A DNA stretch of 39,967 bases from an uncultured Intestinimonas sp. (lineage in GTDB: Bacteria; Bacillota; Clostridia; Oscillospirales; Oscillospiraceae): positions 1 through 39,967 of the forward strand of contig NZ_CALXEE010000010.1 in assembly GCF_944387245.1 (NCBI RefSeq). The letters are read 5' to 3'. The number at the start of each line of letters is the position of its first letter. The stretch's first letter is position 1. Position numbers and translations under genes: made by a program. The notes beneath the pieces were generated by a model that was given only the letters and a program-made list of their open reading frames with translations, was not told the DNA's origin and made no database searches. Shown here piece after piece: positions 1 to 39,967 of this stretch.

Positions 1-41
1 AGGGAGTTTTTCTTTCACCCTCATCGCCGTAGGCTTTTTGG

Positions 42-68
42 AACCACTCGCCCAGCGAGTGGTTTTCT
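42..68 (+). terminator. Hairpin terminator of a gene left of the window
   Basis: The arms AACCACTCG (42-50) and CGAGTGGTT (55-63) form a 9-bp stem with a 4-base loop, followed by TTCTGT. It would end transcription coming from the left edge. The U-run is short, so the call is moderate. No gene can be identified in bases 1-41. Confidence 0.5.
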
Positions 69-78
69 GTATACAATA

Positions 79-137
79 AACCTTCCCCCTTTCAGGGGGA
101 AGGTGGCATTTGCGAAGCAAATGACGGATGAGGGTGG
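79..137 (+). repeat. Family A double-hairpin repeat, copy A1
   Basis: The first hairpin is CCTTCCCCC...GGGGGAAGG. The second is GCATTTGC-gaa-GCAAATG, followed by the conserved tail GGATGAGGG. The same architecture recurs about 14 times in the window. Confidence 0.85.
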
Positions 138-172
138 GTCGGTAAAATAGATTTCCTTTTTCGTCCTATCCA

Positions 173-243
173 ACGCCCCTCATCCGCCCCTGCGGGGCAC
201 CTTCCCCCCTAAGGGGGGAAGGTCATGTTTGTAAAGCAAATGC
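173..243 (-). repeat. Family A double-hairpin repeat, copy A2
   Basis: Read on the minus strand it has the CCTTCCCCCC/GGGGGGAAGG hairpin, then GCCCC-gca-GGGGC and the tail GGATGAGGG. The second stem differs entirely from copy A1 but still pairs. It lies head-to-head with A1 across a ~35-bp spacer that is also conserved in the inverted cluster at 4767-4806. Confidence 0.85.
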
Positions 244-254
244 CGATCACCATA

Positions 255-515
255 CATGAAAGGACGGGGGAGACGCTTTCAAAACCCGTTTCGCTTCCCT
301 GCTGGAAAAAGAACGGTTTTTGGAATCCAAAGAAAAAGCGGCTTCCCAAGGGGGTTAGGTGGCTCCAAATAGGAATCCGGCGGCCCGGCTTTACGCCCCC
401 ATTGTGCACCAGCACCGTCCACAGGTGACTCCGCCGGTGGAACAGGGAAAGGCTGTGGTCCTATCCAACATTTTTTCGCCGCCTGCGTGGGTGGAAATTG
501 CGGCGTGGTTTGGCG
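255..515 (+). repeat. Family B ~250-bp dispersed repeat, copy B1
   Basis: Shared landmarks in order are AAAACCCGTTTC, a GGAATCCAAAGAAAAA block, GGCTCCAAATAGGAATCC, a GGCGGCCCGGCTTTACGCCC block and TTTTTTCGCCGCCTGCGTGG. The same blocks occur at 4425-4675 (-), 23498-23752 (+), 31168-31413 (-) and 36694-36960 (+). All five copies are intergenic. The short open frames inside shift between copies, so the unit does not look protein-coding. Confidence 0.85.
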
Positions 516-546
516 GGCGGCCGCAGGCCGCCCAATGGTTAGAACG

Positions 547-580
547 GAAGAGGGGGACGCATGACAGCGCCCCCCTCTTC
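547..580 (-). terminator. Hairpin after the Sel1-repeat gene
   Basis: GAAGAGGGGG (547-556) pairs with CCCCCTCTTC (571-580), just past the stop of the minus-strand Sel1 gene. The U-run on the minus strand is poor, so termination may be weak. Confidence 0.5.
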
Positions 581-586
581 ATGGGT

Positions 587-3436
587 TTATTTTCCCTTGA
601 ATTTCTTCAGCAGGCCCAGGAAACCGCCCTTTTTGGGGGGCTCCTCGGGCTTCCGGGCGGTGGCGGCCCGGAGCTCCTTCAAAGCCTGGGCGGCGTCCCG
701 GTCGCCCAGCTCGGCGGCACGGCAGTAGAGCTCCTCCGCCCGCAGGAGGTCCTTGGCCACCCCCCGGCCCTCGGCATAGCACCGGCCCAGCAGATAGAGC
801 CCGCCGGCATGGTCCCGCTCGGCGGCCCGGTTTAGAAACTCCGCCGCCAGCCGCTCATCCCGGCGCAGCCGGTCTCCCTCCAGATATTTGCTGCCCAAAA
901 GGAACTGGGCCTGGGTATAGCCGTCCTCCGCCGCCGCCCGCAGAAGGGTCTCCCCCTCCTTCGGGTCCTTTCTGAGCCGCTCCCCCAGCAGCAGGCACCG
1001 GCCCAGGTGATACCGGGCCTCGTTGTGACCCTGGTCGGCGGCCTTCCTCAGCCAGGCCTCCCCCTCGTCCGGGTCCTGGGGCAGACCGACGCCGTAGAGG
1101 AGGCAGCGGCCCAGCTGGCACTGGGCGTAGGCGTGTCCCCGCTCCGCCGCCCGCCGGTAGAACGTCACCGCCCTGTACTCGTCCTTGGATATGCCCCGGC
1201 CCGTCTCATAGCAGTAGCCCAGGCTGGCCATGGCGGGGGGATAGTCCCGATTCGCGCCACCGCGGTAGCACTCCGCCGCCCGCTGGTCGTTCTGCTCCGT
1301 CCCCTCGCCGTCCAGGCAGCAGTTCCCCAGCAGGTACAGGGCACGGGGATGGCCCTGCTCCGCCGCCTGCTCCAGCCAGTGGACCGCCTGGGCGGCGTCG
1401 GGCTCCACCCCGATGCCGTGGAGATAACAGAAGCCCAGGTTGCACTGGGCATAGGCGTAGCCCTGTTCGGCGGAGCGCCGGTAGAGCTCCACCGCCTTCT
1501 CCTTGTCCTCGGGCACCCCACGGCCCAGCTCGTAGCACAGGCCCAGGCTGGCCAGGGAGGGGGCGTAGCCCTGCTCCGCCCCACGGCGGTAATACGCCAC
1601 CGCCTGCTGGTCGCTCTGCGCCACGCCCTGGCCGTTCCAGCAGCAGTCCCCCAGGATGTCCAGGGCGCGGGGGAAGTCCCGCTCTGCCGACTTCTCCAGC
1701 CAGGGGATGGCCTTGGACGGGTCGACATCGGTGCCAATGCCCGTGAGATAGCAGTAGCCCGCGTTGCAGGCCCCCGCCGGCTCGCCCCGCTCGCCCGCCT
1801 GGCAGTAGAGCTCCAGGGCACGGGCCGGGTCGGCCTCCACCCCACGGCCATTCTCGTAGCACAGGCCCAGGCTCACCATGGCCGGCGGATAGTCCAGCTC
1901 CGCCCCACGGCGGTAGTATTCCACCGCTTTGGCCGGGTCCTTCTCCATGCCGATGCCGTCGGCGGCGCAGTCCCCCAGCAGATCAAAGGCCCGGGGAAAG
2001 TTCTGCTCTGCCGCCCGCTCCAGCCACTGTACCGCCCGGGCACCGTCCTGCTCCACGCCGATGCCGTGGAGGCAGCAAAAGCCCAGGTTGCACTGGGCCC
2101 GGGGATAGCCCCCCTCGGCGGCCTGGAGGTAGAGCGCCGCCCCCTTGGCCTTGTCCTCGGGCACACCCTCGCCCACCTCGTAGCAAAGGCCCAGGTCGCA
2201 GATGGCGGGCAAGTACCCCTGCTCCGCCGCCTGCCCATAGAGGACCGCCGCCCGCTCCAGGTCCCGCTCCGTCCCGCGGCCCGCCTGGAGGCAGTCGGCC
2301 AGAATGCTCTGAGCGCGGGGGAACTCCTGCTCCGCCGCCCGCTCCAGCCACACCACGCCCGCTTTCTCGTCCCGGTCCATCCCGATGGCGCTGAGGCAGC
2401 ACACAGCCAAATTGCACTGGGCAGGGGCATAGCCCCCCTCCGCCGCCCGGCGGTAGAGCTCCACCGCCCGGACCGGGTCCCGGTCCACCCCGGTGCCGCT
2501 CTCGTAGCACAGGCCCAGGTCGCACACCGCGGGCAGGTAGCCCTGTTCCGCCGCCTGCGCATAGAGGGACACCGCCCGCTTCAGGTCCTCCGCCGTCCCA
2601 CGGCCCGTCTGGAGACAGTCGGCCAGGATGCTCTGGGCACGGGGGAACTCCTGGGCCGCCGAGCGCTCCAGCCAGTCTATCGCCGCGCCCTCGTCCTCCT
2701 CCACGCCGATGCCGTTGAGGTAGCACACCCCCAGGTTGCACTGGGCCGGGGCGTAGCCCTGCTCCGCCGCCTGACGGTAGAGCCGGGCGGCCTCCGCCGG
2801 GTCGGTTTCCACGCCGGTGCCATTCTCCCGGCACACGCCCAGGATGCTCTGGGCACGGGGAAAGCCCTGCTCAGCGGCCCGGCCCAGCCACTCCGCGCCC
2901 CGGACCGGGTCGGCCTCCACCCCGATGCCGTTGAGATAGCATACCCCCAGGTTGCACTGGGCCGGGGCATAGCCCTCCTCGGCGGCCTGGCGGTAGAGCT
3001 CGGCGGCCCGGACCGGGTCGACGTCCACGCCGTCCCCCGCCTCGTAGCACAGGCCCAGGTCGCACACCGCGGGGAGATACCCCTCCTCGGCGGCCTGGCG
3101 GAAGAGCTCCGCCCCCCGGACCGGATCAAAGTCTACGCCGTCACCAGCCTGGCAGCAGCGGCCCAGGGCCTCCACCGCCCGCAGGTCCCCCGTCTCCGCC
3201 CCCACGGCGAACCAGCGGGCGGCCTCCTTCAGGTCAACGTCCACACCGTCCCCCTGGGCGTACCGCAGCCCCACGTCGTAGGCCACGGCCGGGTCCTCGT
3301 GGGCCTGCTCCAGCAGAGCCCGGAAATCGGCCTGAGACCGCTGGACCTGCTCCATAGCCCGCCAGATGAGGGCCGTATTCACGAATACCACGTTCTCCTG
3401 CCCCTCCGGCGTCCCCTTCTCCTTTTCCTCCAGCAT
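587..3436 (-). CDS. Giant Sel1-like repeat (SLR/TPR-like) protein
   Basis: This 949-residue protein is made almost wholly of Sel1-like repeats. I count about 24 copies of a ~36-residue unit marked by YxxGxGVxxD-type turns and A-x-x-W/Y-x-x-x-A-A-E-x-G. SLR proteins form alpha-solenoids that scaffold protein complexes; the partner here is unknown. A short lead of ~50 residues has no signal peptide or membrane segment, so it is probably cytoplasmic. The C-terminus ends in a basic Lys/Gly-rich stretch (KKGGFLGLLKKFKGK). The ATG has GAAAGGA about 16 bases upstream. Many repeats carry a Cys in a C(N/D)LG(L/V/F)C pattern, which is unusually Cys-rich for the family. It is transcribed divergently from carD. 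Family assignment is firm; function is unknown. Confidence 0.9.
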   Translation of the reverse strand: MLEEKEKGTPEGQENVVFVNTALIWRAMEQVQRSQADFRALLEQAHEDPAVAYDVGLRYAQGDGVDVDLKEAARWFAVGAETGDLRAVEALGRCCQAGDGVDFDPVRGAELFRQAAEEGYLPAVCDLGLCYEAGDGVDVDPVRAAELYRQAAEEGYAPAQCNLGVCYLNGIGVEADPVRGAEWLGRAAEQGFPRAQSILGVCRENGTGVETDPAEAARLYRQAAEQGYAPAQCNLGVCYLNGIGVEEDEGAAIDWLERSAAQEFPRAQSILADCLQTGRGTAEDLKRAVSLYAQAAEQGYLPAVCDLGLCYESGTGVDRDPVRAVELYRRAAEGGYAPAQCNLAVCCLSAIGMDRDEKAGVVWLERAAEQEFPRAQSILADCLQAGRGTERDLERAAVLYGQAAEQGYLPAICDLGLCYEVGEGVPEDKAKGAALYLQAAEGGYPRAQCNLGFCCLHGIGVEQDGARAVQWLERAAEQNFPRAFDLLGDCAADGIGMEKDPAKAVEYYRRGAELDYPPAMVSLGLCYENGRGVEADPARALELYCQAGERGEPAGACNAGYCYLTGIGTDVDPSKAIPWLEKSAERDFPRALDILGDCCWNGQGVAQSDQQAVAYYRRGAEQGYAPSLASLGLCYELGRGVPEDKEKAVELYRRSAEQGYAYAQCNLGFCYLHGIGVEPDAAQAVHWLEQAAEQGHPRALYLLGNCCLDGEGTEQNDQRAAECYRGGANRDYPPAMASLGYCYETGRGISKDEYRAVTFYRRAAERGHAYAQCQLGRCLLYGVGLPQDPDEGEAWLRKAADQGHNEARYHLGRCLLLGERLRKDPKEGETLLRAAAEDGYTQAQFLLGSKYLEGDRLRRDERLAAEFLNRAAERDHAGGLYLLGRCYAEGRGVAKDLLRAEELYCRAAELGDRDAAQALKELRAATARKPEEPPKKGGFLGLLKKFKGK

Positions 3437-3558
3437 GCTCTGCCGTCACCCGTCCTTTCCGCCCATGACAGGGCGCTTTGAGTTCCATTCTACAACACCG
3501 GGGCGGCGGATTCAAGGACCTTCCCATTCCCGGTTGTCTCCACGGACTGGAAATTTTA

Positions 3559-3588
3559 CTTACACTCTGTGAAAAATTGTGTTAAAAT
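3559..3588 (+). promoter_or_regulatory. Possible promoter of carD
   Basis: A TAAAAT -10 lies at 3583-3588. A weak -35, CTTACA (3559-3564), sits 18 bases upstream. The segment is locally AT-rich against a GC-rich background. The -35 match is only 4/6, so this is tentative. Confidence 0.35.
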
Positions 3589-3649
3589 AAGAAAAGAGAG
3601 CTTTTACGGTTGATTTCACCTGTTTTTGTGCGTGAAAGGAGGTACCGGC

Positions 3650-4156
3650 ATGTACCGGGCGGGAGATCGGATCATTTACGGCGGCAGCGGCGTCTGCCAG
3701 GTGAAGGCGGTGGGACCCCTGGAGGGGGACAGGGAGGACCGGCTCTACTACACCCTGGAGCCCCTCTACGGCTCCGGGATCATCTACGCCCCCGTGGACG
3801 GCCCCGTCTTTTCCCGCCCCCTCATGACGCCAGAGGAGGTGCATGACCTGCTGGCGCAGTTCCCCGAAATCCCCGCCGAGCCCCTGGCCGAGCGCAGTCT
3901 CACCGCCCTCAAGGACCACTATGTGTCGGTGCTCAAGAGCCACGACTGCCAGGCCCTGGTGGGCCTCATTAAGGGAGCCTATGAGAAGGGCCAGCGGGCC
4001 GTCAGCCGGGGCAAACGCCCCGGCGCGGTGGACCAGCACTACCTCAAGAGCGCCCAGGAGCTCCTCCACGGGGAGATCGCCGCCGCGCTCGGCATCCCCC
4101 TGGACTCCGTCCCCGACTACATCCGCACCGCCGTGGAAGGGGAGAGCGACGCCTGA
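3650..4156 (+). CDS. carD: CarD/CdnL-family RNA polymerase-binding regulator
   Basis: The product has 168 residues. The N-terminal ~60 residues (MYRAGDRIIYGGSGVCQV..., LYYTLEPLYG, IYAPVD) match the CarD/TRCF RNA polymerase-interacting Tudor-like domain. The rest is a helical DNA-binding domain with the family's basic, tandem-helix look. CarD proteins bind the beta subunit and stabilise open promoter complexes. I chose ATG 3650 because GGAGG lies at 3638-3642, 7 bases upstream; an in-frame TTG at 3626 adds eight residues but has no ribosome site. The final codons lie inside a perfect 42-bp palindrome. The gene stands alone, divergent from the Sel1 gene. Confidence 0.87.
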   Translation: MYRAGDRIIYGGSGVCQVKAVGPLEGDREDRLYYTLEPLYGSGIIYAPVDGPVFSRPLMTPEEVHDLLAQFPEIPAEPLAERSLTALKDHYVSVLKSHDCQALVGLIKGAYEKGQRAVSRGKRPGAVDQHYLKSAQELLHGEIAAALGIPLDSVPDYIRTAVEGESDA

Positions 4157-4180
4157 GCATGCTCAGGCGTCGCTCTCCCC
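4139..4180. terminator. Perfect 42-bp palindrome over the carD stop codon
   Basis: GGGGAGAGCGACGCCTGAGC (4139-4158) is followed by AT and its exact reverse complement, giving a 21+21 palindrome. The carD TGA (4154-4156) lies in the left arm. As RNA it gives a ~19-bp stem with a tiny loop. There is no U-run, so it may protect or slow the mRNA 3' end rather than act as a classical terminator. Confidence 0.6.
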
Positions 4181-4228
4181 AATGGACCCGCTTACGCTGG
4201 GCTTTCGCGGGGGCCCCATAGAGACAGT

Positions 4229-4275
4229 ACCTTCTTCCCTCAGGGGAGAAGGTGCCCCGGAGGGGCGGATGAGAG
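4229..4275 (+). repeat. Family A repeat, copy A3
   Basis: ACCTTCTTCCCTCAGGGGAGAAGGT forms the first hairpin. GCCCC-gga-GGGGC followed by GGATGAGAG forms the second. The tail is slightly diverged. Confidence 0.75.
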
Positions 4276-4315
4276 CGCGCAAGATAGAAGGAAACACAAA
4301 TGCGCCTGAGTGACG

Positions 4316-4369
4316 CACCCTCATCCGGCGGCTCACGCCGCCACCTTCCCCCTGGAACGGGGAAGGTCA
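4316..4369 (-). repeat. Family A repeat, copy A4
   Basis: Read on the minus strand it has ACCTTCCCC...GGGGGAAGGT, then GGCGGCGTGAGCCGCC (second stem) and GGATGAGGG. Confidence 0.8.
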
Positions 4370-4424
4370 GAGATCTACCCACCACGCCGTTTTCCCCACC
4401 CGCGCCGCAGCAACGGCAATGCCA

Positions 4425-4675
4425 GTCAGCGCCACCGCGCGGCGACACCCACCCACGCAGGCGGCGAAAAAAGTGGGGATAGAACCACGGCTTGTCCCTG
4501 TTCCACCGAGGTAGTCTACCGCAGACGGGGCTGGTCCACAACGGGGGCGTAAAGACGGGCCGCCGGATTCCTATTTGGGACCACTCAACCCCCACGGGAG
4601 CCCCTTTTTCTTTGGATTCCAAAAACCGTTCTTTTTCCAGCAGGGAAGCGAAACGGGTTTTGAGATCGTCTCCTT
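4425..4675 (-). repeat. Family B dispersed repeat, copy B2
   Basis: It is inverted relative to copy B1 and carries the same block order. With A5, A6 and the shared spacer it forms a ~440-bp inverted copy of 79-515. An internal palindrome GTCTAC-c-GCAGAC (4514-4526) corresponds to GTCCAC-a-GTGGAC in copy B5 and GTCTAC-c-GTAGAC in copy B4. Confidence 0.85.
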
Positions 4676-4717
4676 TCTCCAAAAACGTATGTTGATTGGC
4701 ATTTGCCCAAATAACAT

Positions 4718-4768
4718 AACCTTCCCCCCAATGGGGGGAAGGTGCCCCGCAGGGGCGGATGAGGGGGC
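4718..4768 (+). repeat. Family A repeat, copy A5
   Basis: CCTTCCCCCC...GGGGGGAAGG is followed by GCCCC-gca-GGGGC and GGATGAGGG. It is the inverted counterpart of A2. Confidence 0.8.
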
Positions 4769-4805
4769 GTTGGATAGAACGGAAAGTGAAATCCATTTTA
4801 CCAGC

Positions 4806-4864
4806 CCACCCTCATCCGTCATTTGCTCCGCAAATGCCACCTTCCCCCTGGGAGGGGGAAGGTT
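4806..4864 (-). repeat. Family A repeat, copy A6
   Basis: On the minus strand it has ACCTTCCCCC...GGGGGAAGGT, then GCATTTGC-gga-GCAAATGAC and GGATGAGGG. It is the inverted counterpart of A1 and lies just upstream of the rib promoter. Confidence 0.85.
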
Positions 4865-4907
4865 TTTTCGGCATGGTTCCCCATGCACGAGCCCTGGATT
4901 TTTATGC

Positions 4908-4936
4908 TTGACAAAGCCTGATCGGGGGCGTATACT
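4908..4936 (+). promoter_or_regulatory. SigA-type promoter of the riboflavin operon
   Basis: A perfect -35 TTGACA (4908-4913) and -10 TATACT (4931-4936) are 17 bases apart. They lie about 20 bases before the first stem of the FMN riboswitch, as expected for a riboswitch leader. Confidence 0.85.
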
Positions 4937-4956
4937 TTGCCTCGTAAAAATCGGAT

Positions 4957-5066
4957 AGATCTTCAGGGCAGGGTGAGATTCCCTACCGGTGGTATAGCCC
5001 ACGAGCCGCAAGCATGATTCGGTGAAACTCCGAAGCCGACCGTACAGTCGGGATGGAAGAAGATCG
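4957..5066 (+). promoter_or_regulatory. FMN riboswitch (RFN element)
   Basis: The RFN consensus is plain. A closing stem AGATCTTC...GAAGAAGAT is followed by CAGGGTGAGATTCCCTACCG, GGTATAGCCCACGAGCC, GGTGAAACTCCGAAGCCGAC and TACAGTCGGGATG. FMN binding would favour the intrinsic terminator at 5188-5225 ahead of ribD, shutting off riboflavin synthesis. A small hairpin, GGACCTG/CAGGTCC (5076-5093), lies between. Its AGGTCC arm could pair with GGACCT (5196-5201) of the terminator and so may take part in antitermination; that pairing is inference. Confidence 0.97.
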
Positions 5067-5187
5067 GAAGACGCAGGACCTGTCTCCAGGTCCCCCCACG
5101 TCATACGGCTGCTCTGGTATGTTTTTGGACATCCAGAGTTTTTTTGTTGCCCGCGCCCCCAAAAGGGCGTCGGTTGACCGCCTTTCC

Positions 5188-5225
5188 GCTGCCCTGGACC
5201 TTCTGTCCGGGGCAGCTTTTGTTTT
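5188..5225 (+). terminator. Riboswitch-controlled intrinsic terminator before ribD
   Basis: GCTGCCCTGGAC (5188-5199) pairs with GTCCGGGGCAGC (5205-5216), and TTTTGTTTT follows at 5217-5225. It lies between the FMN aptamer and the ribD start, which is the standard transcription-attenuation layout. Confidence 0.9.
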
Positions 5226-5245
5226 GCCCGACGGAGGGATGCGAG

Positions 5246-6352
5246 ATGGAAGACCGCGACTATATGGCCCTGGCCCTGGAGCTGGCCGAGCAGGGGGCGG
5301 GGTGGACCTGCCCCAACCCCATGGTGGGGGCAGTGATCGTGAAGGACGGCCGCATCATCGGCCAGGGCTACCACCGCCGCTGCGGGGAGCTCCACGCCGA
5401 ACGGGAGGCCCTGGCCGCCTGCACGGAGGACCCCGCCGGGTCCACCCTGTACGTGACATTGGAGCCCTGCTGCCACCAGGGGCGGCAGCCCCCCTGCGTG
5501 GACGCCGTGCTGGAGACCGGCATCCGCCGGGTGGTGGTGGGCACCACCGACCCCAACCCCCTGGTGGGGGGCAAGGGCATCGCCCGGCTGCAAGAGCGGG
5601 GCGTGGAGGTGACCGTGGGGGTGCTGGAGGCCGAGTGCCGCGCCCTCAACCGGTTTTTCTTCCACTACATCCGCACCCGGCGGCCCTACGTGGTGATGAA
5701 ATACGCCATGACCATGGACGGCAAGATCGCCGCCTACACCGGGGACGCCAAGTGGATCACCGGGGAGGCGGCCCGGGCGCACGTCCACCGGCTGCGCCAC
5801 CGGTGCCGGGGCATTCTGGTGGGGGTGGGCACCGTGCTCGCCGACGACCCCATGCTCAACTGCCGCCTGCCCGGCGGCCGGGACCCGGTGCGGGTCGTCT
5901 GCGACAGCCATCTGCGCACCCCCCTCACCGCCCGGGTGGTGACCACGGCAAAGGAGATCCCCACCATCCTGGCCACCTGCGAGACCGACCCGGCCAGACA
6001 CGCCCCCTATGAGGCCGCGGGCTGCCGGGTGCTCTCTCTGCCGGAGCGGGCGGGAGAGGTGGACCTGGGGGCCCTGCTGGACGCCCTGGGGGAGTTGGAG
6101 ATGGACAGCCTGTTGCTGGAGGGGGGCGGCACCCTGAACTGGTCCTTCCTGGAGCAGGGGCTGGTCCAGAGGGTATACGCCTATGTTGCCCCCAAGCTGC
6201 TGGGGGGCGCTACGGCCAAGTCCCCGGTGGAGGGGACGGGCGTCCCCAGCCCCCAGACGGCCTTTTCTCTCAAAAACACCAGGATACAGACCTTAGGCGA
6301 GGACATTTTGCTGGAGAGCGAGGTGGATGACCGTGTTCACGGGGATCGTTGA
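5246..6352 (+). CDS. ribD: Bifunctional riboflavin deaminase/reductase RibD
   Basis: This 368-residue enzyme carries out the second and third riboflavin steps: deamination of the diaminopyrimidine and NADPH reduction of the ribosyl side chain. The N-terminal deaminase has the zinc motif HAEREAL (about residue 50) and PCCHQGRQPPC (about 75-85). The C-terminal reductase begins near residue 145 with YVVMKYAMTMDGKIA and ends with the LLLEGGGTLNWSF element. ATG 5246 is preceded by ACGGAGGG (5231-5238), 7 bases away, and lies just after the leader terminator. The upstream in-frame sequence overlaps the terminator and is not coding. It is the first gene of ribD-ribE-ribBA-ribH; its 3' end overlaps ribE by 26 bp. 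Confidence 0.96.
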   Translation: MEDRDYMALALELAEQGAGWTCPNPMVGAVIVKDGRIIGQGYHRRCGELHAEREALAACTEDPAGSTLYVTLEPCCHQGRQPPCVDAVLETGIRRVVVGTTDPNPLVGGKGIARLQERGVEVTVGVLEAECRALNRFFFHYIRTRRPYVVMKYAMTMDGKIAAYTGDAKWITGEAARAHVHRLRHRCRGILVGVGTVLADDPMLNCRLPGGRDPVRVVCDSHLRTPLTARVVTTAKEIPTILATCETDPARHAPYEAAGCRVLSLPERAGEVDLGALLDALGELEMDSLLLEGGGTLNWSFLEQGLVQRVYAYVAPKLLGGATAKSPVEGTGVPSPQTAFSLKNTRIQTLGEDILLESEVDDRVHGDR

Positions 6353-6980
6353 GGAGGTGGGCACCGTGACGGCGGTGGACCGGGGGCGGCACTCCGCCGT
6401 CCTCACCATCCGGGCCCACACCGTGCTGGAGGACGCCAAGTTGGGGGACAGCATCGCCGTCAACGGCATCTGTCTCACCGTCACCGGCCGGACGGCGGGC
6501 AGCTTCACCGCCGACGTGATGCACGAGACGTTGGACCGCTCCTCCCTGGCCGGGCTCCGGCCTGGCACCGAGGTCAATTTGGAGCGGGCCATGGCGGCGG
6601 GCGGGCGCTTCGGCGGCCACATCGTCTCCGGCCACGTGGATGGGGTGGGCCGGGTGAAGTCGGTCCGCCGGGACGACAACGCCGTGTGGTACACCGTCTC
6701 GGCCCCGCCCCACCTGCTGCGCTACATCGTGGAAAAGGGCTCCATCACTGTGGACGGCATCAGCCTGACGGTGGCCCGGGTGGACGAAGCCAGCTTCGCC
6801 ATCTCGGCCATCCCCCACACGGTGGCCCAGACCGTCCTCCGCAACCGAAGGCCGGGGGACCTGGTCAACCTGGAAAACGACATCATCGGCAAATATGTGG
6901 AAAAGCTCCTGACCCCCGCCCCGGAAACCAGGGCGGAGGGGGGCATCACCAAGGAATTTCTGGCCCAGTACGGCTTTTAG
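6327..6980 (+). CDS. ribE: Riboflavin synthase alpha subunit
   Basis: This 217-residue enzyme dismutates two 6,7-dimethyl-8-ribityllumazine molecules to riboflavin. It has the family start MTVFTGIVEEVG and two lumazine-binding barrels (about residues 1-95 and 96-195), each with a GxxVNLERA or VNLEND motif. The second copy carries GGHIVSGHVDG and IVEKGSITVDGISLTV. Length is normal. The ATG lies within the end of ribD (26-bp overlap), which suggests translational coupling. ribBA starts 12 bp after the stop. Some Firmicutes annotations call this gene ribE, others ribC. Confidence 0.96.
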   Translation: MTVFTGIVEEVGTVTAVDRGRHSAVLTIRAHTVLEDAKLGDSIAVNGICLTVTGRTAGSFTADVMHETLDRSSLAGLRPGTEVNLERAMAAGGRFGGHIVSGHVDGVGRVKSVRRDDNAVWYTVSAPPHLLRYIVEKGSITVDGISLTVARVDEASFAISAIPHTVAQTVLRNRRPGDLVNLENDIIGKYVEKLLTPAPETRAEGGITKEFLAQYGF

Positions 6981-6992
6981 GAGGAGAAGATC

Positions 6993-8192
6993 ATGGCTCA
7001 GTTCCACACCATCGAGCAGGCCCTGGAGGACCTGCGGCAGGGCAAGCTCATTCTGGTCACCGACGACCCCGACCGGGAGAACGAGGGCGACCTCATCTGC
7101 GCGGCGGAGTTCGCCACCACCGAGAACGTCAACTTCATGGCCACCCACGGCAAGGGCCTCATCTGCATGCCCATGTCGGAGGAGTATGTCCAGAAGCTCC
7201 GCTTCCCCCAGATGGTCCAGTACAACACCGACAACCACGAGACGGCCTTCACCGTCTCCATCGACCACGTGTCCACCACCACCGGCATCTCGGCGGCGGA
7301 GCGGTCGGTGACCGCCCTCAAGTGCGTGGAGGAGGGGTCCAGGCCGGAGGACTTCCGGCGGCCGGGGCACATGTTCCCCCTGCTGGCCAAGAAGAACGGC
7401 GTCCTGGAGCGGGAGGGCCACACCGAGGCCACCGTGGACCTGTGCCGCCTGGCGGGGCTGAAGGCCTGCGGCCTGTGCTGCGAGGTCATGAAGGACGACG
7501 GCACCATGATGCGCACCCCCGAGCTCATGGAGCTCTCGGAGCGGTTCGGCCTCACCTTCATCACCATCAAGGACCTCCAGAACTACCGCAAGTGCCACGA
7601 CCAACTGGTGGACGAGGTGGCGGTGACCAGGATGCCCACCAAGTACGGCAATTTCGTGGCCCACGGCTTTGTGAGCCGTCTCAACGGCGAGCACCACGTG
7701 GCCCTGGTGAAGGGGGACATCGGGGACGGGCAGAACGTGCTCTGCCGGGTCCACTCCGAGTGCCTCACCGGCGACACCTTCGGCTCCCTGCGCTGCGACT
7801 GCGGCGAGCAGCTGGCTGCCGCCATGGCCCAGATCGAGCGGGAGGGGAGGGGCATCCTCCTCTACATGCGCCAGGAGGGCCGGGGCATCGGCCTCATCAA
7901 CAAGCTCCGGGCCTACGAGCTCCAGGAGAAGGGCATGGACACCCTGGACGCCAACCTGGCCCTGGGCTTTGCCGGGGACCAGCGGGAGTACTACATCGGC
8001 GCCCAGATCCTTCGCACCCTGGGTGTGAAGAGCATGCGCCTTCTGACCAACAACCCGGACAAGGTCTACCAGCTCTCCGAGTTCGGCATGGAGATCACCG
8101 AGCGGGTGCCCATCCAGATCGAGGCCACCGACTACGACCGCTTCTATCTCAAGACCAAGCAGGAGCGCATGGGCCACATCCTGCACTATTAA
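6993..8192 (+). CDS. ribBA: Bifunctional DHBP synthase / GTP cyclohydrolase II
   Basis: This 399-residue fusion supplies both branches of the pathway. The N-terminal half (about 1-200) makes 3,4-dihydroxy-2-butanone 4-phosphate from ribulose 5-phosphate; it shows [16 protein letters not shown] and the GHMFPL and REGHTEA blocks. The C-terminal half (about 205-399) opens GTP; it shows [21 protein letters not shown] with the three zinc cysteines, and [16 protein letters not shown] lies just before the ATG. The next gene, ribH, follows after 16 bp. Confidence 0.97.
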
Positions 8193-8208
8193 AAGGAGGA
8201 CACACGAA

Positions 8209-8676
8209 ATGAAGACACTGGAAGGAAAACTGGTCGCAAAAGGCATTCGGGTGGGCATCGTGGCCGCCCGGTTCAATGAGTTCATCACCTCCAAGCTCCT
8301 CAGCGGCGCCATGGACGGCCTGGTCCGCCACGACGTGCAGGAGGAGGACATCCACGTGGCCTGGGTGCCAGGCGCCTTCGAGATCCCCCTCATCGCCGCC
8401 AAGATGGCCAAGAGCGGCAAGTACGACGCCGTCATCTGCCTGGGCGCCGTCATCCGGGGCTCCACCAGCCACTACGACTACGTGTGCAACGAGGTCTCCA
8501 AGGGCATCGCCGCCGTGGGTCTGGAGAGCGGCATCCCCGTCCTCTTCGGCGTCCTCACCACCGAAAACATCGAGCAGGCCATCGAGCGCGCCGGCACCAA
8601 GGCCGGCAACAAGGGCTACGACTGCGCCCTGAGCGCCATCGAGATGGTTAACCTCATCCGGGAGATCGAGAACTGA
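8209..8676 (+). CDS. ribH: 6,7-dimethyl-8-ribityllumazine synthase
   Basis: This 155-residue protein condenses the RibD product with the RibB product to give lumazine, normally as a 60-mer icosahedral shell. Motifs seen are [15 protein letters not shown] near residue 23, GAFEIPL near 60, [14 protein letters not shown] with the catalytic His near 90, and [19 protein letters not shown] near 115. AAAGGAGG precedes the ATG. It is the last gene of the operon. The mobile element's inverted end begins only 20 bp after the stop, so any native terminator has been displaced. Confidence 0.97.
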
Positions 8677-8696
8677 TCTGCTCATCATATAAATAT

Positions 8697-8741
8697 GAAA
8701 AGAGGGGGAGACCGGCTTAGGCGCACACCCATAAGGAAGTA
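8697..8741 (+). repeat. Left terminal inverted repeat of the mobile element
   Basis: This 45-bp segment matches the reverse complement of 15507-15551. Shared blocks are GAGGGGG, ACCGGC, AGGC and the innermost 15 bases ACCCATAAGGAAGTA, which are identical at both ends. The repeat may be the two symmetrical halves of a serine-recombinase attP site rather than transposase-type ends. Confidence 0.8.
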
Positions 8742-8751
8742 ATGGTATCTT

Positions 8752-8796
8752 GCAGGGCAGCATGGCAAATTGCTATGCTGTCCTGCTTTTTCTTTC
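8752..8796 (+). terminator. Long hairpin terminator at the left edge of the element
   Basis: GCAGG-g-CAGCAT-g-GC pairs with GC-t-ATGCTG-t-CCTGC around AAATT (8752-8786). TTTTTCTTTC follows on the plus strand. It would stop transcripts leaving ribH into the element. The recombinase stop codon (8773-8775, minus) lies inside it. Confidence 0.7.
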
Positions 8797-10425
8797 TCGT
8801 TCAATGGTCTGCTTGTCCTCGTCCTGTTTCAGTTCCCCGATGAAGTTCCAGATAATCTGGATTTTCTGCCGCCGGTGGCCGCTGGACTTGTCCGGCGCAT
8901 GGACGATAATCTTCTTCACAAACTCGTTGACAATCGTGGGCGTCAGTTCGGTAATCCCCACATACTTCCGAATAACCGCCGCGAAACTGTCAAAATCCGC
9001 TTTGTCCTGCTCGTAGGCATTTATCATTTCCCGGTCTGTCTTAACCTTTTCCGTCAGTTCTTTCTGCTCCGCTTCATACTCGGCGGATAACTTCAAAAAC
9101 CGTTCGTGAGAGATTGCGCCGGATATATCGTCCTCATAGATACGCTTGAAAATCCGGTCAAGTTCCGCTATCCGTTTTTCGGCTTGGGTGATTTCCCGCT
9201 TGCGCTTTTTTGCCGTCTTTTCCGCTTCCTCAAACCGCTGCTCATACACCGCTTTTTGAAAACTCATAATGTCCTCAAAAAACATGGCGGTTACATCGAA
9301 TATCCGGCGCAGCACAAACCGTTTCAGCGTTTCCTCGCGGATAAAGTGCATGGTGCAATCCCCCGTATTGCTCTTGTACCTCGCGCAGCGGTAACAATCC
9401 TGCTCCGGTGTCATGTTCTTACCCGTAGCAAAATGCAGTTTGCTGCCGCAATCGGCACAGTACAATAGCCCAGAGAACAACCCCTGCCGTTCCGCTTGTT
9501 TGGCGGGGCGGCGTTTGTTTGCCCGAAGTTCCTGCACGCGCTCCCACACTTTTTCGTTGATGATAGCGGGTTGTGTATCGGGGAAGATACGGTAATTCTC
9601 TGGGGCGTTTTGCAGACGCTTTTTCAGTTTGTGAGACTTGGAGTAGGTTTTGAAGTTTACCGTACACCCCGTATATTCTGGGCGTTCCAATATCCCCGCA
9701 ACAGATTTTGGGTCCCATTGATAGAGGTTTTCCAGCATGGGCTTCCCGTCCCGTTTTGCATAGTACGCTTTGACGGTCAATACCTTACCGGCGGTCAATG
9801 CCTTTGCAATCTGCATCGGCCCTTTTCCGGCAACGCACAAATCGAAAATTCGCTTGACTACCTCGGCGGCTTCCTCGTCCACAATCCACTTTTTCTTGTC
9901 GTTGGGGTCTTTCACATACCCATAGGGCGGGTTGCTGCAAAGATGTTCCCCGGCGTTGCCCTTTGCCCGCATAACGGCGCGGATTTTCTTGCTGGTATCG
10001 CGTGCGTAGAAATCGTTGAACAGGTTGCGGAATGGAGTAAAATCGTTGTCGCCCTTGTCGCTATCCACACCGTCGTTGATGGCGATATACCGTATATCAC
10101 GCTCGGCAAAGAAACTCTCGGTGTAGTAGCCGACTTTCAGATAATCCCGCCCCATGCGGGACATATCCTTGACGATAACCGTTTTGACCTTTCCCGCTTC
10201 CGCAAGCCCTATCATCTCATTCCAGCCGGGCCTGTCGAAAGTTACCCCGGAAACGCCGTCGTCAATGAAAAAAGTTGGATTTGGAAAGTCATTGTCCTCT
10301 GCATACTTCAAAAGGATTTTCTTCTGATTGACAATGCTGTTACTGTCCCCGTCAAGCGCGTCCTCTTGACTTAATCGGGCATATAAAGCGGTAATGTTGT
10401 CGGGATAATTTTTCGTTGTCGTCAT
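8773..10425 (-). CDS. Large serine recombinase (TnpX/TndX-like)
   Basis: This 550-residue site-specific recombinase should excise and insert the element through a serine-linked intermediate. The N-terminal resolvase fold starts ALYARLSQED (catalytic Ser about residue 19). It continues with VSGVTFDRPGW, the KDMSRMGRDYLKVG block and the IRYIAINDGVDS block. A recombinase domain follows (PPYGYVKDPNDKKKWIVDEEAAEVVKRIF). A zinc ribbon comes next (CADCGSKLHF...CYRCARY), then a long coiled-coil of Glu/Lys-rich helices at about 400-470 and a C-terminal DUF4368-like tail. ATG 10425 is preceded by AGGAGG. tnpW ends 3 bp upstream, so the two are co-transcribed. GC content is intermediate between host and cargo. 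Confidence 0.93.
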   Translation of the reverse strand: MTTTKNYPDNITALYARLSQEDALDGDSNSIVNQKKILLKYAEDNDFPNPTFFIDDGVSGVTFDRPGWNEMIGLAEAGKVKTVIVKDMSRMGRDYLKVGYYTESFFAERDIRYIAINDGVDSDKGDNDFTPFRNLFNDFYARDTSKKIRAVMRAKGNAGEHLCSNPPYGYVKDPNDKKKWIVDEEAAEVVKRIFDLCVAGKGPMQIAKALTAGKVLTVKAYYAKRDGKPMLENLYQWDPKSVAGILERPEYTGCTVNFKTYSKSHKLKKRLQNAPENYRIFPDTQPAIINEKVWERVQELRANKRRPAKQAERQGLFSGLLYCADCGSKLHFATGKNMTPEQDCYRCARYKSNTGDCTMHFIREETLKRFVLRRIFDVTAMFFEDIMSFQKAVYEQRFEEAEKTAKKRKREITQAEKRIAELDRIFKRIYEDDISGAISHERFLKLSAEYEAEQKELTEKVKTDREMINAYEQDKADFDSFAAVIRKYVGITELTPTIVNEFVKKIIVHAPDKSSGHRRQKIQIIWNFIGELKQDEDKQTIERERKSRTA

Positions 10426-10428
10426 TGT

Positions 10429-10686
10429 TCATTCCTCCTGTAATGAACGCCCGACAAACAGGTTGCTATCGCTATTATAACGCTCCTTGCTTTTCTTGTC
10501 AGTAGGCGTTTTCACGGTTTCCGCTTTGATAAGGCGCGTCATCTTGTCGTAGAGCAGTTCGGATCCGCCGCAGGAAGTTTCGATTTCAAAAATTGTCCCG
10601 CCGATTTTGTAGCATACGGTTTCATTCAGAGGATTGCCCTTTTTCGGCAGTAAATCATTGTGTTCTGCTTCTCGCTTCTTTTCCAT
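10429..10686 (-). CDS. tnpW: TnpW family transposon protein
   Basis: This small 85-residue protein has a core NETVCYKIGGTIFEIETSC, followed by GSELLYDKMTRLI, which is the TnpW signature found next to serine recombinases in clostridial transposons. Its role is not established. ATG 10686 (MEKKREAEH) has GGAAAGGA upstream. An alternative in-frame ATG at 10746 would start inside a strong hairpin and is less likely. It lies directly upstream of, and is coupled to, the recombinase gene. The C-terminal ~30 residues are polar and probably disordered. Confidence 0.8.
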   Translation of the reverse strand: MEKKREAEHNDLLPKKGNPLNETVCYKIGGTIFEIETSCGGSELLYDKMTRLIKAETVKTPTDKKSKERYNSDSNLFVGRSLQEE

Positions 10687-10720
10687 TTCTTTCCCGTCCT
10701 TTCCTTTGTTTTGAGTAGGG

Positions 10721-10778
10721 AACAAGCACAGCAAATGAGTACCCATTTGCCCTTTTTGGCTTGTTGGGAAAATCCCAA
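10721..10778 (-). promoter_or_regulatory. Nested inverted repeats in the tnpW leader
   Basis: An outer pair AACAAGC (10721-10727) / GCTTGTT (10759-10765) encloses GCAAATG (10731-10737) / CATTTGC (10744-10750). TTGGGA-aaa-TCCCAA (10764-10778) abuts them. Together they could form a structured leader that controls tnpW and the recombinase. Confidence 0.45.
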
Positions 10779-10905
10779 ACCCTTTTACTTTCCCTCACTC
10801 AATATCCCGTTTGAAAGGTGGCTTTTGTTGCGCTTTGCCTTTCGCTATATACAACACCGCATTTTCGTTTTTGCCAAAGCAACGAGAGAGATTTTTGCAG
10901 AAGTA

Positions 10906-10934
10906 TTGTATTGTAAAAGCCATAATGGTATAAT
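10906..10934 (+). promoter_or_regulatory. Promoter of the regulator-restriction enzyme operon
   Basis: -35 TTGTAT (10906-10911) and a perfect -10 TATAAT (10929-10934) are 17 bases apart. The -10 lies between the arms of the inverted repeat at 10918-10952. Confidence 0.75.
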
Positions 10935-10952
10935 AAATAAACCATTATGGCT
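10918..10952 (+). promoter_or_regulatory. Perfect 12-bp inverted repeat, likely operator
   Basis: AGCCATAATGGT (10918-10929) and ACCATTATGGCT (10941-10952) are exact reverse complements separated by 11 bases. They straddle the -10 box and the expected transcription start. A dimeric winged-helix protein encoded 14 bp downstream is the natural candidate ligand, which would give autorepression. Confidence 0.7.
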
Positions 10953-10965
10953 CGAGGTGTAAAAT

Positions 10966-11238
10966 ATGAGTTTGGAGTATTTTGGAAATGATAAATATAA
11001 AGTGCTGTCCTGTATGGCTGGCTGCCAAGTGATTATCAAAGGAAAATCCATAGTAAAACTTTCCCAGCAAGAAATAGCTGATCTTGTTCAGTTAAGTAAG
11101 GTAAAGGTTAACAGTATTATTGCAGATTTAAAAGCAGATGGGTATCTTGTCCAACAAAGTGCAAGAGGTAGATACACATTAACGGAAAAAGCAAATCAAG
11201 AACTTGCTGCTTTTGAAAACGGAGGAAATAAAAAATGA
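10966..11238 (+). CDS. Small winged-helix DNA-binding regulator
   Basis: This 90-residue protein has a helix-turn-helix read as KLSQQEIADLVQLSKVKVNSIIADLKADGYL (about 33-63). It is followed by a wing RGRYTLTEKANQEL, as in Crp- or MarR-type winged helices. There is no ligand or dimerisation domain beyond the N-terminal ~30 residues. GAGGTG precedes the ATG. The stop overlaps the restriction gene start (ATGA, 11235-11238), so the two are translationally coupled. It probably controls expression of that enzyme, as C proteins do in type II systems, but it is not of the usual C-protein fold. AT-rich, like the enzyme gene. Confidence 0.75.
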   Translation: MSLEYFGNDKYKVLSCMAGCQVIIKGKSIVKLSQQEIADLVQLSKVKVNSIIADLKADGYLVQQSARGRYTLTEKANQELAAFENGGNKK

Positions 11239-14200
11239 AACTTTCTCATTCAATGATTAAAGAAATCATAGCAGCAATTGGATTTTCTCCGGAAGATGGA
11301 CGTGATAATGTTTTTTACAAGGTATATCCGAATTGGACTAATTACATAATTAAAGTTAACTTTAATACAGAAAAAATTGAATATAGAGAAGATAGTATAT
11401 CGGAAAATGAGGGGATAGTTTGGGGGGATGCTACTACAAGTAATTTTGAAAACTCTGAGAATTTTGTTGTCTTGGAATGTGTCAATAGATTGCTTGAAAA
11501 AGGCTATGCCCCAAAAGTAATCGCGTTAGAGAAAAAATACCCCTTAGGGAGAAACCTTAAAGGGAAATTGGACATTGTGGTTGCAGATAACAACGGAAAA
11601 TCCTTTCTAATGATTGAATGCAAAACATGGGGCGAAGAGTACAAAAAAGAGAAACGAAAAATGCTCAAAAATGGTGCTCAATTATTTTCCTACTTTGCAA
11701 ATGATAGAACAGTTCAGTATCTTTGTTTATATACGTCGCAATATAGTGACGGAGCAATTGAGTACAAGAATGATATTGTTCCTGTTGAAACAGACTGGAT
11801 AGAATTGGCAAATGTAAAAGAAATACATGACCATTGGAATAAAAATTTTAAAGACAACGGAATTTTTGAGGAGTGGGCCGCCGCATACGGTATTGAAATA
11901 AAAGCTTTAGTTCGTGGAAGATTACAGCCGCTTACAAAGGATGACAGTGGCCGAATTTTTAACCAGTTTGCGGAGATTTTGCGCCACAATGTTGTATCTG
12001 ATAAGCCAAATGCTTTTAATAAAATCCTCAATCTTTTCATCTGCAAGATTATTGATGAAGATAAAAATGAGGATGAGCAAGTTGATTTCCAATGGCTTGA
12101 AGATGATACCGACGAAAGTCTGCAAGTCAGATTAAACGATCTCTACAAAAAGGGCATGCACCGTTTTCTCGAAATTGAGGTAACGGATTATTCTGATGAA
12201 GAAATTACAGAGCAACTGGCTAATATAAGCGATAAGGCAGCTTTATACACAATAAAAAATATGCTTACAAAGCTTAGATTGCAGAAAAATCCTGAGTTTG
12301 CTTTTATTGAAGTATATAACGACCAATCATTTAAAATAAACGCCCATATAGTTCGTGAAGTGGTAGAGCTTCTACAGCCCTATCAATTTCGTTATGGACA
12401 TAAGCAACAGTTTTTAGGGGATTTCTTCGAATTATTATTAAATACAAGTATCAAGCAGGAGGCAGGACAGTTTTTTACGCCTGTACCAATTTGCCGCTAT
12501 ATTGTATATTCACTACCTATTAAAGAGTTTATCCTTAATAAACTCAAAGCTGGAGAGCCACATATTTTACCAGCCGTAATAGATTTTGCTTGTGGGACTG
12601 GGCATTTCTTGACCGAATATATGGATAGAGTCCAATCCATTATTGAAGAAATCGATATTAAAACAGCGAAACCCTCTGTGCGAAAAAAACTAAGTGCTTG
12701 GCGTGATTATGACAAATATGATTGGGCAAAAGAATATGTGTATGGGATTGACGCAGATTATCGTCTTGTAAAATCCGCAAAAGTAAGTTCTTTCTTAAAT
12801 GGTGATGGTGAAGCGAACATTATTAGGGCCAACGGTTTAGACAGCTTCTCTTTGTCTCGTGAATACAAAGGACGTTTAAAAGAAGTTGCAAAAGATAATC
12901 CGCAGGATAATGGACAATTTGATATTTTGATCGCTAATCCACCTTATTCTGTAAGTGCTTTCAAATCTACTGTAAAATATGGCGAACAATCTTTCGAATT
13001 ATTTAATCGCTTAACGGATAACAGTTCCGAAATAGAATGTCTGTTTGTTGAACGTATGGAGCAACTCTTAAAAGTCGGTGGGTATGCCGGTATTATTCTG
13101 CCCAGTTCGATTTTGAGTAACGCGGGTACATATACAGCTGCCAGAGAGATCATTTTAAAGTATTTCAAAATTAAAGGAATTACTGAACTGGGATCTAACA
13201 CTTTTATGGCAACTGGGACAAATACAGTTATTCTCTTTTTGGAGCGCAGACATAATAACGATCACAAGCAGATTGCCAATGCAATTAACAGTTTTTTTGA
13301 ACGTCCAAAAGAAACTACCGTTTTGGGTATAGAAAAAGCGTTTAGCAAATATGTTTCGAAAGTATTTGATGGTATATCGTTAGAAGATTATGTTTCTTTT
13401 GTGAACAGAAAAGCGAATGACATCTTTAAATCACGAGAAATATGGACTGAATACCATAATTGGTTTTATGCTTTACCTGAAATCGTAAAATTGCAAACGC
13501 AAAGGCAGTTTACGGAAAAGACCATTTCTGAACAAGAAACGGAACTAAAAAAACTGTTTTATGATAAAGTCTTGGAGATTGAAAAAGAAAAGATTTTATA
13601 CTTCTTGCTTACATATATGCAAGAAACAGTTATTATTAAAGTGGGCGAGAAGCAGGCTGAAAAGGAATTTCTCGGCTATGAATTTTCTAATCGGAGAGGA
13701 CATGAAGGTATCAAAATGTTGTCCGGAGGAACTAGACTCTATGATGAGGAAAATGTTCTCAATCCGTTAAAGGCAAGTAGTTATAATTACGCTGCGTTCT
13801 TAACAAATAGTACAGTTGTTGATGAAAGTATGGAAGATAACATTTCTATTATGTCTTGTGTAGACCTCATTAATTTTTCTTCCATACAGTTTGAGAAAAC
13901 CATCTCTCTAACGCCAAATATGAAAAATTATGCCTTGATTTGGAATGGATTAAATAAGTTTCCATTAGAACGACTGGGCAACTGCTCCATTATGCTTCAG
14001 CGCGGAAAATCTGTAACCTATGGTACTGCAAATACTCAAGTGATTAAATCTGGTCAAGCGCGTGGCTATACAGAATTTGATTTTACCCAGAAGTACTATG
14101 TTGACGATAGTTTTACTGCTGATGAACGAAATTTGCAGCGAGGAGATTTACTAATTAATTCTACAGGGGTCGGTACAGCTGGTAGAGTGACTTTGTTTGA

Positions 14201-15041
14201 TTTGGAGGGAGATTATGTTGCTGATAGCCATATAACGATTTTGAGGCTTAATCAACAAAAAGTTCTGCCTAAATATGCTCTGTATACGCTTGCAACGATA
14301 GGATTTAAAAATATCGAAAAAATGGCAACAGGGCAAAGTGGACAGATCGAATTAGCCTTATCAACTGTTGCTGAAATAAAAATACCTATTCCTCCCTTAG
14401 AAATACAACATAAAATTGTTGATGAGATAGAAACTATTGAAAAAGAAGCGGCAGCAATAAAGCATAAAATAAGCCGTAATTCATCAAAAATTGAAACTTT
14501 ACTTAGCGAACTTAAACTACGGGCTGTGAAGCGTGTGCGGTTATCAGACAAGTCAAAATTTGATCTATCTATTGGAAAACGGGTTTTAAAAACCGAACTT
14601 GTTTCTGATGGGGCAATCCCTGTGTTTAGCGCAAATGTTCTACAACCATTTGGAACTATAGATAAACTGTTGATAACTGATTTTAGTGTTCCATCTATTC
14701 TTTGGGGGATTGATGGAGATTGGATGGTCAATTATATCCCAGAAAATACTCCATTTTATCCAACAGATCATTGTGGCGTTTTAAGAGTTAAAGATAACGA
14801 CATACTTCCGAGGTATTTATCAAAGGCATTGGAAAGCGCAGGCTCTGAAATAAAGTTTTCAAGGAGTTATAGAGCTTCGATTGAACGGGTTAAAAACCTC
14901 AGTATTCCAGTTCCACCCGTTGATGAACAAGAGAATGTTATCGTACAAATAAAGCCATTGGAAGATGCAATATCTAAATTGTACGTTGATTTGGAAGAAG
15001 TTGAAACAAAAAGAAAAACTATTTTAAGCAAATATCTTTAA
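11235..15041 (+). CDS. Single-chain restriction-methylation-specificity protein (type IIG / type I-like)
   Basis: This 1268-residue protein combines three activities. At the N-terminus is a PD-(D/E)xK nuclease, GKLDIVVAD...MIECK, with D113 and E128-C-K130, like the HSDR_N_2 family. In the middle is a gamma-class N6-adenine methyltransferase: helical HsdM-like lead from about 235, GQFFTPVPIC near 411, motif I DFACGTGHF 450-458 and motif IV NPPY 568-571. At the C-terminus are two HsdS-like target-recognition halves (about 905-1090 and 1090-1268), each ending in IP(I/V)PP plus coiled-coil helices. No helicase motor is present, so it should cut near its site like BcgI or other type IIB/IIG enzymes. 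AT-rich codons show separate origin. A terminator follows at 15058. Confidence 0.88.
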   Translation: MKLSHSMIKEIIAAIGFSPEDGRDNVFYKVYPNWTNYIIKVNFNTEKIEYREDSISENEGIVWGDATTSNFENSENFVVLECVNRLLEKGYAPKVIALEKKYPLGRNLKGKLDIVVADNNGKSFLMIECKTWGEEYKKEKRKMLKNGAQLFSYFANDRTVQYLCLYTSQYSDGAIEYKNDIVPVETDWIELANVKEIHDHWNKNFKDNGIFEEWAAAYGIEIKALVRGRLQPLTKDDSGRIFNQFAEILRHNVVSDKPNAFNKILNLFICKIIDEDKNEDEQVDFQWLEDDTDESLQVRLNDLYKKGMHRFLEIEVTDYSDEEITEQLANISDKAALYTIKNMLTKLRLQKNPEFAFIEVYNDQSFKINAHIVREVVELLQPYQFRYGHKQQFLGDFFELLLNTSIKQEAGQFFTPVPICRYIVYSLPIKEFILNKLKAGEPHILPAVIDFACGTGHFLTEYMDRVQSIIEEIDIKTAKPSVRKKLSAWRDYDKYDWAKEYVYGIDADYRLVKSAKVSSFLNGDGEANIIRANGLDSFSLSREYKGRLKEVAKDNPQDNGQFDILIANPPYSVSAFKSTVKYGEQSFELFNRLTDNSSEIECLFVERMEQLLKVGGYAGIILPSSILSNAGTYTAAREIILKYFKIKGITELGSNTFMATGTNTVILFLERRHNNDHKQIANAINSFFERPKETTVLGIEKAFSKYVSKVFDGISLEDYVSFVNRKANDIFKSREIWTEYHNWFYALPEIVKLQTQRQFTEKTISEQETELKKLFYDKVLEIEKEKILYFLLTYMQETVIIKVGEKQAEKEFLGYEFSNRRGHEGIKMLSGGTRLYDEENVLNPLKASSYNYAAFLTNSTVVDESMEDNISIMSCVDLINFSSIQFEKTISLTPNMKNYALIWNGLNKFPLERLGNCSIMLQRGKSVTYGTANTQVIKSGQARGYTEFDFTQKYYVDDSFTADERNLQRGDLLINSTGVGTAGRVTLFDLEGDYVADSHITILRLNQQKVLPKYALYTLATIGFKNIEKMATGQSGQIELALSTVAEIKIPIPPLEIQHKIVDEIETIEKEAAAIKHKISRNSSKIETLLSELKLRAVKRVRLSDKSKFDLSIGKRVLKTELVSDGAIPVFSANVLQPFGTIDKLLITDFSVPSILWGIDGDWMVNYIPENTPFYPTDHCGVLRVKDNDILPRYLSKALESAGSEIKFSRSYRASIERVKNLSIPVPPVDEQENVIVQIKPLEDAISKLYVDLEEVETKRKTILSKYL

Positions 15042-15057
15042 TAGCAAAAGTGAAAAA

Positions 15058-15101
15058 CCGTCAAGGATAAACTTCGCGCTTTGCGTCCTTGACGGCTTTT
15101 T
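15058..15101 (+). terminator. Intrinsic terminator of the restriction operon
   Basis: CCGTCAAGGA (15058-15067) pairs with TCCTTGACGG (15086-15095), and CTTTTT follows. It lies 17 bp after the stop codon. Confidence 0.85.
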
Positions 15102-15506
15102 CCGCCTATGCTATTTGGTAATCAAAAGTGCGCAAACGGATAGACCGATTGCGTCCTCAACACATGATGATATGTTACGCGATAGGGAGCAATAAAGCCT
15201 TGCGCTATATGGCTTTTCAAACTTGAAAACACAATAATTGAGCATTTATATTTCTGCCCTCAAAAATGGCGGTCTACTGCGTAACAATTCGCTATACCGG
15301 TGTGGATAATTAGGAGGGCAAAAAGCCTTGATTTATGCGGCTTGCAAAGGGAAGAAACAGAGCGAGTAATATCATATCCCTCGGAAGTGCAAAAATGCTG
15401 TTCTATTGTTCCATGCGGTATAGAAAAAGCGGATAAGAAGTCTTTGACCTCTTATCCGCTTTCTGCCGCAACCTGTCTGCCAGCCATTAAGTTAGTTTGT
15501 TTTCAA
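15102..15506. other. Non-coding right end of the element
   Basis: No convincing gene is seen over ~400 bp. Two similar units lie at 15181-15223 and 15305-15349. Each has a GA/GG-rich start, then AAGCCTTG, then TATGGCTT- or TATGCGGCTT-like sequence and CAAA. TGTTACGC (15173-15180) is inverted at 15279-15286. A strong hairpin follows at 15426-15462. These could be recombinase or transfer sites, or remnants of a lost gene. Confidence 0.4.
15426..15462 (-). terminator. Hairpin near the right end of the element
   Basis: AAAGCGGATAAGA pairs with TCTTATCCGCTTT around a GTC-ttt-GAC inner stem. On the minus strand it is followed by TTCTATACC after GCTTTTT, so it would stop transcripts entering from the tRNA side. 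Confidence 0.55.
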
Positions 15507-15551
15507 TACTTCCTTATGGGTATGTGCCTTTGGCCGGTCCCCCTCTTTTTC
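15507..15551 (-). repeat. Right terminal inverted repeat of the mobile element
   Basis: This is the reverse-complement partner of 8697-8741. The innermost TACTTCCTTATGGGT is identical to the left end in inverted orientation. It stops directly at the U-run of the tRNA terminator. Confidence 0.8.
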
Positions 15552-15552
15552 T

Positions 15553-15593
15553 TTGGAAAACAAAAGCGGCCGCAAAGCAAGCTTTGCGGCCGC
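15553..15593 (-). terminator. Terminator of the tRNA-Arg gene
   Basis: GCGGCCGCAAAGC (15566-15578) and GCTTTGCGGCCGC (15581-15593) form a perfect 13-bp stem with a 2-base gap. On the minus strand TTTTGTTTTCC follows. It lies 2 bp past the tRNA CCA end. Confidence 0.9.
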
Positions 15594-15595
15594 GC

Positions 15596-15672
15596 TGGCA
15601 CCCCCGGCGCGACTCGAACGCACTACATTCCGCTTAGGAGGCGGACCCTCTATCCCGGTGAGGTACGGGGGC
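15596..15672 (-). tRNA. tRNA-Arg (anticodon CCU)
   Basis: The 77-nt cloverleaf folds completely on the minus strand. The acceptor is GCCCCCG/CGGGGGT with a G1:U72 wobble, then G73 and an encoded CCA. The D stem is CCTC/GAGG. The anticodon arm is TCCGC-CTCCTAA-GCGGA, giving anticodon CCT. The T arm is GTGCG-TTCGAGT-CGCGC. It reads AGG codons. Confidence 0.96.
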
Positions 15673-15700
15673 ACATGGTCCCTGGCGTGGGACAAATTTC

Positions 15701-15729
15701 ATTTTAACCCAAAGCCGCCGGGCTGTCAA
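15701..15729 (-). promoter_or_regulatory. Promoter of tRNA-Arg
   Basis: On the minus strand a perfect -35 TTGACA (15729-15724) and -10 TAAAAT (15706-15701) are 17 bases apart. They lie ~30 bases before the tRNA 5' end. The -35 sits in the loop of an inverted repeat AAAGCCGCC...GGCGGCTTT (15711-15739). Confidence 0.8.
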
Positions 15730-15772
15730 CGGCGGCTTTGCCCCTTCTTTTTCCCCTCCCCGCGAAAAAAAG

Positions 15773-15801
15773 TTGCGTTTTTCCTTTTTTAGATGTATAA
15801 T
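15773..15801 (+). promoter_or_regulatory. Promoter of typA
   Basis: -35 TTGCGT (15773-15778) and a perfect -10 TATAAT (15796-15801) are 17 bases apart. The transcript would carry a leader of ~330 bases before the typA ATG. Confidence 0.75.
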
Positions 15802-15877
15802 ACGTCGTTACGAATCCTGCGGCCGCCGGACAGCTTGTCGCTGGGCGGTCTTGTCATATGAGCAGGCAGGAAAAAGC

Positions 15878-15940
15878 ATGCAGAATCAGCATCTGCGCAA
15901 CGCAGCCATCATTGCCCACATCGGCGCAAAGTCCGCTTGA
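15878..15940 (+). pseudogene. Truncated copy of the typA 5' end in the typA leader
   Basis: An ATG-to-TGA frame of 20 codons encodes MQNQHLRNAAIIAHI then GAKSA. It mirrors TypA's own start, [15 protein letters not shown]. The two DNA segments agree at 41 of the first 50 bases, with most differences silent or conservative. Similarity ends where TypA's DHGKTT P-loop begins. It may be the remnant of a displaced or duplicated typA, or a short leader peptide. The ribosome site upstream (GGCAGG) is weak. The remaining leader to 16137 holds only a GC-rich inverted repeat near 16075-16107. Confidence 0.65.
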
Positions 15941-16137
15941 TTCCGTTTCCGCCGGGCGGCGAAATCTGCGCCCGCCCCCTTGCGCCTCCTCTCCCCACAA
16001 AATCGGCGATTTTTTTGGGCCCCTCTTATGAACGGATGCATTTACAACATTTTGCCTCGTAAAATACTTGTACGCGCCGGAGGCGCGACCCGCCTGACGG
16101 CGGGCGCATGGTCTGGCCGTATCAAAGGAGATAGAAT

Positions 16138-17961
16138 ATGCAGAATCAAAATTTGCGCAACGTAGCCATCATCGCCCACGTCGACCACGGTAAGACCACC
16201 CTGGTGGACGAGATGCTCAAGCAGGGCGGCGCGTTCCGCGAGAACCAGGCCGTGGCCGAGCGTGTCATGGACTCCAACGACCTGGAGCGCGAGCGCGGCA
16301 TCACCATCCTGGCCAAAAACACCGCCGTGCAGTACGGCGACGTGAAGATCAACATCGTGGACACCCCGGGCCACGCCGACTTCGGCGGCGAGGTGGAGCG
16401 CATCCTCAAGATGGTCAACGGCGTCATCCTGCTGGTGGACGCCGCCGAGGGCCCCATGCCCCAGACCCGCTTCGTCCTCTCCAAGGCCCTGGAGCTGGGC
16501 CACCGGGTCATCGTGGTGGTCAACAAGATCGACCGCCCCGACCAGCGCATCCACGAGGTCTGCGACGAGGTGCTGGAGCTCCTGATGGACCTCAACGCCA
16601 CCGAGGAGCAGTTCGACTCCCCCACCCTCTTCTGCTCCGGCCGCAACGGCACCGCCTCCTACTCCCCTGACGTGCCCGGCACCGACCTCAAGCCCCTCTT
16701 TGACACCATCATCGACTATATCCCCGCCCCCGAGGCCGACGTGGGCCAGCCCTTCCAGATGCTGGTCTCCTCCATCGACTACAACGAGTTCGTGGGTCGC
16801 ATCGCCATCGGCCGCATTGAGCGGGGCACCATCAAGCAGAACCAGGAGATCGCGGTGTGCAACTACCACGATCCCGACGCCGCCCCCCAGAAGGCCAAGG
16901 CCACTGCCCTCTACCAGTTCCAGGGCCTGAGCAAGGTGCCCGTCACCGAGGCCGACGCCGGCAACATCATCGCCATGAGCGGCATCGGCGACATCACCAT
17001 CGGCGACACCATCTGCGCCCCCGACTGCGTGGAGCCCATCGAGTTCGTCAAAATCTCCGCCCCCACCATCGAGATGACCTTCTCCGTCAACGACTCCCCC
17101 TTCGCCGGCCGTGAGGGCAAATTCGTCACCTCCCGCCAGCTCCGGGAGCGCCTCTTCCGGGAGACCCTCAAGGACGTCTCCCTCCGGGTCACCGAGACCG
17201 ACTCCACCGACTCCTTCAACGTGGCCGGCCGCGGCGAGATGTCCCTCTCCATCCTCATGGAGACCATGCGCCGCGAAGGCTACGAGTTCCAGGTCTCCCC
17301 GCCCCGCGTCCTGTACCAGGAGATCGACGGCAAGAAGTGCGAGCCCATCGAGCGCCTGGTCTGCGACGTGCCCAGCGACGCCGTGGGCTCCGTCATCGAG
17401 AAGATCGGCTCCCGTAAGGGCGAGATGCTGGAGATGACCCCCGTGGGTAACCGCATGAAGCTGGAGTTCCTGGTCCCCGCCCGGGGCCTCTTCGGCTACC
17501 GAAACGAGTTCCTTACCGACACCAAGGGCGAGGGCATCATGGCCTCCGTCTTTGAGTGCTACGCCCCCTACAAGGGCGACATCGCCCGTCGCTCCAGCGG
17601 CTCCCTGGTCTCCTTCGAGACCGGCGAGAGCGTCACCTACGGCCTCTTCAACGCCCAGGAGCGCGGCGTGCTCTTCATCGGTCCCGGCGTGCCCGTCTAC
17701 GCCGGCATGGTGGTGGGCGAGACCCCCAAGAGCGAGGACATTACCGTCAACATTTGCAAGAAGAAGCAGCTCACCAACATGCGGGCCGCCGGAAGCGACG
17801 AGGCCCTCCGCCTCACCACCCCCCGGCAGATGTCCCTGGAGCAGTGCCTGGAGTTCCTGGCCGACGACGAGCTGCTGGAGGTCACCCCCGAGTCCCTGCG
17901 CCTGCGCAAGCGCATCCTCAGCCACGCCGACCGCATGAAGGCCCTCAAGGGCAACAAGTAA
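16138..17961 (+). CDS. typA: Ribosome-associated GTPase TypA/BipA
   Basis: This 607-residue translational GTPase of the EF-G family assists ribosome assembly and stress or cold adaptation. The G domain shows [10 protein letters not shown] (G1, about 14-23), RGITI (G2), [14 protein letters not shown] (G3, near 72) and NKIDRP (G4, near 128). A beta-barrel domain II and two EF-G-like domains follow. The TypA-specific C-terminal domain ends with SLRLRKRIL. Length is typical. AAAGGAG precedes the ATG. It is monocistronic: a strong promoter lies upstream at 15773 and a bidirectional terminator downstream. The leader carries a degenerate copy of its first codons. Confidence 0.97.
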
Positions 17962-17973
17962 ATTCCGATATAG

Positions 17974-18014
17974 AAAAAAGACCTTCCGCTTGGAGTGACG
18001 GAAGGTCTTTTTTT
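17974..18014. terminator. Bidirectional terminator between typA and the SPFH gene
   Basis: AAAAAAGACCTTCCG (17974-17988) pairs with CGGAAGGTCTTTTTT (17999 on). It has A-runs on one side and T-runs on the other. It ends typA (+) and the convergent minus-strand operon, whose last stop is at 18019. Confidence 0.92.
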
Positions 18015-18018
18015 GTAT

Positions 18019-19101
18019 TTAGGTCCCGGGCGCCGGGTCCAGGGGCCGGCCGCACCGGGCGCAGAAGCGGTCCCCCGGCTGGCAGGGGGCGCCGCAGGCT
18101 CCGCAGTGGGGATTCTGGCGCATGACAGCCTGACCGCATTTGGGACAGAAGGCGGCTCCGGCGGGGAGGGCCGTGCCGCAGCGGACGCAGTAGGCCGGGG
18201 CCTCCGCCGTACCGGCGGGTCCGGCGGGTGGAGCCGGTTGGACGGATTGGAGGTTCTGCCGCACCAGGTCGGCCACCGCCGCCCCCATGGCCGCCCCCAT
18301 GCCCACGCCGGCCATGCCGCCGTCGCCCCCCAGCTGGTCAGCCGCACGGCCCAGGATGGTGTAGGTCTGGGCCTGCTGGTAGTTGTAGTTGAGGGCCTCC
18401 ATCTTCTGCCGCTCACTGAGCACCGCCTTAAGCCGCTGCACCGAGGGGTCGTTCTCCGGGGCGTTGATGGAGCTGATGAAAAAGCTGACCAGCCGGATGC
18501 CGTAGGCGGCAAAGAAGTCCTGGAGCCGCCCGGCAATGCGCTCCGAGAGCTCGGCGATGCGGGCGCTGGCCTCCACGAAGCTGATGCCCTCCTCGGTGAG
18601 GGCGGTGGAGAGCTCGTCGGTGACCCGGCTGCCCACCAGTCCCCGGAAATAGCGGATCAGATCGTCGGTGGTGTAGGCGTGGGCGGTGCCCACCAGCTTT
18701 TCCACAAACAGCCCCGGGTCCTCCACCGATACGCCGTACTGCCCGAAGGCCCGGAGGGGGATGATGACCTGATACACCGGGTCCCTGAGCTGAATGGGCA
18801 CCTGGGTGCCCCACTTGATGTCCAGGATGCTGCGCTGATTGACATAAAATACTTCCGCCGTGAAGGGGGAGCGGCCCCCGAAGGGGAGGTTGACCAGGGC
18901 GCTGAGGATGGGCAGGTTGTTGGTGTCCAGGGTATAGGTGCCGCTCTCAAAGAGGTCGCAGATCCGCCCCTCCTTGACAAAGACCGCCGTCTGGGCCGGG
19001 CCCACCACCAGCTGGGAGCCGCTGTTCATGTTCTCCTTGGGGTACTTCCACACCAGGGCCTCCTGAGGACCCTCAAACTTGATGACTTGAAAGAGCGCCA
19101 T
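18019..19101 (-). CDS. SPFH-domain protein with two C-terminal zinc ribbons (YdjI-like)
   Basis: The product has 360 residues. Residues ~25-260 are an SPFH/band-7 domain of the YdjI ('virion core protein-like') type: ALVWKYPKENMNSGSQLVV, a block containing FTAEVFYVN, then IKWGTQVPIQLRDPVY and QDFFAAYGIRLVSFFISSI. A Gly/Ala-rich linker (GMGAAMGAAVADLV) follows. Two zinc ribbons follow, CVRCG...CPKCG and CGACG...CARCG. SPFH proteins form membrane-bound rings or microdomains; in B. subtilis YdjI acts with YdjG/YdjH in locating PspA. AGGAGG precedes the ATG. The LRR gene ends 12 bp upstream, so the pair is co-translated and both products carry zinc ribbons. Last gene of the operon. Confidence 0.85.
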   Translation of the reverse strand: MALFQVIKFEGPQEALVWKYPKENMNSGSQLVVGPAQTAVFVKEGRICDLFESGTYTLDTNNLPILSALVNLPFGGRSPFTAEVFYVNQRSILDIKWGTQVPIQLRDPVYQVIIPLRAFGQYGVSVEDPGLFVEKLVGTAHAYTTDDLIRYFRGLVGSRVTDELSTALTEEGISFVEASARIAELSERIAGRLQDFFAAYGIRLVSFFISSINAPENDPSVQRLKAVLSERQKMEALNYNYQQAQTYTILGRAADQLGGDGGMAGVGMGAAMGAAVADLVRQNLQSVQPAPPAGPAGTAEAPAYCVRCGTALPAGAAFCPKCGQAVMRQNPHCGACGAPCQPGDRFCARCGRPLDPAPGT

Positions 19102-19113
19102 AGCGCCCGCCTC

Positions 19114-21180
19114 CTATCGGATGAGAATGAGGCCGTCCCGGTCCTCCACCGGGCCGTAGTCGGGGATGGGATTTCCGGAGAGATTCAGATAGGTGAGCCC
19201 AGTCAGGCCGGAGAGGGGGGTGAGGTCGCTGACGCTGTTGCCGGAGAGGTCCAGCCGGGTGAGATTCGTGAGCCCCGCCAGGGGGGTGAGGTCGGACACC
19301 CCGCAGTCGGAGAGGTCCAGCTCCTCCAGCCAGGTGAGACCGGCCAGAGGCTCCACAAAGGCGGAGGCGGGTCCGGCCTCATAGCTCCAGTAGAGGTCGC
19401 CGGGGCCCGGCGGGGTGTCCACCATGTCCCGGAAGCCGGACAGGTCCAGCCGCCGCAGCTGCGTAAGCCCGGACAGGAGGGAGAAGTCGGTCCCCTCCGC
19501 GTCCACCTCCGAGAGGTCCAGCACCTGGAGGGTGGGGATAGTGAGCACCAGGTCCAGAGGGCCGTACACCGAGTGGCCCCCCAGGTCCAGCTCCTCCAGG
19601 GGAAGGCCCCGGAGACCGCTCAGCCCCACCAGGGCGGTGTCGTAGATGGCGTAAAAGCTGGTCTCCCCACGCAGGTCCAGCTTCCTCAGGTGGGTGAGCC
19701 CCCCAAGGGCGGAGAGGTCGGTCTCGCTGCGGGTGAAGTAGAGGGTGAGCTCCTCCAGGTTGGAAAGGGACAACAGATAGCTCAGATCCTTGGTGGAGAG
19801 GAGCTCCAGGGAGGTGAGAGCGGTGAGGGCGGCCATGTCCGCCTGGCTCTCGAAGGTCTCGTCGCTCTCCAGCACCAGACGGGTGAGGTGGGTGAGCCCG
19901 CCCAGCTCGGGCACCTGCTCCACCTCGTCATTGCTGGTAAAGGTGAGGGAGGTGAGCCCGGTAAGGCCCCCCAGGAAGGCGGTGTTGGTGACCCCGGTGT
20001 CGACCACCGACAGCTCCTTGAGGCCGGTGAGCCCGGCGATGGGGGAGAGGTCGGTGACGGCCTGCCCCGTCAGGGAGAGGCTGGTGAGCTGGCTCATCTG
20101 GGCCAGGGAGGCCACGCTGGTGAGTCCGTCGTTGTCCACCAGAGTCAGGGAGGTGAGTCCCTTCAGGGCGGGCAGCACCGAGAGGTCGGTGAGGTCGGTG
20201 TTGGTGAGGTTCAGCGACTTCAGGCTGGTCAGGGCGTCCACCCCCGCCAGGGAGGTAAGGGGGCTGTTGAGAATGGTCAGCTCCTCCAGACCCGTCAGGC
20301 TGGCGAGGGGGGTGAGGTCGGTGAGGGTGCCGCTGCCGGTGGCGAGGGCGGTGAGGCGGGGCAGCAGCAGCTCCTCGGCGTCCACCCGCTTCTCCCGCAC
20401 CTCCAGCCCCAGCAGCCCCTGGAAGCAGAAGAGGCCCAGGCCGTCCGAGAGGTCGCCCCCCTCCACCTGGAAGGTGACGGCCCCGGCGTCGGTACCGGCG
20501 GGGTCATAGCCGATGGCCACCGTCCGGCCCCCGGAGAGGGGGTCCTCACTGCCCACAGAGAGGTAGGTGATGTCCTGGAGGTCGGCCAGGGTGATGAGGC
20601 CGGCGCTCTTGCCCAGCAGCAGCTCCAGGGCCTGCCGCAGGGGGGAGCCGGGCATGAGGACATCCAAGGTGGTGTCGGCCACCTGGGGGAAGAGGGCGGC
20701 CTCCCCGGACAGGGCGTCGCTCAGCAGAGCCAGCCGCACGGCCTGGATCTCCTGGCCATAGCTCCGGAAGGTCTCCATGCACCAGCTGCCCGTCTCCTCC
20801 CCGGGCGCCTGCTCCACCATCAGATAGGCGTAGTTCCAGGCCAGCTCCGTCCGGTTCTGCTCCAGATAGCTGGCGATGACCACCTCATAGGCGTCTGTGT
20901 CGGCGGTTTCGTCCTGAATGGCCGCCAGGGCGGACTCCAGCTTCCCCTGGCTGCCGCCTCCGCCGGCGCTCAGCAGCGCCGTCACTACCCAGCCCGCGCC
21001 CAGCAGGGCCAGCAGCAGGAGCAGCAGCACCCCGGCGCGTCCCCGGCGGGACGCCTGGGGCGCTTGGGCCGCCGCCGGAGCCGGCGGCGGCGCAGGCAGG
21101 GGGCTGCCGCAGGAGGGGCAGTAGCGCTCCCCGGCATCCACGATCGACTGGCAGTATTCACATTTTACCGTTGCCTTCAT
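19114..21180 (-). CDS. Zinc-ribbon, membrane-anchored leucine-rich-repeat protein
   Basis: This 688-residue protein starts with a cytoplasmic zinc ribbon, CEYCQSIVDAGERYCPSCG (7-25). A Pro/Ala linker and one membrane helix, GVLLLLLLALLGAGWVVTALL (about 49-70), follow. The exported part has a helical region of ~200 residues and then many ~22-residue LRRs from about 275 to the end (LTxLxxLxLxxNxxTDLSxL type, internalin-like). The topology resembles YdjG-type zinc-ribbon membrane proteins with an LRR sensor or adhesion domain outside. GAGGTG precedes the ATG. It sits between an MBL hydrolase gene (67-bp gap) and the SPFH gene (12-bp gap). The ligand is unknown. Confidence 0.85.
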   Translation of the reverse strand: MKATVKCEYCQSIVDAGERYCPSCGSPLPAPPPAPAAAQAPQASRRGRAGVLLLLLLALLGAGWVVTALLSAGGGGSQGKLESALAAIQDETADTDAYEVVIASYLEQNRTELAWNYAYLMVEQAPGEETGSWCMETFRSYGQEIQAVRLALLSDALSGEAALFPQVADTTLDVLMPGSPLRQALELLLGKSAGLITLADLQDITYLSVGSEDPLSGGRTVAIGYDPAGTDAGAVTFQVEGGDLSDGLGLFCFQGLLGLEVREKRVDAEELLLPRLTALATGSGTLTDLTPLASLTGLEELTILNSPLTSLAGVDALTSLKSLNLTNTDLTDLSVLPALKGLTSLTLVDNDGLTSVASLAQMSQLTSLSLTGQAVTDLSPIAGLTGLKELSVVDTGVTNTAFLGGLTGLTSLTFTSNDEVEQVPELGGLTHLTRLVLESDETFESQADMAALTALTSLELLSTKDLSYLLSLSNLEELTLYFTRSETDLSALGGLTHLRKLDLRGETSFYAIYDTALVGLSGLRGLPLEELDLGGHSVYGPLDLVLTIPTLQVLDLSEVDAEGTDFSLLSGLTQLRRLDLSGFRDMVDTPPGPGDLYWSYEAGPASAFVEPLAGLTWLEELDLSDCGVSDLTPLAGLTNLTRLDLSGNSVSDLTPLSGLTGLTYLNLSGNPIPDYGPVEDRDGLILIR

Positions 21181-21247
21181 CCCGACACCTCAATATGTAG
21201 CATCCGAAATTTCCTGCAGAGCTTCCAGAAAATGCGTGGAGACTGCC

Positions 21248-22135
21248 TCAGACCCGGACGAAATACCGCACGCCCTCCCGGATCACGATGTCCATGCGGC
21301 CCATATCCACCAGGTACTCCGCCATGGCGTCGATGTTCCGGGCGTAGAGGGCGGCCTTCTCCACGTGGGTGGTGAGGAGCTGCTTCTTCCGGTAGTAGGC
21401 CAGGCACAGCTGGTCCATGCTCACCGCCTCCGGCGCCAGGGACAGCAGGTCTTCGCACAGCCGGTCCAGAGCCGCCAGGTTGGCGTCCACCAGACCGGGC
21501 AGGTCCTCCGTCACCCCCTGGTGGGCCACCACGCACACCTCACAGGGCGTGCGCCGTAGCTTCTCCATGCTCTGCCGGGCCTCCTCGTGGAGGGCGTGAT
21601 AGGGCAGCTTGGCGCTCTCCAGCACCTGCCCGGCCATGAGGGCGTCGGCGGTGTAGAGGACTCCGTCGGGGGTGACGGTGCAGATGTGGTCGGGGGTGTG
21701 GCCGGGGGTGTGGACCACCTGGAAGGGCACCGAACAGAACTCCATGATCCCGTCCCGGGTGCCCACCGTCTCGTCCACAGGCCCCAGCAGGTGGCCGTTC
21801 CGGGCCTCCAGGCTCCGGGGGGTGAAGGCGTTATACACCGCCTTATACATGATGAGGCTGGCGCTGAGGGCGGCCTCGCCCAGGGGCAGGCAGACCTTGG
21901 CCCCGTACCGCTTGCGCAGATAGCTGTTGTTGCCGGCGTGGTCCACATGGGCGTGGGAGCAGAACACGCCCAGAGGCGTCAGCCCCACCCCCTCCAGGGC
22001 GGCGGTGAGGGCCTCCCCCTCAAAGGCGTGGCCGCTGTCCAGCAGGACGCACTTGTCCCCCGGCAGGCGCACCAGAGGGATGAGCTCCGCCCCCACCAGG
22101 CACCAGGTATCTCCCTTGATCTGTCTCAGCTCCAC
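21248..22135 (-). CDS. Metallo-beta-lactamase-fold hydrolase
   Basis: This 295-residue MBL protein has the metal-binding signature CSHAHVDHAGN (about 60-68). A second-shell HTPGHTPDH lies near 142 and an Asp in LYTADALMAG near 165. The C-terminal ~90 residues form a helical cap. The substrate cannot be told from sequence; glyoxalase-II-like or other thioester and phosphoester hydrolases share this layout. Its first codons overlap the end of mnmA by 10 bp on the same strand, so translation is coupled. No signal peptide is seen. Confidence 0.85.
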   Translation of the reverse strand: MELRQIKGDTWCLVGAELIPLVRLPGDKCVLLDSGHAFEGEALTAALEGVGLTPLGVFCSHAHVDHAGNNSYLRKRYGAKVCLPLGEAALSASLIMYKAVYNAFTPRSLEARNGHLLGPVDETVGTRDGIMEFCSVPFQVVHTPGHTPDHICTVTPDGVLYTADALMAGQVLESAKLPYHALHEEARQSMEKLRRTPCEVCVVAHQGVTEDLPGLVDANLAALDRLCEDLLSLAPEAVSMDQLCLAYYRKKQLLTTHVEKAALYARNIDAMAEYLVDMGRMDIVIREGVRYFVRV

Positions 22136-23163
22136 GCCGCTTCGCTCCTTTCGATCCAGGCACTGCCCAGCACCACGTCGCCGTCATAAAAGACGGCCAA
22201 CTGGCCCGGTGTGGGCGCCCGGGCGGGCTCCGTCAGACGGACCTCCACCCGCTCCCCGGCCCCGGGCAGGAGGACGGCGGGGGTCTCAGTCCGGGAGTGG
22301 CGCAGCCGCACCGTCACCTCCATGGGGCCGTCCAGACCGTCCACGGCAATCCAGTTGGGCCGCACGCAGATCACCTGCCGGGCCATGAGGTCGCTGCCGT
22401 CGGAGAGGGTGACGGTGTTGCGGACGGGGTCGATGGCGGTGACATAGTATCGGTGGGGGCCGGACACCCCCAGCCCCCGGCCCTGGCCGATGGTGTAGTG
22501 GTGGTAGCCCTTGTGACGGCCCAGCACGTTGCCGTCCCTGTCGATAAAATCGCCCGGCGGCGGGGTCTCCCCCCGGCGGTCCAGCCAGGCGGCGTAATCC
22601 CCGTCGGGGATGAAGCAGATCTCCATGGAGTCGGGCTTCTGGGCCACGGACAGGCCCAGCTCGGCCGCCATGGCCCGGACCTGGGTCTTCTCATAGGGGC
22701 CCAGGGGGAAGACCACCCGGCGGAGGATGGTCTGGGTCAGCCGGGAGAGCATATAGGACTGGTCGTTGGCCGGCATGCCCTTGCGCAGCAGCACCCGGCC
22801 GTCGGGGCCGGGGGTGACCCGGGCGTAGTGACCGGTGGCCACGTACTGGGCCCCCTCCGCCTCGGCCACGTTGATGAGGGAGGGGAATTTCACCAGGGGA
22901 TTGCACCGGGCGCAGGGGAGGGGGGTCCGACCCGCCAGATACTCCCGCTGGAAGTCGGCGCAGACAAAGTGCTCCAGCTGCTCCCGGATATCCACCGTCC
23001 GGAAGGGGAGGGACAGGCTGTCCGCCAGGGCGGCGGCGGAGTCCCCGCCCCCCAGACCGATATCCAGAAAGACACAGATGACGTCGTAGTTTTCCCGGAG
23101 CAGGGCGGCGGACACGGCGGAGTCCACCCCGCCGGACAGGCCCAGGATCAGTTTTGGCTTCAT
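22126..23163 (-). CDS. mnmA: tRNA-specific 2-thiouridylase MnmA
   Basis: This 345-residue enzyme adds sulfur to U34 of tRNA-Lys, -Glu and -Gln. The N-terminal PP-loop reads LGLSGGVDSAVSA (8-20). The catalytic Cys pair lies in TPLPCARCNPLVKF (near 84-92) and MEICFIPDGDY (near 185). GHYARV and NDQSYMLSRL are also present. The C-terminal beta-barrel is complete. I chose ATG 23163 because GGAGGT lies 5 bases upstream; an ATG at 23175 has no such site. It is slightly shorter than many homologues (~360). It is the first gene of the four-gene minus-strand run ending with the SPFH gene. mnmG, for the other U34 modification, lies just upstream beyond a repeat cluster. Confidence 0.93.
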   Translation of the reverse strand: MKPKLILGLSGGVDSAVSAALLRENYDVICVFLDIGLGGGDSAAALADSLSLPFRTVDIREQLEHFVCADFQREYLAGRTPLPCARCNPLVKFPSLINVAEAEGAQYVATGHYARVTPGPDGRVLLRKGMPANDQSYMLSRLTQTILRRVVFPLGPYEKTQVRAMAAELGLSVAQKPDSMEICFIPDGDYAAWLDRRGETPPPGDFIDRDGNVLGRHKGYHHYTIGQGRGLGVSGPHRYYVTAIDPVRNTVTLSDGSDLMARQVICVRPNWIAVDGLDGPMEVTVRLRHSRTETPAVLLPGAGERVEVRLTEPARAPTPGQLAVFYDGDVVLGSAWIERSEAAWS

Positions 23164-23187
23164 AGTTACCTCCATGTGAAAAGGGGG

Positions 23188-23213
23188 TGGGTAGGGGCGG
23201 ATATCATTCGCCC
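23188..23213 (-). repeat. Family E short repeat, copy 1
   Basis: On the minus strand this reads GGGCGAATGATATCCGCCCC then TACCC. It matches 31592-31617 on the plus strand (GGGCGGATGATATCCGCCCC then TACCC). Confidence 0.6.
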
Positions 23214-23280
23214 AAAAGCCTTCCCCTGGGGGTCTGACTGTCCGGTGGACAGTCAGAAGAAATCACTTCTTCCTTGACCC

Positions 23281-23318
23281 GTGGTGGCATTTGCGGAGCA
23301 AATGACGGATGAGGGGGA
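23281..23318 (+). repeat. Family A repeat, half copy A7
   Basis: Only the second hairpin (GCATTTGC-gga-GCAAATG) and the GGATGAGGG tail are present. The CCTTCCCC hairpin is missing. Confidence 0.65.
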
Positions 23319-23392
23319 GACTTGCAGCGTGGTTTGCGCTTCTGTCAAGGTACCTCTTGTTGTGGGGGCGGCGCTAAACCACATGTAAAAAT

Positions 23393-23490
23393 GGGGCCCC
23401 CGCGCGAGCCCAGCGCAGCGGGTCGCGTGGGGAGAGGACGAGCAAGGAAGCGGAGTGAGAAATGCCCGACAGGGCGTTTTGAACGGTGCG
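23393..23490 (+). repeat. Family D repeat, copy 1
   Basis: The ~100-bp segment shares GAGCCCAGCG-AGCGGGTC, GAGGA, GCAAGG-AGC, GAGA and CGGTGC landmarks in the same order with 31079-31175. It abuts copy B3. Confidence 0.6.
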
Positions 23491-23497
23491 GACTTTG

Positions 23498-23752
23498 CGA
23501 GGACGACAAAACCTGTTTCTTTTTCCCGCAGGAAAAAGAAATGGTTTTTGGAATCCAAAGAAAAAGGGGCTCCCAAAGGGGTTGAGTGGCTCCAAATAGG
23601 AATCCGGCGGCCCGTCTTTACGCCCCCATTGAGCACCGGCACCAGCACCGTCCACAGGTGACTCCGCCGGTGGAACAGCGAAAACCTGTGGTCCTATCCC
23701 ACATTTTTTCGCCGCCTGCGTGGGCGGGTGTCGGGGCGTGGCGGCGCTGACT
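23498..23752 (+). repeat. Family B dispersed repeat, copy B3
   Basis: It has the full block order seen in B1, including CACCGTCCACAGGTGACTCC with GGTGGAACAG, which is shared only with B1. This defines a B1/B3 subfamily. It lies in the 690-bp gene-free stretch between mnmA and mnmG (23164-23852). Confidence 0.85.
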
Positions 23753-23797
23753 GGAATTTTCTTTGTTGTAACGTGGGATGGTTTTGGGTGGCGTCCC

Positions 23798-23830
23798 ATT
23801 GACCTTCCCCCCCACAGGGGGGAAGGTTTT
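23798..23830 (+). repeat. Family A repeat, half copy A8
   Basis: Only the first hairpin remains, CCTTCCCCCC/GGGGGGAAGG. It lies just downstream of the mnmG stop. Confidence 0.6.
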
Positions 23831-23852
23831 TGGGCAGTCGATTGTCGCCCGT

Positions 23853-25727
23853 TTACCCGTTCCGGTGCTCCAGCCAGATCATCAGGGCGGCAACGTCCGC
23901 CGGACTGACGCCGGAGATGCGGCTGGCCTGACCCAGGCTCAGGGGGCGGATCTGCTGGAGCTTCTGGCGGGCCTCCAGGCGCAGCACCGAAATCTCCATA
24001 TAATCAAGGTCCGGGGGCAGGGGGCGGGTCTCCAGCTTGCGCATCTCCTCCACCTGCCGCTGCTGCCGGGCGATGTACCCCTCGTATTTGAGGGCGATCT
24101 CCACCTGCTCGGTGACCTCCGACCGCAGGTGGGGCCGGTCGGGGTCGAAGGGAGCCAGGTCTGCGTAGCCCACCCGGGGCCGCCGCAGCAGGTCGGCCAG
24201 CCGGGCGCCGTCCCGGGCGGGGGACTCCCCATGCTCCGTGAGCATGGCGCCCAGGGCCTCCGAGGGGGCCACCCCGGTGCTCATGAGCCGCTTGACCTCC
24301 TTGTCCACGGCGGCGTACTTCTCCAGCACCCGCCGGTAGCGCTCGTCGGAGACCAGGCCGATCTCGTGGCCCACCGGGCACAGCCGCCGGTCGGCGTTGT
24401 CCTGGCGGCAGAGGAGCCGGTACTCCGTCCGGGAGGTCATCATGCGGTAGGGCTCGTTGGTGCCCTTGGTCACCAGGTCGTCGATGAGCACGCCGATATA
24501 GCCCTGGTCCCGGGTAAGCACCATGGGGGGGCGGCCCAGCAACTTCAATGCGGCGTTCACCCCCGCCACGAAGCCCTGGACGGCGGCCTCCTCATAGCCG
24601 GAGGAGCCGTTGAACTGCCCCGCGCCGTAGAGGCCGGGCACCTTGATGTGCTCCAGGGTGGGGTAGAGTTCGGTGGGGTCGCAGCAGTCGTACTCGATGG
24701 CGTAGGCGCACCGGGTCATCTCGGCCTCCTCCAGGCCGGGGATGGTGTGGAGCATCTCCACCTGGACCTCCTCGGGGAGGGAGGAGGAGAAGCCCTGTAT
24801 ATAGAGCTCCTCCGTGTCCAGCCCCATGGGCTCGATGAAGAGCTGGTGCCGGGGCTTGTCGGCGAAGCGGACCACCTTGTCCTCGATGGAGGGGCAGTAC
24901 CGGGGGCCTACCCCCTCGATGACCCCGGAGAAGAGGGGGGAGCGATTCAGATTCCGGCGGATGACGTCGTGGGTGGCCTCGTTGGTATAGGTGAGGTAGC
25001 ACACCGCCCGGTTTTCCGGCGGGGTCTCCGTCTCGAAGGAGAAGGGGACCACCGTCTCGTCGCCGGGCTGGAGCTCCATTTTGGAAAAGTCCACGCTGCG
25101 GCGGTTCACCCGGGGGGGCGTCCCCGTCTTGAACCGGCGCAGGCTCACCCCCAGACTTTGCAGGCTCTGGGTGAGGGGGAGGGCGGCGGCCAGGCCGTCT
25201 GGCCCGGAGTCCCGGGTGACCTCCCCCACGATGGTGCGCCCTCCCAGGTAGGTGCCGGTACACACCACGGCGGCCCGCACTGTATAGACGGCGCCGGTGG
25301 CCGTTTTGACCCCGGAGACGGCGCCTTTTTCGTCGGTGAGGACGGCCACCACCTCGGCCTGCTTCACCCACAGGTTCTCCTGGAGCTCCAGGGTGTGCTT
25401 CATGATCTTCTGGTACTCCCGGCGGTCGGCCTGGGCCCGGAGGGACCACACGGCGGGACCCTTGCCCTTGTTGAGGACCCGGTACTGGATGCAGGCCTTG
25501 TCCGCCGCCCGGGCCATCTCACCGCCCAGGGCGTCCAGCTCCCGGACCAGGTGGCCCTTGCCGGTGCCGCCGATGGCCGGGTTGCAGGGCATGTTGCCCA
25601 CGGCGTCCAGATTCACCGTGAAGCACAGGGTCTTCAGCCCCAGCCGGGCGGCGGCCAGAGCCGCCTCGATGCCCGCGTGGCCGGCGCCGATGACCGCGAT
25701 ATCATATTCTCCCGCGAAATAGTCCAT
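23853..25727 (-). CDS. mnmG: tRNA U34 carboxymethylaminomethyl synthase subunit MnmG
   Basis: This 624-residue FAD enzyme, acting with MnmE, installs carboxymethylaminomethyl at C5 of U34. It has the dinucleotide fold [22 protein letters not shown] (8-29). The family blocks [14 protein letters not shown] and [12 protein letters not shown] follow near 46-70. The FKTGTPPR element is near 205, and [13 protein letters not shown] and [15 protein letters not shown] lie further on. The C-terminal helical domain is complete. I start at ATG 25727 (MDYFAGEYD), which fits the family length; an upstream in-frame ATG at 25799 lies in repeat DNA. Its partner MnmE is not in this window, but MnmA for the same nucleotide is next downstream. 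Confidence 0.95.
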
Positions 25728-25794
25728 GGATGGGTCGGAGCTCCTTTTTGTGGGGATTGGGGAATTTTGGGGCAGTTCGTTCTCACGAGCGCCC

Positions 25795-25842
25795 CTCATC
25801 CGCCCCTGCGGGGCACCTTCTCCCCTGGGGGGAGAAGGTTTT
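25795..25842 (-). repeat. Family A repeat, copy A9
   Basis: On the minus strand it has ACCTTCTCCCC...GGGGAGAAGGT, GCCCC-gca-GGGGC and GGATGAGGGG. It lies just upstream of mnmG, between mnmG and the helicase gene. Confidence 0.8.
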
Positions 25843-25860
25843 CAGAATAAGCGGGCCCCT

Positions 25861-25918
25861 GACCTTCCCCCTGGAAGGGGGAAGGTGGCATTTGCGAAGC
25901 AAATGACGGATGAGGGTG
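25861..25918 (+). repeat. Family A repeat, copy A10
   Basis: ACCTTCCCCC...GGGGGAAGGT is followed by GCATTTGC-gaa-GCAAATG and GGATGAGGG. It faces copy A9. Confidence 0.85.
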
Positions 25919-25929
25919 GGTTTCGGGCG

Positions 25930-26000
25930 TGGTTTGGCGTGCGCCACAATATAAATAGTGCCGTGGGCGCGTCTAGGAAGCCGCGCCCCACAAAATCAGG
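25930..26000 (+). repeat. Family C repeat, copy 1
   Basis: GCGTGGTTTGGCG is followed by GGGCGCGTCTAGGAAGCCGC and GCCCCACAAA. The same core occurs at 31533-31566 and, inverted, at 37034-37070. Confidence 0.65.
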
Positions 26001-26040
26001 TGGCACCGGGGGATCGCCGCCGCCGGAGGGTGGCGGTTCC

Positions 26041-27828
26041 TCAGTCGTGCTCGATGTAATAGGGCTTCATAAGGCTGGGCTGCTCGGTGGAGTCCTTCAC
26101 CGCCCCGCTCTTCATGGGCATCACGGGCCGGCCGCCCCGGGGTCCGTGGCCCCGGTCGTGGCGGCGCTTGGACTGGGCCTTAGGCGCGGGGGCCGCCTTG
26201 GCCGGCTGGGCCTGGCGCACCTTCTTCTGAGTCTGGCTCTCGGGGGCGGCGCTCTCTCCGCCCTTCTTTTTCTTCTTCCGGCGGTGGGAGCGGCTCTGGC
26301 CCTCCTCCCCCTTCACCGGCTCCGGCTTGGCCGGGGCCTTGCGGGGGGCCAGCAGACGGGCGGTGGCGTCCATGATGTGGTCGGAGGACAGGGGGTCGGG
26401 CCGGTAGAAGTCGTGGTACTCCTCCCGCTCGGGGCCGGTGCTCCGCTCGGGCAGCACCGCGTCCAGCACGCCGGGACCCTCCGCCTTCTTCCAGCGGGGC
26501 TCCCGCTTCTTCTTGGGGGCAGGGGCGGGAGCGGCGGCCTGGGCCGCCTGGGCGGCCGCCTTCTGCCGCTTCTTCTCCTCGGCCGCCGCCTTGTTGGCGG
26601 CGTCCCGGGCCCGGCGGCGCTCCTTGGCGGCGGCACGGGCCTCGGCGTCCTCGGCGTTCACCGTGCGGCCCCTGGCGTCCTTGGCCACCTCAAAAACCTG
26701 CATGGGCCAGGGGTGGCCCCCCAGCACCGGGATGGACCGGCCGATGAGCTTCTCGATGCCCTTTAAATACTCCTTCTCAGCGAAGTCGCAGAAGGAGAAG
26801 GCGGTGCCGCCGTGGCCCGCCCGACCGGTACGGCCGATGCGGTGGACGTAGGTCTCGGGCACCTCGGGCAGGTTGTAATTGAAGACGTGGGAGAGCTCCT
26901 CGATGTCGATGCCCCGGGCGGCGATGTCGGTGGCCACCAGGCACTTCACCCGCCCAGCCTTGAAGTCGGAGAGGGCCTGCTGCCGGGCGGTCTGGGACTT
27001 GTTTCCGTGGATGGCGGCGGCGGAGATGCCCGCCTTGTTGAGGTCGGCGGCCACCTTGTTGGCGCCGTGCTTGGTGCGGGTAAAGACCAGGGCGTTCTTC
27101 ACGCCCAGGGTGTCCACCAGCCAGGCCAGCAGCTTGGACTTGTTGCCCTTGTCCACGAAGCACACCTTCTGGTCGATGACCTCCACCGGGGAGGACACCG
27201 GGTCCACCTCCACCTTGGCGGGGTCGTGGAGGAGGGCATCCACCAGCTCCATGACCTCGGGGGGCATGGTGGCGGAGAAGAAGAGGGTCTGCTTCTTCTC
27301 GGGGAGCAGCTTGAGCACCCGGCGCACGTCGTGGATGAAGCCCATGTCCAGCATGCGGTCGGCCTCGTCCAGGACGAAGATCTCCACCCGGCTCAGGTCC
27401 AAAAGGCCCTGACCCTGGAGGTCCAGCAGACGGCCGGGAGTGGCCACCAGGATGTCCACACCCTTTTTCAGCCGGTCCACCTGGGGCTGCTGCCCCACGC
27501 CGCCGAAGATGACGGTGGAGCGCAGGGGCAGGTTCCGGCCGTAGGCGGCAAAGCACTCCTGGATCTGGAGGGCAAGCTCCCGGGTGGGGGTGAGGACAAG
27601 GGCGCGGATATAGCGGGGCCCCACCACCACGTCGGCGTTGAGCCGCTGGAGGATGGGGGTGGCGAAGGCACAGGTCTTGCCCGTGCCGGTCTGGGCGCAG
27701 CCCAGCACGTCCCGGCCCTTCAGGGCGGGGGGGATGGCCTGGCGCTGGATGGGGGTGGGCTGGTCGTAGCCCTGGGCGGCAAGGGCCTTCAGAATGGGGG
27801 AGATGAGCCCTAATTCCTTAAAATCCAT
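26041..27828 (-). CDS. DEAD-box ATP-dependent RNA helicase
   Basis: This 595-residue helicase has a Q motif ([26 protein letters not shown] compressed at the start) and AQTGTGKT (motif I). PTRELALQ (Ia), VATPGRL (Ib), DEAD in [13 protein letters not shown] (II) and FFSATMP (III) follow. In the second RecA domain [10 protein letters not shown] (V) and [10 protein letters not shown] (VI) are seen. After about residue 380 comes a long, low-complexity Lys/Arg/Ala-rich tail, typical of cold-shock or ribosome-assembly helicases that bind RNA nonspecifically. ATG 27828 (MDFKELGL) has GAAGGA upstream; the frame extends to 27888 without a ribosome site. aroK ends 74 bp upstream on the same strand. Confidence 0.93.
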
Positions 27829-27902
27829 ATGGTTGTCGTTCCTTCTCTTCGATTTTTGTTCCAAAAACGGGAAAATGCGTGTTTGCACGCGTGAGAGCGC
27901 CC

Positions 27903-28397
27903 TTATTTCAGGGCACGTAATACCTGCTCCACCGTCTCCTCCAGGGTCTGCCGGTCCACCGCCACGGTGAGGTCGGCGTACTTCCGGTAGAGGGGAGCGC
28001 GGTAGTCGTAGATGTGGGCCAGGGTCTCGCCCGGGGCCATGGCGATGCCCCGGGTGCTGATGTTGTGGAGCCTGCGCTCCAGCTCCTCAAGCGGCAGCTG
28101 CAAATAGACGATACGGCCCAGTCCCTTCAGGTGCTCCATGGCCCCGTCCCGGCACACCACGCTCCCCCCCGTGGCGATCACCGTCCGGTCACAGTCCACC
28201 GAGCCGATGGCGGCAGCCTCCCGGTCCAGGAAGTCCTCCACCCCCAGCTCATCCACCAGGTCCTGGAGGAGACGCCCCTCCCGCTCCTGGATCACCAGAT
28301 CCGTATCCAAAAACGCGTAGCCCAGGGTCTTGGCCAGGAGCACGCCCACGGTGCTCTTGCCCGCCCCGGGCATGCCGATGAGTATGATATTGTTCAT
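27903..28397 (-). CDS. aroK: Shikimate kinase
   Basis: This 164-residue P-loop kinase phosphorylates shikimate in the chorismate pathway. Motifs are [13 protein letters not shown] (Walker A, 6-18), the substrate Asp in FLDTDLVIQ (near 33), FLDREAAAI with the substrate Arg (near 58), TGGSVV (near 77) and the LID region [14 protein letters not shown] carries the usual late Arg. No other aro gene is nearby, so here it stands alone ahead of the helicase. AGAGGTAGCAC precedes the ATG. Its promoter overlaps the terminator of the lipoprotein gene. Confidence 0.93.
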
Positions 28398-28443
28398 GTG
28401 CTACCTCTCTAGTCTCTCAGAAAAGTCAAAAACATATCAGGAT

Positions 28444-28472
28444 ATTATACCAAAAAAATGCCGCCGTGGCAA
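28444..28472 (-). promoter_or_regulatory. Promoter of aroK inside a terminator
   Basis: On the minus strand -35 TTGCCA (28472-28467) and -10 TATAAT (28449-28444) are 17 bases apart. The -35 lies in the hairpin that terminates the upstream lipoprotein gene. Confidence 0.65.
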
Positions 28473-28489
28473 CCATCGTCCACGGCGGC
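28452..28489 (-). terminator. Terminator of the lipoprotein gene
   Basis: GCCGCCGTGG (28460-28469) and CCACGGCGGC (28480-28489) form a 10-bp stem. ATTTTTTT follows on the minus strand. Confidence 0.88.
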
Positions 28490-28513
28490 AGGGGTTTATT
28501 TCAACTTTTGTGC

Positions 28514-28921
28514 TCAGTTCTTGGCAATCTCAATGACCACGGGGGGATTCTGCTCGTCGCCCAGGGTGCCGGTGTACACCACGGTCACCTCGTCGCCCTC
28601 GCTGATGTCGTCCACCTTCAGGTCCTTGGCGAAGTCAAAGACCTGGTAGTCGTCGCCCACCACCAGCACCAGGTAGTCCTCCAGCTTGTTGACCACACCG
28701 GAGACGGCGTGCTCCTCCTCGTTGGGCGTGCCGGTCTCGGCGGGAGCGGTCTCGTCCACGGGGGTGGTCTCATCCACGGGGGCGGTGGTGGCGGTCACGG
28801 GAGCGGTGGTCTCCACCGGGGCGGTGGTGGCGGGGGCGGGGCTCTCCTTGGCAGTCTTGCCGCAGGCGGCCAGGCTCAGGGCCATGACGCCCACCAGCAG
28901 AATAGAAGCAGCACGTTTCAT
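28514..28921 (-). CDS. Small Thr/Pro-rich lipoprotein
   Basis: This 135-residue lipoprotein has an n-region MKRAAS, a hydrophobic core and the lipobox LAAC (lipidated Cys about residue 20). A low-complexity linker of T-T-A-P-V/D-E-T units (about 28-65) tethers a small C-terminal domain of ~65 residues. That domain, HAVSGVVNKLEDYLVLVVGD then DYQVFDF, looks like a small beta-barrel, as in OB-like secreted domains. No enzyme motif is seen. AAGGAGG precedes the ATG. It is transcribed alone, divergent from the secreted-protein/sigma operon. Function unknown. Confidence 0.8.
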   Translation of the reverse strand: MKRAASILLVGVMALSLAACGKTAKESPAPATTAPVETTAPVTATTAPVDETTPVDETAPAETGTPNEEEHAVSGVVNKLEDYLVLVVGDDYQVFDFAKDLKVDDISEGDEVTVVYTGTLGDEQNPPVVIEIAKN

Positions 28922-29164
28922 AACTTTGTTTCCTCCTTAAATCGGTCCGTTGGTTGGAGCGGGAGAGGTCGGCCCTCCCGCGTGAAAGAAACGATACCAC
29001 AACTTTCTTAAGAAAAAAGGTGGAGAATTCTTACGTTCTTCTTGTGTCTCCTGGTCCCTTCCAGGGTTGGAAAAAAATTTTTTTAAATCTGAATGGATGG
29101 GACCGCCCACGGCGTATTAGAGACAGAAGGGCAAAACGCCCACCCGGAAAAGGAGGTCTTTTGT

Positions 29165-29527
29165 ATGAAAAAGGCATTGGCAGGACTGTTGATTTTTGGT
29201 ATGGTAAGTGCAGCGATGGTGGTGCCCGCCGCGGCGGCGGGCTGGCACGGCGGCGGCAACGGCGGCTGTCACCGGACCTGGGCGGCCACTCAGACGGCCA
29301 CCTGCCCCTGGCCGGGGGAGGACTGTCCCTGGGATGGCCAGTGCGGCGGCTGGTGTGCCTCCGGCCTGGCCTGCACCGACCCGGAGAACTGTCCCTGGGA
29401 CGGACAGTACGGCAGCTGGTGCACCTCCGGTCTCACCCAGTGGGACCCGGAGGACTGCCCCTGGAGCGGCCAGTGCCCCAACGGCGGCGTCTGTGACGGC
29501 ACCGGATGGGCCCGGCACCACGGCTGA
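29165..29527 (+). CDS. Secreted Cys/Trp-rich repeat protein
   Basis: This 120-residue protein has a clear Sec signal peptide, MKKALAGLLIFGMVSAAMVV then PAAAAG, with cleavage near AAA-G. The mature part contains 11 Cys and many Trp, built on three copies of E(D/N)CPW(D/S)GQ plus a variant TCPWPGE. It ends with GWARHHG. I do not recognise the family. The density of Cys and the Trp-Gly turns suggests a small disulphide-bonded or metal-binding extracellular domain. AAAGGAGG precedes ATG 29165. It lies 24 bp ahead of a sigma-factor gene and so probably belongs to the same operon. Confidence 0.75.
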   Translation: MKKALAGLLIFGMVSAAMVVPAAAAGWHGGGNGGCHRTWAATQTATCPWPGEDCPWDGQCGGWCASGLACTDPENCPWDGQYGSWCTSGLTQWDPEDCPWSGQCPNGGVCDGTGWARHHG

Positions 29528-29551
29528 CATTGAGGTCAATGGGGTGAGGAT

Positions 29552-30031
29552 ATGCGAAGTGAGGAGGAGGTGGCCCGGGCCATGGACACCTACGCCGACC
29601 TGGTGCAGCGGCTGTGTCTGGTCCGGCTGAAGAGCCGTGAGGACACCGAGGACATCTTCCAGACCGTCTTTCTCAAGTATCTCCAGCATACCAAACCCTT
29701 TGAAAACGCCGAGCACGAGAAGGCCTGGTTCATCCAGGTCACCCTGAACGCCTGCCGGGACCTGCTGCGGTTCTGGGCCAGGCACGCCACCGTGCCCCTG
29801 GAGGAGCTCACCGCCCAGGCCGCCCCGGAGCCCCGGGACCGGTCGGTGCTGGAGGCGGTGCTCTCCCTGCCCCAGAAATACCGGGACGCGGTGTACCTCC
29901 ACTACTACGAGGGCTACTCCGCCCCCGAGATCGGGGACCTGCTGGGCAGGAACACCAATACCGTCTATACCCTCCTCACCAGGGCCCGGGCCCTGCTGCG
30001 GGAGAAGCTGGGAGGTGAGGAGGATGGATGA
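29552..30031 (+). CDS. ECF-like sigma-70 family RNA polymerase sigma factor
   Basis: This 159-residue alternative sigma factor has region 2 at about 10-75 (YADLVQRLCLVRLKSREDTE then DIFQTVFLKYL, ... KAWFIQVTLNACRDLLR). Region 4 is at about 98-155 (VLSLPQKYRDAVYLHYYEGY then SAPEIGDLLGRNTNTVYTLL). Regions 1 and 3 are absent, as in ECF sigmas. GGGTGAGGA precedes the ATG. The stop overlaps the start of the anti-sigma gene (ATGGATGA), so the pair is translationally coupled. It presumably directs its own operon. No gene regulated by it can be named from this window. Confidence 0.9.
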   Translation: MRSEEEVARAMDTYADLVQRLCLVRLKSREDTEDIFQTVFLKYLQHTKPFENAEHEKAWFIQVTLNACRDLLRFWARHATVPLEELTAQAAPEPRDRSVLEAVLSLPQKYRDAVYLHYYEGYSAPEIGDLLGRNTNTVYTLLTRARALLREKLGGEEDG

Positions 30032-30791
30032 GCGCATCCGGCAGGCCTTTGACGCCGTCCGGGCCGACGAGGACCTGAAGCAAAAGACCCTGGACGCCCT
30101 GGAGCGGCGGACCTGTCCCGCTCCCCGGCGGCGGCCCATGGCGGCGGCCTTTGCCGCCCTGGCCCTGGTGGTGCTCACCGCCGCCGGCGGCCTGGCCTAT
30201 GCCACCCCCGCCGCCGCCGTCAGCGTGGACGCCGACGCCTCGGTGGAGCTGGCCGTCAACGCCTTTGGCCGGGTGGTGGGCGTGCGGTGCTACGACGAGG
30301 CCACCCAAGCCCTGGTGGACGCCACCCCCGTCCTCCACCACGACTGGACCCAGGCCGCCGCCGCCCTCTCCGACGCCCTCTCCGAGACCGACGGGGCCAC
30401 CGTCACCGTCTCCGCCGACAGCGGCCACTGTGAGCGGCTCCTCTCCGACGGCGGGGCGGCCGGCCTCACCTGCTACGCCCTGGACCCGGAGACCGCCCAG
30501 GCCGCCCGGGACGCCGGGCTCTCCCTGGGCAAGTACCGGGCCTACCTGGCCCTCTCCGCCCTGGACCCCACCGTCACCCAGGCCGACGCCGGGGAGATGA
30601 CCATGGGGGAGATCCAGCAGTCCATCGACGCCTGTGAGGGCCACGGCTATGGCCAGGGCCAGCAGGGGAGCGGACAGGGCAGCGGCCAGAGCCAGACCAC
30701 CGGGGAGACCACCTCCGCCGGTCAGGGCTATGGCGCCGGTCAGGGTGCCGGCGGCCACCACGGACAGGGTCACGGGTACGGTCACGAGTAG
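30024..30791 (+). CDS. Membrane-anchored anti-sigma factor, RsgI-like, with Gly/His-rich tail
   Basis: The product has 255 residues. A short cytoplasmic part (1-40; DERIRQAFDAVRADEDLKQ) should hold the sigma factor. One membrane helix, AAAFAALALVVLTAAGGLA (about 43-61), follows. The exterior part has VDADASVELAVNAFGRVVGV then CYDE, closely resembling the extracellular domain of RsgI anti-sigma factors. The last ~50 residues are Gly/Gln/Ser/His-rich (GQGQQGSGQGSGQ..., HHGQGHGYGHE), low complexity and possibly metal-binding or cell-wall-embedded. GGAGGTGAGG precedes the ATG within the end of the sigma gene. Signal and ligand are unknown. Confidence 0.82.
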   Translation: MDERIRQAFDAVRADEDLKQKTLDALERRTCPAPRRRPMAAAFAALALVVLTAAGGLAYATPAAAVSVDADASVELAVNAFGRVVGVRCYDEATQALVDATPVLHHDWTQAAAALSDALSETDGATVTVSADSGHCERLLSDGGAAGLTCYALDPETAQAARDAGLSLGKYRAYLALSALDPTVTQADAGEMTMGEIQQSIDACEGHGYGQGQQGSGQGSGQSQTTGETTSAGQGYGAGQGAGGHHGQGHGYGHE

Positions 30792-30860
30792 GGCTCAACC
30801 GGCACCCCGGCACCACACCGCACATTTTTCTTTGTTTTAATGGAGGAACGGCCTCCGGCG

Positions 30861-30888
30861 GCCTACTTTCGAGTGGCCGAAAGTAGGC
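30861..30888 (+). terminator. Hairpin after the sigma/anti-sigma operon
   Basis: GCCTACTTTCG (30861-30871) and CGAAAGTAGGC (30878-30888) pair perfectly. The U-run is lacking, so terminator function is uncertain. The rest of the 900-bp gene-free stretch to 31650 holds repeats D2, B4, A11, C2 and E2. Confidence 0.45.
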
Positions 30889-31078
30889 AAAGGCCAGTCG
30901 GGAAGGGGGGGGATGGTCGTCGACCCAAAGTCCGCTCCCCTCTCTTTCCGCCTAAAGGCGAAAAGTCGGTTCGCTCCCTTGTGTCTCCTCCTCCCAACAC
31001 GACCCACTCCGTTGGGCTCGTGTTGGATACCCCTCTCCTTGACAATCCTCCCCTTAAAACGACCAAACACAGGGAAAA

Positions 31079-31175
31079 GGGGACCCAAATCGAGCCCAGC
31101 GAAGCGGGTCCATTTGGAAGAGGAGGGGCAAGGGAGCTCAGCGAGACCTGGCCGTCAGGCCGGGGTGAGCGGTGC
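31079..31175 (+). repeat. Family D repeat, copy 2
   Basis: It shares landmark order with 23393-23490 and abuts copy B4. B4 is inverted relative to the B3 copy next to D1. Confidence 0.6.
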
Positions 31176-31413
31176 CACGCCCCGACACCCACCCGCGCAG
31201 GCGGCGAAAAAAGTGGAGATAGGACCACAGCTTGCCCCTGTTCCAACCAGGTAGTCTACCGTAGACGGAGCTGGACCTCAACGGGGGCGTAAAGCCAGGC
31301 CGCCGGATTCCTATTTGGAGCCACCTAACCCGCTTAGAAGCCCCTTTTTCTTTGGATTCCAAAAACCGTTCTTTTTCCAGCAGGGAAGCGAAACGGGTTT
31401 TGACCGTTCCCTT
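31168..31413 (-). repeat. Family B dispersed repeat, copy B4
   Basis: It is an inverted copy. The internal palindrome GTCTAC-c-GTAGAC (31254-31266) shows a T-A pair where B5 has C-G, consistent with a conserved stem. Confidence 0.85.
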
Positions 31414-31429
31414 AAGGACCACTTAACGC

Positions 31430-31487
31430 CCCCTCATCCGTCATGGCCGCAGGCCATGACACCTCCCCCCCCTCAGGGGGGGAAGGT
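31430..31487 (-). repeat. Family A repeat, copy A11
   Basis: On the minus strand it has ACCTTCCCCCC...GGGGGGGAGGT, then GTCATGGC-ctgc-GGCCATGAC and GGATGAGGG. The second stem is again different from the other copies but paired. Confidence 0.8.
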
Positions 31488-31493
31488 TTTATA

Positions 31494-31567
31494 TGGCGCG
31501 CCGAGGTCGTCGCGCCCCACAAACAGCACAGTACCATGGGCGCGTCTGGGAAGCCGCGCCCCACGAA
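31494..31567 (-). repeat. Family C repeat, copy 2
   Basis: The reverse complement of this ~74-bp segment aligns with 37034-37108. Both have GTGGGGCGCGGCTTCCCAGA, CGC(G/A)CCC and, further on, TGTGGGGCGCGACGAC. Confidence 0.75.
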
Positions 31568-31591
31568 TTAAGCAGTCCCACATTGGCGTGG

Positions 31592-31617
31592 CGGGCGGAT
31601 GATATCCGCCCCTACCC
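31592..31617 (+). repeat. Family E short repeat, copy 2
   Basis: GGGCGGATGATATCCGCCCC then TACCC, an inverted match of 23188-23213. Confidence 0.6.
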
Positions 31618-31651
31618 TAATCCCAGCGGCGTGGTTTGGTGCGCCCCAGGA

Positions 31652-31704
31652 TAAAAAGACAAAAACCGCCCCGCGTACTGCCAGACGGCAGGGCGCGGGG
31701 CGGT
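31652..31704 (-). terminator. Terminator of the AEC-HD-MATE operon
   Basis: ACCGCCCCGCG (31665-31675) and CGCGGGGCGGT (31694-31704) pair. The minus strand continues TTTTGTCTTTTTAT. It lies 7 bp past the MATE stop. Confidence 0.88.
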
Positions 31705-31710
31705 CTGCTG

Positions 31711-33108
31711 TTATTGCTTTCTGTAAGGGCTCTGGCTGAGTTCGGCCTCCCGGGCGCGGAGAAGCTTGGGGAACCGCCAGAAGAAGAGGCTGCCGGTAAC
31801 GATGGCGGCCAGGATGTCGGCGGCGGGCTCGGCCAGAAAGACGGCCAGCACCTTGTTCTCCAGGAAGTGGGGCAGAATGAAGATGAGAGGGATGAGGAGA
31901 ATGACCTTCCGCAGCAGGGCCAGGAAGAGGGAAATCTTGGCCTGACCCAGGGCCACAAAGGTCTGCTGGCAGGAGTTCTGGATGCCCAGCATGAACATGC
32001 CGGCGGCGTACACCCGCAGGGTCCACAGGGCGATCTCCACCAGCTCCGGCTTGTCGTTGAACATGGCCACGAACATGCCGGGGAAGAGCTCGATGGCCAG
32101 GCAGGAGAGGGTGCTGAAGGTGAGGGCGCAGATGAAGAGGAGCCGGAAGGCCTTCTTCACCCGGTCCAGGTTGCCGGCGCCGTAGTTGTAGCCCACGATG
32201 GGCTGGGCCCCCTGGGAGAGACCCTGGAAGAGGAGGTAGAACACCTGCATGATGGAGGAGCAGATGGTCATGGCTCCCACCGCCGGGTCGCCGCCGTAGG
32301 CCTTCAGGGAGGAGTTGAAGGCAATGTTCACCAGACTCTCGGTGGACTGCATGATGAAGGGGGAGATGCCCAGGGCCAGCACCGGCGAGAGCACCTTCCA
32401 GTTGAGCCGGGCAAACCGGCGCTGGAGCCGCAGCTTGGTGCGCTTACCCAGCAGGAAGCACACCACCCACACCGCCGACACTCCCTGGGCGGTGATGGTG
32501 GCCAGGGCGGCGCCCTTCACCCCCATGCCAAAGCCGAAGATGAACACCGGGTCCAGCACAATGTTGATGACGGCGCCGATGAGCACCGTGGCCATGCCCA
32601 CGGTGGAGAAGCCCTGGGCGGTGATGAAGAAGTTGAGGCCCAGGGAGAGCTCCACAAAGATGGTGCCCCAGAGGTAGATGGTGAGGTAGTCCAGGGCGTA
32701 GCCGATGGTGTTGTCGGTGGCGCCGAAGAGGTAGAGCATGGGCTCCTTGATGCCCTGGAACACCAGGGTGAAGATCACCGACAGGATGACCAACAGGGTG
32801 GCGCAGCTGCCCAGGATGGCGTTGGCCCCCTCCTGGTCCCCGGAGCCCATGCGCACCACCGCTCGGGAGCCGCCGCCCATGCCCACCAGGGCCGAGAGGG
32901 CGGAGACGAACATCAGCACCGGGAAGCAGATGCCCAGTCCGGTGAGGGCCAGGTCGCCTACCCCCTCAATGTGGCCGATGTACATCCGGTCCACGATATT
33001 ATAGAGGGCGTTGACCAGCTGGGCCGTCACCGTGGGTACCGCCAGCCGGAACAGCAGCTTCCCTACCGGGTCCCGGCCCAGATCATTTTCCCGTTTTTCC
33101 TTGCGCAC
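31711..33108 (-). CDS. MATE family multidrug/Na+ antiporter
   Basis: This 465-residue inner-membrane exporter has about 12 hydrophobic segments in two MatE halves. Family features are LAVPTVTAQLVNALYNIVDR then MYIGH near the start, GMGGGSRAVVRMGSGD (near 80), INIVLDPVFIFGFGMGVKGA (near 190), and QGLSQGAQPIVGYNYGA with the second half. It is most like the MepA / DinF branch. The start is GTG 33108, with AAAGGAG about 10 bases upstream. It is the third gene of AEC-HD-MATE; the HD gene stop is 40 bp upstream. The substrate is unknown. Confidence 0.92.
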   Translation of the reverse strand: MRKEKRENDLGRDPVGKLLFRLAVPTVTAQLVNALYNIVDRMYIGHIEGVGDLALTGLGICFPVLMFVSALSALVGMGGGSRAVVRMGSGDQEGANAILGSCATLLVILSVIFTLVFQGIKEPMLYLFGATDNTIGYALDYLTIYLWGTIFVELSLGLNFFITAQGFSTVGMATVLIGAVINIVLDPVFIFGFGMGVKGAALATITAQGVSAVWVVCFLLGKRTKLRLQRRFARLNWKVLSPVLALGISPFIMQSTESLVNIAFNSSLKAYGGDPAVGAMTICSSIMQVFYLLFQGLSQGAQPIVGYNYGAGNLDRVKKAFRLLFICALTFSTLSCLAIELFPGMFVAMFNDKPELVEIALWTLRVYAAGMFMLGIQNSCQQTFVALGQAKISLFLALLRKVILLIPLIFILPHFLENKVLAVFLAEPAADILAAIVTGSLFFWRFPKLLRAREAELSQSPYRKQ

Positions 33109-33148
33109 CGCGCAGCAGCTCCTTTCCGTGTCTCCCGGCCCCGCCGGG

Positions 33149-33736
33149 TCAGTTGGGTTCCTCGTTCTCCAAAAAGTAGGTTGCCTCCATGTCGGCCACG
33201 CTCAGGGCAAAGGCCAGGGGGTACTGCTGGAAGGCCTGGCCCACCAGCCGCTTGTCCTCGTCCCCGGAAAAGCCCATGTGCCACCGGATGGCCATGGCCT
33301 CCTCCCGCTTGAGCTTCATGAAGCCGGAAATGATGTACACCGACTTCTCCCCGTGGCCGTAGGGCAGCTTATCCTCATAATAAAAGGTGGGCACCGCCTG
33401 CCACTTGCCGTCGGGGCCCTTCACGTTCCGGGTCCCCTGGCGGTAACAGCCGATCTTGCACAGGTCGTGGAGCAGCGCCGCCACCGCCACGCTCTCGGCG
33501 CTCGCCTCCACCCCGTAGAGCTCCTGCACCCGCTCCCGGGCCAGGTACTCCGTGAGGCAGTGGTAGACGTTGACGCTGTGGTCGCACAGCCCCCCCTCAT
33601 AGGCCCCGTGGTACTTGGCCGAGGCGGGGGAGGTGAAGAAGTCCGACTTGTGCTCCAGGTAGTCCAGCAGGGCGTCGGCCCCCTCCCGGTGGATGTTGGC
33701 GGTGTAGATCTCAATGAATTCTTCCTTGGCGGACAT
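33149..33736 (-). CDS. HD-domain phosphohydrolase-like protein
   Basis: This 195-residue protein shows the HD metal ligands CDHSVNVYH (first His, about 52), ALLHDLCKIG (HD near 87-88) and a later Asp in SVADMEAT. Residues 100-150 include YYEDKLPYGHGEKSVYI. Such single-domain HD proteins are metal-dependent phosphohydrolases acting on nucleotides or RNA ends; the substrate is not evident. ATG 33736 (MSAKEEF) is preceded by AGGAGG. The AEC gene ends 19 bp upstream and the MATE gene follows, so it is in a transporter operon. Confidence 0.83.
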   Translation of the reverse strand: MSAKEEFIEIYTANIHREGADALLDYLEHKSDFFTSPASAKYHGAYEGGLCDHSVNVYHCLTEYLARERVQELYGVEASAESVAVAALLHDLCKIGCYRQGTRNVKGPDGKWQAVPTFYYEDKLPYGHGEKSVYIISGFMKLKREEAMAIRWHMGFSGDEDKRLVGQAFQQYPLAFALSVADMEATYFLENEEPN

Positions 33737-33755
33737 AAAATACCTCCTGAAAGCC

Positions 33756-34688
33756 TTAAACCAGGCCTGAAATCGTCTGGGCAGCCACGGCAAAGAGGGG
33801 CAGCGTGATGACCGAGAGCAGGGTGGTGAGGGTGACCAGTTGGGCGGCGGTGGCGGTGTCCCGGCCGAAGCGCTGGGCAAACATGCCGGTGGCTCCCGCG
33901 GTGGGCACCGCACACAAAATGACGCAGGCGCAGTAGGACATGGCGGGCAGATGGAGGGGGATGAGCAGCACCAGGGGGATGAGGGGGGCGATGAGCAGCC
34001 GCACCGCCGCCGCGCCGTAGAGCTTCCGGCTGGTGAAGCTCACCTTCAGGTCGGCCCCCGCCATCTGGGCGCCGATGACCACCATGGCCAGAGGGGTATT
34101 GAGGTCGGCCATGAAGCCGATAGCGTTGTCCACCATGGCGGGGGGCCGCAGGCCGGAGAAGAAGAGGAAGCCGCCGATGACGGTGCCCACAGTGGCGGGA
34201 TTGATGAGGATGGCCCGGGGGCCCACTTTGCCGCCCATGGTCTTGGCGCCCTGGGTCCACAGCAGGAAGTTGAAGGCCACGGCGGAGACCACCCCGAAGA
34301 TCATGGCCTCCTGGCCCAGAATGGCGTAGACCAGGGGGAGGCCCATAAAGCCGTTGTTGCCATAGGTCATGCCGAAGCGGAGGGGGGCCTTCCGGTCGGG
34401 CTCCTCGTCGCGGAAGCACAGCTGGGCCACCGCCATCCCCAGCAGGGTGGAGGCGGCGTACACCACAAAAAAGACCCCCAGGGTCTCCACCATGCCCGGC
34501 ACACGGTCCACCTCAAAGGCGTTAATCATCAGGCAGGGAGTGACCACGTAGAGGACCAGGGTGGACATCTGGGAGACGCCGTCGGTGTGGAGCTTGCCCA
34601 GCTGGGCCATGACGAAGCCCACGCCCATAAGCAAAAATAGGGTGACCACCTGACTGGCCACCACGAAAAAGTTTCCAATAAACTCCAT
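33756..34688 (-). CDS. AEC (auxin efflux carrier) family transporter
   Basis: This 310-residue membrane protein has about 10 hydrophobic segments. AEC family marks are PCLMINAF (near 51), FGMTYGNNGFMGLPLVYAI (near 104-122) and NTPLAMVVIGAQMA (near 200). The late CAVPTAGATGMFAQRFGRDT (near 260) is also typical. Bacterial members carry small organic acids such as malate. A GGAGGATCGAAGAA stretch precedes the ATG. It is first in the AEC-HD-MATE run and shares a divergent promoter region with the ABC exporter. Confidence 0.9.
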   Translation of the reverse strand: MEFIGNFFVVASQVVTLFLLMGVGFVMAQLGKLHTDGVSQMSTLVLYVVTPCLMINAFEVDRVPGMVETLGVFFVVYAASTLLGMAVAQLCFRDEEPDRKAPLRFGMTYGNNGFMGLPLVYAILGQEAMIFGVVSAVAFNFLLWTQGAKTMGGKVGPRAILINPATVGTVIGGFLFFSGLRPPAMVDNAIGFMADLNTPLAMVVIGAQMAGADLKVSFTSRKLYGAAAVRLLIAPLIPLVLLIPLHLPAMSYCACVILCAVPTAGATGMFAQRFGRDTATAAQLVTLTTLLSVITLPLFAVAAQTISGLV

Positions 34689-34725
34689 TTCTTCGATCCT
34701 CCGCCCTCATTTTCATACGGAGTTT

Positions 34726-34754
34726 ATTATATATGACACGGCTCTCCCTGTAAA
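34726..34754 (-). promoter_or_regulatory. Promoter of the AEC-HD-MATE operon
   Basis: On the minus strand -35 TTTACA (34754-34749) and -10 TATAAT (34731-34726) are 17 bases apart. It lies 11 bp from the oppositely directed promoter at 34766. Confidence 0.75.
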
Positions 34755-34765
34755 GGGCGGCGAGG

Positions 34766-34795
34766 TTGACAAAATCCCGAAAACGGGCATATACT
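34766..34795 (+). promoter_or_regulatory. Promoter of the ABC exporter gene
   Basis: A perfect -35 TTGACA (34766-34771) and -10 TATACT (34790-34795) are 18 bases apart, back-to-back with the AEC operon promoter. Confidence 0.8.
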
Positions 34796-34841
34796 GATTC
34801 TTACCTTTAAAGGAAAAGATACGCGAGAGAGGACGGCAAAT

Positions 34842-36596
34842 ATGACGCCTAAACAGATGCGGCGCAGCGGCTACCTGCGCATTTTCACCTCCTATTACAA
34901 GCCACACCTGGCCATCTTCCTCCTGGACATGGCCTGCGCCCTGGGCATCTGCCTGGTGGACCTGATGTTCCCCACGGTGACCCGCCAGGTGCTGGAGACC
35001 ACCCTTCCCCAGGGCCTCTACCGCACCTTCTTCCTGGTCATGGCCGCCCTGGTGGCGGCCTACCTCCTCAAGGCGGTGTTTACCTACATCGTCACCTACT
35101 GGGGACACCTGCTGGGCGTGCGCATCGAGGCCGACATCCGCTCCGACCTCTTTTCCCACATGCAGGATCTCTCCTTCTCCTTCTACGACAAGAACCGCAC
35201 CGGCCAGCTCATGAGCCGGGTCACCGGCGACCTCTTTGAGATCACCGAGCTGGCCCACCACGGCCCCGAGGACCTCTTCATCTCCACCGTCACCCTGCTG
35301 GGCGCCTTCTGCATCATGCTCACCATCCGCTGGGAGCTGGCCCTAATCGTCTTTGCCGTGGTGCCCCTCTTCCTCCTCTTCACCATCCTCCAGCGCCGGC
35401 GCATGAGCCAGGCCTCCCTGGAGGTGAAAAAGAAGCTGGCCGGCATCAACGGCGAGCTGGAGTCCTCCCTCTCCGGCATGCGCACCGCCAAGGCCTTCGC
35501 CAACGAAAACGCCGAGATCACCAAGTTCGAAAGCTCCAACGACCAGTTCCGCAGCGCCAAGCGGGGCTATTACCAGGCCATGGCCACCTACCACTCCGGC
35601 ATGGAGCTGGCCATGGGCATCATGCCCGTGCTGGTCATCGCCGCCGGCGGCTTCTTTCTCATGAAGGGGAGCATGGACTATATCGACATCCTCACCTTCT
35701 CCCTCTACGTCACCACCTTTATCACCCCCATCCGCAAGCTCTCCGCCTTTGTGGAGCAGTTCATGCAGGGCATGGCCGGCTTCAAGCGCTTTGTGGAGCT
35801 CATGCGCCTGGAGCCCGACATCACCGACGCCCCCGACGCCCAGAGCGTGGACCACGTTACCGGCGACATCCAGGTGGACGATGTCACCTTCCGCTACGAA
35901 AGTGACGGCGAGGACGTCCTCTCCCATGTCTCCCTCCACGTCAAGCCCGGGGAGACGGTGGCGGTGGTGGGCCCCTCCGGCGGGGGCAAGTCCACCCTGT
36001 GCCAGCTCATCCCCCGGTTCTACGACGTCACTAATGGGGCCATCCGCATCGACGGCCGGGACGTCCGCAAGCTGAAACAGCACGACCTGCGGGAGCACAT
36101 CGGCATCGTCCAGCAGGACGTCTTTCTCTTCGCCGGCACCATCTATGACAACATCGCCTACGGCCGCCCCGACGCCACCGCCGAGGAGGTGGCCGAGGCC
36201 GCCAAAAAGGCGGAGATCTACGACGACATCATGGAGATGCCCGACGGCTTCCAGACCTACGTGGGGGAGCGGGGCGTCATGCTCTCCGGCGGCCAGAAGC
36301 AGCGGGTGAGCATCGCCCGCATCTTCCTCAAGGACCCCGCCATCCTCATTCTGGATGAGGCCACCTCCGCCCTGGACAGCGTCACCGAGCACAAGATCCA
36401 GTCCGCCTTCGACGAGCTGGCCAAGGGCCGCACCACCCTCATCATCGCCCACCGGCTCTCTACCATCCGCTCCGCCGGGCGCATCATCGTCATCGACGAC
36501 AACCACATTGCCGAGGAGGGCACCCACCAGGAGCTCATGGACAAAAACGGCGAGTACGCCGCCCTCTGGCGGGCGCAGCAGTCGGTATCGTCGTAA
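34842..36596 (+). CDS. ABC exporter, fused permease and ATPase
   Basis: This 584-residue half-transporter has six membrane helices in residues 15-310. The ATPase domain follows: GPSGGGKSTL (Walker A, near 375), QQDVFLFAGTIYDNI (Q-loop), LSGGQKQRV (signature), ILILDEATSALD (Walker B) and IAHRLST (H-loop). It would act as a homodimer or with a partner not seen here. The class (MsbA/LmrA-like) exports lipids, peptides or drugs; the substrate cannot be read. AGAGGAC precedes the ATG. It is a single-gene unit with its own promoter, divergent from AEC-HD-MATE, so three transport genes share one locus. Confidence 0.93.
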   Translation: MTPKQMRRSGYLRIFTSYYKPHLAIFLLDMACALGICLVDLMFPTVTRQVLETTLPQGLYRTFFLVMAALVAAYLLKAVFTYIVTYWGHLLGVRIEADIRSDLFSHMQDLSFSFYDKNRTGQLMSRVTGDLFEITELAHHGPEDLFISTVTLLGAFCIMLTIRWELALIVFAVVPLFLLFTILQRRRMSQASLEVKKKLAGINGELESSLSGMRTAKAFANENAEITKFESSNDQFRSAKRGYYQAMATYHSGMELAMGIMPVLVIAAGGFFLMKGSMDYIDILTFSLYVTTFITPIRKLSAFVEQFMQGMAGFKRFVELMRLEPDITDAPDAQSVDHVTGDIQVDDVTFRYESDGEDVLSHVSLHVKPGETVAVVGPSGGGKSTLCQLIPRFYDVTNGAIRIDGRDVRKLKQHDLREHIGIVQQDVFLFAGTIYDNIAYGRPDATAEEVAEAAKKAEIYDDIMEMPDGFQTYVGERGVMLSGGQKQRVSIARIFLKDPAILILDEATSALDSVTEHKIQSAFDELAKGRTTLIIAHRLSTIRSAGRIIVIDDNHIAEEGTHQELMDKNGEYAALWRAQQSVSS

Positions 36597-36607
36597 CGTC
36601 TGCTCTT

Positions 36608-36653
36608 CTGGGGAAGGTGTCTGTCCGAAGGACAGACGGATGAGGGGGAGCCT
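36608..36653 (+). repeat. Family A repeat, copy A12
   Basis: GGGGAAGGT is followed by GTCTGTCC-gaa-GGACAGAC and GGATGAGGG. The second stem is again unique but paired. The left half of the first hairpin is missing. Confidence 0.7.
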
Positions 36654-36693
36654 TGCGGCGTGGTATTACGTCTCATTTCTTTGCCTTTCTGTT

Positions 36694-36960
36694 ACGTGAA
36701 AGGACGGGAGAGACGGTTCAAAACCCGTTTCTTTTTCCCTGCTGGAAAAAGAACGGTTTTTGGAATCCAAAGAAAAAGGGGCTTCTAAGCGGGTTAGGTG
36801 GCTCCAAATAGGAATCCGGCGGCCCGGCTTTACGCCCCCATAGAGGTTCAACCCCGTCCACAGTGGACTACCTGGTTGGAACAGGGACAAGCCGTGGTTC
36901 TATCTCCACTTTTTTCGCCGCCTGCGTGGGTGGGTATCGGGACGTGGTGGCGCTGCCTGG
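36694..36960 (+). repeat. Family B dispersed repeat, copy B5
   Basis: It has the full block order, with the palindrome GTCCAC-a-GTGGAC (36856-36868) and GGTTGGAACAGGG as in B4. The gene-free stretch 36597-37233 consists of A12, B5 and C3. Confidence 0.85.
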
Positions 36961-37033
36961 TATTCCCTCTATTGTGGGATGGGGTTTCGTCTCTCTTACC
37001 TATTCACTCTTCACTTTTCCCTATTACTTTTCT

Positions 37034-37108
37034 TTGTGGGGCGCGGCTTCCCAGACGCACCCCCGGCACCACGCCACTTGTGGGGCGCGACGACTCGGCG
37101 CACCACGG
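37034..37108 (+). repeat. Family C repeat, copy 3
   Basis: TGTGGGGCGCGGCTTCCCAG leads into ACGCACCC and later TGTGGGGCGCGACGAC. It is the inverted match of 31494-31567. Confidence 0.75.
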
Positions 37109-37233
37109 TACCGCCTTTCAAGTTCGTCATTCTGAGGCGAAGCCGAAGAATCCGTCTCCAGACGCCTCAGAATCTATACGCAATGTTATTCCCAATTAAA
37201 ATATTACCCTTTTAACAGCAAAGGAGCATTCCT

Positions 37234-37722
37234 ATGGCAGAAGAAAAGACCAACGTCATGCGCGTTTTAGACCAGAAGAAGATCCCCTATACCCCCCACA
37301 GCTACCCCCACAACGAGGGGGAGGCGGTGGACGGCGCCACCGTGGCTGTCCTCATCGGCCGGGACCCGGGGGAGGTCTACAAGACCCTGGTAACCCGGGG
37401 GGCCTCCAAGGCCAATTATGTTTTCGTGGTGCCCGTCCTGGCCGAGCTGGACCTCAAAAAGGCGGCCAAGACCGTGGGGGAGAAGTCCATCGAGCTCATC
37501 CACGTCAAGGAGCTCACCCCCCTCACCGGCTACGTCCGGGGCGGCTGCTCCCCCATCGGCATGAAGAAGCGGTTCAAAACCGTCATCGACACCACCGCCC
37601 AGGACCACGCCGCCATTCTGGTGAGCGCCGGCAAGATCGGCCGCCAGGTGGAGCTCTCCCCCGACGCCCTGGTGGGGCTCATCGGCGGCCGCTATGCCGA
37701 CGTGGTGAAGGCCGATGAATAA
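37234..37722 (+). CDS. ybaK: Cys-tRNA(Pro)/Cys-tRNA(Cys) deacylase YbaK
   Basis: This 162-residue trans-editing enzyme hydrolyses Cys mis-charged on tRNA-Pro. The YbaK/ProX fold is shown by YPHNEGEAVDGATVAVLIG (near 24-42), VYKTLVTRG with the conserved Lys (near 50), FVVPVLAELDLKKAAK (near 67) and GGCSPIGMKK (near 108). AGGAGCATTCCT precedes the ATG. The stop overlaps the ylmH start (ATGAATAA), so it is coupled to ylmH. Confidence 0.93.
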   Translation: MAEEKTNVMRVLDQKKIPYTPHSYPHNEGEAVDGATVAVLIGRDPGEVYKTLVTRGASKANYVFVVPVLAELDLKKAAKTVGEKSIELIHVKELTPLTGYVRGGCSPIGMKKRFKTVIDTTAQDHAAILVSAGKIGRQVELSPDALVGLIGGRYADVVKADE

Positions 37723-38512
37723 GACGGAGCTCCTCACCAAGCTCTCCGCCGACGCCGACGAGCGGCTGGTGCTGGCCCGGGTCATGGACAAGCTGGAGTT
37801 CACCCAGAACCGCTCCGTCCCCGCCCACACCTTCTTCCTCACCCTGGCCCAGCAGGAGGCGGCGGAACGGCTCATCGCCGCCTGCGGCCACCCGGCCCAC
37901 CTCTTCTGGGGCGGCTGGGAAAAGGCCGAGCGGAAGCTGGTGGCCTTCCTGCCCGACTGGATGGAGCCGGAGGACTTCACCGCCAGCGAGGACGCCCCCA
38001 TCACCGCCCTCACCCTCACCCCATCCGGCGGCGAAAAGCTGACCCACCGGGACTACCTGGGGGCCATTCTGGGCCTGGGCCTTACCCGGGAGAAGATCGG
38101 CGACCTGCTGGTGGGGGAGGGGATCTGTCAGATCCTCCTCCTGCGGGAGGTGGAGCACGTGCTCCTCACCCAACTGGACCAGGTGGGCCGGGCCAGGGTG
38201 AAGGTGACGGCCTGCCCCCTCTCGGAGCTTCAGCCCCCGGAGCAGAAGACCAAAACCATCCGGGACACGGTGGCCGCCCTGCGGCTGGACGCCGTGGCCG
38301 CCACCGGCTTTTCCCTCTCCCGGAGCAAGATGGCCAGCCTTATCTCGTCGGGCAAGCTCACCCTCAACGGCCGGGAGTGCGACAAGCCCGACCGGCTGGT
38401 GGAGGCCGGAGATGTGCTCAGCTGCCGGGGCCTGGGCAAGTGCGTGCTCACGGAGGTGTCCGGCACCTCCAAGAAGGGCCGCATCATGATCGTGATGGAA
38501 CGCTATTTATAA
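37715..38512 (+). CDS. ylmH: S4-domain RNA-binding protein YlmH
   Basis: This 265-residue protein has a YlmH N-terminal domain (1-80) and a central RRM-like region containing THRDYLGAILGLGLTREKIG (near 109-128). A C-terminal S4 domain follows, containing GFSLSRSKMASLISSGKLTL then NGRECDKPDRLVEAGDVLS (about 190-240). YlmH binds the 50S subunit and has been linked to ribosome-associated quality control and division in Firmicutes. It overlaps ybaK by 8 bp and is followed by a DUF896 gene at 14 bp. It is not beside the usual ylmE-sepF-ylmG-divIVA cluster here. Confidence 0.92.
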   Translation: MNKTELLTKLSADADERLVLARVMDKLEFTQNRSVPAHTFFLTLAQQEAAERLIAACGHPAHLFWGGWEKAERKLVAFLPDWMEPEDFTASEDAPITALTLTPSGGEKLTHRDYLGAILGLGLTREKIGDLLVGEGICQILLLREVEHVLLTQLDQVGRARVKVTACPLSELQPPEQKTKTIRDTVAALRLDAVAATGFSLSRSKMASLISSGKLTLNGRECDKPDRLVEAGDVLSCRGLGKCVLTEVSGTSKKGRIMIVMERYL

Positions 38513-38526
38513 AGGAGGACTGCCCC

Positions 38527-38730
38527 ATGGAGCAGCACAAAATCGACCGCATCAACGAGCTGGCCCGGAAGGCCAAGGCCGACGGCCTCACCCTGGAGGA
38601 GGAGGCCGAGCGGGAGGGCCTGCGGGCTGAGTACCGGGCCGCCATCCGCGCCAGCCTCACCGCCCACCTGGACAACACCTATATCATGGACGAGAAGGGC
38701 AACAAGACCAAGCTGAAGAAGAAAGAATAA
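38527..38730 (+). CDS. DUF896 (YnzC-like) small protein
   Basis: This 67-residue protein reads MEQHKIDRINELARKAKADG then LTLEEEAEREGLRAEYRAAI, the YnzC/DUF896 helical hairpin. The C-terminal tail ends in a run of Lys. Members are small cytoplasmic proteins; B. subtilis YnzC has been tied to SOS conditions, but no biochemical role is known. AAAGGAGG (38511-38518) precedes the ATG. It is third in ybaK-ylmH-DUF896. Confidence 0.9.
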   Translation: MEQHKIDRINELARKAKADGLTLEEEAEREGLRAEYRAAIRASLTAHLDNTYIMDEKGNKTKLKKKE

Positions 38731-38745
38731 CGTCTGTCCTTTTTC

Positions 38746-38775
38746 TTGTTCTTTTTCTTGAAAGAAAAAGAACAA
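38746..38775 (+). terminator. A/T hairpin after the DUF896 gene
   Basis: TTGTTCTTTTTCTT (38746-38759) and AAGAAAAAGAACAA (38762-38775) form a 14-bp arm pair. It ends the ybaK-ylmH-DUF896 unit. It is unusual in having an AU-only stem core. Confidence 0.55.
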
Positions 38776-38855
38776 AAAAGAACTTTGATCTTTCATTTTT
38801 GGAGAACTAAGGGGACATCGGGCGGAAGCCAAAACAAGCTCTGCCCTACCAACCC

Positions 38856-38914
38856 ACCCTCATCCGTCATGGCCACAGGCCATGACACCTTCCCCCTGGA
38901 AGGGGGAAGGTTTT
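38856..38914 (-). repeat. Family A repeat, copy A13
   Basis: On the minus strand it has ACCTTCCCCC...GGGGGAAGGT, then GTCATGGCC-tgt-GGCCATGAC and GGATGAGGG. Confidence 0.85.
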
Positions 38915-38932
38915 GCGTTATCCGTTTCCCAA

Positions 38933-38990
38933 ACCTTCCCCCCTAAGGGGGGAAGGTGCCCCAGTGCGCACACTGGGACGGATGAGGGGG
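38933..38990 (+). repeat. Family A repeat, copy A14
   Basis: CCTTCCCCCC...GGGGGGAAGG is followed by GCCCCAGTG-cgca-CACTGGGAC and GGATGAGGG. It faces copy A13 across ~20 bp. Confidence 0.85.
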
Positions 38991-39032
38991 CGCCGGACCA
39001 CGGTCCTCCCCCCGTGAAAGGAGTGCTTTGGA

Positions 39033-39881
39033 ATGAAAGTCACCGCGCTGATTGAGAACACCACCCCCGACGCCGGCCTGCGCTGTGAGCACGGTCTGGC
39101 CCTCTACATCGAACAGGACGGGTGGCGCTGCCTGCTGGACGCCGGAGCCTCCGCCGCCGGTCTGGAAAACGCCCCCGATCTGGGGGTGGACCTGTCCAAA
39201 GCCGACGCCGCCGTCCTCTCCCACGGCCACTATGACCACTCCGGCGGTTTCCCCGCCTTTTTCGCCTGCAACGACCACGCACCCCTCTACCTGCGGCCCC
39301 AGGCGGTGGAGGAGAGCTGGCAGGTCCGCAAGGACGGGGAGCAGAAGTACCTGGGAGTGCCCCTGGCCCTGCGGGAGCAGCGGGACCGTCTGCGCTTCAT
39401 CACAGACCCAACGGAGATCCACCCCGGGGTGTGGCTCCTGCCCCACACCACCCCCGGCCTGGAGAAGCGGGGGGAGAAGGTGGCCATGTACCGCCAGGGC
39501 CCCGACGGCCTCCATCCCGACGACTTCGCCCACGAGCAGACCATGGTGGTGGTCCACGGGGAGGAGCTGGCCGTCTTTAGCAGCTGTTCCCACGCCGGGG
39601 CGGATACCGTGGTGGAGGAGGTCCAGGCCGCCTTCCCCGGGAAATCGGTCCGGGCCTTTTTCGGCGGCTTCCACCTCATGGGGGCCGGTGGGGCAACCAC
39701 CCTGGGCGTGCGGCCCGAAAAAGCCCAGGCCCTGGGGGAGCGGCTGTTGGCGCTGGACGTCCAGGAGATCTGGACCGGCCACTGCACCGGCCGTCCCGCC
39801 TTCGACCTTCTGGTCCCCATTCTAGGGGACCGCCTCCACTACCTGGCCACCGGCACCGTGGTCACCCTCTGGGAGAACTAA
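39033..39881 (+). CDS. MBL-fold metallohydrolase (RFA-P synthase-like)
   Basis: This 282-residue protein has LSHGHYDHSGGFPAF (metal site, about 62-76), a long insert, and FSSCSHAGADTVVEEV (near 180). FGGFHLMGA (near 212) and WTGHCTG near the end are the layout of the bacterial COG1237 MBL family. These are often named 7,8-dihydropterin-6-methyl-4-(beta-D-ribofuranosyl)aminobenzene-5'-phosphate synthase; that name is doubtful outside methanogens. GAAAGGAG precedes the ATG. It is a single gene between repeat copies A13/A14 and a strong terminator. Confidence 0.87.
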   Translation: MKVTALIENTTPDAGLRCEHGLALYIEQDGWRCLLDAGASAAGLENAPDLGVDLSKADAAVLSHGHYDHSGGFPAFFACNDHAPLYLRPQAVEESWQVRKDGEQKYLGVPLALREQRDRLRFITDPTEIHPGVWLLPHTTPGLEKRGEKVAMYRQGPDGLHPDDFAHEQTMVVVHGEELAVFSSCSHAGADTVVEEVQAAFPGKSVRAFFGGFHLMGAGGATTLGVRPEKAQALGERLLALDVQEIWTGHCTGRPAFDLLVPILGDRLHYLATGTVVTLWEN

Positions 39882-39894
39882 ACACACAAAAGGG

Positions 39895-39934
39895 GCCCGT
39901 CGCAGAATCGAAAGATTCTGCGGCGGGCTTTTTT
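39895..39934 (+). terminator. Terminator of the MBL gene
   Basis: GCCCGTCGCAGAATC (39895-39909) pairs with GATTCTGCGGCGGGC (39914-39928) with a GAAA loop and one mismatch. TTTTTT follows. Confidence 0.93.
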
Positions 39935-39952
39935 CTGCCCATGGAGATAATT

Positions 39953-39967
39953 ATGAAGGAAATTGCC
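39953..39967 (+). CDS. Possible start of a gene cut by the window edge
   Basis: ATG 39953 opens MKEIA and has GGAG 6 bases upstream. Five codons are too few to judge the product. Confidence 0.3.

Follow-up and report, generated by a model that had tools for sequence, protein, structure and literature searches.

The stretch of DNA analysed here, referred to as the window throughout (39,967 nt), carries a repeated element built from two hairpins. Exact scans identified 12 units with GGTG on one side and the tail CGGATGAGGG on the other side of a variable inverted repeat, stem 2 (Table 1). Every one of these repeats is paired, a first hairpin of the CCTTCCCC/GGGGAAGG type (stem 1) stands 5' of stem 2 in 10, and the units are split evenly between the strands (6 on each). 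The first-pass annotation had put the number at about 14 copies, which is slightly high: the scans give 12, each with its tail and a paired stem 2, plus one hairpin that consists of stem 1 only. All six stem-2 sequences that it quoted are present in the window and paired, and the copies that it described as facing each other are recovered as tail-to-tail (81/177, 4720/4809) and head-to-head (25793/25863, 38857/38934) pairs. An extra GGATGAGGG at position 33977 lies outside any such double-hairpin structure.

Table 1. Double-hairpin units and associated features in the 39,967-nt window.
Feature	Position (nt)	Strand	Stem 2	Remarks
Unit 1	81..134	+	GGCATTTGC-GAA-GCAAATGAC	has stem 1, stem 2 and tail; tail-to-tail with unit 2, as the left half of the dimer
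Dimer 1 spacer	135..176			44 bp when taken between the GATGAGG ends
Unit 2	177..222	-	GCCCC-GCA-GGGGC	tail-to-tail with unit 1
Unit 3	4318..4366	-	GGCGGC-GTGA-GCCGCC	
Unit 4	4720..4765	+	GCCCC-GCA-GGGGC	tail-to-tail with unit 5
Unit 5	4809..4862	-	GGCATTTGC-GGA-GCAAATGAC	
Partial unit	23283..23315	+		lacks stem 1; has stem 2 and tail
Lone stem-1 hairpin	23803..23826			T run after it; resembles a terminator when read on the + strand
Unit	25793..25838	-	GCCCC-GCA-GGGGC	stem 1 CCTTCTCCCC; head-to-head with the unit at 25863
Unit	25863..25916	+	GGCATTTGC-GAA-GCAAATGAC	
Unit	31431..31486	-	GTCATGGCC/GGCCATGAC	one arm mismatch in stem 1
Unit	36603..36646	+	GTCTGTCC-GAA-GGACAGAC	degenerate stem 1
Unit	38857..38910	-	GTCATGGCC/GGCCATGAC	head-to-head with the unit at 38934
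Unit	38934..38988	+	GCCCCAGTG-CGCA-CACTGGGAC	

No Rfam family matched the element at gathering score in the window or at 11 further loci; sub-threshold matches alone were returned, at 4300-4900. An FMN riboswitch (4955-5068, 112.5 bits) lies about 90 bp downstream of unit 5. The spacer of dimer 1, together with its tails, has six further near-full copies elsewhere in the same genome. A stretch 3' of both partial units (window 23283-23700 and 36638-36960) was found by eye to be alike, reading GTTTCTTTTTCC...GGAAAAAGAA and then CTCCAAATAGGAATCCGGCGGCCCG; it is a second, longer repeat of this genome.

To count copies genome-wide, the pattern GGAAGGTN{8,38}GGATGAGGG, which does not require pairing, was applied to the draft genome of the host (2.31 Mb, 82% complete). 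It gave 41 matches against none for the reversed-pattern control, which rules out chance, and 41 is a lower bound because the pattern finds just 9 of the 12 window units. The prospect, raised in the first-pass annotation, that most genomic copies might have an unpaired second segment was not borne out: stem 2 is paired in all 41, perfectly in 25, with one non-Watson-Crick position in 15 and with two in 1. Across these stems 17 of 331 pairs are non-Watson-Crick, and 13 of the 17 are G.A pairs beside the stem base.

The two congeners analysed (G074 and G150) have no pattern match at all. Synteny with G074 extends over most of the 21.5-39.9 kb part of the window. At three of the four comparable element-bearing places the aligned blocks of G074 are 70, 50 and 86 bp apart, where the window has 307, 660 and 381 bp; other repeats account for some of this added length. 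The fourth place is not compact in G074 (459 bp versus 705 bp in the window) and counts against a reading of gain. Within the genus g37, genomes carry 64 (G187), 40 and 1 matches, and the lone match, in G125, is unpaired. Because both congeners carry none, the host's own lineage appears to have gained its copies, and the simplest reading is that copies are gains within genera, this lineage included. Neither the G187/G036 pair, which is about 94% identical, nor the viral and genome contigs listed yielded a clean empty site that would show the target bases.

Stem 2 is held together by pairing far beyond the level expected of its arms. Among 236 distinct stems, 85.9% of the paired cells are Watson-Crick and 3.0% G.T, compared with 57.7% and 6.1% after arms were shuffled within length classes, and 185 of the 236 have standard pairs throughout, the first pair excepted. 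The base of the stem follows rules of its own. C-G forms the second pair in 228 of 260 distinct stems; the first base is paired, after GGTG, in 148, and where it is unpaired it is G in 107 of 112 cases, so that an unpaired GTGG foot precedes stem 2 in 107 of the 260. Grouping by edit distance chained 179 of the 260 stems into one group, and the number of classes was therefore not drawn from it; among 50 group representatives 36 were paired, the remainder being taken as degenerate or chance matches.

The loops reveal which strand folds. Over all loci, 112 of 159 triloops are GNA (110 as cGNAg), whereas the complementary TNC occurs 4 times. By set, GNA makes up 68 of 89 triloops at loci L062-L181, 41 of 51 at viral loci and 9 of 12 at loci of the host genome; the rule is weaker in g37 (13 of 27), and this counts against the explanation favoured below. 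Other triloop hairpins with a stem of at least 6 have GNA in 50 of 565 cases in L062-L181 and 39 of 388 in g37. Tetraloops are GNNA in 32 of 77 cases and something else in 45. Mismatches are asymmetric as well: in 227 stems G.T outnumbers A.C by 19 to 6 and G.A outnumbers T.C by 23 to 4. Folding with DNA and with RNA parameters preferred the same strand. These loop and mismatch asymmetries identify the GGAAGGTG...CGGATGAGGG strand as the one that folds.

It most likely folds as single-stranded DNA, a state that the loop data favour over RNA. GNRA accounts for 16 of the 32 GNNA tetraloops, which is the expectation for a free third base and counts for DNA. The hairpins d(GCGAAGC), cGNAg and cGNNAg are unusually stable in DNA, and GNA triloops are known in RNA too. 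Hairpin structures of single-stranded DNA are treated as a concept in PMC10527192, and PMC5430850 names GCGAAGC among them. Of the two origins that the first-pass annotation had offered for the variable but paired stem, selection on structure is thus upheld by the excess of pairing over shuffled arms, by the one-strand loop and mismatch rules and by compensated changes inside stem classes (see below).

The genomic context bears on where this folding might act. Among the annotated plasmid records listed, 52 of 56 have no feature under the match. In 21 plasmid regions genes flank the element on both sides at 17 places, of which 13 are tandem, 3 convergent and 1 divergent; five of the tandem places are one orthologous sugar-ABC site and two are another, and sufB/sufC is also among them. 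In the Rhizobium plasmid loci L583, L585, L589, L592 and L599 an inverted pair lies between the sugar-ABC binding-protein and permease genes, in two apparent orientations among five plasmids. This mostly tandem, intergenic context fits REP-type repeats and also leaves viable an mRNA element of 3' UTRs and operons, which would fold in the transcript and stabilise or terminate the upstream message, with stem 2 free to vary as RNA structure alone matters. REPs between malE and malF offer a parallel. Its extragenic position, the tandem places within the suf and sugar-ABC operons, the surplus of G.T over A.C and a T run at the end of some copies all agree with an mRNA element. The same data also hold features that it would not predict: GNNA tetraloops show no preference for GNRA, the better-matching unit at the Rhizobium ABC site faces either way relative to the genes, and inverted dimers place both strands in the transcript. 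As it further leaves the spread of copies and the exchange of stems unexplained, we regard a primary role in mRNA as rather doubtful.

Units occur singly or as inverted dimers, and the dimers have their own regularity. Tail-to-tail spacers recur at lengths of 34, 44, 107 and 145, so that the element, like REPINs, occurs as inverted doublets whose spacers keep to set lengths. The family with the 107-bp spacer has 84 matches in three genomes. In its first 24 dimers the spacer is 107 bp in 22 and 106 bp in 2, and the 22 average 79% identity; constancy of length at this identity suggests dispersal as a unit. Two main stem-2 classes occur on each side and are found in all four combinations: 70 dimers comprise 29 A2, 17 B1 (3 of which bear a further stem, TCGCCCGTAGGGTGA, binned as class B by a loose rule), 8 A1, 8 B2 and 8 others. 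On a tree of the spacers, built from 62 of the 70 dimers with the 8 of other classes omitted and poorly resolved (107 columns), the left class changes at least 14 times and the right class at least 13 times. With all four classes scored together there are 21 changes against a mean of 28.8 after shuffling, and 0 of 200 shuffles were as low. The classes therefore depart from the spacer tree while keeping some trace of it, and the other outcome that the first-pass annotation had held against its idea, namely stem variants that simply track phylogeny, does not describe the data.

Stem 2 comes in discrete classes, and for the most part a change of class swaps out the entire hairpin while the flanks stay conserved. 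Compensated changes within a class occur in the host genome (GCTCCAGTG/CACTGGAGC, with the half-way state GCTCCAGTG/CACTGGGGC alongside) and in the 107-bp dimer family (GCTCAGC/GCTGAGT), and a mismatch at the first pair is retained through whole classes. Evidence for a swap in place is thin and comes from one intergenic site shared by G187 and G036. There the two genomes are near-identical over about 180 bp on the left and remain so through the units, and stem 2 of two like-oriented units reads TCAGCGAAGCTGA in one genome but GCGCGGCCGCAGGCCGTGA in its relative; the inverted unit that separates them does not differ, about 110 bp is extra between the first two units, and divergence sets in about 60 bp past the last. 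In a systematic comparison of this genome pair, the sole real unit pair with both flanks alike had kept its class. Among dimers, two pairs whose outer flanks clearly agree on both sides also have the same stems, one of the two perhaps reflecting a duplicated stretch; a third, borderline pair has unlike classes, and many others are alike in a single flank. On five Rhizobium plasmids the left and right stems are exchanged in a head-to-head dimer at the sugar-ABC operon site, which looks like an inversion of the dimer.

These exchanges could also be the work of ordinary recombination, the units being immobile relics whose stems are swapped by gene conversion, template switching or dimer inversion. 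The stem-2 flanks are common to units, the G187/G036 swap sits inside near-identical surroundings, repeats form mosaics in the intergenic DNA of the g37 pair, and the Rhizobium exchange resembles an inversion, all as recombination would have it. It would not account for 41 copies against none between congeners or for the one-strand loop rule, and the constant 107-bp spacer speaks for dispersal instead; recombination among relics is accordingly judged unlikely. The other origin offered by the first-pass annotation, replicative copying of one arm from the other (quasi-palindrome correction), under which new stems are born paired, would fit pairing retained over many sequences but is very improbable and largely refuted, because it would erase mismatches that in fact persist (the unpaired first G in 107 of 260 distinct stems, found class-wide, and tandem G.A mismatches in one length class), and because half-way single changes coexist with compensated ones and whole hairpins are replaced.

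The element is a member of a large family of REP-like repeats whose hosts live in gut, soil and plant habitats. Among 200 genomes of the host's family, the pattern occurs in 43, several of the matches being unpaired and due to chance. In the named genome collection at least 120 stretches matched, including Oscillospiraceae, Butyrivibrio, Gemmiger, Bradyrhizobium, Mesorhizobium, Paludisphaera, Rhodanobacter and Thermomonas; hosts thus span other Clostridia, Planctomycetes, Rhizobiales and Xanthomonad-type bacteria. For 18 named genomes, picked because each had a match, the whole-genome count lies between 3 and 275, and the control gave 0 in every case. Matches were also found in 121 plasmid records (Rhizobium 87, Shinella 17) and in 85 stretches of uncultivated-virus contigs, where some neighbours of the double hairpins (L182-L261) resemble putative terminase genes by eye. 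A phage collection gave 7 weak and mostly partial matches. The virus contigs L197 and L205 hold double hairpins in tandem with GTAG-type REPs, and such a REP lies within 8 nt of the left end of 20 of 378 units and of the right end of none (L197, L065, L066, L077, L352-L354). In Butyrivibrio (L159, L121), full double-hairpin units stand next to arrays in which the first hairpin, or a related unit, is repeated in tandem.

A mobiliser was sought among REP-associated transposases. As the first-pass annotation had remarked, the window holds no REP-type transposase; the Pfam Y1 and RAYT-profile matches of this genome lie on other contigs. One is a RAYT-like gene on contig C75 (G000:C75:2776-3255) with one in-frame TAG, and it may be broken. 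A RAYT profile of 12 rows, built from 12 weak matches, found RAYT genes in 66 of the 200 family genomes. They are present in 12 of 21 genomes with at least 2 units versus 54 of 179 others (Fisher p 0.025), in 11 of 14 with at least 5 units versus 55 of 186 (p 4e-4), and in 6 of 6 with at least 10 units versus 60 of 194 (p 1e-3), statistics that ignore kinship and use unit counts cleaned by eye. This cleaning retained 21 genomes with at least 2 units from the 43 with any match; G011 enters with a weak RAYT match only, its units being judged among the matches listed. G187 had been taken as a Y1-less genome from the search of the 200 family genomes with Pfam PF01797, and this was wrong, since the RAYT profile finds one there. 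Among the 18 element-bearing named genomes, 12 have a RAYT-profile match, some of them weak, and 6 have none, one of these with 72 copies.

The RAYT loci themselves do not carry the element. RAYTs are described as flanked by their own REP family in PMC6006769, which also describes one subclass with REP insertions within the gene. The element was found at 0 of 38 family RAYT loci (whole loci, up to 1.5 kb) and at 1 of 22 loci of named genomes, about 1 kb from the gene, so the repeat-flanked RAYT that defines a REPtron was not found at these loci and the element is not to be classed as a RAYT-borne REP. A loose pattern for another repeat, of GTAG type, matches at 29 of the 38 family loci and 6 of the 22 named ones. 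The RAYT genes of L298, L300-L302, L307 and L309 contain, by eye, in-frame insertions reading VGA...P or GAQCAP; these look like a GTAGGGGCG-type REP and resemble the REP-in-gene subclass of PMC6006769. No transposase was recognised among genes recurring near elements, their proteins being judged by eye. RAYT is therefore no more than a candidate mobiliser acting in trans.

Comparison with known repeats places the element close to REPs and REPINs. Like a REP, it is a short repeated extragenic palindrome, with 41 copies in one genome. Like the REPINs and RAYT of Pseudomonas fluorescens SBW25, as set out in PMC3116915, it forms extragenic inverted pairs in which a variable segment, kept paired through compensatory changes, lies between conserved ends; it differs from them in having two unlike hairpins per unit, the CGGATGAGGG tail and a stem 2 swapped by class, and the search for a RAYT with the element at its flanks was negative. 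The GTAG- and CGTC-tagged REPs, in the accessible portion of PMC3733652, are likewise short palindromes of many phyla with head-to-head and tail-to-tail dimers and complementary stem changes. That portion assigns GTAG REPs to Proteobacteria, Cyanobacteria, Chloroflexi and PVC and CGTC REPs to five phyla, Firmicutes appearing in neither list, and states that CGTC REPs are without a dedicated transposase. The element departs from both in its double hairpin, its GGTG/GTGG foot and stems without an AT start; against the CGTC end and AT-starting stem of 8-9 bp given for CGTC REPs in that description, the stems analysed start otherwise.

Two further types of repeat are similar in build. The dimers of Shinella and Rhizobium share the architecture of the RIME elements of Rhizobium, reportedly described by Osteras in 1995, which are said to be about 108 bp long with two large palindromes; the likeness is one of build, and the present family differs in reaching Clostridia and Planctomycetes. 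Fungal mitochondrial double-hairpin elements also have two stem-loops and compensatory changes and are regarded as mobile; they belong to unrelated genomes. No description of the motif as a bacterial repeat was found among the literature matches listed, although RIME may overlap with it. The element is thus apparently a REP/REPIN-like repeat that is new in its double-hairpin build, one-strand loop rule, cassette-like stem 2 and reach.

On balance, and with somewhat more confidence than doubt, we favour a REP/REPIN-like mobile repeat that acts as a folded strand, has an exchangeable stem 2 read by its shape and is served by a single-strand enzyme in trans. A unit of about 45-60 nt consists of stem 1 (CCTTCCCC-loop-GGGGAAGG), the GGTG foot, stem 2 and then CGGATGAGGG, with stem 2 free in sequence and often closed by a cGNAg or cGNNAg loop; units are single or in inverted dimers, with lineage-specific spacers, some fixed in length. 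The GGAAGGTG...CGGATGAGGG strand is, by its loop and mismatch rules, under selection to fold, most likely as single-stranded DNA. Stem 2 would then be recognised by shape, hence any paired sequence may suffice, and it may be passed as a cassette between copies via the conserved flanks, the exchange itself being seen in the stem classes and its route only presumed. Copies spread within genomes, as presence and absence between congeners indicate. The probable agent would be an enzyme that processes single strands and works in trans, for instance a TnpA_REP/RAYT-type HUH transposase, and this is the weakest step. A more specific version remains tentative: that of a cross-phylum mobile repeat in which stem 2 is an exchangeable single-stranded DNA cassette, replaceable in place while the unit stays. 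Its enzyme would sense shape (foot, C-G base, cGNAg tip and tail) instead of sequence, comparable to the integron/attC system, where the integrase reads attC sites by shape, not sequence.

The repeat is abundant in Clostridia and several other phyla, yet it had no Rfam match where scanned. The replacement of its second hairpin by a different sequence that still folds points to mobile DNA recognised as a folded single strand. As natural replicates, its stem-2 classes allow one to ask whether folded DNA is read by an enzyme for its shape, and through the one-strand cGNAg rule the choice between DNA and RNA becomes testable for REP-type repeats.
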